From Chlamydoabsidia padenii (Eukaryota; Mucoromycota; Mucoromycetes; Mucorales; Cunninghamellaceae), in NCBI GenBank assembly GCA_025330725.1, contig JAIWND010000020.1, positions 372,001 through 436,000 on the forward strand: a stretch of DNA of 64,000 bases. Reading direction: 5' to 3'. Below the pieces are notes generated by a model, which worked only from the letters and a program-made list of their open reading frames with translations, was not told the origin of the DNA and ran no database searches. Position 1 is the first letter of the stretch. Every line of letters begins with the position of its first letter. Shown here piece after piece: positions 1 through 64,000 of this stretch. The position numbers and the translations under genes are program-made.

Positions 1-566
1 AGATTGGATTTGCCCGCCATAGACCAGGACCAAAGTTGGTAAAGCCCACCTGGATTGTAGTAGACAAAATTGAATGATCGGACCAGTCTGACTTGACCCA
101 TTCGATGTTACTGTCTTGTACCATGTTTCTGAAAGAGTCCCCCACATAGATGTAATCAATTGTCGACAACACCCCATGAGATCGTTTAAATGTCGGCAGT
201 TGGTGACAATTGTTAATCGTCATAGTGTTGAAGAAGTATGAGTCAAGATAATTCACCCAGCCTGTATGTGTGTAGCTAGAGAGAGGTAGTCGTGCTAGAG
301 AATAGTTAAAATCCCCTGTGATAATCAATCGGTCGAGAGTAATAGTGTAATTGTTGGAGTATTCTTGAATGAGTTGATGAATTTCCCCAAAGAATGTTCG
401 CCGAAGTGATGGTGAGCTTGGTATGAGTTTCTTGAAGAGTGACGATAGTGGAATGTTGTTGTCGAAGATAGCGAAGATATGATGATTGGATTTGTTTTGA
501 TGAGGTTTTCACTAAACTGTTGGCGTTTAATGAATGAATATGTAGAGGTATAGGTTTACTCTGCAT
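1..566 (-). pseudogene. LINE ORF2 remnant: apurinic-like endonuclease domain, cut by window edge
   Basis: Minus-strand translation gives the endonuclease half of a non-LTR retrotransposon ORF2. The N-terminal part (566 down to about 400) carries the NANSL and LQETH motifs of the EEP fold. In a different frame, from about 400 to the window start, come LIITGDFNY, STIDYIYV and SDWSDHSIL, the GDFN, DYIYV and SDH signature motifs. The two halves are out of frame and the middle of the domain looks shortened, so this copy is dead. Reverse transcriptase should lie to the left, outside the window. ORF1 (569-1940) precedes it on the same strand, the normal LINE order. The clade (L1- or Tad-like) cannot be settled without the RT. 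Confidence 0.8.
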
Positions 567-568
567 AT

Positions 569-1940
569 TTATGAATAGTATTGTTGCTGTTGTTGACCCA
601 CAGGTACATTATGATTAGCCTGAGGTGTGATTGCCGAAGTGGTACGATGGTGCACAGATTCCTGTTGATGAGCCTGAGGCGTGAGACCTTGAGCTGACTG
701 AGATCCCATATCGTTGTCATTCATATCCAAATCTTCGTTAGTTCCATTTTCTTCGTTTGTTACTGAGTTATCTGGTTGTGTTTCCATATCTTCGGTGTAT
801 TGAGGTGTAGCTGTTGTAGATTGTGTTGATTCTTGGGGTCCTGGTGGTGTAATTGATTGAGAGTTGATATCGGTTACATCCTGGTTAGACGGTGCCCATT
901 TCGATCTAGCCCGCGTGTTGTAGAGATGTCGAGAACTAGTAGTGACAGGGACTTCAGCAGCCTTACTGGTGGATGGTGGAGTGACAGAGAATGAAGGTTT
1001 GGTGATCACCGACGTGGATTCCATAGTGTCGGTGTTGTGGTTAGTCCCCGAGGCCAGCACCGCAAAGGAATTAGTTGTTGCTGTAGGTGTATGAGTGACA
1101 GGTTCCTTTGATGGAGGTGAAGATTGACCAAAAGATGTTTTCCTTGGTTTCTTGTGAGTCAGCATAGGACATTGAGCAGCACGGTATCCTTGTTGATGAC
1201 ATTGGTAACAGGTGATCGCAGCAAGAGCCTGTGCGCAGTTAAACTTGGTATGGTTTTCTTCGTGACAGTAACGGCACCACATAGACATATCAGCCCAAGT
1301 CGCATGGAAGAATTCGCTGGTTTCCAAATATTCAATCTTGTGTGTCAAAGGAGCAAGGAGAGTTTGGCCTTCAGATAGAGTTTTGTGAATGATAGCATAC
1401 CCAGTACCCATTCTAAAACCAGACGCCGGATCCTTGAAGAGTTCCAGATGATGCATTATACCAAATCGACGAAGACTAGTTGCGAGCCCCGGTAACAATT
1501 CTTCTTCATCGTATACTGGTAAGGAAGTGAAAGAGACCCTGACAATGTCACGATCATCAGTGAGAGCAACGCATGGAATAACCTTGTACACTTCTTTGCC
1601 GACGGGGAAGATAAACCTTCAGTTAGCAGGTTATGCTCCACCCGGTTTTTAAAATAGACTTCTAAATACCTTTGTTGATGTGCTTTTTTCATGAGGACAG
1701 TATGGACGGCGTTAGTTTGAGGAGCCATCGTTTTCATAAACCATTGGTGAGTAAGAGATTGAGGAAGAGCAGTAACATCAAAGAGGAGGGCATTTTTGCT
1801 TTGACCAGTTCGCCAGATGCGAGATTGGATCGTTTTGGTTGTTTGTTGAGAAGTAGTTGTTGGAATATTGGATCTTGTTATGTCTGCAAAGCTTGGTGAA
1901 GGTGACTGTTGAGACGCACGACCATGTGAGATTGTTTGTG
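569..1940 (-). pseudogene. LINE ORF1 (CCHC zinc-knuckle protein), frameshifted
   Basis: A 340-codon minus-strand frame (569-1591) holds two zinc knuckles. The first is CRYCHEENHTKFNC (C-X2-C-X4-H-X4-C). The second is CYQCHQQGYRAAQC, in which the usual His is Tyr. A long Ser/Thr/Gln-rich tail follows, the layout of fungal LINE ORF1 RNA-binding proteins. The N-terminal part continues upstream in another frame (about 1620-1940), so there is a frameshift near 1605-1625. That upstream frame runs back to a poly-C tract (about 1946-1957 on the plus strand as G) without a clear ATG. ORF1 stops 3 bp before the ORF2 start region. I infer an inactive, probably 5'-damaged copy. Confidence 0.75.
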
Positions 1941-2211
1941 CATTGGGGGGGGGGGCGTATTTTCCCCAGCCGCCGAGAAAATGTGATTTTTATCGGGAAG
2001 AGCCATGAAGAAAAGGGAAAAAGGATGCGCATGTCAACAATGGGGGCTTGGACTGGATTTGAAAAAATAAAATCAGGCAGCATGAATGTCATGATTAGGC
2101 GAAACATAACCCACATGAGTGCTACAGATAGACAATTAAAAAAAAATGCCTGTTTTATTTATGATGAGTTAGTTGATTAAAAAAAGTAATCATGTCAAGT
2201 TAAACACTAAA

Positions 2212-2411
2212 CTAGGGGTTCAGATGGATAGAATCAGGTCGAGGAATAAATCTGACTTGATAAGGTTGAGGCTGCATCACGAGACCAGCATTTTTAGCAG
2301 CAAACAAGTCAATGGGTACTTCTTTTCCATTCTTGTCCAAAGGTGGTGCGATAATACATTTGGCAAATAATCTTGTGCAAACATGGAACATTTCCACTTC
2401 GGCCTATGAGA

Positions 2412-2456
<45 letters not shown>

Positions 2457-3201
2457 TCGAGTTAATACATGATATGGATTAGCAAATAAGTTTCCTTTAC
2501 CAAGTGAATCCCAGGGCAGAGGCGTCTATGTCGTTAACACACATGTTTAAAAAAGATCAAAGATTAATACATAGTACATACCTAATGTATTTCCGCATAG
2601 CCCTTTGTTTGTCTTACCTTCCCCAGCCAAATATATACATGTCACGTTGATTGATGCTACCATTTGCAGAAGATGACATTGTTCGAGTGTTGTCCATGAA
2701 TCGGTCAGGATTGAATGTTTCAGGATCAGTATAGACGTCAGGGTTCATATGCATACCAACCGAGTTGGCAATCAACGCGGTTCCCTTAGGAATCAGATAA
2801 TCCCGTACAACAACTAATAATAAGGAAGAGAAGAAAGAGTGAGATTGAGTCTTGACAAAGTCTTAGCTTTACTTACTGTTTTTAGTTGTCACATGAGGAA
2901 CACCCAAGGGGGCGGTGGAACGGAATCGGATACCTATGTGAATAGAATTTAAAAAAGATAATGAGTACAATGATAAAGAGTAAATTATTCCGTATTTACT
3001 TTACTTTCTTTTTGCACCGAGATCAGATAGGGCAGTTGATCACGTTCTTCAAATGTAGGAAGACGACCATGGGCTTGTATAAAACCATCGATTTCAGCTT
3101 GAAGTCTTTTTTGGATTTGAGGATGGTGGGAGAGGATGACAATCAACCAATTGAGAGAGACTGAGGTGGTATCCGAACCGCCACCAATAAGATCAGCTAA
3201 T

Positions 3202-3238
<37 letters not shown>

Positions 3239-4533
3239 TAAGTGAGAGTATACGAGACGAAAAAGACATTCTCGACTTTCTATTTACCCATAATCACAAT
3301 AATATCTTTTTCATCCAGTTCATATTCTTCTTGAAGTGCCACAACGCTTTTGATAAGACAATCAGAATCACTTTCCAATGCTTCTTTAATAAGACGCTTG
3401 AAAAGAGGATCGCGGTAATTGTTGATCAAGTCGTCAAATAGATGTTTTTTCCCAATGAGAAAGTCCAGATACTTTGCTGCCGGTAAGAATTGAGATAGAT
3501 CACAGTCTGGTTCAGCATACTTCAAGCTTTTTTCGACACAGTACATGATATCCTATATATATAAAAATAAAGTAAGTCCAAGTGTGTGTGTGTGTGTGTG
3601 TGTGTGTGAGACCCAAAATCACTTTTTACCTTGAATAGAGGATCTTCAATGGAGGAGACACGTTTACCAAAGTTTGTTACCAGGACCACATTTAATGCAG
3701 AAGATTGCAAGTAAGAGGTAGCGTTGATTTGACCATCACGAGCAGTATCAGCAATAAGTTGATTGACCAGATTGTCGGCCTCCTTTACCACGAGGCCATC
3801 GAGCTCCTTGACACGTTGTGGAGCCAAGATTTTTAAAGAGACAATACGGGCTTGTTTCCATTTCTTGTTGGCGTTGGCGCAAGCGATACCCCTATTGAAT
3901 GGTTTGTAGTTAGTGCCACACTAATATATATTGATATATATTGATTAATTACCTTCCAAGGTGGCTGTAATAATCAAAGAAAATGTGAGCCGGTCTATCG
4001 GACGCCACTACGCCATTAGTCATAAAGATCTCATGGGCAATATAGGGATCAGAGATGACCACCCAGTTTTGGTTTCCCATTTTGAGTTGAATGAGTGGCC
4101 CTATATTTGAAAAGAGGGGGGAAAGTGATTAACAATGAGCGAAGCATAAACTGTTTGTTTCCGTATTGTTGACTATATCATGTGTTTTACCAAGTTCCTG
4201 GTTCCATTTAGTTAATGTTACTGCTGGTAATTCACCAAGAGAGAGAAGGTGACCTAAAGGAGAAGAGAGAGGGCGGAATGAAAAAATGAGCGCCTTTATA
4301 TTTAATCCCCGCCCTCATAAAAATCCAGCCAATCAGTACACCTGATTCTTACCAACATAAGGAAGTCGTGAGCCTGGCATGGGAATCGGCTTGTATGCAC
4401 CTTCGATACCATACTCTTTCTGTTGTTTCTTTGAAGTTGCATAGTATACACTGATTCCAGCTGCCAATGCAGCAGCAGATGCTAAAATCACTTGATGTTG
4501 GCTATTAATACTTGTCTTGGAGAGATCGAACAT
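2212..4533 (-). CDS. Cytochrome P450 monooxygenase, copy 1
   Basis: Ten exons (4353-4533, 4191-4253, 3953-4100, 3630-3891, 3288-3552, 3005-3196, 2877-2933, 2618-2813, 2501-2525, 2212-2403) join without a frame break into 526 codons plus stop, normal for a microsomal P450. Residues about 12-30 form an N-terminal membrane anchor, followed by the proline-rich hinge PIPMPGSRLP. The I-helix motif is GGGSDTTS. The ExxR pair (E-S-I-R) is split by an intron. The heme loop FGWGRRLCPG, with its Cys ligand, is assembled across the tiny 25-bp exon 9. It should be an ER haem-thiolate oxygenase needing a P450 reductase; the substrate is unknown. Two introns contain long A runs on the plus strand (2415-2454, 3203-3236). 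I cannot assign the CYP family. Confidence 0.93.
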
Positions 4534-5640
4534 GATGAAACAAGATGAAAGAGAAGAAAGGATTTGGACAGGAGTTATTCTATAGACATTTTATAGTCTC
4601 ACTTCTCGTTGTGAGACATGGCTCAGCTTTAACCATAAAAGAAACTAAAATTGCTCAGTATCTAATCCAATGATAAGCCAAATAATAGTATCAGTTGATC
4701 TTTTCATTAAATGAACTCATCATCTGCCCCTCTTTTTTTTCTCCCACCCTCGTTGATCAATGAATGGTTTAAATCCCGACAGGTAGAAGGATCGCACTGA
4801 CCTTGAACCGGTAAAGGGTTATTATCGAACCGAATATTACACAGTGGATTATTACCTGAATACGCGGATCGGGGTTCCCGCTTTAATTTCCAAATAATCC
4901 AATGGAGACTCATGTGCTTTCTTTCTCCCATTCGAACTCTATCTCTCTCTCTCTATCACTTTTTTATAATTTGATGCCAATTCAAAATGAACAACAACAC
5001 CAGCAACACCGCCTCCAATATTGGGAGTGGGAGTTTACATAGTAGAAACACTATCGCTGGATACGCTGAATCCATACGTTTTGACTTTTTTTCCAAAAGA
5101 TACAAGCTCCTGTTGACACACTATTGACTCAATTTCGCCCACCAGGATCAATGACAGATGGGCCGGGATTTGAATATCGGGGGGATCATAAAAACATGGA
5201 TGAATCTACTATTTTATTCTTATAATTCATGCAGTACATATATCTGGCTCCAACTCACACCCAAATTCTCTGCTTAACCTTTTTTTCCTTAGTTGGCCTG
5301 ATTTCTACGCCAAAGGTCGAGGTTTGAATTTCAGAGCCAGATTCTGCATGAATTTCTTGATTAGACGAACCCCCTTTCACGGTCAGAGGTGGTCTACATG
5401 ACGAGCAATTTGCGCTTGAAAAAAAAATCAAAGTCTTTTCGCCCAATTTGGCCCGAGATTCATGGCCAACTTCATGCAAAGGTGATCCATCCTCGCCTAT
5501 GCCGATTTTATTTTGGGACATCGGTTTCCCAACTAAACCCGCACGAGTGCTACAGATAGACAATTAAAAAAAAAATGCCTGTTTTATTTATGATTATTTA
5601 GTTGATTAAAAAAAGTAATCATGTCAAGTTAAACACTAAA
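4534..5640. other. Inter-P450 spacer with relic repeat
   Basis: No supportable gene. It holds the P450-1 upstream region with a promoter-type element at 4768-4778, an exact copy of that element at 5164-5174, and one copy of a dispersed repeat (about 5335-5450) that reappears near 31.94 kb. From 5545 on it is the 3' flank of P450 copy 2, duplicated from copy 1. Confidence 0.6.
4768..4778 (-). promoter_or_regulatory. TTCAAATCCCG-type element, P450-1 upstream
   Basis: TTTAAATCCCG, 235 bp before the P450-1 ATG. The paralogue has TTCATATCCCG at the corresponding place. Confidence 0.4.
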
Positions 5641-5840
5641 CTAGGGGTTCAGATGGATAGAATCAGGTCGAGGAATAAATCTGACTTGATAAGATTGAGG
5701 TTGAGTCACGAGACCAGCATTTTCAGCAGCAAACAAGTCAATGGGTGCTTCTTTTCCAGTCTTGTCCAAAGGTGGTGCGATGGTACTTTTGGCAAATAAT
5801 CTTGTGCAAACATGAAACATTTCCACTTCAGCCTATGAGA

Positions 5841-5871
<31 letters not shown>

Positions 5872-7853
5872 GGGGATCGAGTTAATACATGGTATGGATT
5901 AGCAAATAAGCTTCCTTTACCAAGTGGATCCCAGGGCAGAGGCGTCTATATTGTCAACACACACGTTAAAAGAAAGAGTCAATGGTTAATACATAGTACA
6001 TATTTAATGTAGTTCCGCATAATTCATTTTTGTTTTACCTTCCCCAGCCAAAAAGATACATGTCGCGTTGATTGATGGTACCATTTGCGGAAGATGACAT
6101 TGTTCGAGTGTTATCCAAAAATCGGTCAGGGTTGAATATTTCAGGATCAGTATAGACGTCAGGGTTCATGTGCATACCAACCGTGTTGCCAACTAATACG
6201 GTTCCCTTGGGAATCAAATAGTCCCGTACAACAACTATCAAAAAAAGAAAGAGAGGGAGTGAGATTGCGTTTAACAAAGTATTCATCTTACTTACTGTCT
6301 TCAGTTGATACATGAAGAAGACCCAAAGGGACGGCAGATCGGAATCGGATACCTATGTGAATAGAGTTTAAAAAGGATTGATGATGAGTACAATGGAAAT
6401 GAGTAAACTATTTCAAGTTGACTTGCATTCTTTTTGTACCGAGATCAAATAGGGCAAATGATCACGTTCTTCAAAGGCAGGGAGACGACCATGGACTTGC
6501 ACAAAACCATCGATTTCAGCTTGAATCTTCTTTTGGACTTTAGGATGGTGAGAGAGAACGGCAATCGTCCAATTGAGGGAGACGGAGACAGTATCCGAAC
6601 CAGCAGCAAGAAGATCAGCTAATCAGCACAAAAAAAGCTATGTGAGTATATGAGATGTAACGACCTTTTCTACTTTTTACTTACACATAATCACAATAAT
6701 ATCTTTTTCATCCAGTTCATACTCTTCTTGAAGTGCCACAACGTTTTTGACCAAGCAGTCGGCATCACTTTCCAAGGCTTCTTTAATAAGTCGCTTGATG
6801 AGAGGGTCGCGTTGATTGGTGATAAAGTCGTCGAATATACGTTGTTTTCCATTAAGGAAGCTCAAGCGCTTCACTGCTGGTAGGAATTGAGATAGATCAC
6901 CTTCTGCTTCACCGTACTTCATGCCTAATTCTACATTGTGCATGATTTCCTATATAAAAGAGTGAGTCCAAGTGTGTGTGACCTGAAACCACTTTTTACC
7001 TTGAATAGAGGATCTTCAATGGAGGTGACACGTTTACCAAAGTTTGTTGTCAAGATCACATTTAACGAAAAAGATTGCAAATAAGAGATAGGATCGATTT
7101 GACCATGACGACCAGTATCAGTGATAAATTGATTGACCAGATTGTCGGCTTCCTTTAACACAAGACCATCAAGTTCCTTGACACGTTGTGGAGCCAAGAT
7201 TTTTAAAGAGACAATACGGGCTTGTTTCCATTTCTTGTTGGCGTTGGCGCTAGTGACACCCCTAGCGAATGGGTTTGCAGTTAGTTTCACACAATATGGT
7301 GGTATTAATATAAATACTTACTTTCCTTGGTGACTGTAATATTCAAAAAAGGTGTGAACAGGTCTATCGGAAGTCACCGCACCATTAGTCATAAAGATGT
7401 CATGAGCAATATAGGGATCAGCGATGACCACCCAGTTTTGGTTTCCCATTTTGAGTTGAATGAGAGGTCCTATAATTACAAAAGCGTTCAGCAATGGGCG
7501 TATTGTTTTCTTTGTCTTGTACTTTACCAAGTTCCTGGTTCCATTTAGTTAATGTTGCTCCTGGTAATTCACCAAGAGAGAGAAGGTGACCTGAAAGGAA
7601 AAGAAGAAGAGAGAAATGAAGTGAGTGCCTTTATATTCAATCCCCGTCCGCATAAAAACCAGCCAATCAACTACCCCCTCTTACCAAAATAAGGCAGTCG
7701 TGAGCCTGGCATGGGGATCGACTTGTATACAGCTTTTTTCTGTTGTTTTTTTGATGCTGCATAGAATACGGTAATCCCAGTTGCCAAAGCAGCAGCAGAT
7801 GCCAACATCACTTGATGTTGGCTGTTGATATTTGTTTTAGAGAGGTCGAACAT
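5641..7853 (-). CDS. Cytochrome P450 monooxygenase, copy 2
   Basis: Paralogue of the preceding P450 with the same exon plan, stop context and start context (MFDLSKTNINSQ versus MFDLSKTSINSQ). It has the same haem loop FGWGRRLCPG, again split over a tiny exon at about 5930-5954, and the ESIR-type ExxR junction. The I-helix reads AAGSDTVS where copy 1 has GGGSDTTS, so the residue after the conserved Thr is Val rather than Thr. The N-terminal hinge is about five residues shorter. Every exon frame is open, so both copies look functional. Substitutions cluster in the I-helix and the substrate-recognition half, compatible with divergence in substrate range (inference). The A-run in the penultimate intron is 26 nt here against 40 nt in copy 1. 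Confidence 0.92.
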
Positions 7854-8347
7854 GATGAATAATGGAGGAGAAAGGAAGAGGGAGACAGGCGTATTTTATA
7901 ACCTTGGCGTTTTTTTGATGCTCATTGTAATACAGTACCCCACTTTTTTTTTGACAGTTAGTCTAACACTTTATAGTATGTTTTCGAATATTTCTAAATG
8001 CAGAGGATTTCTTATTATATACTCTCGTTTTCATTATATGACTACCCATGACTTGTCCCACTTTTTGTTGATCAATGAGTAGTTCATATCCCGAAAGGGT
8101 CACACAGACCATGGACCGGTAAAAGGACTTTAACCGTAGTAAAGTAGTCCAGTAAAAGGGTTTTCACGGAATACAAGCTGCTGATTAATGTGGGCTCTGC
8201 CGGGCTGAAGCCATGCATGATCTTTTTACAATGAGAAACTTTACCAGCCAATGAAAATCAGACAAATTTTTTAAATTCCGCTGTCGATTTCGTCTGTGTC
8301 ATCAAAAAAAGTGTCACTTTTTTTTTCGCTCTTTCTTTTACTCAACC
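7854..8347. other. Divergent promoter region P450-2 / RIB3
   Basis: No gene. Candidate elements are TTCATATCCCG (8083-8093) for the P450 and TTAAATTCCG (8271-8280) for RIB3. A pyrimidine-rich stretch with T runs lies directly before the RIB3 ATG. Confidence 0.5.
8083..8093 (-). promoter_or_regulatory. TTCAAATCCCG-type element, P450-2 upstream
   Basis: TTCATATCCCG, 230 bp before the P450-2 ATG, at the position matching that in copy 1. Confidence 0.35.
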
Positions 8348-9168
8348 ATGCCTCAAAAGCAGATGGATACAGAATTCAACTCGGTAGAAGATGCGCTAAA
8401 GGATTTTGGTAAGTTTGTTTGGATTCTAATAACAAGAAATGACGTTGTGTCAAGTCTAATTGTTATAATTTTGTGGGCATTGGATGTAGCGGACAACAAG
8501 TTTGTACTTGTAATGGATAATGAAGACCGGGAAAACGAAGGTGATTTGATTATTGCTGCTGAAAAGGTGACTACCGAACAAATGGCTTTTATGATCAAGT
8601 ACTCAAGGTAGGTTTTAAAAAAAAAGAGGGGGGGATGGACATTGGTAAAAAAAAAGAACTAATGGACCTCTTTTTTTATTTTTTTCCAATTAGTGGCTAT
8701 ATTTGTGTACCAACCACTGGTGAACGCCTAGACGAACTCTCGTTGCCCTTGATGGTGAACAAGAATACGGAATTGATGCGGACTGCATATACGATATCAG
8801 TGGATTATGCTCATGGAACAACAACAGGTATCTCAGCCCATGATCGCGCGTTGACGTCTCGGAAACTAGCGGATCCGACCTCACGACCTGACGATTTTTC
8901 ACGACCAGGACATATTCTACCATTAAGATCAGTACCTGGTGGTGTCTTTAAACGATTTGGACATACAGAAGCCGCAGTGGATCTGTGTGTATTGGCTGGT
9001 TTGCCACCGGTTGCTTGTATTGGTGAATTGGTGAAAGAAGATGATCTGCAAGGGAATATGGCTCGGCGGGATGATTGTTTTGCCTTTGCTAACCGACATG
9101 GTATCAAGATGATCACTATCAAGGATTTGATTGCTTATAAACAAAGAGTAGTTGGATCCGATGCATAG
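8348..9168 (+). CDS. RIB3: 3,4-dihydroxy-2-butanone 4-phosphate synthase
   Basis: Converts ribulose 5-phosphate to formate and the four-carbon precursor of riboflavin, using Mg2+. Exons 8348-8408, 8490-8607 and 8694-9168 join in frame to 217 residues, typical of the stand-alone fungal enzyme. Family motifs are all present: [11 protein letters not shown] (acidic metal/substrate loop, residues about 31-41), [33 protein letters not shown] and GHTEAAVDL. The first ATG after a pyrimidine-rich leader was taken as the start. There is no GTP cyclohydrolase II domain, unlike the bacterial RibBA fusion. It converges on the riboflavin kinase gene 262 bp away. AATAAA at 9264 probably serves 3' processing. 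Confidence 0.96.
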
Positions 9169-9356
9169 TTTAGTATTATTCTTTTGTTTTTTTTTTAGAT
9201 CCTATTATTCTTTTGTTTTTGTATATAATACTTTTTTATCCCCGTTTTTATACATTTGACCCCAATAAAAAAAAAATCCCTCTTTATCTATTGGTTATAT
9301 GTAATTCACATGTTTTTCTAAAGGTTAAGATTGACTTCATTATGCTTTATTGGTTT

Positions 9357-9358
<2 letters not shown>

Positions 9359-9405
<47 letters not shown>
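9359..9405. repeat. (AAT)n microsatellite
   Basis: About 15 uninterrupted AAT units in the short spacer between the convergent RIB3 and FMN1 3' ends. Confidence 0.95.
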
Positions 9406-9408
<3 letters not shown>

Positions 9409-9430
9409 GAAGCCTATTCTATGTATGATG

Positions 9431-10128
9431 TTATTCAATAGTAGGTAAAGTAAATAATTCGTCTTGTTGTAATTGATCATAGGCTGGTCGTTTCAAAGAA
9501 TGCTTGGCCACCTCTACGTCCGTCTTGATATCCCGGATAAGTTCAGCTAGAGATAATAAAAAGGCGTGTTAATAAAACCAAAACCATCCATTATATGTTG
9601 TTTACCTAGAGAAGAATAGTTTTGTTCAGGTCGAATGAAACCCAGTACCAAAACACGAATATCTACACCATAAAAGTCTTCTGGGAATTCATGAATCACA
9701 TGGACCTCCTATAGTATTCAATAAAATTAAATAAAAAGTTAGTAATGACCAGGATACCTTCCATACTACTATTTACCGCCGACCGTTTGTCATTTTGATA
9801 ATAAGGATTCCATCCAAGACTCATGACCATAGGGTATACAGTAGATTGAGGAGCATCGATTTGGACAAATCCATAGTAAACACCAGTGTTGCATTCGGAA
9901 GGAAACATACCTAGAGCACTATCTGACAAATTGGCTGATAAATCATAACGGTGAGTTCCAATCTATCTGTCACTTGTTGTTGCCTATTATATTACCTGTT
10001 GGAATCCCGAGTTCTCGAGAGCCTCGTCCATACCCTTTGATAACAGTGCCAGTAATCTTGAAAGGGAATGGTGCGATGGGTACTTCTGGACCAACAAGAA
10101 GAGGTCGATCGGGGTTAATGTGGGCCAT
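9431..10128 (-). CDS. FMN1: Riboflavin kinase
   Basis: Phosphorylates riboflavin to FMN with ATP. Exons 9996-10128, 9777-9934, 9606-9708 and 9431-9546 join to 169 residues, the size of eukaryotic monofunctional riboflavin kinases. Motifs in order: [20 protein letters not shown] (the GxxxxG/PTAN nucleotide and Mg2+ site, split by intron 1), NTGVYYGF, and [14 protein letters not shown] with the catalytic Glu region. The C-terminus [13 protein letters not shown] is also typical. The start ATG gives [10 protein letters not shown], with a promoter-type element about 50 bp upstream. Its tail-to-tail neighbour makes riboflavin's precursor, so two steps of one pathway lie side by side. Confidence 0.95.
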
Positions 10129-10863
10129 GCAGAAATAAGAGAGAGAGAAGAAGACAAAGTAGTTTGGAAAAATCAGCGGGGATTTGAAAAATTAAGCTTT
10201 TTTTCGGCGATCCAAAATTAGGGAGAAAGCTCTTCTTTCTTTTAATCGACTTGTCAAATGGATGACTGACCACTCCCGACTCTTCTTGGTGCTCGTTAGT
10301 TGAATAAGTATCTTTACTGGAAAAAAAAAGATTCAGATGTATTGGAATCAGGGTGACCATGCCTTTAAATACAATTCATTAAAGGTAAAGTCGAGTTGGT
10401 ATAAACAAGACTTCTTATTAATGTGTTATTTTTATTTTCGATAGACCTGGATAGGATAAAATGGCTCGTACGTTTGGATATTGAAACGTTAGTAAAGGAG
10501 GAGGGGGTGTAAAAAACAGACCGTCTAACTATGGTTTTTATAAAATCGTCCTTCTCGAACACCTACTCGTAAACACAACATTACATAATCCTGTATCCTC
10601 ATCATCATTTTATATATATATTGTTTAGAAGGAAGGTGCACTTGTTATTGTGAATAATATGGCATTTAACAAGGATGGAAAACATACTGGGCAAACGAAT
10701 ATACCTAATAGTTTTATCTCGGCTTAGATCCCCTAGACACATAATCCCTATTTTTATGACCAATCAATAAAGACAAATTATTTCATTTATTTGAACAAAA
10801 AAGAAGATAATTTTTTTTATTATAATAGACCAACTATAATGTAGATAGGTCACCAAAGATTTT
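10129..10863. other. Intergenic, FMN1 promoter side and C2 gene 3' flank
   Basis: No gene found. It contains the FMN1 upstream element and AT-rich DNA; the short frames here have no recognisable content. Confidence 0.5.
10177..10188 (-). promoter_or_regulatory. TTCAAATCCCCG element, FMN1 promoter
   Basis: Reads TTCAAATCCCCG on the FMN1 strand, about 50 bp before its ATG. Confidence 0.5.
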
Positions 10864-11544
10864 TCAATGACGGACAAAGGAGATGGCCAAACGTAGTTCA
10901 CCATGACTGCGAAGACCAATCTTGCCAGACAATTTATACCATTCATCCCGAGGACGGTTTTGTTTGATCACATCAGCAAAATCCACAGTGACTTCACCCA
11001 CCTTGTCTGATCCCACGGTATCTTTATCATAAACCTCAAAATGAAGTTTATGATGACTGGATCCTTTCTCCAAAGGGAAAGTGAATGTTTGCTATATATA
11101 AAAATAAAAATAAAATAGTGCATCATGCATGTTGAGTTGTTTCATATCAAGCAGGGTGTTTTATGTACATACTTACATTGAAGACAGGATTGTTTGTATT
11201 AGAGAGTTCCTTGGTTCGTTGCTTGTACTTGCTGTCCAGCCAGAATTCACTATTTATAAACACTTTTTGTGTTAATCTGATTACCCACCTTAAAAACAAA
11301 AGGGGTTTGACTTACACATAAGGATCATTCTACAATAAAGTATGAGGGAAAATGAGAGTTGGATAATAGTGTCTTTGTTCACATACCTTTCCGACAAGAT
11401 CTTCATCCTTCAATTTGCGGGCTTCAACTATAAAGACACAAAAGGGTCAAGTTCATCAGGCTAGTCAGTCTTCTTCTTCTTCTTCTTATTCTTACCAACG
11501 GTAACATGTAGAACACCTTCAGGGTTGGAGTGGCTTGAGAACAT
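10864..11544 (-). CDS. Single C2-domain protein
   Basis: Small multi-exon protein of roughly 125 residues consisting almost entirely of one C2 domain, a Ca2+/phospholipid-binding beta-sandwich. Exons join to MFSSHSNPEGVLHVTV, VEARKLKDEDLVGK, NDPYVEFWLDSKYKQR, NTNNPVFN, FEVYDKDTVGSDKVGEV and a terminal ISFVRH. The acidic loops expected to bind Ca2+ are visible (D in KDED, NDPYV, YDKDTVGSD). Resembles plant and fungal small C2 proteins that move to membranes on Ca2+ signals; the specific role is unknown. It is divergently arranged with the SFT2 gene across a promoter of about 450 bp. At least four introns, one very short exon (NDPYV). Confidence 0.88.
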
Positions 11545-11634
11545 TGTTTTTAATAAAGTGGGAAAAAAGAAAGAAATGAAAAATGAATGTGAAAAAAAAA
11601 GGGTTCTCTTTTTATAATCTCCAAGCCGATATGT

Positions 11635-11645
11635 CGGCATTTGAA
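11635..11645 (-). promoter_or_regulatory. TTCAAATGCCG element, C2 gene promoter
   Basis: Coding-strand reading TTCAAATGCCG, about 91 bp before the ATG. The same G variant occurs at the cullin promoter. Confidence 0.5.
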
Positions 11646-11874
11646 AATTGATGCCGATTCATGCACGAGTGTACGCCTTCTCCCTTTTTTTTCCCTTGCA
11701 AACAACTTCATTTAAAGTTGAACGCATCATTCTGATTTCCTGGGTTCTCTCCTTGTCGTCGCATCTACTGTCCATACATACACACTTTTTATAATAGTTT
11801 AAAGGTGGGCCAGAACTGTAAAGGATTGGCTCAGGCGAGTGGGACGTGAACATCCAAGATTTGATTGGCACATG

Positions 11875-11885
11875 CGGGGTTTCAA
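11875..11885 (+). promoter_or_regulatory. CGGGGTTTCAA element, SFT2 promoter
   Basis: Weaker match to CGGGATTTGAA, 109 bp before the SFT2 ATG and followed by a long T/pyrimidine tract. Confidence 0.35.
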
Positions 11886-11993
11886 CTTTTCATATTTTTT
11901 TTTTTTTCTCCACGTTCAAGTTTTTTTTTTTTTTTTTTTTTTTTTCTTTCCCTCCTCTTCCATTCTTTCTACAATAGATTTGATCGCCTCATC

Positions 11994-12980
11994 ATGTCCA
12001 ACACAACAGAAAACTCGTTTCGAAACTCATTGCGCAACTTTAACCTGACACGAACTTCCTCACCTATAGCTTTACCCACTTCAACCACTCCAACGGAACC
12101 AACGACACCATTTGCCTCGTTTCGGGACTCGGCTAGTAATCTATTTACCAATGTATCCTCTTCGGTGCAAGGTTACTTGCCATTGAATGGTGGTGAAGAA
12201 GAAGAAGAAGAAGCTTGGTATCAATTATCTCGGGTAGAAGTAAGTTTTTACAAAATGATGTCCAATGTATAACTAACACTCTTTTATATAGCGGGTCATG
12301 GCTTTTGCCCTGTGTCTAGGTCTTGGCATCCTGTGCTTCTTCTTGGCAAGTGAAAAGGACTGACTATTGCTATGCATCATAATACTAATGAACCATTCCA
12401 TCTCTTTAGGCCTTTTCTTTGTTTTTGTTTTTGATTCCCATCTCTCCTGGCAAGTTTGCCGCCACATTTACTTGTAAGTATCCAATATATATTTATATAT
12501 ATATATATATATATATACATGGATCGAAAATACTAAATCACTTTTTTTTGCAGTGGGTAGCATTCTACTTTTGGTCAGTATTGCTATGCTTCGTGGTCCT
12601 ATGGCACATATCAAACATATGATTTCTATGGAACGCCTTCCTTTTACCGTCTCCTATGTTGGATCAATGGCATTGACACTCTATGCATCATTAGGGGTAA
12701 GCATTAATAAAAAGTGACTTTTTTGTGTATCTCATCTCATGTTGTTGTTATTAGGCTAGAAATTATATCCTAACGATTGTGTTTGCGATCATTCAAATTT
12801 TGGCTTTGGCATGGTAAAGTATTATATATAAAGAGGATGATCATTCTTATGACTGATCCCATTCTTGTTTGTTTGTTTGTTTTTAGGTATATTGGATCTT
12901 ATATTCCCGGTGGTGTATCTACTTTACGGTATGGATCGGCTTATATTGGAAGAAGGGCGGCATCCATTTTACCCATTTAG
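11994..12980 (+). CDS. SFT2: SFT2-family Golgi membrane protein
   Basis: Four-TM protein of the SFT2 family, implicated in endosome/Golgi retrograde fusion. A Ser/Thr-rich cytosolic N-terminus (SNTTENSFRNSLRNF..., acidic EEEEEE near residue 65) precedes the TM core: RVMAFALCLGLGILCFFLA, then AFSLFLFLIP, LGSILLLVSIAML, FTVSYVGSMALTLY and a final hydrophobic pair ending at AWYIGSYIPGG. The GSAYIGRRA-type tail is also family-like. Introns interrupt at about 12241, 12345, 12473, 12698 and 12815, each with a GT donor. I began at the ATG at 11994 because the frame upstream is only a T-rich leader. Polyadenylation signal AATAAA near 13074. Confidence 0.9.
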
Positions 12981-13366
12981 ATATACTTTACCCCTCCCCC
13001 TATTGTTATATATAATGTTTAGTCGATGTATTGTATAATAGTTATTTACACAAGTTACTTTTGGTAACATACTCAATAAAGAAACACAATCACACACTTG
13101 GTCTTTTCAAGTTGGCTCGATTGGATTGGAATTATGTTTGATGTAGTACACTTGGAACCAATTACATGGACTGGATTGGGTTTGTTAAGTCTAGCATCTC
13201 TCCCTTTGATTGCTCAAGCGCGTCCTATAGACGTGAGGCGGGTAGGCGGGGTTGTAATATTTTTTCACACAAAAAAACAAATTTGTCTCCCTGAAAAATC
13301 TCTTTCTTTCTCTCTCTTTCCTTTTTTTTTTTTTTTTTTTTTTTTAATTCCTCTTGTATTCTTCTC
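12981..13366 (+). other. Cyclin B promoter / 5' leader
   Basis: No gene. Ends in a CT-rich and poly-T tract just before the cyclin ATG. A weak CGGGGTTGTAA element at about 13247. Confidence 0.45.
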
Positions 13367-15366
13367 ATGCTTTATGGTAGTGAACTCCAACGTGTAAGTA
13401 AATATATTTCCATGGTTGGAATCAAGGGAATGGGGGGTGGCTGTGTAAAAATAGGTGGGGTGTTATCACTATCGGAAGGAAAGATGAAAATGCTTGTGAT
13501 ACTTACAAAATACTAACCAATATATACTCTTATATATCACCATGAACTTAATTATCATGGTTTTATGTTTCTTATATAGGCACTCGGGAAGAATTCGAAG
13601 ACTAGTGGTGTAGTAGAGGACGAAAATACCACCAATAATGCAGCAAATCTAGTTAAAGGGCAAACAGTCAGCAACACTGGCGATATACGGAAACATCCTC
13701 TTCAGTCAACAATCAATGCTAATAAAACCACCGTACTTGGAGAATCCAAACGATACTCGCTGAATGATAAAAGCAATCGCTTTAATCAACTTCCATCGGT
13801 AAGTTGTTTTGTGTGTGTGTGTGTGTATGTGTGTATGTCTGCTTGATGGACTCTACTTCAATAACTAAACCTTTCTCCTTTTTTTTTAATAGATATCCAC
13901 TTCTACAATAACGGCTAATATGGACAAGGAAAACTGTGTACCCATGGACAAGCAACGACATACTATTTTACCGGAACAAGACCAGCATAAACGACCCTTA
14001 TCAACAGCAACTGAAGATAAACCCACCCTCACTGAAAAACAGCAACAAAACGACCTAGACACTAAATCAACATCATTGGCGCAAGATCAAACAGCAGCAG
14101 AAGCAGCGGCAAAGGCCGATCAACTGCAGGCGTTTTTCGATGACAACAAACGAAGATACAAATCGAATGCTAGTGATACCAAGTCCAAGTCAGCTATGAA
14201 ACCAACACCTGTGCTGCCTATCATTGTCCCCGATCGTATGAAGACAATATTACGCGAAAAGTATCTCAGCAGCTCAAAACGATCTTACGAAAACATGTAC
14301 AAACGAGGGGAACATTTACTCGCCACTCTTAAACGACAAAAATCTCACAACCATGGTCCATCTGCCCAAGGAAATGTTAAATCACTCTTAACACAGCAAC
14401 AACCATCTAAAGTATCTACAACAACAACAACATCATCATCATCATCATCATCACATTACAACAAAAAAAGCAAAACACCTACCTTTGAATCTATTGAATC
14501 GGCTAAACATGAAAAAACTGATTTACCTGTTGATCAAGAAACTTATAATGAAGCAAAGAAACTAGAACAAGACCAAGAACAACGGGCACAGCAAAATCTC
14601 CTAAAAGACAATCAAACTCACCATAAAAGCAGATACAGGGACGGTTACGACGATGATGATTACTCGAATGATCCAATGTTGGTGGCCGAATATGCTGAAG
14701 ATATCTTCGCTTACTTACGGGCAACAGAAGTAAGTTGATCTTTTTATACCAATACACTCATTCACTTGGACTCACTCTTTATATATTATATTCTACTAAA
14801 TAGGAAGATACCATGGTTGATCCATCTTATATCACAATTCAACACGAAGTCACTTGGCGTATGCGTGATGTCCTTATCGACTGGGTGACCGAAGTCCATT
14901 ACATGTTCCACCTCCTACCCGAAACTCTCTTCTTGACGGTGAACATCATTGATCGGTTCCTGGCCAAACGCGACGTATCCATCTCTAAATTACAACTGGT
15001 GGCAATTGCATCTTTATTTGTGGCGACCAAATTCGAAGAAACTGTCACTCCTCCTCTGAAACAATTCATCTATATGACTGGCGACGCCGTGACTGAAGAA
15101 GATCTCCTCAAATCCGAACGTTATATCTTACAAATCTTGGACTTCAAGCTATGTTACCCTAATCCATTACACTTTTTGCGCAAGAGTACAATGACAAGAG
15201 ACTTTGATATCCATGTCCGACTCTTGGCGAAATACTTTATGGAAATCACTTTTATTGATCATAGATTCTTGGGCACTCCTCCTTCTTTGGTGGCCGCTTC
15301 TGCTTTATGGTTATCTTTGAAAATGCTTTGTAAAGGAACTTGGGTAAGTACTGTTTACATTACATA

Positions 15367-15424
<58 letters not shown>

Positions 15425-15637
15425 CTGACTGATTGACTGATTTTTTATGTATAGACGCCTGAACTAATTGAAGCCTCGGGATATGGAGTAAATGAAATCA
15501 AACCTGTGGTGGAATTAATCTTGGATTATTTGTCACAACCTGGTGATGATGGATCCTTCTTCAAAAAATGGTCTTCCAAGCGAATGATGAAGGTTAGTAT
15601 CTTTGTCCGTGATTGGGTCCAACGCTTCTATGGGTAG
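13367..15637 (+). CDS. G2/mitotic-specific B-type cyclin
   Basis: Activator of Cdk1 for G2/M. Exons 13367-13393, 13580-13798, 13893-14729, 14804-15343 and 15455-15637 give 601 residues. A long, polar N-terminus contains Gln/Ser-rich runs and an NKR-type basic patch. The cyclin box opens with MRDVLIDWVTEVHYMF (MRxxLxDW is the cyclin A/B signature), continues FLTVNIIDRFLA and VATKFEE, and is followed by a C-terminal cyclin fold (YPNPLHFLRKS). Starting at 13367 keeps exon 2 in frame; other nearby ATGs run into a stop. Exon 1/2 yields QRALGKNS, a destruction-box-like site lacking the usual first Arg. Intron 4 carries 55 consecutive A. The C-terminus is somewhat short after KRMMK, so the last exon could be mis-spliced in my model. 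Confidence 0.92.
15368..15422 (+). repeat. Poly(A) tract, 55 nt, in cyclin intron 4
   Basis: Uninterrupted A run inside the last intron of the cyclin gene, on the sense strand. Confidence 0.97.
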
Positions 15638-15989
15638 ATTCAATATAATTTTATACTGTGTCCCCCCTCCCCCTACATATATATAATACATCCCACACGC
15701 ACACACACATATTATAACTGTTTATTAACTTTGTTTAAAACAATAAAAAGAATCATTATTCATACTACATTCTATTTTGTCTTGTCTTTATAAAGGGGGT
15801 TGTTCTTTTTCTTATTTATTAAAAAATTAAAAAAGGTGCAGAATGGGCATACAAAAGAAACACCGTTGGCCAAAAACTGAAAATGCCAAAAAAAGAAACG
15901 TTTCAAAACCCGCACCCAATCACATCCATTTATTTTTGAATTCCGACGTTGAGATTTATATAGCACATATTAATTTTTTCTCCATCGGA

Positions 15990-16062
15990 GCTCGCTTAGC
16001 TCAGTTGGTTAGAGCGTGGTGCTAATAACGCCAAGGTCACAGGTTCGACCCCTGTAGTGAGC
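15990..16062 (+). tRNA. trnI(AAU): tRNA-Ile (anticodon AAU)
   Basis: 73-nt cloverleaf. Acceptor GCTCGCT pairs with AGTGAGC (one G-U). The D arm is AGCTCAGTTGGTTAGAGC. The anticodon loop CTAATAA has anticodon AAT, and the T arm contains GGTTCGACCCC. No intron. The discriminator A is at 16063 and a T run follows within 10 bp as a Pol III stop. Confidence 0.97.
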
Positions 16063-17049
16063 ATATTTTTGCCTCTTTTGAGCGTCGGGATTTCAAATGA
16101 TATTGTCGTTTGAACTATAAGACGAGTATTCCTTTTATATATCAGGTGAAGAATAAGGTTTTTATTAAAAGTAAAGTACACATATATATATACTATTCTA
16201 TTATCGGAGTCTATGGCTGAATTGGTTATATCGAAGCATCTAGATGTTAAAAGATTTATCGAGAGAGAAAGAAGAGAAAGGAGAAAGAGACAAAAAGAAA
16301 TTTCCAGATTGATATCTATTTTTCCAGAGAAAATCACTTTTTATCTCCGACAATATTTGTCGGTATCGGTTCTTGGTTTTTGAACTCCACTCGCATTATT
16401 TCTTTTTGTACTCCTTTCCTTTTTTACTTTTACTTTACATCCTTCTAGTTTATTCCATCTATCCTATCCTTTATATTTTATTAATCATATTATATCATTA
16501 GTGTAGTCTAAAATATTCTAGTATTTTATTATGTTATATATATATGTTATCTACTTTTACAAAAATAAAGAAAAAGGACCAACTCAGTCTTAATCCAAAT
16601 ATCTTTTACGACCTGATCCCTTCCACTATTGAAATATTCATGCAGTCTTTTATTACGGCTGATACGGCTATAACAGGTATGTGTTATGGCAACAAGGGTA
16701 GTAGAAGTATGTTTTGTTTGTATAATATGTAGTGAGCACCAGAATCTTTTCAGTAAGATTTAACCTTTAAGATGTACTTGGTAATTTGAGAGGAAAAGAA
16801 AAAGATCGACCGAGGTAAGTCGGGATTTGAAAATAAAATAAAAAAAGGCTTTTGTTCCAAAGAATGAGCAATAAAGACAATAGTTACACTTGTTAAGTAA
16901 CTTGATAATAAGAGAGGTAGCTTGTAATAAAGACCTTATGTTTTGTTTTGAAGTTTTTTATCAAAAGAGAAACTTGATAAAATTGAAGAAAAAAATGAAT
17001 TCAATTGACAAGATGTGATATTTATACTAATTGTGAATTCAGGGGTAAG

Positions 17050-17350
17050 TTATACTAAAAGATAGATATTGACCTAGTGTCAAGGGATAGATATGGTACC
17101 AAGTAAATGGGTAGACAATGGTTAGGTGTAACCAAGGACAGGTCTTGGTAGAAAGTAAATGGGTGTCAATGGCTCGAGTCAAAAGATAGATCTGACATTA
17201 GTGTCATGGTTAAGGGTAACCAAAGACAACAATTGGCACAGTGTCCAAGAATGTATAATGGTTCCAGTCAAAAAACGCGTAATAAAGATAGATTTGGTAA
17301 TAGTACCAAAAGCGCACTATAGCTGCAGTGTCAACCTACAATTCGAGGTT
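17050..17350. repeat. Degenerate tandem repeat
   Basis: Phrases such as GTAAATGGGT (17103 and 17155, 52 bp apart), ATAGAT, TAGTGTCA and GGTAACCAA recur with drift, consistent with an old tandem array of about 50-bp units. Boundaries are approximate. Confidence 0.45.
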
Positions 17351-18079
17351 TGAAAAATTGAGAAACTGGTCCAAGTCAAGTCAAAAAGCATTAGGTTGGA
17401 CACGCCTGATACGGCTAGATCTAGTAGATGTAAAAACACCTTAGGTTCAGATAGATTGTCTTGTATGTACTAAAAGTAATGAGCTCTAGAATATTTTGTA
17501 TAAGGCTCAATCTTTTATGTTTTTCTTGTTAAAAAAGAGAATATGCAAAAAGAGGTCCCAATTTGGATATCGGAATTTGAAAATAGAAACAGCCAAAAGT
17601 TATACTAAATGGATTCAGGGGAAGACAACGTTGTAATCAGCATATCATGCATTATCTAAACATAAAGTTTTATACATGATCCATGCATCATCACTTACAC
17701 ATAGAAGAATATATGTATAGGAAGGAGGTAAAAGATGTCAAACTATCAGCTGGACACAAGTATTTCTTTAAAAGTTCAGGTCAGAACATATCAATTGACT
17801 TGCTGTCAGTCATTTCGGAGCCTTGTCATCAGAACAAGAAGCTTGGAATACCAGGTTTTTCACCGACATCTTTCCGGTGTCAGTGAAGTAGGGTTCTTAT
17901 TTCAAAGTGGCGGTTGAAAGTTGTAGTTGTGTTCTCAGCTGGTATTAAGGAGTAATCGTATGTGCAATGGCTATTTTTTTTTGTCATACCGATTGTTCAT
18001 GCCTGTATTAGTCAACTTATTCTCACCCTTCTTGATTGAACTAAAATTAAAAAAAACGGTTCACTTGATTTTATGAATA

Positions 18080-18090
18080 TTCAAGTCCCG
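18080..18090 (+). promoter_or_regulatory. TTCAAGTCCCG element, FMO promoter
   Basis: One mismatch to TTCAAATCCCG, 84 bp before the flavin monooxygenase ATG. Confidence 0.5.
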
Positions 18091-18173
18091 ATCGAGAAAA
18101 GTTACAAAAGCTTTTTTGGTCTTGAAAAGGGAACTCAATTCTCTCTCTTTTTGTTTTTATTTTTATCCCACGT

Positions 18174-20359
18174 ATGTCTCCTCCAATTACTGTTGGTATT
18201 ATTGGTTCCGGGTAAGTTTAGAAAACCTAATAAAGAATGTAGACTACCATAATTGACTCCGGCTCACTAATGACTTTTCAATATCTTTTTTAGTTTTAGT
18301 GGCATATGCGCTGCGGTCCAGGTTGAAAAACAACTAGGTATCAAGCCCACTATCTTTGAATCTTCTAATGATGTTGGTGGCACTTGGAAATATAACTATT
18401 ATCCTGGATGTGCTTGTGATGTCTCCTCTCATCTATACAGTCTCTCATTTGCTCCTAATCCAAGTAAGTATCGACACTTCATGTAGATTGGACACGGTAC
18501 TAATCTTTTTTGCTGTCGTCGTATAGATTGGTCTAGCAAATTCTCACCTCAAGCTGAAATTCTCGAATATTTGCGTGGGGTGGCTAGGAAGTACGGTTTG
18601 TACGACCGCACCCTCTTCAACACAGAAGTGGTGCAGGCGGACTGGATCCAAGATCAATGCAAGTGGAAACTGACGGTGCGGGAAAATGATGTGACTCGCG
18701 TGATGTACTTTGATGTGATGTAGGTTGATAAACATATGAAGAAGAAAAAAATAATGATTTTAATTATTGTATTCCCTCATAGTTTTGCCGGATTGGGTCC
18801 TTTGCGTGTGCCTAATTATCCCAAAGAATTCAAATCTTTTGAAGGTACCATTGTCCATTCTGCCTTTTGGGATAATTCTATTGATTTTACTGATAAATCC
18901 GTGGCAATAGTTGGCAGTGGAGCAAGGTAAAGGGGGAAAAAAAAGGGGTGGGGAAAGGAATCCAATGACTTTCTAACCTCTCTTTTGTAGCGCCATCCAA
19001 ATGATACCTAAACTACAACCAATTGTGAAACATATGACAAGTTATCAACGAAGTCCAGCATGGTGTGGCTTCCGTAACCAATACAAATATTCTTCGTTTG
19101 TCAAATTCCTCTTTTCATGGGTGCCTTTTTTGTTAAAGTTGTATCGATACTCCATCTTTGTCAGGGTAAGTTGATCAAAACAAAAATAATGGATAACATA
19201 TACTAACCTTATGAAATAGCTTGAAATGTTTTATCTGGTCTTTGGATTCTTTGACACATTCATAGGAAGATTTGCTACCAAGTTTACAAAACAAGAAATG
19301 GCCCAACGTTTGATTGCAAAAGGACGACCTGACCTGGTGGAAAAGCTCACGCCTGACTATAGATTGGGATGTCGCCGATTCACTTTTTCTGAAAATTATT
19401 TGGAAGCTTTGGCTGAAGATAATGTCACGGTGGAACGAGCAGCCATTGCGTCTACTCAAGGTCGTACTATTACTACTGTAGATGGTAACTCGTTTGAATG
19501 TGATATCTTGGTTTTGGCTACTGGTTACAATGTTGGCGGATTTCTTGGGAATTTACAAAGTAAGTAGGACATGTATGTATTTTGTGCTCTGTATTCACCT
19601 CTCTTTCCCTCTCTTTCTCTCTCTCTCTTGTTTTTTTTTGTAGTCAACGGACGAAACAATCGAAATCTCAACAGCCTTTGGGATGGTGGGAATAACATCA
19701 AAACTTATAAATCCATTGCCATTCACGAATTCCCGAACTTCTTCATGCTGCTTGGGTAAGAAAAAAAAAAGTAAGGGGAGGGGAAGGTGGAGCAATGAAT
19801 ACTAACTATGCACGCTCTTTCTCAATGAATCCCTTTTTTGGAAATCAGCCCAGGTACGTGATCATTGGAAGGTTACATCTGGTACTAATACGACCCTTTT
19901 TTTATTTTAAAAAATAGGCTCCGTTCTTGGACATAACTCCGTGGTGGTCATGGCGGAAATGTAAGGCGAACATTAATTCTTTACCCTTATTAACTATTGA
20001 TACTCTTTATATTATCCCATATGTAGTCAAGTCAATAATGCCATCCAATGTATTAAACAGCTCGGTCCCAAAGTGAAGGCCATCGAACCTACGGAGAAAG
20101 CACAAGAAAGGTTTATGGATCAACTGAAGAAATCGCTGGAAAAGACTGTCTGGTCCACCCACTGTAACTCTTGGTATAAGAATAAAAATGGTGAAGTAAG
20201 TGAAAAAAAGACAAAATATAGGGTGCACAGATTCATCACTCACATTGTCTTTTTGTTCTGTTGTAGATTTTTACTTTATGGTCAAGCACGGTAACTTCTT
20301 TCTATTGGCAACTTTGGAGCAACAACTTTAAGAAGGACTTTATCAAGTACACCAAGTAA
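18174..20359 (+). CDS. FAD/NADPH flavin monooxygenase, Baeyer-Villiger type
   Basis: Class B flavoprotein monooxygenase of about 500 residues on about ten exons. The N-terminal FAD Rossmann motif GIIGSGFSG is split by intron 1 (exon 1 ends 18211, exon 2 begins 18294). ESSNDVGGTW and YPGCACD follow. The Baeyer-Villiger fingerprint is FEGTIVHSAFWD (F-x-G-x-x-x-H-x-x-x-W-D), and the NADPH Rossmann motif is AIVGSGASA. The late ATG motif is LVLATGYN and the C-terminal part is NWFM-like (FPNFFMLLG, GSVLGHNS). Such enzymes insert oxygen next to ketones or oxidise soft nucleophiles; the substrate cannot be read from sequence. Stop TAA at 20357. All exon frames are open. Needs FAD, whose precursors are made by the nearby RIB3/FMN1 pair. 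Confidence 0.92.
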
Positions 20360-20545
20360 ACCCACAGGATTAACACCAAGATATCTATATAGTTTAGTTA
20401 TAGAATAGGACAATATTGGAATGATTTATTATAAAAAAATTCTTTATTTTACATAAAAAGACAATAAACAATTTTTATATGATTGATTGTATTCTATACT
20501 AGATGGTGATAAAAAGAATGTGATGGAGTAATGCTTAACTATCTA

Positions 20546-20896
20546 CTAATGACCGCTAGTGCTTGGGATCGGGGTATGGAGCATGATTTCTACAGCGCGG
20601 TTGATGTTGTTGTGAGCAGCAGACAATGCATTGGTAATGGATTCCCTTGAATGATCAGGAAACATGGATACCAAAACAGCCATATGTTCTTGTGATGGTG
20701 GTCGGATTTCGTCGCTTGTTAAGGGTGCACGTCCAGTAAGAGCATCTAGATATTCCCGCATCGATACCCTATTGCCTATTTGCGTTCTATGTTGTGAAGA
20801 AATTGAGGAAGAAGTGGTCGCTGTACTATTGATGGATAGTGTATCATCGTTATTATTATCATCATCACCATTGTGTCTTGGTGCGTCTTCAGTTCG

Positions 20897-20940
<44 letters not shown>

Positions 20941-22109
20941 GATTGTCCGTGTTTAATCCTATCCCTGTTGCCGAAGCTACTAATCCTTCCATGCCAAAAG
21001 AAGGTGTGGGTCGTTGAATCGGAAGTACATTATTGGGTCGAGGCAAAGGAGGTGTGGCGAGAATGGGTTGTATGTAATGTATACTGAAAGTTTGTAATCG
21101 ATCAGGGAATCGCCATTGTTTGATACTTGCCACATCAGATCGATAAAAGGCACCGGCTAATAATCCACAGATACATGGTACCATTGTATTCATTCCCTGG
21201 GATATAAAAATCTAAAAAAAGAAGGAGGGGAATCATGCAGGTTGAGTTCATTTTGTTCATTCATTTTGTTTGTCAAGATGTTACCTGGAAACAGAGTATA
21301 TATAAAAAAATCTTGTTGTTGAGTGTCAGACTGGATAGACGGAATCGGTATAGACTTGGTACCAGCCGATGATATTGATAGATCATGGCAAAAAGAAGAG
21401 CGTATCTATGAGAAGAAGTATTAGAATCCCATTATTTGTATTATATCCTACTTACGGTCCACCAGGGATGTATCTAAAACCCAACTTGATACCAGTTACC
21501 AAAGCACCAATTTGCATCAGAGTCGCCAAACTGATTATGACGAATACAAAAGCCTAATTAAAATGATAAAGTGGGGGTGTGGAGAGTGAGTATACAAAGG
21601 TTCTTTGAATCATACCCTACCAAGTAAAAAAACAAAAAAAAACAAAAAACATACAGCATATTTTGAGCTGCCAAATTGACGCTCTATGATTCGCATCGAG
21701 TATATAATCATCGTACCAAAGAAGACATCACCCGTATTAGCAAAAGTCATTTGACAAGTAAGTAGTCGCCAAAACTATATGGATAACATTTTGTTCGTAT
21801 GCACAAGATCAGCTGGTTAATCATCGTTTCCCTGTTCATCGTTTTTATTGTATTCCCTTATGACTTACCTGGTGGTAAATGGTAATGTGTGGTATAAGTT
21901 GTAAGTGATAGTAGGGCTTTAGTTTTAAGATGGCGCCAAGAATCGATGTAGCACCTATTGACACAACAAGTAGTTTGGTAACAGGCGCATTATAAAAGCC
22001 TACAAGAAAAGTTTTGCATAGATGCGAAAAAGGGTTTCAAGAAGAGCATTAATACCTTTATTTTGTGAATCCTGTTTCTTCAGTTACCTGTTGGGCCATT
22101 TAACGACAT
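20546..22109 (-). CDS. Rhomboid-like ER membrane protein with C-terminal UBA (Dsc2/UBAC2 type)
   Basis: Starts MSLNGPTG and then shows successive hydrophobic segments across several exons: TKLLVVSIGATSILGAIL, FWRLLTCQMTFANTGDVFFG, AFVFVIISLATLMQIGALV and MVPCICGLLAGAFY. This is a rhomboid-like fold without an evident catalytic Ser/His pair. A long cytosolic tail carries a polyQ run of about 15 residues (GTT repeats at 20897-20941) and ends in a UBA/CUE-like helix bundle (MAVLVSMFPDHSRESI, NNINRAVEIML). This matches the Dsc2/UBAC2 family, which recruits ubiquitin machinery in ER/Golgi quality control or lipid-droplet regulation. The family call is moderately firm, the exact orthology less so. 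Start chosen at 22109, with an exact promoter element 92 bp upstream. Confidence 0.8.
20897..20941 (-). repeat. (CAA)n, polyQ-coding microsatellite
   Basis: 15 GTT units on the plus strand; codes Gln in the UBA rhomboid protein. Confidence 0.95.
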
Positions 22110-22200
22110 TGCGAGTCTATAATCAAGATTGCCAAATTGAAAGAGGGAGAAAGAGAGGGAAAAATAAAAGAATCAACGCTCAGGCGGGTGGATGGAAAAT

Positions 22201-22211
22201 CGGGATTTGAA
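22201..22211 (-). promoter_or_regulatory. TTCAAATCCCG element, UBA rhomboid promoter
   Basis: Exact match on the gene strand, 92 bp before its ATG. Confidence 0.55.
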
Positions 22212-22424
22212 AATTGGTCCATCACTTTTTTTTTTTGGAGTCAAAGCTTTGTATTAAAAAAAAACAAAGCGTAATCTGAGTTACTACAATGGCATCACTG
22301 CTCCAAGTACAATCATGTTGATAATATGAATTGCAAAGATAAAAGGATTGATAAGGCGGTACCTGACACTAGCGCTGTCTCTATTTAGCCAATAAGAGAA
22401 GCAGATTTTTTCTTGGTTTAATGT

Positions 22425-22435
22425 CGGGATTTAAA
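22425..22435 (+). promoter_or_regulatory. CGGGATTTAAA element upstream of the 22605 gene
   Basis: One mismatch to CGGGATTTGAA, 170 bp before the ATG. Confidence 0.4.
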
Positions 22436-22604
22436 ATATAATTTTGTGTGAACTGCCTGAAATAATAACATTTTTACTCTTTTCTTTTCTCACTCTCCAT
22501 TTACACCTTTTGATTTGCATTATATATAAATATATATCTTAATAATTTGTTACATATCTACTCTCTATTGGAAGAATTCTCTGTCAAATAAGCTTGTATC
22601 TGTC

Positions 22605-24973
22605 ATGGATTTACGACCTTCCTGTCTCCTTCAACCCAAACCTGACACTCGATTATTCCAACCACGTGCGGAGGACATTTTAAGTGATGAAGAACTCTTG
22701 GAACTCTTCCGTATTATCAAACAAATCATACGTAGGCGTCCTGATGCGGAACGGATGGCGAAGGTGGTCTTTTGTATATTTTATTCTTTGGGAGATCATG
22801 TCAAATGCTATCGACCTGCTCATGACGACACTATTATCTTTAGGGATGATCTCAACCCTGGGGCTACACTCAATGCTGTCCGAGTTTCTCACAATCCAAG
22901 TTGTTGTGATATTACACCAACACAACAAACAACAACAGCAACAACAACCGAAGAATCAACTATGGGACAACATTGGAAGGACATTAGTACTGATACACCG
23001 AAACCACTGTCTGTTTCGTATTTGACCAGCTCTTCACCAAAATCACCATCGACCACTATTATGGGCAACAATGATAACTTGTCAACTCAGTCTTCGGACA
23101 ATCATCATTTTCTTTCAACCAACAATAACAATAACAACAACGATAACCACAACATACCAACAGACCCTATCCTCAATCCTTTCATGTCAAATACATCTCC
23201 TTCAGGATTAATGTTACTCGATCACACACCACAAACCACCACAAACGATATCATCATCAACTCTGACCACGATACAGCAGTACGACCTTACTCTCACTTT
23301 CGACCATTATACTCTCTCGATCAGGTACGATTTGATGAACGCCATGAATCGATTGATTATACCCACCAACATGTTCGTGAACCACCATCATCACAGCCTC
23401 TACAACCTATTCGACCTTCACCAATATCACCAGCAACAGCCACCATCTCTCCTAATGTGGCACGATATCAACAACTCAACTCGATGCTTCATGGCCCAAT
23501 GACAAATACCAGAATTCAACCTGATCCAGCTACTGATCAAATTGTCATGGAACCAAAACAACGTGGCTTTTATTATCAATATGGCCGTATCGATCGTGAA
23601 CCTCCTCTATTGCGTCGTTTTGCTGAACAAGGTGTTTTGACTCAAGCTTCTCTCTTGCGGAAACGAAAACGACAATGCTCTGATTCTGAAAATCCTTATG
23701 TCTTGACCACATTGCCTGCACCTGCCAAGAAACCAAAGATACCACATCGTCATGGCGAATTCGAACAACGACGTAAGTAGGCATCTTTTGTAATACTTCA
23801 TCGATAGACTTGATGACAATCATCCCCCCCTTTATATATATATATATATATATCTGTGTATATGTAGGTGACGACATTATTCATCGGATGCGAAGTATAA
23901 CAATGATGGACCTGGAACAAAAATCACAACGACTGGCGCATGATTCAACATTAGCAATCGAACAAGCCGATCTACCTCTTGATCTTCAAGTTTCCTCAAT
24001 CACACCTGAAGATGCCGCCGAACTATTGGAACCCTCTCTTCGTATCTTGACATTACATTCCAACATGAAACCTCACTTGGACAATGGCATGAATCAAAAC
24101 GGGATTTACTACAATAGCGATTATTACCGTCTTTATCTGGCCTTTATACAATTCCAAAAGGTGTTTGCCACATTATTTCCTCAAGAGGTGGTCAAGATCC
24201 GTAACATTGTTTGCACTGGTGATGGTGATGACGAATACGATCCTTTGGCTATTCCACTACCTCCTTCTTGTCATGCCCCCAACGTCTCGGCCATGTCAGA
24301 GCGAGATCGGGATCGGGACAGGAATATGAACATGAAGGCTTACCGGGGCTGGATCGAACCTTTACTGACGGAAACGAACTGGGCAGCCTTCAGGCGGAAC
24401 ATTGTGGTGGGCGAACGGATGGTGCTTCTGACCAAAGTGGTGGGCCAAGGTGTTTTACTAATGACCAAGGAACTCAGTGGGTCCAAGCTCCATTTGACTT
24501 TTACCAATAGCGAGTGGGATGAATTCATTGGTGGGCTTTTTATAGGCAAATGGGACGAGACAGTGCATTGGGATGACGATGGCGACGACAGCACTGTATT
24601 CTGGGGCAGTGAAAAATCAAGATTGGTGGATGAACTGAAAACCAAATTTTTATCAAGCTTTTGGTTTTATGAAAATGGAACAGTCGTACCTCCTCAAATA
24701 CGAAAACGGGCTCAGGAGCAAAGGAAACAGGAACGGGCTGAAGAAATTCGACTACAGAAACAACAACGGCAAACGCAAGCGATTGAATCAAACGATGTCA
24801 CTTCTCCTTCATCATCATCTTTGGTCTCTGATGTGCCTACTACAACAACATCAACAACAGCATCTACCACAGCCACTGATACCATCATCCATTCTTCTGC
24901 TGGCCAGGTATCACCTCCTCCTACTGGGTCAACTCCTACTGGTAATACTCAAACGGGCACTCTAGATAAATAG
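22605..24973 (+). CDS. Uncharacterised low-complexity protein, two exons
   Basis: Exons 22605-23772 and 23868-24973 join in frame (GAACAACGAC + GTGACGAC) into about 757 residues. I do not recognise the family. The N-terminus (residues 1-95) is compact and helical, with a basic patch (IIRRRPDAER) and two Cys (VFCIFYSLGDHVKCY). A Thr/Asn/Ser-rich linker with poly-N follows. A KRKR basic motif near the exon junction could be a nuclear signal. The C-terminal domain is folded-looking (YNSDYYRLYLAFIQF, WIEPLLTETNWAAFRRNI, EWDEFIGGLFIGKWDE) and is followed by a charged coiled region (RAQEQRKQERAEEIRLQKQ) and a Ser/Thr tail. A transcription-related or scaffold role is possible but unproven. Confidence 0.8.
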
Positions 24974-25504
24974 TTATAATAGCATTTATAGTATTAGTTT
25001 GTATTAGTTTATCCCCTTTGTATTGTTTTAACACTGTACTTATATCAACTGGGTATTTTATTATTGTCATTATTATAAAATAAACATTCACAACGTCAAG
25101 CTTCTTTGCTTTGTGCGTCAAAATCAATTTTTTGCCATATTTACATTCAAGGGTTTATATACTATGGTTGATTCTCGGTAGATCTCTCTCTCTCTCTCTT
25201 TTTTTTTCCATTGATTTTAGATACTAAATAGCTGAAACATATATATATATATATATATCATTAGTACACATACTTTGGAGAGTGTGTTTATGAAAAAACC
25301 AGTGGCCAGGAGGACATGGACCACTTCATTATCAAAACACCGTTGTTCCAAAATTAAAAACCCGCTGTCGTAAGCCTGGAGTAAATTTAATTTTTCGTCG
25401 ATTAAAGTAAACCTTAGCCCGAGTGGCTTCCTATAAGCTTCATCTCATTTATGCGAACTATGAAGGTTAATGTCCTGTATAAGATTGTTATAATTTGACC
25501 ATAC

Positions 25505-26940
25505 ATGGGTTTTGGTCATCTGATTTTTTCTTTTTCACACCATATAAAAGAGCTTTTTAAATTCTTTTCAACTTTCCTTGGGGATGCTCACCCCTTTAAC
25601 AAACAACAACAACTTGTCAGTCAATTCTTGGATGAGAATATGGCTGGCACCCCTCCTTTGAGAGGGAAGGGTACGGGGCTTCGGCCAATGGTAAGTGAAA
25701 AATAAAAGGAAACCACATACTTCCCACATAATATTAACTGATATTTCATCCTCCGCTTATTCGACGAAAAATTCAAGTTACCCGTAAGCCTGTCACAGCC
25801 AAATATGAAAAGCCTTATTCTCACTTTTCTGCCATTCGATGCTAATGATTAAAGTAGCTATACTGGTATTGAATCTTATACCCAACAATTTTTGCTTAAT
25901 AAACCAAGTGCTCAGACCTTTGTGTCTGTCAGATCAAGTTCAAGATGTTGCCAACTAGTGATGGAGCTCATCTTCAACAAAAGAACAGATTCTTGAAATT
26001 CCGACATTTTGGTACCTCAATTCCCGTAGGTGATTCCAAACTACTCGAACATAAAGGATGTTTATGCTGGGCAGAATTACACCATTAAGCAACCCAATTG
26101 AAAAGAAATTTATGATAATCATGAGTAGATTCTTATTTTTTTTACTTTCCCTCGTAATCCCCCTGGTATTATTAACAAGTACTATACTTGGCGGCTGTTT
26201 CAGTATTTTCTTCCTTGGATTTTTTTTTAAAACTCGAATATCTTCTTCGGTAGACCACGTAGCACTATCAAAGTTGGCTTGCCAGACCCGGAAATTCATG
26301 CAGATCTGCATTTGAATATTGAAAACCCGATTTCGTTCGCACGACTCTCGACTATTCAACGGTATAAAAACCGGGGTTTGAATATTTCGGTTCAAGTCTC
26401 GCAAATGTCGCGGAACTCTGGCGAATCTGGTGGTCTTATGGACTGTAAAGAACAAGTCTCTGATAATTTTGTGGGTATTGACACCATCTCTGACTTTGTA
26501 AATACGTTTTACTCCAAGTATTCCTTTGGCAATGACAAAGAAATTGATCAAGGGGATGCACGTTATGAAAACTCTGCCGACAGCATTGGTGGCGATGAAG
26601 ACACAGAGAATGAAGGCATTGGCGATGGTGCAATGGGAAAAAATGGCCCACACTATGCTAAAGGGGTAACAAAAACAACTTTGTATACTCGAAACATGAT
26701 AAGCATCAACCCGACCTATTGATACAGCAGTTGACCTTTCTTGACCCTCAAACAAATGCAAACATTAATATCTGTCCCTCTAACGTCAATGGGCGTGTAG
26801 TGTTTCCACAATTAGCTGTCGCCTTATTTTTGGAAATTGATGTTGCTTTTGAAAAAAGTAAAAGTTGGTCTCTAAAAATAAAACGTCAGGGGATTCGAAT
26901 TAGTGATACTACATGTCATAATGACTATGAATCCATTTAG
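25505..26940 (+). pseudogene. Possible decayed membrane-protein locus
   Basis: Plus-strand pieces look partly gene-like. A frame at 25505-25691 ends at a perfect GTAAGT donor. A frame at about 25771-25990 is interrupted by one TAA. A strongly hydrophobic double segment (MSRFLFFLLSLVIPLVLL then ILGGCFSIFFLGFFF, about 26119-26235) is followed in another frame by a 147-codon acidic stretch (26279-26722) and a 73-codon stretch to 26940. The opposite strand also has a 268-codon open frame (25955-26761). I recognise no family and cannot choose a strand with confidence; a degraded gene is my best reading. Confidence 0.25.
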
Positions 26941-27131
26941 ACTGCCACTGTTGTTTACCCTACCACCCACTGTTCCCTACAGCAATATTACCATTCACCC
27001 CCTTTAACACCCAATTAATCAAAAAAGACACAATAAAAAAATATGCATAATAAAAATAGTGTTTAATGGAGATAATAAATTATTATACCTAAACCACTAA
27101 AAGACACTACTAAAAAACATATATATCCGAG

Positions 27132-27295
27132 GAGCCACCACCAAGCATTCTGTCCAACATGCGCTAACAGCAGTAACCCATATCGCGATAATATCGTTAT
27201 ATGGACTTTACCACCTCACTTGGGTCGCCTACTTGTGTTCAGCATACTGTCAAGTCGAAGCATTGCAGAGACCAGCAGATTCCCTCATCAGAGCA
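27132..27295 (+). repeat. 164-bp direct duplication, copy 1
   Basis: Identical to 27439-27602 except for one base (A/G near the 3' end). Flanks differ beyond a short partly similar stretch on the left. The unit is open in one plus-strand frame and contains an imperfect palindrome around TATCGCGATA. Confidence 0.97.
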
Positions 27296-27438
27296 GCATA
27301 CTGGTGATGGCTTGTCTATTGTGCGTGTAGTTGAGCAATAACTCGAAATAAAACAAAAAAAGGAAGTGATTAGTTATACTATCAAGGTAAAGATCTTTCT
27401 TTTTTTTTTTGACTTACCAAAAGACGCATACATCCAAA

Positions 27439-27602
27439 GAGCCACCACCAAGCATTCTGTCCAACATGCGCTAACAGCAGTAACCCATATCGCGATAATA
27501 TCGTTATATGGACTTTACCACCTCACTTGGGTCGCCTACTTGTGTTCAGCATACTGTCAAGTCGAAGCATTGCAGAGACCAGCAGATTCCCTCGTCAGAG
27601 CA
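27439..27602 (+). repeat. 164-bp direct duplication, copy 2
   Basis: Second copy, offset 307 bp from copy 1. Confidence 0.97.
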
Positions 27603-27849
27603 AATAATTGATGAGTTCAAGGCGCAAAACACTAGGTGAGCCCATGATGAATGTGTGTGTGTGTTGTTGTTTTTTAAGATGAGAAAGAGAAAGAAAAGGT
27701 TTTCGGCAAAAAAATAAATAAATGAGAGGAGTCACGTCGATAGCGGAGAATAGAAGATTAAGCTACGATATCATACCAATTCCGCTTTTTCAATGCAAGA
27801 TCTTATTTTACTCCTTTCTTTCGTTTGTTTAACTAATTAACAATCATTG

Positions 27850-30329
27850 ATGTCTTTTCCTGGAGCAACAGGTAAACCTGTTGATGACAAAGTATTCACA
27901 ATGTATGAACTGTCTTGTCCTTTTATGGTCCTTGATTTCTTCACAATCATTGTACACTCTTTGTTAGAACTGCGCGCGTACATTCTCAATACACCCAATC
28001 CGTCCTTTAATTCGTTTGTGGCTCAACATTTGTTGGACGGTATTCCTCGTTGGTCTATTGATTCGTCCAACCTGGAAGCTGGTGCTTTATATGGACTCTG
28101 GAAAAAACGATTTGTATTGGAACTCAAAAACTGCAACCGAAGGGGAAGTTTAGTGACAAGGTAAAGGCCTTCAAGTCTTATTCAATCATGGATACTCACA
28201 ACTCTATTTATTCCTTTTTAATATAGCCATCTCAAATTTAACTCAACAAAATGGAATTTGATCAAGGAAACTGTGGATGAATTGGTAAACCGTTATGAAG
28301 CTTTGTCCGCTGAATTGACTCTGGTATACTCTTCTTTTTCTTTAAACGCGTAGGTTTGTGCAACATTGTCCGTTCGAAAGGATACCGTCAAGGCTATTGG
28401 TGAAGCGTCGTTTTTAGCGTCAGTACAAATCACCAAAGTTTTACAACAACGGTCTCAAGAATCACAGCAAGAAGTTGACGTGTCCCAAAACGCAAGCCAA
28501 TCAAGCACAGCGAATCACCCTCGGCAAGAACAACATCGCCATTCTCACCAGGCTCTACCAGTACAAGCATCTATGTCAGAAAACTGCTCCTTGGATCTTG
28601 GTACTGTTGAACAGTTCTTACATACCGTCGCTTATAAAAAGGTAACTACGATTGTGCGTGTATATATATATTCTCACTAATATGATCACCTTCTTTTTTA
28701 ATCCATCAGTTGTCTGGAAGCTCTTTGAATGGAAAAGAAAAACGCATACTAGGAAGGATCAACAACAACAACGCTACTACTCTCTTCAAAAATATCCTGA
28801 TGATAATTGCCGCCAAAACATTACAGAAAGAAACCTTGTTAACTGTGGACGAAAGCATCATAAAGTAAGTGATGATATCTCATGTGCACAAAAGTTGGGT
28901 ATGCTTTTACTTACTGGTGTTTTTTTCTCTTCCTCTTTACCAGGTCTTCATTGTCAAGCATCATGAACTTTATCAATCCAACCATCAAGGCTATCATTAT
29001 GGATCAAATGGACCCCAGTATGCGCTTACAAGTCAAAAATGTAAATTTTGGACTAACAACTGAGTCCGGACTTGGTGTGGAATCATCTGATGTATTTGAT
29101 CAAGTTATGGCATTTAATGATGGGACAGATAACACCGACGCAATGCTGGCTTTTATATTGACCACCAAGGCTGATCTCATTCATCGATCTCAACGGCGAT
29201 CACAGGTCTTCCAAATGTTGTCTTTATTGGAACAACTGTAAGCACCAGGAAAAAAAAGTGTCATTTCCATTTACTAACAACTTTCCTTTTTATTTTTATT
29301 TTTTTTACAATGTGTTATTTTTTTTAGAATCGACAATATTGGCTTATGGCACAAGAATGATCATGAATCAGAAATCACCTTTTACCGACGATTTGCCTCT
29401 CTTCTTGACATTCTTTTCAAAGACACAGAAATCGAACTGGCGGAGTAAGTGGATGCATTTGAAAAACGGATCATCAAAATATATACGTACTCACTCTTAT
29501 ATATATATATTATTGCTGGTAGTGGTGAAACGGGCTGCATCTCGACTAAACCTGCTATTGAACTGAATAAGGCTCTCTTCCAAACGACCGAATCTTCTGC
29601 AACGTATGGTAGGAAAATCGATTTGCTGATGAAGTATGATGGTGCTAACCGTGTAGAACTTTGCTCCAATGAATGGAAGAAATCGAACGTGTCACCAAAC
29701 TTGATGATCAAGCAGCAATGCAAGAACTTACGGATTAACACTGCTATCTTGTCATCATTGAATGAACAATATGGCGGGGGATTCAAAAATCTCATGGCAA
29801 TGGACTGGACTGGTAAGAAATATCATCATCAATGCAAAAATGTGTAAATGCCTTTGCGTACTAACGTTATATTTTGATAGGACATATTGGATACCTCTAT
29901 ATGCTGGAAAAACATGATGATGTATTTTTTTCCTCGTTTATCCACACCTTGATGATTCCCAAAGAAGCAGCTAACCTCCCTCAAGTGAAAGCCACCCTCG
30001 ACCATCTTTTTTTGCTCAAGGTAAAGTAGAGGGACGAATGTTTTAAATAAAATGGATAGATAATGGTTACTAACCTTTTGTTGTTGTTGCTGGCGCTGCG
30101 GGTCGGGGGGGGGATATAGAACTTTATGGTTACCATGTGCAAGGAGCTCAAGACCAAGATGCTGGACCATGAAATGAACAAGCGGCTTCTAGGTGTTACT
30201 CATAGTCAACCATTGAATAATGTGGCCCCACCGCCATTTGTATTTTTTACTCCCTCGACCTCTCGTGTCAAGAAAAGAAAGTTGCAGTCTCTGGAAGACG
30301 ACGACGATGACGACGATGACGAAGAATGA
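27850..30329 (+). CDS. Uncharacterised multi-exon protein of a probable Mucoromycota-specific family
   Basis: Nine or ten exons with clean GT/AG borders give a protein of about 640 residues starting MSFPGATGKPVDDK. Recognisable blocks include a helical N-terminus (DFFTIIVHSLLELRAY), a Gln/Ser/His-rich linker, SSLSSIMNFINPTIKAIIMD, a central block ETGCISTKPAIELNKALFQ then GRKIDLLMKYDG and ELCSNEWKK, then QQCKNLRINTAIL, the block MDWTGHIGYLYMLEKHDDVF, and a DNA/nuclear-type tail (RVKKRKL followed by a run of Asp). The block order resembles a large set of hypothetical proteins I associate with Mucorales genomes, but no biochemical function is known to me. No helicase, nuclease or kinase motif is visible. 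The start is the ATG at 27850, not the in-frame TTG before it. Confidence 0.75.
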
Positions 30330-30964
30330 TGATCCTGTGGCGGTGGTTCTGGCTGTTGATATTACTATTACTATGTTGTATATATTCTGTGGATAACTAT
30401 TGTTTGTTTTTACCTCCTTTTATGATAATAAATAAAACCTGTCTTCTTTACCCTGTGATACTTTAAATCATGTCTTTTATATCCTGCTAAGACTTGATCG
30501 CATCCGTTACCTTTGGGGGGGGGTTAATGACAAGTCAGATCCAAAAATACAACTACATGAATTCGTTTTCAAAAATTCAATATCTGACTTTAGATATGCA
30601 ACAGCTAATAGTGGAAACACCATATAGCTTGGAGATACCATCTGTGATCATTCGATGAACAAAAACCAAGTTCACCCGATAAACTCCGCTTTGGTGGCGA
30701 ATCTCAAACATTGACCTGACTGACATAAGGGGTTTGAAAATTTGACTATAAAGTATACATCGTAGAATACATATGGCATTGATCAAGTAGTTAGAAATAG
30801 TTTCGCTAGTAATCCTACGGCAAATTCTGGGGCCGACCGGTGAGTGTGTCGATTGGCGGGATTTGAACCGTGTTTGCTTGAGCGCAAAAGTGGAAAGCCA
30901 CGTGGAGGCCACGTTTTTGTTTTCAACTCCCTCCCTCAGTGCACGGTCTTTTCATAAAGAGTAC

Positions 30965-30997
<33 letters not shown>

Positions 30998-31274
30998 GAG
31001 AGGCAATAAATTCATGGGACAATAGGATTATCAATGGTAATGTTTATTATAAGAAGAATGATGATGATGATGACAATGAGTAGAATAACAATGACACTAA
31101 ATTAAAACAATAAACCAGACAAAAGTCCATAACCTACAAGATAGAAAAAAAGGATTAGAAAAGAAAAAGAAAAGGAGGTGCCACTTACGGTTTATACGTC
31201 AGACGGGGTTTTACTACCCGGATTATTCAAGTTGGGGTCATTATAGCAAGAGAATCATTGCGTCCAACGGGTTT

Positions 31275-31511
31275 TCATAACCCAGATGTTGTGAGTAGAG
31301 AATTGTTATCAGAAGCAGGAGCAAGAGAATCGGAGGAAAAATCAGCAGCAGCATGGTTATGGGTAAGCACAGAAGGCACGAATCCAAGCACAGAGAACAG
31401 GGCTAGAGACCGAATGTTTCTAGTCGCATGAACACTTCGTCGCCGAAATATGTTACAGACAGGACAGCATAAAACACTTTGCAACTTTGGCGTCAAGTTG
31501 TCATCATCCAT
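31275..31511 (-). CDS. Candidate small membrane protein, 78 aa
   Basis: Single open frame starting MDDDNLTPKLQS. It has a Cys-rich short motif (CCPVC), a basic patch and one hydrophobic segment (SLALFSVLGFVPSVL). No family recognised. Main support beyond the open frame is a promoter-type element (CGGGGATTGAA, 31542-31552) only about 30 bp upstream, at the spacing seen for the subtilase gene. It could still be chance. Confidence 0.35.
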   Translation of the reverse strand: MDDDNLTPKLQSVLCCPVCNIFRRRSVHATRNIRSLALFSVLGFVPSVLTHNHAAADFSSDSLAPASDNNSLLTTSGL

Positions 31512-31541
31512 GTCTTAACAGCACCTCTTTGGCATCCAGAG

Positions 31542-31552
31542 CGGGGATTGAA
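31542..31552 (-). promoter_or_regulatory. CGGGGATTGAA element, 31511 candidate gene
   Basis: Gapped or one-base variant of CGGGATTTGAA, about 30 bp before the candidate ATG. Confidence 0.3.
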
Positions 31553-32347
31553 TACATAAAATGAATACATAGAATAGGTTGTTAGACAAGTCTTTTCTCA
31601 TCCTTCTTTCGATACCTTTACCTTTTGTTTATCGTCGCAGAGTTGATAGTTATAAAAAGAAAGAAAAGAAGAGGAATAAAGATCATTATCTTTTTAGTCA
31701 AAACGTCGCTTTTTTTTGTTTCACTGTGTGAACGACGCAGGGGAGATAATCGGGGTTTGGATTTAGCATGAGTAACGAAAATCTCCACAAAACATAGTCT
31801 ATAGTCGAGTTCATAACTTCTATAGCATGTCTTCTATGGCCCACCTAATCATTCCACCCCCCTGCACCTGGTACTGATGATAGGCTCACAGGGTAACGAA
31901 ATTTGATTCATGCAAATGAAGGCGGTATTTTAATTTTAGATCCCGATTCTGCATGAATTTCCCAATCCAGCAAACCAAGTGTCGTTGTCAAGGATATTCT
32001 TGGAGAAGAGCAATTTACGTTTTAAAAAAAAATCCAGAGTCTTTTCATCATGACATGGCTTCCATAGCCCGTACAATGACCCCTGATTATGCAGATTCCA
32101 ATCCATATTCATGCAATTTCACCTCTACCTACACGGCCCACCTAATCATGTTCACCTCTAGGGATTTCGCGCGTAGGCTTTTTCAAAGATTGCGAGATTT
32201 GAAAAAGAAGTAAAAACGGGACCTGAAAGGTGTGGACAGATCATACAGACAGAGAAAGAAGGAGATGGGGTTTCAATCAAAGTTTTCTTTATTGGGTGGA
32301 ATAAACTAAACTAAACTAAATGCAAACATAAACAAAAAATGGCTACA

Positions 32348-33014
32348 CTAAATTGGGGTTTCCATATGTTGCTGATGGTATTGGTGTTGTTCCCGTTGTT
32401 CATCACATACAACTCGCATTGGTATTCTAATGAGAATAGTGTATAAATAAATACCCCTCAGCGTTAGTTTCTGTCTGGGGCAGAGATATAATTCCATTTT
32501 ACCTACCTTCACATCAATATCAACGTCGTCGGTCAGCGATTCTTCGATTGATTTATCACTTTCGCATTGTTGTTCCTGCGATGTTTGTTGTAGAGTGGGA
32601 GAAGTGTTCTTTAGTTCCTTTGTCATGTTGTTATTGTTGCTGCTGCTGTTGATTTAATGTTAAACTGGTGCTGTGTCTTACTACTGGCTGTGCTATTGAG
32701 GGTTTTTTCGTCGTTTCAAGCTACGAAGAAAGAGAGAAGAATGGACTTATTATTACCTTTTATTTTAAGCGTCAATATATATATATATATATATATTCAA
32801 TTTACCAGGAGGTTAGTACGTTCTTTGATGTAGGAAGGTGTTGTCTTGCTATCTTGTATTCTCGCCAGGCTTTGGCGGTACGCGCCATCAAGAGTTTTGA
32901 TGAAGGTGTCGAAGAAAGCATTTGCAAATAGTTATCATTGCCGGTATATGGATGGAAATAGTCGTCTGTACCCAATTTTGAATAATGAGGGGTAAAAAGA
33001 GGCAAAGAAAACAA
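32348..33014 (-). CDS. Candidate two-exon hypothetical protein
   Basis: Exon 1 (33014 to about 32805) encodes MFSLPLFTPHYSKLGTDDYF... with a basic helix (ARTAKAWREYKIARQH) and ends at a GTAAAT donor. An acceptor in the CAGCAG run near 32640 keeps the frame into MTKELKNTSPTLQQ..., which carries an acidic stretch (DKSIEESLTDDVDIDV) and continues to the stop at 32348, though another intron could begin at about 32508. No family recognised. A promoter-type element (TTCAAATTCCG on the plus strand, 33040-33050) sits 26 bp before the ATG, which supports the start. The splice model is tentative. Confidence 0.4.
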
Positions 33015-33039
33015 AAAACCCTGCAGGGCATTTTATATT

Positions 33040-33050
33040 TTCAAATTCCG
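33040..33050 (-). promoter_or_regulatory. TTCAAATTCCG element, 33014 candidate gene
   Basis: One mismatch to TTCAAATCCCG, 26 bp before the ATG, in the opposite orientation to the gene. Confidence 0.4.
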
Positions 33051-33149
33051 CGTTGGTTTGGGGGTTTCCTAGCGTTTAGATTTCTTTTCTTCTGATAGGA
33101 CTTATTTTGGTATGCTTAGATGGTTTACACAAGATAAATCGATTAGTAT

Positions 33150-33391
33150 ATGGTTTTATCATCATTCATATTCATTTTTGACACTAATGCATTTTTTATT
33201 TTTATTTGATAGGTAGCGACTATATCGAACACCATCTTCACACCATCACTTTGACTATTATTGGCTATGATTGACACGGTCTTCCCTCACGGTTTGGTAG
33301 TGTGCAACAAGGTAAGATATTTGACACCCAGCTTTATCATCATCATAGTCATCTTTAGTACTAATGTATCTTTTTTTATTTGAATAGTGGT
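33150..33391 (+). repeat. Pair of intron-like direct repeats
   Basis: About 62-bp related blocks at 33150-33213 and 33328-33391. Each contains TTATCATCAT, CTAATG and T-rich sequence ending in TTTGATAG or TTTGAATAG, like intron 3' ends. The 98-bp stretch between them ends in a GTAAGAT donor. Possibly exon/intron remains of a lost gene. Confidence 0.5.
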
Positions 33392-33631
33392 GTGATGTTT
33401 GACTTTTGTCAAATCTGAATAGTGCGGCCTAGCAACATCCAGTGACAAATCAATGCAACATTGGATTTAGTTTACCCCCACCCTTTATCTGTTATTATAT
33501 AAAACTTTAATAAAACTTTGAAAATAAAACATGAATGTTATGATTGATAAACATATGGATCTAAAATGTTATTTCTTTATTAAGCATAGATACTAGAGGG
33601 GATTAATATAGATTAACAAAAGTAAAGGGGG

Positions 33632-34040
33632 CTAGGGTATAACAGCAAAAATGAAGAGGAGGAGGAGAAGGAGTGAAGGTAAAGGGGATGATACTATAAA
33701 ACTAGAAGCCGCCTGACTTGTAAATTGCCCGCCACCAAAGATCCATAGAGGTTGACCATCTTGAGGTTGAGTATAAAGGATATTGACGGGTGTACCAGAA
33801 TCGTCATTTAGTGGGACTTGGAATCCTTGATGAATGGCATTATCCAAGATCGATTTGTTAGTATTGCCATCGGTGTCATTAATGGCAAAGTCCAAATAGA
33901 TCAATGTTGATATGTTTTTCATATAGTTAGACAATTCGAAGGGTGTGTAATCAGCTTGTGCTAAAAAAAGCGCCATACTGCCTGCCACATCTGTATTTCC
34001 AAATGGAGACAAGGGTTAGTTTTGGTCGTTTTGTCTAGAT

Positions 34041-34105
<65 letters not shown>

Positions 34106-34600
34106 CATAATTAAAAAAAAAACTTACGAGGGGCAGCCATTGATGTACCAGTTAAAGTCTTGGTAGCTGTATCACTATCACTTGTTATGGATTTGATATC
34201 AGTTCCTGGGGCAAACCTATGTATGGGATGATGATCCCCAAAGAGGAAAAAAAAAAAAGGGGAGTCAAGTAAGTATATATACATGAGAAGAAGAAGAAGA
34301 GAGGGAATGACTTACATATCTACGCATTTTCCAAAGTTGGAGTAGTAAGCAATGGAATCATCACGATCAATGGCACCTACAGTAATAACCCCTGGACTTG
34401 ATCCGGGAGAATAGAGACATGCATCTTCACCATAGTTTCCGGCAGCCACGACGACATGAATCCCGAGTTGAATGACTTGTTCCACCGCGTCATTGGCTAC
34501 TTGGTTATATAGCGCACCCAAAGAGAGATTGATGATACTTTTTGTCTTGCCTTGTGTAGATGGTGAGTATGCTGAAGAAGGACTGATCGATGGCAATATA

Positions 34601-34655
<55 letters not shown>

Positions 34656-35792
34656 GTGATGGTGATGATGGTGATGATAATGCAACAGGTTTTGATAATA
34701 CATGATGAGAAGACTGGTGTTGATGAGAAGTTGTGGTTGACAAAGCCTTTGGTTTCGATGACTTTGATGATGCTGATTTGTGAGTGGTGGTAGGTTTTCC
34801 TTTTTGGTGATGACATGTAGTAGTTTTCTTATTATGACCAGGTGATGATGAAGGATGGTGGTAACGAGATGAATTGGTAGTATGATGATGTTGGTTTACA
34901 AATTTATCATTGAAAAGCATGATAGTAGTAGTAGTGGCGGTAGCGACAGCGTCGGTAGATGAAGTGGGTTCCAAGACTGTCGTAGTTGTATCTGTTGTAA
35001 AATTATGCTGTTGTACAACCCAATCCAGTCCTTTCAATAGATCCGACAATCGACCATTTCCATCATTATCCAACGTTTTCACCGAGACGATCGAAGCTGC
35101 TTTTGCTACACCATAGTTTGATCCACAACACACACCAGCGACAAACGTACCATGACCATCAGTGTCAGAAGGATCATCACCCACAATGGTTTCGCCAATG
35201 GTCACTCGGCCGGCTAAATCTTCGTGATCTTCCATCACACCCGTATCCAAGATGTACACCGTCACACCTTGACCTTGTTTGGAAGAGAATTCGTAGAGTC
35301 CATCTAGTCCTTGACGTTGATCGATTCTATCCAGACCCTACATTACATTAGACATGATTAGTATACAGTGTATTTTTCATGAAAACTTACCCAACTGGGA
35401 GGATTCTTTTGCACCATTTCTTGCACCGTAAAATCAACATCCTTCACCCAATATTGGAGAATATCATCACCATCCGGAGTAGGACTTGAAGAATGTTGAT
35501 AGGAGGCGTATAGAGTTTCGAATGATTCAGTAGGGAAAGCACCGGTATACCAATGGAAGTTGCCGATAGAAGATACTTTTGAATTCAACGTTTTGAGTGT
35601 AGTGGTGGTATTGGTTGTCTTGTTGGCGTGAGTGTTGACTTGATTGTACATGAGTTGAATATGTTCCTTCATATCAGATTTAGGGGTACCATGTCTGAAG
35701 ACGAGGATATAATTGTCGGTTGCTGCTGTTGATACATGATTTAAAAAAGTAAGAAGAATAAGGAAGGAAGAAGAAAAATAATATTTCACCAT
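33632..35792 (-). CDS. Secreted subtilisin-like serine protease with large in-domain insertion and GPI-type tail
   Basis: S8 peptidase of the proteinase K/cerevisin type. It has a signal peptide (FLILLTFLNHVSTA), an I9 propeptide (NYILVFRHG...), and catalytic Asp in VYILDTGV, His in DGHGTFVAG and Ser in GTSMAAP; the oxyanion region AAGNYGEDAC is present. Between the first helix after the His block (LDWVVQQHNF) and the next strand (INLSLGA) lies an insertion of about 140 residues rich in Ser, Thr and His, ending in poly-Ser coded by a (TCA)n repeat. The C-terminus ends in SPLPSLLLLLLFIFAVIP without charged residues, as in GPI-anchor signals. One intron holds a 61-nt T run (34043-34103). The mature enzyme is probably at the cell wall or membrane (inference). 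Confidence 0.93.
34043..34103 (-). repeat. Homopolymer T(61), poly(A) in the sense strand of the subtilase intron
   Basis: Uninterrupted T run within the last intron of the subtilase gene. Confidence 0.97.
34600..34655 (-). repeat. (GAT)n microsatellite coding poly-Ser
   Basis: About 17 GATs in a row, read as TCA (Ser) in the subtilase frame. Confidence 0.95.
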
Positions 35793-36194
35793 TTTTGTAT
35801 ATATATATAAAAAAAGATCGTGTCGGGATTTGAATTCGGGTAGATGAGTATGTGGTAAAAATGGCCGTGAAGGTGGATGTAAAACGAGTGTAAAAGGTGG
35901 GGAAGAGGAAAGACAATCAAAGCTTCATGGATTGCTTTCTAAAGAAGTTAAAAAAAAAAACAAAAAGTAAAAAAAACAAGAAGTAAAAAAAGAGGCGGGA
36001 CAAATCAATTTAATTTTTTATTACTGCCGTACAGCCGGGTAGCACAAATAAAGTCAATTCGGTGTAGTCTGGACTAGCGGGTAGAATACGGTATTGTGAG
36101 TTAAGGGAGACAAGTAAGATAGAGAGAGAGAGAGAGAGAGAGTATATAAAATAAAATAAAAAGTAAACTAGAGGGGAGAGGGGAGAAGCCTCTA
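35793..36194. other. Subtilase promoter and cullin 3' flank
   Basis: No gene. Contains the promoter element at 35824-35834 and a (GA)n run at 36121-36142. Confidence 0.6.
35824..35834 (-). promoter_or_regulatory. TTCAAATCCCG element, subtilase promoter
   Basis: Exact match on the gene strand, 32 bp before the subtilase ATG. Confidence 0.55.
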
Positions 36195-39588
<3,394 letters not shown>

Positions 39589-39653
39589 TTTTTCAAATAA
39601 TCTAAATGACGAAGAAGAAGAATGAGGAGAGAGGGAGAGAGAGAAAATAAAAA

Positions 39654-39664
39654 TTCAAATGCCG
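39654..39664 (-). promoter_or_regulatory. TTCAAATGCCG element, cullin promoter
   Basis: G variant of the element, 66 bp before the cullin ATG; orientation opposite to the gene. Confidence 0.5.
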
Positions 39665-39814
39665 CCTTTTTATCGGCGCAGGTCTAAACGTCATCGTATC
39701 ACAAAAAGTCGACCTGATATAAAAGCTGCGACCAAAAATAGACAATGCATAAAAATATTTATTATTGATACAATTATAAAAGGATGGTGTGTATAAGTTA
39801 TGTACTAAAGGTGG

Positions 39815-42800
39815 TCAAGGTTTGTCAAGTAACAAAGTCAATCGCTGGAATGGTTGCAAGTTGAGCCATGGTGGTAGATACTTTTGTGGTGTTGTTTGAC
39901 GAGGGACAGGCAGTTCAAATGGATTGGTTGTATTATCTATGGTGATCGAGTCAAGTAGTAGTACATCGCTTTGATCCCCACTGACAATATGATCGGCTAC
40001 AGATCTCAACAAGTCAGGACTGATGGGGTTCTATTGGAACATCAAACCAAGTAAGTAACCCAAAGTGCCAAGTTTTGATTTCTTTTCTTTTTTTCAACTT
40101 ACTTCATAATCGGCGACATGATAGTTAGATATAAGCTTTTGAATTTGAGTTGGTGATAATATCCAGCAAACATCATAAATGTTGTCAATATCTTCCAATG
40201 TGTTCTGGAAGAAAAAAGAGACAGAATTAGTTTGTTTATGTATTTCAAATTCATGGTGATTTTTACCTTTTTGAATTGCAGTAGCTTTGTAGACTGCATT
40301 AGATGTTCCAGCTGGAGTGTTCCTTCAGGTATGTCATGCGTTTTACACCATTCTTCAATCCGTGTGATATTGTATTGGATTTGCATAGCTTTGAAAAAAA
40401 AAAGAGAGAGAGAGACAACCTGTTAATTTTTCCCAAAATCCCAGTCAATCCCCGCTCTTCCTTACCCCTTTTCCAAGATGCAAAGTTCTTTCGCATGAGC
40501 AAGTCGTTGAATGCCGATACGCCAATCATCTTGAGCATTTCCGTCAGGATTTGAGCCGACACGGAGGGTTCCAGATAATAACATTTCACCGCTCTGTAAA
40601 TGTGGTTCAAAAAGTGTAAGAGTTCGTCCATGGAGAAGGCAGGTTGAGAGGGTTTTGTCAAAAACCTGTTGAGGAATCGTCCCGAATCGATGGTGATAAA
40701 GCCAGGTAAAGATTGACTTTCGATTAATGCAGGTACTGCTATCTTGGAGAGTCGTTTCTTGGATTCCTTTACCCAGGCATGGAAGATGTTGTCCTCGAGG
40801 CATTGTAGTTCGAATTTGATGGTGCCTATCATTTTTTCCCAATCATGCCAGTCAGCTCGTCCCCGTAGATTTGTTTCAAGATCTTGCTCCGCATTGTGTA
40901 CCAAAGAGTAGAGTTCATGGACATTGGTCAACCAAAAGGCGCAAGGCACAATAGCTTCTTCATCATTATAGTTCTATATATATAAATAAAAGCAAAAAGG
41001 GGAAAATTAACACACAGTAATGTATTATGCAGTGTGATATATTTACCATGCATTGTTTTTGGATGGTATGCATGACCGAGAATAGTAAACGTTCTGATTC
41101 GTCGATATAATTGTGCTTCCACATTTCCGAGGCGATAGTACCAATAACATGAGCAGGGGAGAAGATTTCTTTTTGCGGTGCTGGCGATGTAAGATTGGGT
41201 GGTGGGATCTTGAGCGTCTTGATCACACCTTCAATCACTTCTTCGTGTAATTTATCTTCATCTCGTATAGCATTGTGTATCTATTCATAAAATAAAAATA
41301 AAAGGAAGAGGGAAGGTGATGAGATTAAGCATTTTAACCTACCAAAATGTATGCACGACTTACCGCTTCCTCTGGATTCCGATCAATATCTTCCAAAGTG
41401 CTACCCGCCTTATTATTAATGAGAGAGCCAAAGTACGCCAGAGAGGTAGGACGAGGGTTCTTGGTCAGTTGCTCCGTTCTTTTAATGTCGTCTATAGATG
41501 ATTTGAGTCGAGTATCGGTGGTAGTGCTATGGCGACGAGCTTTGCGATCGATAAAGCCATCAAGATTACTTTTATCACAATATTTCATTGGTGAGACAGA
41601 TGGTATTCTAGGAGATAACGATGCATCACGTCCAGATGGCGAAAGACCACGAATGTTGTTATTGTTGTGTTGTCGAGTGTTCATAACTTGAGCCAATTGA
41701 GACTTAAGCCCAACGATCTGAGTTTTCAATTCCACCACTTCTGTTTGTCGATCATTTACCTGTCGAGATCCTTCAAGTGCTGATAATAGATCACCATTTT
41801 TCTTTTTCTCGGCAGCAAGAGCAGACATCACCTTTTCCAATTCATGTTCTTGAGTATCAAACCTGGCCTTTGCCGATTGGTTTTCTTTAGAAAGAGAGAC
41901 CTTGTCGTGTTGTAATGCTGTCCATTCTTGTTGAGGTTGCTGTTGTTGCTGTAATTTCATCTCGAGAGTCCTGTTCTTCTTGTTCAGTTTATCATACTTA
42001 TCGGCCCATGATTTGATTTGAGTTTCCAGCTGTAGAGTACGATCATTCAGAGTCTTCTTGTCTTGATTCAAGCTAGTGACCAATTGAGTTAGTTCTACCA
42101 CCTTGTTTTCCAGTTTGTAGGAGACTTCTTTAAGGTGATTGACAGATCTTGCTTCCACACGTAGGTCCACCAGTTGTTTTTGTGCCATGCGTCGTCTAAT
42201 GCATGATTGTAGAAGAGTGATGCAGTCCAACCGGGTTCTTACATACCGCCGAGCAAACCTAAATGATAGGGAATACATGTCAGTAGTTGAATGGTACTCT
42301 TCTTTATTTCACTTACCATCCTCGAATAGCACGTTGTATTTGAATCGCCGCCGATGTTTTCCTGGCAACCAAAAAGTTTCGACGAGCAATATGGCCAAGG
42401 ATGACTATCAATAGAATCATAAAGTTAATTTCTAATACCAATAATAAAAATAAAGGCATTATTACCTGTTTGTAAATTGTATATAAAAGTCTTCTTGACA
42501 AGAAAGTCCTTCCGTGTGATATATCGTCGCCAGTGCTTCTGAAGGATGATGGCAGCCTTTTCTTGTTGAAGATGTTCAAGTTGAGACCGTGCCATTTTGG
42601 TTCGCGTAACACATTGGAGCCGAAGAGCCAATTCCCGCGTACGTATATACCGAGTCCTACAAACAAATCGTCGCATGTGTTTTTGAAGCAAGGTGGCATA
42701 TTCAGAATACCGGTCAGATCGTAGTTTTTCGAGATAGGCGAGCTATTAAAAAAAAAAAAAAAATCAATTTTACGTTAGTATCCCATAATCTTTTCTATTT

Positions 42801-43672
42801 CTATTTCTTACCTGACCAGCACGGAAGAAGATCTTGGTTGTACCGACTTGATATTTGTCTTCTCCTTGTATAGAGCTGTGTACTATGGTAGAGCAAAGTT
42901 CATGGACGTCAAAAGAAGATGATTTGGAATCCCAATGTTTAGATGGCACCAATGCATAATAGCGATCAGCAAATTCTTCAAAGGTCCACCGAGATGGATA
43001 TCCAGCGCAACTGATACGTATAGTTTCCAGTACACCACAGGCACGAAGTTGAGATAACACCATGTTCGGCTCGAATTCCCAGGCTACCTTGGCTTCATTA
43101 GGCTTGATACACCGAATGTAATGAACATTAGTGTTGCCGATTGTATCCATAAGATTAATCAAAGATAACTTGAGGGAGAGAAAAGAGGAAGAAGATTAGG
43201 AGAGTTCAAATAACATTACCACCATTGTGCAAATTGTTACCTTGAATATAGAGCCAAGGGTTGGTTTTCTTGCATTCATGCTGATCCGTTTACTTGGTTG
43301 AGGCTACAAGTGATTATTAAAAAAAGAGGTTAGAAGATAGATTCGAGTATGATTACATGCAACTTTTCACATATATACCGTTTGTGCAGGGACACCATCA
43401 CTTTCAATCTTGTCCAATACTTCTTTTAAAAAGTCGAATTCTGTTGATTGTAGTAGTTCCATATGTTCGTCGGGTACTGAGTCCTTGTTCTTGTCCAAAA
43501 AGTTTTCATCTTCATATTGTACGTCAAGGGCATAATGACTGATGATGAAGGCGTTGTTTGAGAATCGAGGTTTCTTAAAGTAGTCCTTGAATTCTATCTT
43601 GTCAAAGTTGTTGTATAACTTTTGGGTAAAGCCTTGATCAGTACCTGCTGGTAAGCGTGATTCCTATCATGT

Positions 43673-43737
<65 letters not shown>

Positions 43738-45114
43738 CATTAGGATTGGATTTAGAGTCATTATTTCCAGTTATGGTTATGTTTGACTTGCTTCATCCAG
43801 TAATGACAAGATGCCCAGTTTTCCTTCAATCAGGTCAATGCACTTTTGGTTGTCGCTAAAGTCGATAAAGGTCCAATTGATGTTTTCCCGTATGTATTCT
43901 TCTTGTTCCAGTTTGAAGACATGTTGGTTGAACTATAGAGTAAAGAAGAAGAAGAAAAGAATGACGGTTAATGATATTATATATATATATATACTGTGTG
44001 TGGGGTATTACCTGCTGTTGTAGTTTTTCATTTGCATAGTTGATACAAAACTGTTCAAACGAGTTTTTATCAAAATGTTCAAACCCATAGATATCGAGCA
44101 CACCAATAAAACTAGACACCAAATCAGGATTGTTGCATGACAGAGTTTCGTTAATGATGCCCACCAGCCAATCAAACAAGTGGGAATACACATATTTTGC
44201 CACCGAGTCCCTGACCACAGTTGCTTGAGTAGGGCTGAGGTTGGTGACAATCTTTTCGGACCGAGTGATGATTTGCTTGCGGACGATCCATTTCCGGAAT
44301 TCGACTGATTTAATACCAAGAAGGCGAGTAGCAGTTAACAAGGCAGGGTCAGTCTCCGACACCATGGCATCTCCACGACCTGTGATTTGAATATTACCCA
44401 CATGTAACAAGGCCGCCAAGACCCGAAAGATGTTCCATTGTAGTTCCACAGAGAGACCGACTGTTGATAATGCATGTCGAGTGATTTCGAATTCCTCCTG
44501 ATCGTCGACACCAGGTATAGTTCCACATTGTTTGAGATAGTAAAAGTCACTGTAGGCACCGAGTTCAAACTTTTTCTTTTCAGAGGAAGGGGCACCGGCA
44601 CATAACTAGAATAGGAAATCAAAAGAAGTATGAGTATGTTGAGTTCCTTTTCCTATAAAGTGGTTTACCTGATAAAAGATGTGATAATTGCGTTCAGTTT
44701 TTGGCTGGAAGATGAGTCGAGACCGTTCCAAGAGGTAAGTTCTGATCTTGGCACCGATGATATTGGCACCATCATCAAATTGGATTTCAATGTATTTTCC
44801 GAATCGAGAGCTATTGTCATTTCTTGTTGTTTTGGCATTTCCAAAGGCTTCCATGATAGGATTTGTTGCTAATATCAATGAATTATAAAATTTGTCATGG
44901 TTATCCCGTCTGTCCCCATGTGTGTTATTCTTTTGTCGAGATTTACTTACCCAAGATCTGTTGTTCCACTTCAGTCATCGGTCCATCCACTTTTTTTCGT
45001 TTACCAGTGGATTCTTGATCATCAGCAGTAGCAAAATACCGCATAATATACTTGGCACTAACTGTTTTGCCTGCACCACTAGAGATAGGCAGTCAATATT
45101 CTCCTTTTTCTTCT

Positions 45115-45171
<57 letters not shown>

Positions 45172-45927
45172 TAATCTGTATGTTACCTTTCACCAGACAC
45201 GACAATGGTTTGATTAGAATGCTCCCGGATCATACATCGATAGGCGTCTTCAGCAATGGCAAACAAATGAGGTTCCAATTCACCACGTCGTTTCCCGGAA
45301 TACTGTTGGACGATATCAAGATCGTATAGAGACACACGATCAAATGGGTTCACTGCGATCAAGACAATACCAGAGTAAGTGTAAATCAGTCGTTGCATAT
45401 ATCTTGTTCGGATGGTATTAAGTACTAGATAGTATATAATAGTAAAAAGAAAAATAAGATATTAGTATCGTTCTCACCTTCCCCCCCCCTTTATTTTTTG
45501 GTCAATCCCACTTACCTCCAGGTTCATTGAGGTAGCTTAGATTGGTCAAGTCATCGTTAAATTCTAACTTGGGAGGATTTCGTAAAGGCGGCAAGTTGGC
45601 ACCATTGGTTTTTTCAATATCAGCAAGAGTAGATTCATAAATATAATCCTGTGTATGATAAATTTAAAAGTATTGTCAGTAAAATGGTCATATTTTTTCC
45701 TGCATTGGTCTGAAACATACAACCGAGGTTGAAGACGAGTTTCTTTTTCAATTTACATTGTTTACCTTTTGATTAGTATCGCCTTTAAACATTAGTTTAA
45801 TGGAATCGTCGTCGAGTTCTTTTGAGATGCAAGTAGCTGAAACCCAGGCTTGTTCTTCGTCTGTAAACCATGCTTTAACCCCGTTGGTATAGACCTCCAC
45901 AGTTTGTGAGACCGTCTTGGGTGACAT
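39815..45927 (-). CDS. MYO2: Class V myosin heavy chain
   Basis: Actin-based cargo motor for polarised transport. The N-terminal SH3-like region begins [21 protein letters not shown]. The motor domain has the P-loop SGESGAGKT (split by an intron), switch [11 protein letters not shown], switch [17 protein letters not shown], the actin-binding HYALDV region and the converter CAGYPSRW. Six IQ motifs follow ([51 protein letters not shown]), then a coiled coil with many Lys/Glu/Gln and a globular DIL (dilute) cargo domain ([18 protein letters not shown]). About 1,550 residues on roughly 15 exons. I start at the ATG at 45927; a TTG lies in frame just before it. Homopolymer tracts of 58 and 54 nt sit in two introns. 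Confidence 0.95.
43678..43735 (-). repeat. Homopolymer A(58) in a myosin V intron
   Basis: Plus-strand A run, T on the gene strand, just after the intron donor. Confidence 0.97.
45117..45170 (-). repeat. Homopolymer T(54) in a myosin V intron
   Basis: Plus-strand T run, A on the gene strand, in the intron that splits the P-loop coding sequence. Confidence 0.97.
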
Positions 45928-46233
45928 TATAGAATGGGGGAGCAAGAAGTATTAATGTGTGAATGAGTGTGTAGTTATCAAGTATAGGGAAATGACTAAC
46001 AGATATACTAGAGTTTTAAAAAATAATGAATGTAATGGCTACTGATTGGTGATAAAAATAAAAAAAAAGTGAAAGAAATGGGAAAAAGGAAATTAGCGGA
46101 TGGGCCAACATGAAAAAGGATAATTTTCGAATGCCGCTCGCAGAAATATAATTTATAGTCCGCTCCTCGTCATTGGTGAAAAATCTTTTGTCTCTCCCTC
46201 TTTCTTTTGTGCTTTCATAATTAGAAGGCCACT
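45928..46233. other. Divergent promoter myosin V / cyclin K-like
   Basis: 306 bp with no gene. A single element variant (46126-46136) lies about 98 bp before the cyclin ATG and 199 bp before the myosin ATG. Confidence 0.55.
46126..46136 (+). promoter_or_regulatory. TTCGAATGCCG element between myosin V and cyclin K
   Basis: One base from the TTCAAATGCCG variant. Serves one or both divergent genes. Confidence 0.45.
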
Positions 46234-47631
46234 ATGATCGATCAGGTATACACAAAAGACAATACATAAAATCATTTATTCTCAAAATACTAACCAATGT
46301 GTTATATACTTTGATGGGTTGAAAAAAACAAAAAAAAACAAAAAAAAACTTACTTTTGTATTGTTTTCCTGATCATCCCTCTAGTGGCTTTATTCAAAAG
46401 ACGAACTCCTTGATACCCCAAGCATCGCCGATGGCATCACTTTTGAACAAGAACAGATGGACCGCACCAAAGGTTGTCATTATCTTTTGGCTGTTGCTGC
46501 TCGACTCAACTTGTAAGTATAGAAAGGGAAAAAGAAGGTAGACAGACGCGGTTAATAACCTAATCACTTTATCAATAGACCTCAACTTGTCATTGCCACT
46601 GCCACTACATTCTTCCACCGATTCTATATGCGCCAGTCAATGAAACGCTTCCACATTTATGCAAGTTAATCCAGTCCAACTTGCGGCTTGCACTGTATAC
46701 TGACTCGACATTTTCTGGGGGGGGAATATTTAGGATATGGCGGCCACCTGCTTGTATGTTGCCACAAAGGTGGAAGAAAGTACTCGTAGGATTAAAGACT
46801 TTGTTGTCGCTTGTGCTCAAAAAGCATCCAAGAATGATAAACTCAGGTTGAACGAAGACTCAAAGGTAAATCAAATGAAGGATGACAAAAGAAACTGGGA
46901 TTAACAAGCAGCTGTTTTCTTGGGGGGGATAATAGGACTTTATCAAGTGGAAGGATACGATGCTGTGTAATGAAGTAGTCTTAATGGAAACCTTATGCTT
47001 CGATCTGACTGTTGAACACCCACATACCCATTTATTGGAAATGGAGGATCAGCTAAATAGTAAGTATGGAGGAAAGGAATAAAATATAAGGAATAGGCAT
47101 GATATTAACTACATATATTTAGTTCCAGGGTCAATGCTCAGGAAAGCTTGGATGATGTTATATCAATGGTTTGTACCAAATCAATATATGATGATAAAGT
47201 GGTAACTACATTGGAAGGATTATTAACTGATTATTGTATACATATATAAAAATAGCTGTGGCTCTCCTCTTTGTATCCTTTATCAACCAAATATCATTGC
47301 TGGGGCAGTTTTATCATTAGCAAGTCACCTATCTAGTGAACCTCTAGAAGAAGGATGGTGGGATCGTGTAAATCTTGATGGCTCATTGATACATGGTAAG
47401 AAGGGCATATATAGAACAATGTAAAAGGGTACTGACTACCTATTTTGTTTTTACTTTTAACTTGTAGAATTGGCGGCAGAGATACTTGCTTACTACCTGG
47501 ATCACTATGTCAAGAAATCATCATCATCATCATCATCACAACCCTCATCACAAACACAATCACCTCATCCAAATTACCATTCTACCTTACATAGTAACTC
47601 CACTTCCAACTCACCTATGCAATACTTTTAG
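46234..47631 (+). CDS. Cyclin K/T-like (transcriptional CDK partner)
   Basis: Short first exon MIDQ (46234-46245) spliced to WLYSKDELLDTPSIADG, the W-x-x-[ST]-x-[ED]-[EQ]-L-x-x-[TS]-PS opening of cyclins T, K and L. The cyclin box continues ATATTFFHRFYMRQS, DMAATCLYVATKVEES, RRIKDFVVAC, then a second fold with VVLMETLCFDLTVEHPHT and CGSPLCILYQPNIIAGAVL. The C-terminus is a Ser/Gln/Asn-rich tail ending in PMQYF. About seven exons. Such cyclins pair with CDK9/CDK12-type kinases (Bur1, Ctk1, Pch1 partners) to phosphorylate the Pol II C-terminal domain. The K versus T subfamily is undecided. Confidence 0.85.
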
Positions 47632-48129
47632 TATCCCCTTCCCTACACCTCACTTGTTATTTATCTGTATAGTTCACCCCATTCTTCTTACTACATTCTA
47701 CATTATCATAATAAACATATATCATTTATAAATACATACTTTTTTTTTGTTTTGACATGTTGTACTGGGTAATATATATATGTACAACGTTGATGTTGTT
47801 TATAACGTTTGGAATCATGGATAGTGGCGGGAATTTAACTTCTCAAAAGGAAATCGAAGGTATGCAAACCTACATATCAGCATGATACAGGGTTAATTGG
47901 TTTTCACAGAGAAGAAAGTTTATATCTATCCAACGAGCGCTTTGTTACACAAGCACCTTCAGTTGTCGGAACTGAACTGCAGTTTGTTTAACCATAAAAG
48001 AAATGTCTTTCAGGGCCCATGTTTCAAATCTATATAAAGCAACTTTTTTTTTCTTCCCCCTCTTCTTTTTTTTTGTTTTTTTTGTTTTCCTTCTTCTTTC
48101 ACTCTTACATTACTTTTTATACCAACACT
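47632..48129 (+). other. Intergenic, promoter of the pathogen-related protein gene
   Basis: No gene. Ends in a strong CT/T-rich leader before the ATG. A weak GGCGGGAATTTAA element at about 47826 and TTTCAAATC at 48024. Confidence 0.45.
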
Positions 48130-49204
48130 ATGGCTGATCTTCCTGACTTTATGACCGACCCTAATGCCGTCTTGAATGACGTTGACCATGAATGGCGCTA
48201 TGGCCGTGTCCCTGATTACAAGAAAGTCAATGAAGCCTTCGAATTGGGTAAGATCATGTTTACTGTTTATTCTCTACTCCAATCCATCTCTTTCTAACAT
48301 ATACTCTTACTCGGTTTGTTTATATATAGAAAAAACAGTTACCCATGAAGAAGGATCCTTGGGTTGGTTGGTTTCTAACTTGGTCAAGGTAGGGGGGATA
48401 TCGGGATTTGAAATTTACCGTTTGGGGGATTTTAAAAAAAAAGCTATAATTGACTAATCCACCTTTTATTACATAATATATAGAACTGGGAAAAGGAAAT
48501 GTCTTACAAGCTTCGAGCTGATCAAATCCGTACTATCAATCCTGAAAAGTACAAGTTCTCTGTGAATGGACATGAATTCCATACTGTGGAAGAAATGTTA
48601 AAGGTAAGCATCGCGAGTTGAAAAAAAAAATGGGCCGATGTTGACGACTTTTTTTTTTTTTTAGATCGGCACTTATAATGCTCTTATTGGTGATACTGAA
48701 CTCTACAAGGCCAGTGAACTCGATTTCAGTGAATCCCACAAACTGTTCAAGCGTTGTCTTCGTACCTTTTCTTGGGAATGCATAGAAGTTTACAGTGGTC
48801 CTCCTGTGGTTGCTTTCAAGTGGCGGTAAGTAAAAGGTTATGGGGAATCGATCAAGCTAACTTTCTTTTTTTTTTTTTTGTACTTAGTCATTGGGGCACG
48901 ATGGTGGGTGACTTGAATGTGACCCTTGGAGACGGCAAAAAGTTACAAGCAACTGCCTCGAACGAAGTAGTAGAATCATTTGGTGTCACAGTCGCTCATG
49001 TCAATGACAAATTCCAAGTGGAAAAGGTAATTTGAACATTGAATGTTACATTGTATTAAACCATCTCTTCGTCATTTGCTATAGCTTGAAACCTTCTATG
49101 ACCCCAACGATTTGATGATTCAACTGTCAAAATACAAGAAGAACGGCGATCAAACTGAAGAAAAGTCCGCTTCCACTGGTGGAAAGTGTCCTTTCCTTCC
49201 TTAG
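48130..49204 (+). CDS. Pathogen-related-protein-like, NTF2/SnoaL-fold
   Basis: Six exons (introns at about 48248, 48389, 48604, 48826 and 49027) give roughly 240 residues starting MADLPDFMTDPNAVLNDV. Conserved blocks match the plant and fungal pathogen-related protein family: EWRYGRVPDYKKVN, TINPEKYKFSVNG, IGTYNALIGDTELY, FAWECLEVYSGPPVV-like (FSWECIEVYSGPPVVAFKWR), HWGTMVGD, and a C-terminal ETFYDPND. The fold is an NTF2-like cone with a central pocket. The role is not established in fungi; detoxification or lipid-like ligand binding has been suggested by fold only. Ends GGKCPFLP, giving a Cys-Pro near the C-terminus. Very regular codon use suggests high expression (inference). Confidence 0.85.
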
Positions 49205-49307
49205 GATAGATAACCATTGTATACATACTTTCTTTTTTAAAGATCTTGATATTAATAAAACACACCTCTTTATATTACTCATTTGACACTTTATTTGGAT
49301 GTAAAAT

Positions 49308-49329
49308 CGGGATTTGAATTCAAATGCCG
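49308..49329. promoter_or_regulatory. Back-to-back palindromic pair of the TTCAAATCCCG element
   Basis: CGGGATTTGAA (49308-49318) abuts TTCAAATGCCG (49319-49329), forming a 22-bp inverted pair between two convergent gene ends. Confidence 0.6.
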
Positions 49330-49383
49330 CTTTGGGATTAAAAAATCTAGGTAAAAAAAAAAAGAAGAGCGTTTTGCTTCTCT

Positions 49384-51720
49384 TTAACTTTTTAATGACT
49401 GTAGATACCGATCACGCTCTTTTTGTGCTGGTGTTTTCTTGTTTGTTGTATTCGACTTGGTAGCTGCTTCTGTATTCCAAGGCATGGATCCTCTTTGTTG
49501 TCGACCAGTCCTCATCGTACCAAACGTCTGTTTGTTATTGATGTTATTACTGTTATTATTCTCTTTTGTTGCAACAGACTTTGGTTTTACTGGTGGTTTG
49601 TTGATGGTCTGCTTTGGTTTGGCTTGTGTTGTTGTCTTCTTTTTACCCACATGACTCTCTATTGGATCATTCTCTGGAATCATGGTACGTACAGTAGAAG
49701 AAGAAAACGATACAGTGGGAGTGGGTCCATTAGGAACTAACAAATCTTCACTCATGAATCCTGTAGGTAGTCCTGGCCGGTTTTGAAGGCGGGACTGTAT
49801 AGATAATGATGCAAGATGTTGATTCAATTGACGTGGATTCACACTTCCTGGTGGCGACATTCCTTGTGATAATGCTGTCCTGGCACTGGCTATGGATCCT
49901 TGGTCAGATAATCGATTGGTATTCCTGTTTAATATACGACGCATACTATCAGTATTACCAAGACCACAGTGACCAATGGTACTATTTCTGGGACTGGATC
50001 GAATGGTGGGTGACTCTACTGATGTGAATTCTGGAATGGGTGATATGATTCTTAAATGTTGACTGGATACGGTACTGACAGTCGATGATGGTCTTGATTT
50101 TATCATGGACGTATGATCGTTCTCTTCTTCTTCTTCTTCTTCATGTGGCTCGGTTGATGGTGATTCTGGTGATATTGGTGATTCGGTTGATACTGGTGAT
50201 ATTGGTGGTGGTGTTGATTCTGTTGTGGTATCACAAAAAGTCAATGGTGCTGTCTGTATCTCTGTGGCCTCAACTTCATCATCTGATTCTTCATTCGCAA
50301 GTGCTATTCGAAACTTATTCAAGGTGGCTCGACTAAAGGTGGATTTTGGTGATGATGTATAAATGGATGCTTTGGATGTGGTGATGCTACTGCTCTTGGT
50401 GGTACTTATAGACATGGACGAATGGTGGCTACTCGGTTGCTTTGACGACGGTGACAAGGGACGACAATCAGTATTCGACATTTGATCAACAGATTGATTC
50501 TCTTTAGACCACCAACTAGCCATATCATGAAGACTCGGGCGGACACTATTGGCAACTGATCGAGCAGCTAAAGATCGGTGATCGGTATCAATGACAGTAC
50601 TATCTCGAACCAGACGATGGACGGACCCTGATGTGATGGACATTGTATCACCTTGAATGATCGAACTAATGGATTGTCGATTATCATCATCGTCTTCTTC
50701 TTCGGTAGATGGCCATGCAAACATACTGTCAATGGTGTATTCAAGTATCTTTTGTGATTCGACTGTCCGTATCGTATCCGTGACATTTGGATTTGACGCT
50801 TGGTTATGTACGTCGTCGTCGATTGATTGGTAAATAGGAGGTAACGATAACGACATATTAGGTTTACCCTCATCATTATCAAGGTTTGACGATGTGGCAT
50901 TCTCCTCAACACAAGCTGGTTTGTGTGGTGCAGGGGGTAAGGAAGAAGAAGAAGAATTCTGCTGGGTGGGTGATAAAGGCAATAATCCGTCAGTGGTATC
51001 AAACAACTGATTAATATTTATCTTCTTTGTAGGTGATTTTTGTCGACCAAGGGATTGACGATAGGTGGTACTTTTGACGGTGCCTGTGGTTTTAAGCTGA
51101 AGGTGACTGATGGTGTTGTAGAATGCTGGCGTATCTCCTTGACTGGCGGACAAATCGATCGAAATGAACTCCTCTTTATTACCGAGTGTGTAAAGCTCCG
51201 ACATTCGTTTGGCTTCATCATCAGGTGGCATCTTGTCGGTAAAGAAAGAGGATGTGGATGGTAAGGATATATGTAATTGATGACTTGGTTGCTGACATTC
51301 CTCTTCTTGTTCTTCTTTTTGATGGCTGGTAGGGGCATTGGACTTTATAGGACGATCAACAAACTCGTGATGTGTTTCCGATAATGGCTTGTCAGAATAT
51401 GCATGGGCCGCCGACGAAGGACTGCAGGAAGAGGTAGTTGGTGTACATGGTTGACTGCTGCTGCTGCTGACTGTAGTAGTGGTTGGTGATGGTGTGGTCG
51501 GACGCATGGCGATCTTTTCTTCGTGGGTGGAACTATTACTGGTGGATGTGGCTTCGGTGACGATAGAATGGAATCCTTGCTTCTTGGCTGAATATTCTGC
51601 AGGATCAACAGTCGACCCAGGAAACCGGCGACATCGAAACAAACAAACCAGTAGACCGATGATGACTATTGCAACAACTATGGCAAGAACAACGATACCC
51701 CACAATGGCAATGCTGGCAT
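49384..51720 (-). CDS. Membrane-anchored Ser/Thr-rich protein, 778 aa, single exon
   Basis: One unbroken frame, rare in this intron-rich window. Begins MPALPLWGIVVLAIVVAIVI, a single N-terminal transmembrane helix, followed by a juxtamembrane Cys/Arg patch (CLFRCRRFPG) suited to palmitoylation. The remainder is a long disordered cytosolic region rich in Ser, Thr and Pro, with acidic (EEEEEEND) and poly-Ser segments and scattered SP/TP sites. The C-terminus is basic (KKTPAQKERDRYLQSLKS). Without a signal peptide or ectodomain it is probably an N-out/C-in signal-anchor protein. I recognise no domain. Resembles fungal scaffold or cell-wall-sensor tails only in composition. Confidence 0.8.
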   Translation of the reverse strand: MPALPLWGIVVLAIVVAIVIIGLLVCLFRCRRFPGSTVDPAEYSAKKQGFHSIVTEATSTSNSSTHEEKIAMRPTTPSPTTTTVSSSSSQPCTPTTSSCSPSSAAHAYSDKPLSETHHEFVDRPIKSNAPTSHQKEEQEEECQQPSHQLHISLPSTSSFFTDKMPPDDEAKRMSELYTLGNKEEFISIDLSASQGDTPAFYNTISHLQLKTTGTVKSTTYRQSLGRQKSPTKKININQLFDTTDGLLPLSPTQQNSSSSSLPPAPHKPACVEENATSSNLDNDEGKPNMSLSLPPIYQSIDDDVHNQASNPNVTDTIRTVESQKILEYTIDSMFAWPSTEEEDDDDNRQSISSIIQGDTMSITSGSVHRLVRDSTVIDTDHRSLAARSVANSVRPSLHDMASWWSKENQSVDQMSNTDCRPLSPSSKQPSSHHSSMSISTTKSSSITTSKASIYTSSPKSTFSRATLNKFRIALANEESDDEVEATEIQTAPLTFCDTTTESTPPPISPVSTESPISPESPSTEPHEEEEEEENDHTSMIKSRPSSTVSTVSSQHLRIISPIPEFTSVESPTIRSSPRNSTIGHCGLGNTDSMRRILNRNTNRLSDQGSIASARTALSQGMSPPGSVNPRQLNQHLASLSIQSRLQNRPGLPTGFMSEDLLVPNGPTPTVSFSSSTVRTMIPENDPIESHVGKKKTTTQAKPKQTINKPPVKPKSVATKENNNSNNINNKQTFGTMRTGRQQRGSMPWNTEAATKSNTTNKKTPAQKERDRYLQSLKS

Positions 51721-53279
51721 AATAGTGATACACTGGTGACGATGATGATGGTGGTAATGCCTTGATGAAGGTCCATTTTATTAGTTAGTACATATTTCTT
51801 TTATTAATAAAGTTGTCCCTCTTTGTTTATATACCTGTTATGTATATTATGATGTCAATGTGTGGGATGGAAGGAATGTGTGTGTATGGTAAAGATCAAG
51901 AGGAAAAGCAAAAGCGTAATAATAAAAAAAACGATACACAATAATAAAAAAACGAGAGAAGAAAAAAAAAAGTAGGAAGGCAGGGGTAAAATAAAAAAGC
52001 TAAACTATCAAATCAAGACAGAGTAGGGGAATAGAAGTGGAGGGAAAGCCAAGGGGTAAAAAGGCCTTTAGCATGAAAGACTGTCGGGTTTTGAATAAAA
52101 GATCAAAGGGAGGATCATTGAAAGGAGGAGTGTATGCTCTCTCTTACACTATCTTTCTTTCGTATGATATCAAAGAAAAAAAGGGGGTAAAGAAGCTAAT
52201 TGTTTAAATAAAAAGAAAAACTGAGGAGATGCAAAGGGGAAAAGAGTAGGAGTAAAAAAAAAAAAAACATAGGTGTGGAAAATTCCAGAGCCGTCTGCAC
52301 AGTATAACTTCTCCTATTTCCTTCATGTAGCATGTTTCTCGATACCGAGTTGTAATTATAAATGACAGACTCCGCATATATTTATTTGGTAATGGGACAA
52401 AGGGGGCGATCTTTTTTTGGGGGGGATCACAAGACCAGAGGCCTCTTTTTTGTTGTCGTTGTTGATTACTGCTATGAAGGATGGAGTTTTGAACGTCTTT
52501 TTCGAAATTTTACCACAACTTTATATTTTGAACTGAGTCAAATATAATTATAGTTGCCGAGTGCCTGAGATTAGATCCTTCAGTGAACATTTTAACATCG
52601 GATATGTTAATTTAAGCGGACATTAAGTTCGTAGGAATCTTTTTTCAGTGGTTACTTACGCGTTCCCGTCCTCAAGATCCATTCTTGAAAACACCCAACT
52701 TAAGTGAAAATAATCAGCTTGATGTCGGGATTCGAACAGTGGTAAAGTTACCCAATCGAATCAAATAAAGATAATCATTTGGTGTCGGGTTTTGAATGTG
52801 CATGAATAACATCGCTGGCTTTTAAAAAATGATCCCCGACTAATAGAGGCCAGTGGTGCATGGTCAATATGAAAAGACAGTTTCATTATATAAAAGAGAG
52901 TAACAACCTAATTTCCATCAAGAGACAAGAGGCGCATGATTAAAGGCAGTTTTATTATATAAAAGAGAGTAACAAATAAATAACCAATAGCTTATATCTA
53001 ATTCTAATCTAATGGGGACCATGTTATTGCCTTGGCATTACCAGTGCGACCAGTTCCTACTACAGTTACTGATTTCCAGCAACGACGCCATTCACATGTT
53101 TGATAGATAGTCTGTTCCATGAGTTAATGTCGAGTACAAGGCCACAAGATGGTTGTCCATCTAATGGGTAGCTGTCATGGTTGTTTTAGAGAGAGAGAAA
53201 AAGAACGTGCTGGTGGTAATAGTGTTGAGCTTTAAGATCGATGGACGAAAGTGGTTTAATGTTGGGTTTGTATGACTAA

Positions 53280-53441
53280 GAAAGAGTTGATCCATTTTGG
53301 AAATGTCGATACTGTCCTTCCACAAAAGGTAAATTGAGAGATGGTGTCAGTCGAGGTGATTCGTATCAGGTGTGCTTAGCTTGTTGGTATGACGCCGTTT
53401 TCTTCATGGACAAAGAAAGTTACCTAAAAAGAAAAGGATAA
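53280..53441 (+). pseudogene. Possible GATA-like zinc-finger gene fragment
   Basis: A 53-codon open stretch reads FWKCRYCPSTKGKLRDG, then SYQVCLACWYDAVF, before a TAA stop. The spacing C-x2-C-x19-C-x2-C with a G-x-L-R-D-G middle and a C-x-A-C end recalls a GATA-type finger in which several core residues are changed. A stop lies just upstream (53277), so any gene is truncated or begins with an unseen intron. It may be chance. Confidence 0.25.
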
Positions 53442-53609
53442 GATTACCAGAACCATACAACAACAACAATAAAAAAGGTACAGTTGAAGAAGACCAAGTA
53501 TATATATATTTTTTTTCCTTTGTTACCGTTAGAAGAAGAAGAATAGGGAAGTTATCGACAATGGCATAGATTAGTAATGTTGAGATAAGAAGGGAAAGAA
53601 ATCAATTGT

Positions 53610-53620
53610 CGGGACTTGAA
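53610..53620 (+). promoter_or_regulatory. CGGGACTTGAA element
   Basis: One mismatch to CGGGATTTGAA, 87 bp before the ATG at 53707. Confidence 0.5.
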
Positions 53621-53706
53621 ACCCTCGTTTTCATTCATAAATTTGATTTTCACACTGTCTTTTTCACATCTTTCTAATTCTTCTAAAAGGGGTTGTATTA
53701 TACATC

Positions 53707-54659
53707 ATGGGGTTGGCAGAGTTCGCCCTCATATCTAGAAAATGGAAACCTGCTACACTTGTACACAAGAAGACTGAAGAATATACTGGTCTACTAGAAT
53801 ATGTAAGAACAACAACATTTGGGTATATAGAAAACAGTAATACTAATTCTCATCTTGACCTTTACTTTTTTAATAAAGATAGCTCTAGATGTATTGGATA
53901 CTCGACTCATCACCATTAGTAAACTTGTACGCACTTCATACCCCCAAGTTTGGATTGATTCTATCCTCTTTTTTACAGCCATTGGTTTTGTCTTACTAGC
54001 GGCTGCCTTCTCTATTGGATTACAAGCAACGGCAAGTCAACGAGACAAACTATGGTACCCTCTCTTAATCCTGGCTGTCCCTGTGTTTATTGCTTTTTGG
54101 ACCTCTAGACGAAGAGCCACTTATTATGTCAAATTGAAAAACGTAAGTTTGGCCCTCCTTATGATCACACCAACAACTCATTCTTCCTTTTTTGTATCAT
54201 TTTTATTTATCCTAGTTTAACGAACTTTTACAGAAATGTCTCAAGGAATTCAATTCGGTAGATACAACACATCAAATCAAATGGCAATATCGTCGGTTAC
54301 GGGAAGATGATACGGCGGCATTATTAGGGTTACCTGGTCCTTTAGGTCGATGGCAAGTAGTGGTGGTTATCGAAGTCATTCAAATCGATCCTGAAGATGC
54401 TCACATGGCGAATGAAGTGGATATGGTACTACCTTCCTATAATGCAGCGGTAGAAGATGTGGTATTGGATATTGGCCCATCGGAGGATCGTCATCCCAAT
54501 GAAGATCGCGATCTTGGTGATGATTCACCACATCCATCTTACGCCTATCCTTCACCTCCAGACTATAGTGGCAATTCATCATCCCCTGACCAGCATATAG
54601 AATTATCTACTCTTCCTCATCATACTTCTCCTCCTCCTACTTACGCTTCACATCATTAA
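53707..54659 (+). CDS. Uncharacterised two-TM membrane protein with Pro-rich tail
   Basis: Three exons (introns about 53803-53876 and 54142-54234) yield about 260 residues. The N-terminal half contains IALDVLDTRLITISKLV and two adjacent hydrophobic helices (ILFFTAIGFVLLAAAFSIG and WYPLLILAVPVFIAFW). A cytosolic stretch with HQIKWQYRRLRED and VVVIEVIQID follows, and the tail is rich in Pro, Ser and His with PPxY-like sites (PPDYSG, PPTYAS) that could bind WW domains of Nedd4/Rsp5-type ligases. I do not recognise the family. The start ATG gives MGLAEFALISRK. Confidence 0.8.
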
Positions 54660-54796
54660 CAGCAGCTTATTATTTACCCATTTCCCTTACTTATTCATGC
54701 ACTGTATTTGTTGTAATCTTATTCTTTTTTACCTCTTGTCAAAATGTACTTTTTACCCCTTTTTTAATAAATTATATAACTATCACCTTACAACGG

Positions 54797-54807
54797 CGGG
54801 ATTTAAA
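54797..54807 (+). promoter_or_regulatory. CGGGATTTAAA element, mL40 promoter
   Basis: One mismatch to CGGGATTTGAA, 97 bp before the mL40 ATG. Confidence 0.45.
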
Positions 54808-54903
54808 AAGTGTAGGCATAGTGGCTTGGGAATTTTGAAAAGTGGGGACCCCCCTCGTTTCTCTCTCTTTTTTTTTTTCTAGACACACACACATTATACG
54901 ACC

Positions 54904-55353
54904 ATGCTCTCACCTCTTCGCCCTCGACTTTTGAACACCACCACCAAACAAATCGTTCGTCTTGTTAGCACACAACCATCGACTACTACCACCAGTCATA
55001 ACAATGGCGACAATCGTATCGAAGTCATTCGTCGAGTTTTGTTTGAATCACCACAACGACCTCCTACGATGATTCCTTTGGAAGGTGAAGCTCTAGAACA
55101 ACACAATACCATTGAACGAGCCTGGAAATTGCATGTGATGCGCGAACGTGAACGAAAACAACGCACTCTTGAAAAACAATTCCGATCTTTACACCAAGCC
55201 ATGACCGAATTGGAAAAAACTAGCGACCGATTATTCAAAGGTGCCATTGTCAAGAGCCGTCATGTCACTTATCCTAAACAAGCCAAGATTCCAACTGAAA
55301 CTCCCTCTGCACAAGGTTGGGATTACTCTTACAAGGCACCTACCGACCAATAG
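54904..55353 (+). CDS. MRPL28: Mitochondrial large-subunit ribosomal protein mL40 (MRPL28 family)
   Basis: Intronless 149-residue protein. The N-terminus is Arg/Ser/Thr-rich without acids (MLSPLRPRLLNTTTKQIVRL), a mitochondrial presequence. The body has RIEVIRRVLFESP, HNTIERAWKLHVMRERERK, a charged helix to DRLFKGAI, and the end IPTETPSAQGWDYSY. The IERAWKL and PTxTP-GWxY features match the mL40 family. Preceded by a CT-rich leader typical of highly expressed genes here. Its 3' flank is T/C-rich with several poly-pyrimidine runs and AATAAA at 55566. Confidence 0.85.
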   Translation: MLSPLRPRLLNTTTKQIVRLVSTQPSTTTTSHNNGDNRIEVIRRVLFESPQRPPTMIPLEGEALEQHNTIERAWKLHVMRERERKQRTLEKQFRSLHQAMTELEKTSDRLFKGAIVKSRHVTYPKQAKIPTETPSAQGWDYSYKAPTDQ

Positions 55354-55667
55354 ATAGATATTTGTTTTGTTTGTTTTTTTTACCCTTCACATACACCTTT
55401 GTCCCCCCCTTCTTCTTGTCTTTTTTTTTTTTTACATAGCATAGATTTGTTGGTTTTGTATTGTTTCACCCCCCCTTCCTATTAATCACTACTCTTTAAA
55501 CCCTTTTTTTGTTAAACTATAGCTATTGGATTCCTTTATAGACTTTTATGGGTTAGTCACAACACAATAAAAATAAAATAAAATAAACAGCTGTACAAAG
55601 ATATCTTTATTTGTATGGATTATAATAAGGTGTAATGGGAGGGGAGGGTATACCAGATAAAGTCGAT

Positions 55668-56309
55668 CACCCCACAGGATCATCATAGGAAACCCATCTT
55701 TTTGTCCAAGGCAGAGGCAAAGGATGCATGATTGGGTTCCGGGAATACCTCCAGGTGTTTCTTGGGTGCTATTGACAATGTGTCCGCTAGTTGGCTAGAG
55801 AAGACAAGTAGTTAACATGAAGCATGCCGACAATATCTTTGGTACTTACTTTACATCACCGTATATCACATACTTCTTCATCGCCATGGCTTGAGCAAGT
55901 TCAGCTTGATGATTGTCCAACAGTGATTCATTGACTATGACGATCAACTTTTTCCCTAATCGCAAAGCTTGTAGTATAGTTCCCGCCCCTAGTAAAAAGG
56001 TGGATTAGTTTATCTGCGACATTCTTTACATATATATATATATATATAAAGCGTACCTGAATGACTGATAGTCCAGTCTGCCTGTTTGATATCATGTTCG
56101 ATAGTATCCTTGTAATCATATCCTTGAATGTCGAGACCTTTAATGGTGAGATCTTTGGTGTTCCTGATAAAGATGTCTTTAGAGGATCCATATTGAATTA
56201 GTAGAGAGGTGTAACCCAAGGAGGAGAGGTGAGATATAAAATCAGGCAAGGTGGCAGCATTGACGAGTTGGTCAAAACCGGTTGAGCCAACTGTAACAAA
56301 GAGTTTCAT
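55668..56309 (-). CDS. ALG13: UDP-GlcNAc transferase catalytic subunit ALG13
   Basis: Second step of dolichol-linked oligosaccharide assembly, acting with membrane partner Alg14 on the ER. Three exons give about 165 residues. The N-terminus [15 protein letters not shown] is the family signature; then [28 protein letters not shown] (the glycosyltransferase-28 UDP-GlcNAc-binding SHxGxGT motif, split by an intron) and [20 protein letters not shown], which reads PN-like as [10 protein letters not shown]. Introns at about 55990-56056 and 55795-55848. Start ATG at 56309, with an element 85 bp upstream. Confidence 0.93.
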
Positions 56310-57126
56310 AACAGGAGGGCAAATGTTGAAAAGATGGGAAGAAGAGAAAAATAAATGGGGAAACGACTTTATAACTTTCTTTTTTATAAAAAATTCACAT
56401 CCCGCTCTCTCACAAAAGTCATTAAATAACAAGCAAAGACGACAAACAGACTATCTGTTTTTTAACACCTAATACATTCTCTTTGACTATTACATTCTAT
56501 ATTTTTGGGTAATAACAATCACAGAGAAACATTTCTATTTCCCCTAAATTTAATAACAATACTTTTTTTACAATTTTATATAATCTTTAAAATTTCTAAT
56601 AAAACACTATTTTCTAAATTTTTTTGAATTTCATATGATCATCTGACTTTCAATATTCAAGAAATATCTTATAAAAGTTATATCTCATTAATATTTATAT
56701 ATTTTACTATATCTAATATTATACCTCACCAAGAAATGTTTCTCACAGGGAAAGCCGTTGACCAGCTTTTCCTTTACATCACGTGCTTTTTTGAACGTCC
56801 GACGATGTGGTTTCTATAGCACATAAAAGTCAAACAAAATGACACGCCGTGGTTTTGGTATTTTCTCCCCGAAATTCAAATCCCGTTTACTCCCTCGTTT
56901 AGTTTATTACCTTCCTATCCCCGATCCCACCAGTTAGTTTATATTATATTACCCGTTTGTTTAGTCCCTTTCCCATGAAGATATAAAAAGGCTACCTCCA
57001 ATCAGTGAATAAACGAGGTACAACCCTCCCTTTGTACTTGAATATAAGTATATAATCATAGATACCCTTATTGAAACTCCGATTTTGTGCTTTATATACT
57101 ACATAGAGATTGACAAAAACATGTGA
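56310..57126. other. Very AT-rich intergenic region
   Basis: No gene. 56450-56740 is strikingly A/T-rich. An exact TTCAAATCCCG at 56875-56885 has no assigned gene and lies 240 bp before the tRNA. Confidence 0.5.
56394..56404 (-). promoter_or_regulatory. TTCACATCCCG element, ALG13 promoter
   Basis: One mismatch to TTCAAATCCCG, 85 bp before the ALG13 ATG. Confidence 0.5.
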
Positions 57127-57196
57127 GCGCGGTTGGTTAAGTGGTATAATCTTCGCCTGCCACGCGAAGGGCCGGGGTTCGATTCCCCGACCGCGC
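57127..57196 (+). tRNA. trnG(GCC): tRNA-Gly (anticodon GCC)
   Basis: Acceptor GCGCGGT pairs with ACCGCGC. The anticodon arm CTTCGCCTGCCACGCGAAG gives anticodon GCC, and the T arm is CCGGGGTTCGATTCCCCG. The discriminator A is at 57197. No intron. Confidence 0.97.
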
Positions 57197-57426
57197 ACTC
57201 TTTTGAACGGCTCAAACGGAGTTTTAAAAATTAGGAACACCGATCCAATCGATTGGATAACTTTTGCAATTCTTTTTTTTTTTGAGAGAGAGAGAGAGTC
57301 CCTCCTTTTTCGTTTCTTCCTGACTTTTACCTTAATAAACATTATATATATTTATCCCTCCCGCTCTCTCTTTTTTATATATAAATCGAAGGCTGACGGA
57401 AGAATTACAAAGGGGATTGTATCATC

Positions 57427-58327
57427 ATGGATATATATGCTTTGACTCGAAAACGACGACCATCACGATTAACAATGGCCCAGACTTTGTCTGATCGATC
57501 ACTTGCCTCCACCACAACTGAACCTGAAGATCCTGGACAACACATATTGGCAGTGACTGGGCCACCTATAAGGATTCACTGGAAGGTAAAAGCAGATATG
57601 AAAAAAGGGGGCGGCCATACTGATCTTTTTTATTGGATAGTGTGATGAAGATGTAGTTTACTGTGCTTACTCTGGCTGCTCTAAACGGTTTGGTCTATTC
57701 ACAAGACGACATCATTGTAGAAAGGTAAAAGAAAAGAAACATGTAGTGAAGGAGAATATTAATATAGTGTTGTTTTCTTCTCTAGTGTGGTGATATCTTT
57801 TGCTCGATTCATTGCTCCAATTATCTTCGATTGAATCAAGACTCTGAATTCCACCCTCAGGGCTTCCTTTCTCGTGGCTGCGACGATTGTGCCGACAAAT
57901 GGAAACAACCTGCTTTGGTCTCGACTACATCCTCTTCAACATCCACTACGGATGAAACGGACGACAATAAATCTGAAGAGGAAGGGGATCTTGGACAAAA
58001 ACGAAAAAACAGGCATGCTGGTATCATGACGACGTTACAACCTCATGCCCTCGAAGGGGTGCTTGAACTCGGGCGAGATGGTAATTGCACTTTTCTTGAA
58101 AGAAAAAACGTATTGCCATAACTAATCATACTGTTTTATAGATATTGTCGAACAAGAACAACATCATCTTCATCATGAACACGGTGTGAACATTGGATCG
58201 AAAAAGACTGAAGGTAAGAAAAAGAGAGAAAAAAAAATATCATAGTACTTAGTTGGTTTTATGATTAGGTGGATTCAATACAGTTGCTCTCTCCGTCCCG
58301 GCTGATTGGCATTGGTCTACATTTTAG
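57427..58327 (+). CDS. FYVE zinc-finger protein
   Basis: PI3P-binding, endosome-targeted protein of about 215 residues on five exons. The FYVE core runs across exons 2-3: CAYSGCSKRFGLFTRRHHCR, where RRHHCRKCG is the PI3P-binding basic motif, then CGDIFCSIHCSNYLRL and GCDDCADKW, providing the eight Zn ligands. The usual WxxD N-terminal motif is replaced by a sequence around HWKCDEDVVYC. A Ser/Thr/Asp-rich linker and a His/Glu segment follow. The protein ends VPADWHWSTF, a short tail I associate with some fungal FYVE proteins. Precise orthology is not assigned. Exons were joined at clean GT/AG sites; the start is the ATG at 57427. Confidence 0.87.
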
Positions 58328-59231
58328 AACACTTTATATTATTTAATACCCCCCCCTTTACACACGATCCTTCTTTTCTTTAATCAATCTAGTAGTGGAA
58401 TCATCCTATTTATAGTGTATCTTTTATCATCCTCCCTTCCATTTTGATTGTACTTGTGATGTATTTATTCAAAATGTCAATAAAGAAACTAATTGTATAT
58501 CATTATGATGTTACTTTTTACGGCAAAATAGAGAAGGGTGTCATCGGAGTTCCTTGCAGCCGGAATCCTCCCATTGATCTACATGGTTTGATTAATCATA
58601 TGATAATGGGTCTATCAAAACTCGATCGCGAAATCCGTGCCTGTCGGTATTTGAAATCTAGTAGAAGAGAAAACTGCATGATGTATTTCTTCTTATACCC
58701 ACTTTAATCAGGTATACAGTAGAAGAAAAGAGATTGATTGATATAATATAAGGCTATATTTTAATTACCATAATCATTGACCGTATCATTCACTACTGGT
58801 ATCTGTTTCTCATTATTCCTTATATGTAACGACAGTCTTTTTACCATTATCCTTGTTTTACAACGCTTTATTCTCAATAGATACATAGACTCTTCTTTTA
58901 TTGGAAAGTAGATAGTTGTGCCTGTTTGTACTATATTTATTATGTACTTCTCATCGTTTGTCATTTGGAAAAGGTTGCCTTTTTTGGAAGAATGGTCTTA
59001 CCGATGAATCAAAACACTATTCGACTCTTTTCCCATCTCTCATTGGTAACATCAAATAACATCAATGTGGTACTAAGCCTCGAAAAAGTAGCTCATGCAT
59101 GATGTGGTTTATCAGGGGGGGGATGATCATTTTTTGAATCCCCGGAGTTTTGATTTCAACCCTTTTGATTTTTTTTTTTCATTTTGAATTTCCACCCTTC
59201 TTTCCTACATCAATGTCAATTATGAACAACA
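58328..59231. other. Intergenic, 0.9 kb
   Basis: No supportable gene. A short frame at 58444-58707 has no recognisable content. The CorA promoter has only a weak element (GATTTCAACCC, about 59150). Confidence 0.5.
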
Positions 59232-60882
59232 ATGTCCTTCAACCAAAATACTCTCAGCTATCGTAAAAAGTCCCGTGCTTACTCTCACCACTCACAGTCT
59301 TCCCTTAAAGAAACAACCTCCAATCACCAACGACGTCGACACTATTCTGCTGGTGAAGATGATTTCGACGACATGGATGTAGAAGCTGATGTGCTATATC
59401 CTCAATACGGTTACCAAGATGATAAAACAACTAGTCCTCAAACTCCAAATCTACGTATCTTTGATCATGGTGTAGCTGAAGTCAAACGGAAAATGTCTAT
59501 TGGCTCTACTTTATCAAGAACCATGAGCAAACAAAGTCGACTCTATGGTGAACCCATGGTATGTATGTATGTATACGGAAAACAAAACAACATGACTAAA
59601 TATTTTTATTACTTTTATTGACATAGAAAACGGAACATTCTTTACCTGAAGTGGCACGGTATCATGTTTACTCCTCACAAGAAAATGGCAAAACGATAGC
59701 CATCCAACAATTATTATCATCGGACGGACGAGACGGACTGGAAACGATTTTAGAAACAACAGGTTGGTGGGTAGACTGTCTGACCCCTACTGACGAAGAA
59801 ATGCATGTACTGGCGACCCTCTTCCGAATCCATCCTCTTACTGTAGAAGACATCTCGGCGCGCGAACCATGCGAAAAGATTGAACTCTTCCCCAACTACA
59901 CCTTTGTCTCCTTTCGATGCTTTGATGTAGACAATGATCAGATCTGGCCTTACAACTTTTACAACCTCATCTTCAAGCACGGATTACTCACCTTTCATTT
60001 CAAGTCTTCACCTCATCCGGCTCGAGTCCGACACCGTTTGGATCAAATCAAACACCACATGCTGATCGTACCTGATTGGATTCATTATTGTCTCATTGAC
60101 GATATTACCGATTCTTTTGCTCCCATCATCAGTCAGGTGGAAATGGAAAGTGTGTCGATTGACGAATTGTCTTTGGTGCTGCATAAATCGGAACGGTCTG
60201 ATATGTTGAAACGAATCAGTCGGTGTCGTAAACGGGCAACTCAACTGTCACGATTATTAGCGGCCAAGGTGGATGTCATGAAAAGCTTGATGAAACGGTA
60301 TGAAGAAAAATGGCAACGGGCAGGTGGATATAGTGCTCTCATTCAAGATCAATTCTCCACTCTTTCTCCTGAAGAGGTCATGGCAATGAAAACTTTAAAT
60401 GAAGTATTACTCTATCTTGGTGACATTCAAGGTATATATATATATAAATAAATGGGAAATGACTATATAAACTGATTCTCTCTTTTTTTTTTTGTTTGTG
60501 TCATTAGATCATTTACTGACGATGGTACAAAACATCAATCACTACAATCGTATCCTATCTAGGGCTCATACCAATTATCTTGCTCAAGTTAATGTGGATT
60601 TATCAATGACCTATAGGACAACAAACACGGTGATGAATCGTCTGACCTTTTTAGGTACCATCTTCATCCCAATCATCTTTATTGCTGGTCTATGGGGTAT
60701 GAATATTCAGGTAAGAATAGTAATAAGGTGACATAATGAACTTGACTTTTTTTATTATAATATTGTTTTAGGTGCCTGGTAAAGAATATGTGGATCTCAC
60801 TTGGTTCTTTTGGATTCTCGGTGGAATGTTTTCCTACTGTACTCTTCTAACATTTTTTGGAAGAAAGTGGAACGTATTGTAA
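59232..60882 (+). CDS. CorA/Alr-type Mg2+ transporter
   Basis: Four exons encode about 490 residues. The N-terminus is polar and disordered. The cytosolic funnel domain includes PLTVEDISAREPCEKIELFP (a CorA core motif) and long helices (HKSERSDMLKRISRCRKRAT). Two C-terminal TM helices follow, the first ending in GLWGMNIQ, which carries the GMN selectivity motif, and the second WFFWILGGMFSYCTLL. The short C-terminal tail ends GRKWNVL. The extended N-terminus and sequence favour the fungal Alr1/Mnr2 branch (plasma or vacuolar membrane) over mitochondrial Mrs2, which lacks this layout. Introns about 59559-59624, 60433-60506 and 60711-60771. Confidence 0.92.
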
Positions 60883-61009
60883 ATGTAGTTACTAGTTATT
60901 CCCCATCTCTTTATCGATTAATAATAAAACCAATCACTTTTTTTTTTTTTATGCCTGTTTGATTTTATATAGTGGGGAGCATGATCTCTTTTTTTAATTG
61001 GCTGTTATT

Positions 61010-61020
61010 TTGACATCCCG
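61010..61020 (+). promoter_or_regulatory. TTGACATCCCG element, proteasome gene promoter
   Basis: Two mismatches to TTCAAATCCCG, 108 bp before the PSMA4 ATG. No clear PACE-type proteasome element was seen in this promoter. Confidence 0.35.
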
Positions 61021-61127
61021 CCAACCAGCAATCATCGAGCTAGATACGTAAGCTTTCAAAAATATTTTTTTGGAAAGGCGCGCGTCTTTTACTCTTTCTT
61101 CTTCTCCTACTTTACTCCATCCCAACA

Positions 61128-62155
61128 ATGTCTCGAAGATACGATTCCCGAACCACGATTTTCTCACCTGAAGGTATAAAGAGAAAAAAAAAAAAAAAGA
61201 AAAAAAAAAGGATGGAACTGGACCTACACGATTAACTGTTTTGTTTGTTGATGGTATCAAGTACATGGGTCTTTCTCCCCCTTTTTTATATCATATCATT
61301 AACCACTTGTATTATCTTTTTTTATTATTAGGTCGTCTTTATCAAGTCGAATATGCCATGGAAGCCATCTCTCAAGCTGGTATTGCTCTTGGTATTCTGG
61401 CTAGTGATGGTATTGTGATTGCTGCTGAAAAGAAGGTGACCTCGAAATTACTTGAACAAACTGCCTCTTCTGAAAAGATCTACAAATTGAACGAGTAAGT
61501 CCCAACACCCAAATATAAAAGTATACTAACTTACACTTCTTTTATAAACTAGTAATATGATTTGTGGTGTAGCTGGTATTACCGCGGACGCCAATATTTT
61601 GATCAATTGGACACGAGCCAGCGCACAGAAATACTTGTTTGCCTATAATGAAGATATACCAGTGGAACAACTTGTACAACAACTTTGCGATTTGAAACAA
61701 GGATATACACAATATGGTGGGTTACGTCCTTTTGGTGTATCATTTATCTTTGCTGGTTACGACGAACACTTTGGATTCCAACTGTATCATTCCGACCCTT
61801 CTGGAAACTATGGTGGCTGGAAGGCAACTTGTATTGGTGCTAATAATGCAAGTGCTCAAAGTATTCTGAAACAAGATTACAAGGAAACAATGAATCTCGA
61901 AGAAGCAAAGGCTCTGGCCATCAAGGTACTCAGTAAAACCATGGATAGCACAACACTCACTAGTGAAAAATGTAAGTATAAGGGAAAGGGTAAGAGGGGA
62001 AATACTAACTGATTGGGGTTTGATTAATAGTGGAATTCGCTACCATCCAACTTAAGAATCAAAAGGTGCAATATGATCTCTTCAAACCTGCTGAAATTGA
62101 TGCATTATTGAAGGAACAAAATGTAGGTGCCGAAGCTGTCGATCAACAACAGTAG
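61128..62155 (+). CDS. PRE9: 20S proteasome subunit alpha3 (PSMA4 / Pre9)
   Basis: Alpha-ring subunit of the 20S core. Starts [16 protein letters not shown] and, after intron 1 (about 61176-61331), continues [16 protein letters not shown], the proteasome alpha N-terminal signature; [15 protein letters not shown] is characteristic of PSMA4. Then [54 protein letters not shown] and a lysine/acid-rich C-terminus. About 255 residues on four exons (others about 61494-61553 and 61973-62030). Intron 1 contains interrupted A runs. Stop at 62153. Confidence 0.97.
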
Positions 62156-62442
62156 GAATAGTCATTTAGTATATTTCCTTTTTATTTTTTTTGGGTGACA
62201 TGTCAAATAAACACAAAAGACCTATTATGATACATATTAATTAAACAAAGACTTTATTTGGATGATGGTATTTGATAGATATGGATGTATTAATGTAGTA
62301 GGGTATGTCATACTGCCGTCTACAAGAAGAATGCCTGTGTGGGATAGAAGTCCTATTTGGGTTGGTGAGGTGGGGGGGGGAGGAACGACAGTAACAAGAG
62401 GTGGTACGGACTAACAATAACAACAACAACGACAACAACAAC

Positions 62443-62473
<31 letters not shown>

Positions 62474-62492
62474 AGGGGTAAAAAACTATATA
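62156..62492. other. Convergent 3' spacer
   Basis: No gene. Contains a poly-G stretch and (AAC)n/A(27) run at 62444-62470. Confidence 0.6.
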
Positions 62493-63548
62493 CTAAGACG
62501 TGCTAATGTGGTGGACCTTGATAAGATGCGCCTATAAAGAGATAAGAAGAAGGGTGAGCTTTTTATTTTATTTTTTTTAAAAAAAAAACGATCCTTTTTA
62601 TTCATACCTTTAGATTACCCCGTTGAGTAAAACCACGATGACAGTCTGGATAATCACATACATACGGTTTGACAGGCCAATGGATCTTTTCATGTGTCTT
62701 CAAGTTCCCCAATTGAGCAAAGTTTTTACCACATCCATCAAAAGTGCACTATCATGCAATATATTAGTTCATCTAGGTATAACCCCCCTTTGTCCTTCAT
62801 CACTTTTACCTGATAGGGACGTTCACCAGTATGTTTCCTTACATGAGTCTAAAAAAAACGACTTTTTATAATTATGCTCCAAATCATATTCTTTTGTGGG
62901 ACTTACCTTAAGATTACCATATTGTTTGAATGCTTTTCCACAGCCTAGATGATCACATACCTATAATAACCGAGATCATTAGAATCCCCTACACCAACCA
63001 ATATCCTATTATTTATTTACTTACATAAGGTCTACTTTCTGATGATTGTTGATTTCCTTCTGTGGGTCGACGTTCGCCGCCATGTTCCGTACTACAAAGA
63101 AGTGTTAGTTATCCAATAATTCATGCAAGGATGATATTACCTAGCGTGGATTCGATACCCTTCTATATCCGTGAATTGTTTATTACAACCAGTTTCAGGA
63201 CATTGGATTGTTTTCAAAGGCGAATCTTGTGGTACGGCTGCTATAGGTGGATAAGATGCATAGGTCGGTATGTGTGACGATTGTGCTAACTGTGTAGGTG
63301 ATAACATGGTTGGATGATGATGATGAGGTTGGTGTTGTGGCTGGATAATAGCAGATGGATGAGGTGGAAGAATGTGAGTACGATGTTGAGGAGCGAGAAT
63401 ACTATTTACTGTTGGTAACGTAGCCGACGAAGGATACGTACCACCTTGTTGTTGTTGGGCAAGGTGACGATACTGTTGTGGATTATGTTGTTGCTGGTGG
63501 TGATGGTGTTGTTGTTGGTGGTGATGCTGTTGCTGGTGCTGTTGGTGC

Positions 63549-63591
<43 letters not shown>

Positions 63592-63700
63592 GCTGCTGGA
63601 TTTGTAATTGTTGTTGTTCAGAAGGAGACATTGGGTAAGATGGTAATGGAGAACCGAATAAACGATGATTGATACCAGGACGTGTTTCTTGGTGCTGCAT
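62493..63700 (-). CDS. C2H2 zinc-finger transcription factor, Azf1-like
   Basis: Starts [18 protein letters not shown]; an in-frame TTG upstream is not a start. The N-terminal half is a glutamine-rich activation-type region (polyQ of about 15-20, then Gln/His mixtures and Pro/Ser stretches). Five exons then encode four C2H2 fingers: an atypical first ([10 protein letters not shown]), then [40 protein letters not shown] and [20 protein letters not shown], with linkers HTGERPY and HWPVKPY. The tandem GNLKTH fingers resemble yeast Azf1, a regulator of growth-phase and cell-wall genes, though function in this fungus is unknown. Ends KVHHISTS. Confidence 0.9.
63549..63600 (-). repeat. Gln-coding (CAA)n/(CAG)n microsatellite
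   Basis: GTT/GCT triplets on the plus strand, polyQ in the C2H2 factor. Confidence 0.95.
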
Positions 63701-64000
63701 AATCTCTCTCTTTTTTTTTTTTGTATCCAATACAAAACGTGTATGTGTGCTAAAATAAAAAGGGAAGAAAAAAAAAAAAAAAAAAGAGATAGAGGAAGAA
63801 ACGGAGAAAGAAAAAAAGAAAAAATCTCGCGAGGTCCCTTTTTTATCGGTGACTGAGAAATTTTCCCCTCACATGGACCTGCAACGAAAGGACGAGTCCA
63901 GTTGCCCACCTATAGGTATACCCTTTTTATTATTCATACATTATTTAACATACAGTGAAATAAAAGTCAAGATCATGTTCTATTGGCTTATCGGGGGTTA
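63701..64000 (-). other. 5' flank of the C2H2 gene, right window edge
   Basis: Purine-rich leader and promoter side of the zinc-finger gene. No gene and no clear copy of the TTCAAATCCCG element. Confidence 0.5.

Follow-up and report, generated by a model that had tools for sequence, protein, structure and literature searches.

In the window, a 64,000-nucleotide stretch of the Chlamydoabsidia padenii genome, the 11-bp word TTCAAATCCCG recurs near genes as varied as those for a riboflavin kinase, an S8 protease, a cullin, and a proteasome alpha subunit. The genes downstream of its sites belong to unrelated Pfam families, in agreement with the remark of an earlier note that they share no function. 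All eight exact copies listed in that note are present, as compared to an expectation far below one (0.06), and none of 100 shuffles reached eight. Sites with at most one mismatch number 30, as compared to 1.61 expected. The 11 variants that the note had named are likewise all present, one of them at 10178 rather than 10177. The sites are as follows.

4768..4778, plus strand: variant TTTAAATCCCG, 239 bp upstream of the gene with ATG 4533.
5164..5174, minus strand: exact TTCAAATCCCG, 635 bp upstream of the modelled ATG at 4533.
8270..8280, plus strand: variant TTTAAATTCCG, ∼73 bp upstream of the gene at 8348.
10178..10188, minus strand: variant TTCAAATCCCC, ∼55 bp upstream of the riboflavin kinase gene (ATG 10128).
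11635..11645, minus strand: variant TTCAAATGCCG, 95 bp upstream of a C2-domain gene.
11875..11885, minus strand: variant TTGAAACCCCG, 114 bp upstream of the gene at 11994.
15902..15912, plus strand: variant TTCAAAACCCG, upstream side of tRNA-Ile (15990-16063).
16086..16096, minus strand: variant TTGAAATCCCG, downstream side of the same tRNA-Ile.
16821..16831, minus strand: exact site, 1.35 kb (1348 bp) upstream of the ATG of an FMO-like gene; flank of a small family (relatives at 17571 and in L013).
17571..17581, minus strand: variant TTCAAATTCCG, flank like that of a site in L013 (small family).
18080..18090, plus strand: variant TTCAAGTCCCG, 89 bp upstream of the FMO-like gene.
22201..22211, minus strand: exact site, ∼96 bp upstream of a rhomboid/Der1-like gene (minus strand, ATG 22109).
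22425..22435, minus strand: variant TTTAAATCCCG, 175 bp upstream of the gene at 22605.
26319..26329, plus strand: variant TTGAAAACCCG, 81 bp upstream of the ORF at 26405.
26372..26382, minus strand: variant TTCAAACCCCG, 28 bp upstream of the same ORF.
30857..30867, minus strand: exact site, GG directly before it; 532 bp past a stop.
33040..33050, plus strand: variant TTCAAATTCCG, near a gene start that the models did not resolve.
35824..35834, minus strand: exact site, ∼36 bp upstream of the S8 protease gene (minus strand, ATG 35792).
39654..39664, plus strand: variant TTCAAATGCCG, 70 bp upstream of the cullin gene (ATG 39588).
46126..46136, plus strand: variant TTCGAATGCCG, in a divergent region; neighbouring gene ATG 45927.
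48402..48412, minus strand: exact site, inside a modelled intron (gene start at 48130).
49308..49318, minus strand: exact site that abuts 49319 back to back; convergent stop codons lie on either side.
49319..49329, plus strand: variant TTCAAATGCCG, inverted pair with 49308.
52085..52095, minus strand: variant TTCAAAACCCG, 369 bp upstream of the gene with ATG 51720.
52726..52736, minus strand: variant TTCGAATCCCG.
52786..52796, minus strand: variant TTCAAAACCCG.
53610..53620, minus strand: variant TTCAAGTCCCG, 92 bp upstream of the gene at 53707.
54797..54807, minus strand: variant TTTAAATCCCG, 102 bp upstream of a mitochondrial ribosomal protein gene (Pfam MRP-L28).
56394..56404, plus strand: variant TTCACATCCCG, ∼90 bp upstream of a glycosyltransferase gene (ATG 56309).
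56875..56885, plus strand: exact site, in a divergent region shared with tRNA-Gly (57127-57198).
58645..58655, minus strand: variant TTCAAATACCG.
61010..61020, plus strand: variant TTGACATCCCG, 118 bp upstream of the proteasome alpha-subunit gene (ATG 61128).

The genome-wide count called for in the earlier note (34.2 Mb) gave 3811 exact copies of TTCAAATCCCG and 2 of the reversed word, and WWTTYRAAHNCCGMY had 6087 matches as compared to 35 for the reversed pattern. A sample of 264 kb, comprising the window and 200 kb outside it, was used for closer description. A degenerate pattern collected 133 sites from this sample, while the reversed pattern found none and 30 permuted patterns averaged ∼3.5; a weight matrix at a threshold of at least 11 bits returned 194 matches, as compared to 7 in reversed sequence. 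The full element spans ∼15 bp, WWTTYRAATCCCGMY. Within the variants that the collecting pattern allows to turn up, the TT-Y-R-A-A half reads TTCAAA in 81 of the 133 sites, TTTAAA in 21, TTGAAA in 17, TTCGAA in 7, and TTCAAG in 6. Position 7 is T in most sites, giving an ApT, and A or C in 39, and the bases preceding the word (−1 and −2) are mostly A/T. An E2F/DP site, the core of which is TTTSSCGC, was rejected as an identity for the element, since only 56 of 133 sites have C directly after the CCG block and the base preceding that block varies.

Position relative to genes was examined for the 185 matrix sites outside a 240-bp repeat family, with gene starts taken as the ATGs predicted by self-trained gene models (built without transcripts). 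The sites are concentrated between genes, with 149 intergenic (1.73/kb), 18 coding (0.13/kb), and 18 intronic (0.55/kb). They peak 80 to 100 bp before predicted ATGs (19 as compared to 3.2 expected), and the 60 to 140 bp interval, which was chosen after the first histogram of distances, contains 38 sites as compared to 13.2 expected (p = 1.8e-9; 12 versus 4.6 in the window and 26 versus 8.7 outside it). In that first histogram, 32 of 103 intergenic sites lay 25 to 150 bp before an ATG, where 14.1% were expected (p = 8e-6). A site is present 50 to 150 bp upstream of 41 of 110 genes and 50 to 150 bp downstream of the stop in 11 of 113. No comparable peak before ATGs is seen in the 264-kb sample for TGCATGAA/T, the intergenic word that ranks second in frequency, indicating that the gene finder alone does not create the peak of the element. 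The earlier note had made its reading depend on such a positional peak, which is present upstream of predicted ATGs in the sample. Its more specific statement, that most sites lie 25 to 120 bp before the ATG, describes the named variants well (eight of 11, at ∼55–120 bp before the modelled ATG) but only two of the eight exact copies (22201, ∼96 bp; 35824, ∼36 bp). Of the other six exact copies, three precede an ATG by 635, 1348, and ∼550 bp, one follows a stop by 532 bp, one lies in a modelled intron, and one is between convergent stops; among the remaining named variants, 22425 lies at 175 bp, and 33040 and 46126 are without a well-modelled start of their own gene. Relative to the gene, 28 sites have the same orientation and 22 the opposite, with no clear bias, bearing out the note's “either orientation” and leading to rejection of a directional core element of the TATA-box type.

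A pyrimidine tract accompanies the element on its gene side. Of 40 genes with a site, 35 have a C/T run of at least 12 within the 80 bp preceding the ATG, as compared to 24 of 60 genes without a site (Fisher p = 1.5e-6), the site being upstream of the tract at a median distance of 47 bp. An outward C/T tract is found at 84% of near sites, as compared to 37% of random near places, and at 31% of sites more than 200 bp from an ATG, as compared to 19% of random far places. It is this tract, instead of the A/T runs previously described as following or preceding the sites, that adjoins the element; A/T runs of at least 8 within 60 bp are not enriched (28 of 112 intergenic sites as compared to 24.9% of random intergenic places).

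Nine of the 10 proteasome alpha loci in the genome were also examined. The element lies upstream of the ATG in the window gene (−118) and, outside the 264-kb sample, in L033 (−126 and −107), with weak matches in L034 (−108) and L040 (−122). L033 and L034 are paralogues in which the element block has been retained though the promoter has diverged. The other five loci have no site near −110; L035 and L038 have none, and L036, L037, and L039 have sites only farther away, the matched exon of L035 to L037 being one without an ATG.

We consider it probable that WWTTYRAATCCCGMY is the site of one abundant sequence-specific protein, a putative general regulatory factor with a role like that of Reb1 or Abf1 at Pol II promoters. 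Such a factor would bind the double-stranded element in either orientation, ∼90 bp before the start codon. The pyrimidine tract, the probable point of transcription initiation, lies ∼45 bp farther downstream, and the factor would probably keep the promoter nucleosome-free and help place the Pol II machinery. Protein binding, chromatin opening, and importance for expression are what we infer from the sequence in this scheme. The element shows two features of a general regulatory factor site, namely many unrelated genes and, for part of the sites and with respect to predicted ATGs, a fixed promoter-proximal position with no orientation requirement. Its abundance, intergenic concentration, ATG peak, lack of orientation bias, and unrelated genes also favor the earlier note's core promoter or chromatin element over a pathway regulator.

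An unlikely alternative is that the element serves as a chromatin boundary, insulator, replication-origin, or transcription-roadblock site, presence at promoters being only part of its role. Of the 149 intergenic matrix sites, 99 have no predicted ATG within 200 bp, which also counts against the main reading and leaves room for a broader role in chromatin or for gene starts that the models missed; sites occur in eight of 23 convergent intergenic regions, and the inverted pair at 49308-49329 lies between convergent stops. Weighing against this alternative are the peak at 80 to 100 bp, the coupling to the pyrimidine tract, and a site density that is lowest in convergent regions (0.86/kb, as compared to 1.43 in tandem and 1.80 in divergent regions, all before removal of the repeat family).

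It is doubtful that the element is CDE/CHR-like and bound by a LIN54-type CXC protein (MuvB/DREAM) turned general promoter factor. A TTYRAA core adjoining a CG-rich block is reminiscent of the CDE/CHR of animal cell-cycle genes, the genome has six E2F/DP-family exon matches, and 109 of 133 sites fit the LIN54 consensus TTYRAA (PMC4974476). However, 24 of 133 sites are misfits, TTGAAA and TTCAAG both being tolerated, the CCG block keeps a strict gap of 2 bp (116 matches) rather than the usual CDE/CHR spacing of 4 (8 matches), and the element extends beyond cell-cycle genes. Searches of the genome with queries lacking a positive control gave no CXC gene by Pfam TCR (0 matches), nothing for the LIN54 DNA-binding domain (no match at E values of 10 or below), and no match for LIN9/DIRP; two back-translated CXC signatures likewise gave 0, the first of them being unable to detect certain known CXC repeats. 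With the same search tool, matches were obtained for the E2F, Ras, proteasome, and E2 families.

Very unlikely is a signal for N6-adenine methylation, at ApT within AATC/GATT, marking promoters in an early-diverging fungus. Such fungi carry 6mA at ApT in and near genes, with Rhizophagus contexts that include AATC and GATT (PMC8298701), and most sites have the ApT created by T at position 7. Nevertheless, the 39 of 133 sites with A or C at this position are without ApT, and an ApT-only methylase would leave the outer TT, CCG, and MY bases free to vary.

The TFIIIC idea of the earlier note does not hold up, and we regard an extra-TFIIIC (ETC) site, i.e., a B box without a tRNA gene that is TFIIIC-bound near Pol II genes, as highly improbable. 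The tRNA B box has the core TTCRANTCC and the full consensus RGTTCRANTCC, with a 5′ GG and invariant TTC and TCC bases. The nine bases TTCAAATCC fit this core, sites flank tRNA-Ile, and one lies ∼250 bp upstream of tRNA-Gly. In place of the GG, however, the element mostly has A/T (G at −1 in 11 and at −2 in 13 of 133 sites). Exact and single-change words, counted before repeat-family removal, carry another base at the C of TTC in 22 of 56 cases and at the first C of TCC in 19 of 53, as compared to 4 changes in the CG following the B-box core. TTCRANTCCCG occurs 44 times in the 264 kb, as compared to 4 for TTCRANTCCCH; GGTTCRANTCC is rare (218 genome-wide versus 97 for a control); and 20 sampled stretches in which ARAGORN found no tRNA nonetheless contain sites. 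The element thus differs from a B box in lacking GG, in having other positions invariant, and in its added CGMY.

Equally hard to credit is that the element is part of dispersed repeats or transposons, without selection, the origin that the earlier note had named as fatal to its reading if it explained the motif entirely. One tandem family with a ∼240-bp unit, partly in fold-back elements, carries one TTCAAAACCCGCT per unit, and a second small family of ∼4 sites joins 16821 and 17571 of the window to 303 and 639 of L013 (62–196 bp, 70–77%), yet the first accounts for only 9 of 133 sites, and among the remaining 124, compared by low-complexity-filtered flanks of 100 bp on each side, 24 resemble another site's, with five pairs of at least 60 bp. 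Copies are not alike beyond the word, the flanks of 34 exact sites having no common pattern except A/T at −1 and −2; most of the sites are of non-repeat origin.

Returning to the putative general regulatory factor, a broader claim can be made tentatively, at somewhat less than even confidence: one novel putative protein may mark a large share of this fungus's Pol II promoters, and perhaps those of all Mucorales, via a 15-bp TTYRAA + CCGMY site, a lineage-specific general code set at a constant position before a pyrimidine-tract initiator and not derived from any known general regulatory factor. To our knowledge, the promoter rules of early-diverging fungi are poorly described. With a very frequent word at a fixed address, one duplex could pull down the factor; the element would allow promoter annotation from sequence, and work on Mucorales would gain both in gene annotation and in the design of promoters.

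Among known systems, metazoan housekeeping promoter elements (ZNF143/THAP11 ACTACAATTCCC, DRE, and Motif 1) share with the element a proximal position and many unrelated genes; the ZNF143/THAP11-type ACTACAATTCC occurs 0 times in the 264 kb. The sites of yeast Reb1, Abf1, Rap1, Cbf1, and Rsc3/30 are similarly frequent and promoter-proximal before unrelated genes, although these factors belong to a different phylum. We know of no yeast general regulatory factor site that it matches, and the Reb1-like word TTACCCG has 16 occurrences in the 264-kb sample, a count without a computed expectation. Across yeast lineages, the repertoire of general regulatory factors turns over, and some motifs are nucleosome-depleted in one species only (PMC2897762); with the element described here, turnover of this type becomes testable in another phylum.

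The exact 11-bp word TTCAAATCCCG occurs eight times in the window, as compared to 0.06 copies predicted by shuffles; these are precisely the eight copies listed in the earlier note, and words at most one mismatch away number 30 (1.6 expected). Across the 34.2-Mb assembly (95 contigs), the two strands carry 1909 and 1902 exact copies, while the reversed word, used as a control, occurs once on each. A 264-kb sample, in which the window is joined by twenty 10-kb stretches picked from six further contigs without regard to the word, contains 34 exact sites versus 0.15 expected under a second-order Markov model. Single-change words in this sample delineate the tolerated variation. The initial TT is invariant and CCG is altered only five times in total, while changes concentrate at C3 (to T 12, G 9, A 1), T7 (to A 15, C 7, with repeats still included), and C8 (to T 8, G 7, A 4); A4 changes to G five times and to T once, A5 is altered three times, and A6 changes to G four times and to T once. 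The A count at position 7 is inflated by a ∼240-bp repeat family and drops from 15 to 7 when that family is removed. Combined with flanking preferences for A/T at −2 and −1 and for [AC][CT] after CCG, these data yield the full element WWTTYRAATCCCGMY, farther out than which the flanks show little. The degenerate pattern WWTTYRAAHNCCGMY is found 6087 times genome-wide versus 35 for its reverse, and a weight matrix built from 124 sites (repeat-family sites removed) detects 194 places of at least 11 bits in the 264 kb and 149 of at least 14 bits, versus 7 and 0, respectively, in reversed sequence. By extrapolation, the genome would hold approximately ten to twenty thousand sites, or about one per gene. 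The element is undescribed among the matches listed in the open-licence literature, at the level of titles and abstract openings, for the word or for Mucorales and early-fungal promoter motifs.

Window words and sites left off the parts list
9999: one of the 31 window sites, within coding sequence
25993: one of the 31 window sites
2053, 8083, and 32193: one-mismatch words with changes outside the enriched set

A dispersed repeat family, which could have explained the motif entirely, was sought in the sample. The ∼240-bp tandem family carries TTCAAAACCCGCT once per unit and holds just 9 of 133 pattern sites, leaving 124. Twenty-four of these are linked in 17 pairs by flank similarity (100 bp each side, low-complexity filtered), spanning at least 60 bp in five pairs. 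A second, small family comprises about four element-bearing stretches (16821 and 17571 in the window; 303 and 639 in L013, a locus beyond it) sharing 62 to 196 bp at 70 to 77% identity. A repeat origin was rejected given these small contributions, and the element is mostly not a repeat. The nine sites were excluded from positional and C/T-tract counts, while the second family was retained. At two loci, the ∼240-bp tandem units are arranged in inverted halves as fold-back elements, each unit with a copy of the variant TTCAAAACCCG; in a third locus (L004, 481–1414), tandem units occur without inverted arms. The fold-back elements may be non-autonomous transposons bearing the promoter word of their host.

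Fold-back elements in loci beyond the window
L011, 6099–7533: arms of 408 nt, 99% complementary
L013, 5723–6649: arms of 253 nt, 92%

A gene finder was trained on the sample, and models whose coding sequence reached 240 bp were kept. These number 116, averaging 4.5 exons, and 110 of them have an ATG. Matrix sites outside the 240-bp family (n = 185) are predominantly intergenic (149; 1.73/kb), with 18 each in introns (0.55/kb) and coding sequence (0.13/kb). In a first histogram, 32 of 103 sites lay 25 to 150 bp upstream of predicted ATGs versus 14.1% expected (p = 8e-6). The matrix sites form a single clear peak at 80 to 100 bp upstream (19 sites; 3.2 expected). The 60- to 140-bp interval holds 38 sites versus 13.2 expected (p = 1.8e-9), made up of 12 versus 4.6 in the window and 26 versus 8.7 in the remaining 200 kb (p = 3e-7), these p-values being optimistic because the interval was picked after the first histogram. 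Only two of the eight exact window copies fall 25 to 120 bp before a modelled ATG, the range in which the earlier note placed most copies. A site lies 50 to 150 bp upstream of 41 of 110 genes and the same distance downstream of 11 of 113 stops. Orientation relative to the gene is the same in 28 cases and opposite in 22. Intergenic regions holding a site include 15 of 19 divergent, 27 of 50 tandem, and 8 of 23 convergent ones. Ninety-nine of the 149 intergenic sites are more than 200 bp from every predicted ATG; either many first exons were missed by the models or the element also serves another function.

Several local arrangements were also observed. An inverted pair, CGGGATTTGAATTCAAATGCCG (49308–49329), places two sites back to back in the 180 bp separating two convergent stop codons, where it might act as a boundary or as a roadblock to transcription. 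The product of the gene at 49384–51720 matches a protein of Chlamydoabsidia padenii (Mucorales, Cunninghamellaceae) at 91% identity over 84%. Sites flank tRNA-Ile (15990–16063) on both sides (15902–16096), and an exact site lies ∼250 bp upstream of tRNA-Gly at 57127. Two adjacent similar minus-strand genes at 2212–7853, the second fragmented in gene models, are presumably cytochrome-P450-like. A second intergenic word family is strongly enriched in the 264-kb sample, namely TGCATGAA/TTCATGCA (39 versus 3.8 expected; GCATGAAT, 38 versus 2.5). It may be a further binding site in wide use, and TGCATGAA/T, the second commonest intergenic word, displayed no comparable peak before predicted ATGs in the sample.

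In filamentous fungi, C/T tracts commonly adjoin transcription starts. On the gene side of the element, C + T reach 80 to 84% at 40 to 70 bp. Among 100 of the 110 ATG-bearing models, a C/T run of at least 12 within 80 bp upstream of the ATG was found for 35 of the 40 site-bearing genes versus 24 of the 60 others (Fisher p = 1.5e-6), a contrast that may be partly due to wrongly predicted starts in genes without a site. A tract is present at 41 of 50 near sites, its midpoint a median 47 bp from the site. Outward tracts accompany 84% of near sites versus 37% of random near places, and 31% of far sites versus 19% of random far places. The A/T runs said by the earlier note to follow or precede the element showed no coupling to it in the sample.

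Outside the 264-kb sample, proteasome alpha-subunit genes were examined at eight of ten genomic matches, with the window's own gene as a ninth. L035 and L038 have no site, and L036, L037, and L039 have more distant sites only. The genes at L033 and L034 share one encoded N-terminus but have diverged promoters, in which the site block is among the few pieces alike, as judged by eye.

Sites before proteasome alpha-subunit genes
L033: −126 and −107, 13.9 and 16.4 bits
L034: −108, 11.7 bits
L040: −122, 11.6 bits
Window's own gene: −118, 15.1 bits

The element is predicted to be a protein-binding site on double-stranded DNA, which would account for the absence of any clear orientation bias, its length, and its two blocks around a degenerate pair. 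A LIN54/CHR reading is appealing for the TTYRAA half, given the LIN54 consensus TTYRAA (PMC4974476). A CDE/CHR identity is weakened, however, by the position of the CG block at gap 2 rather than 4, by tolerance of TTGAAA and TTCAAG, and by the absence of CXC and LIN9 matches in the genome, in queries run without a positive control. E2F-family proteins are encoded, since the genome has six exons that match E2F/DP proteins, but the essential core positions of an E2F site vary in the element. The proposed tRNA B box bound by TFIIIC is contradicted by substitution spectrum and flanks, since the flanking GG is replaced by A/T, bases invariant in the B box vary, and the CG that follows the core hardly varies (TTCRANTCC is followed by CG 44 times and by C plus another base four times in 264 kb); GGTTCRANTCC is also rare genome-wide (218 versus 97 for a control). 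A ZNF143-like word has zero copies in the sample.

The element probably works like the sites of general regulatory factors, by analogy with yeast, where the factor repertoire shifts between lineages (PMC2897762); membership of the class in the strict sense would require nucleosome depletion by the bound factor. The element is filed as a general-regulatory-factor-like site because it resembles the sites of the yeast factors in place, in abundance, and in the absence of a functional theme.
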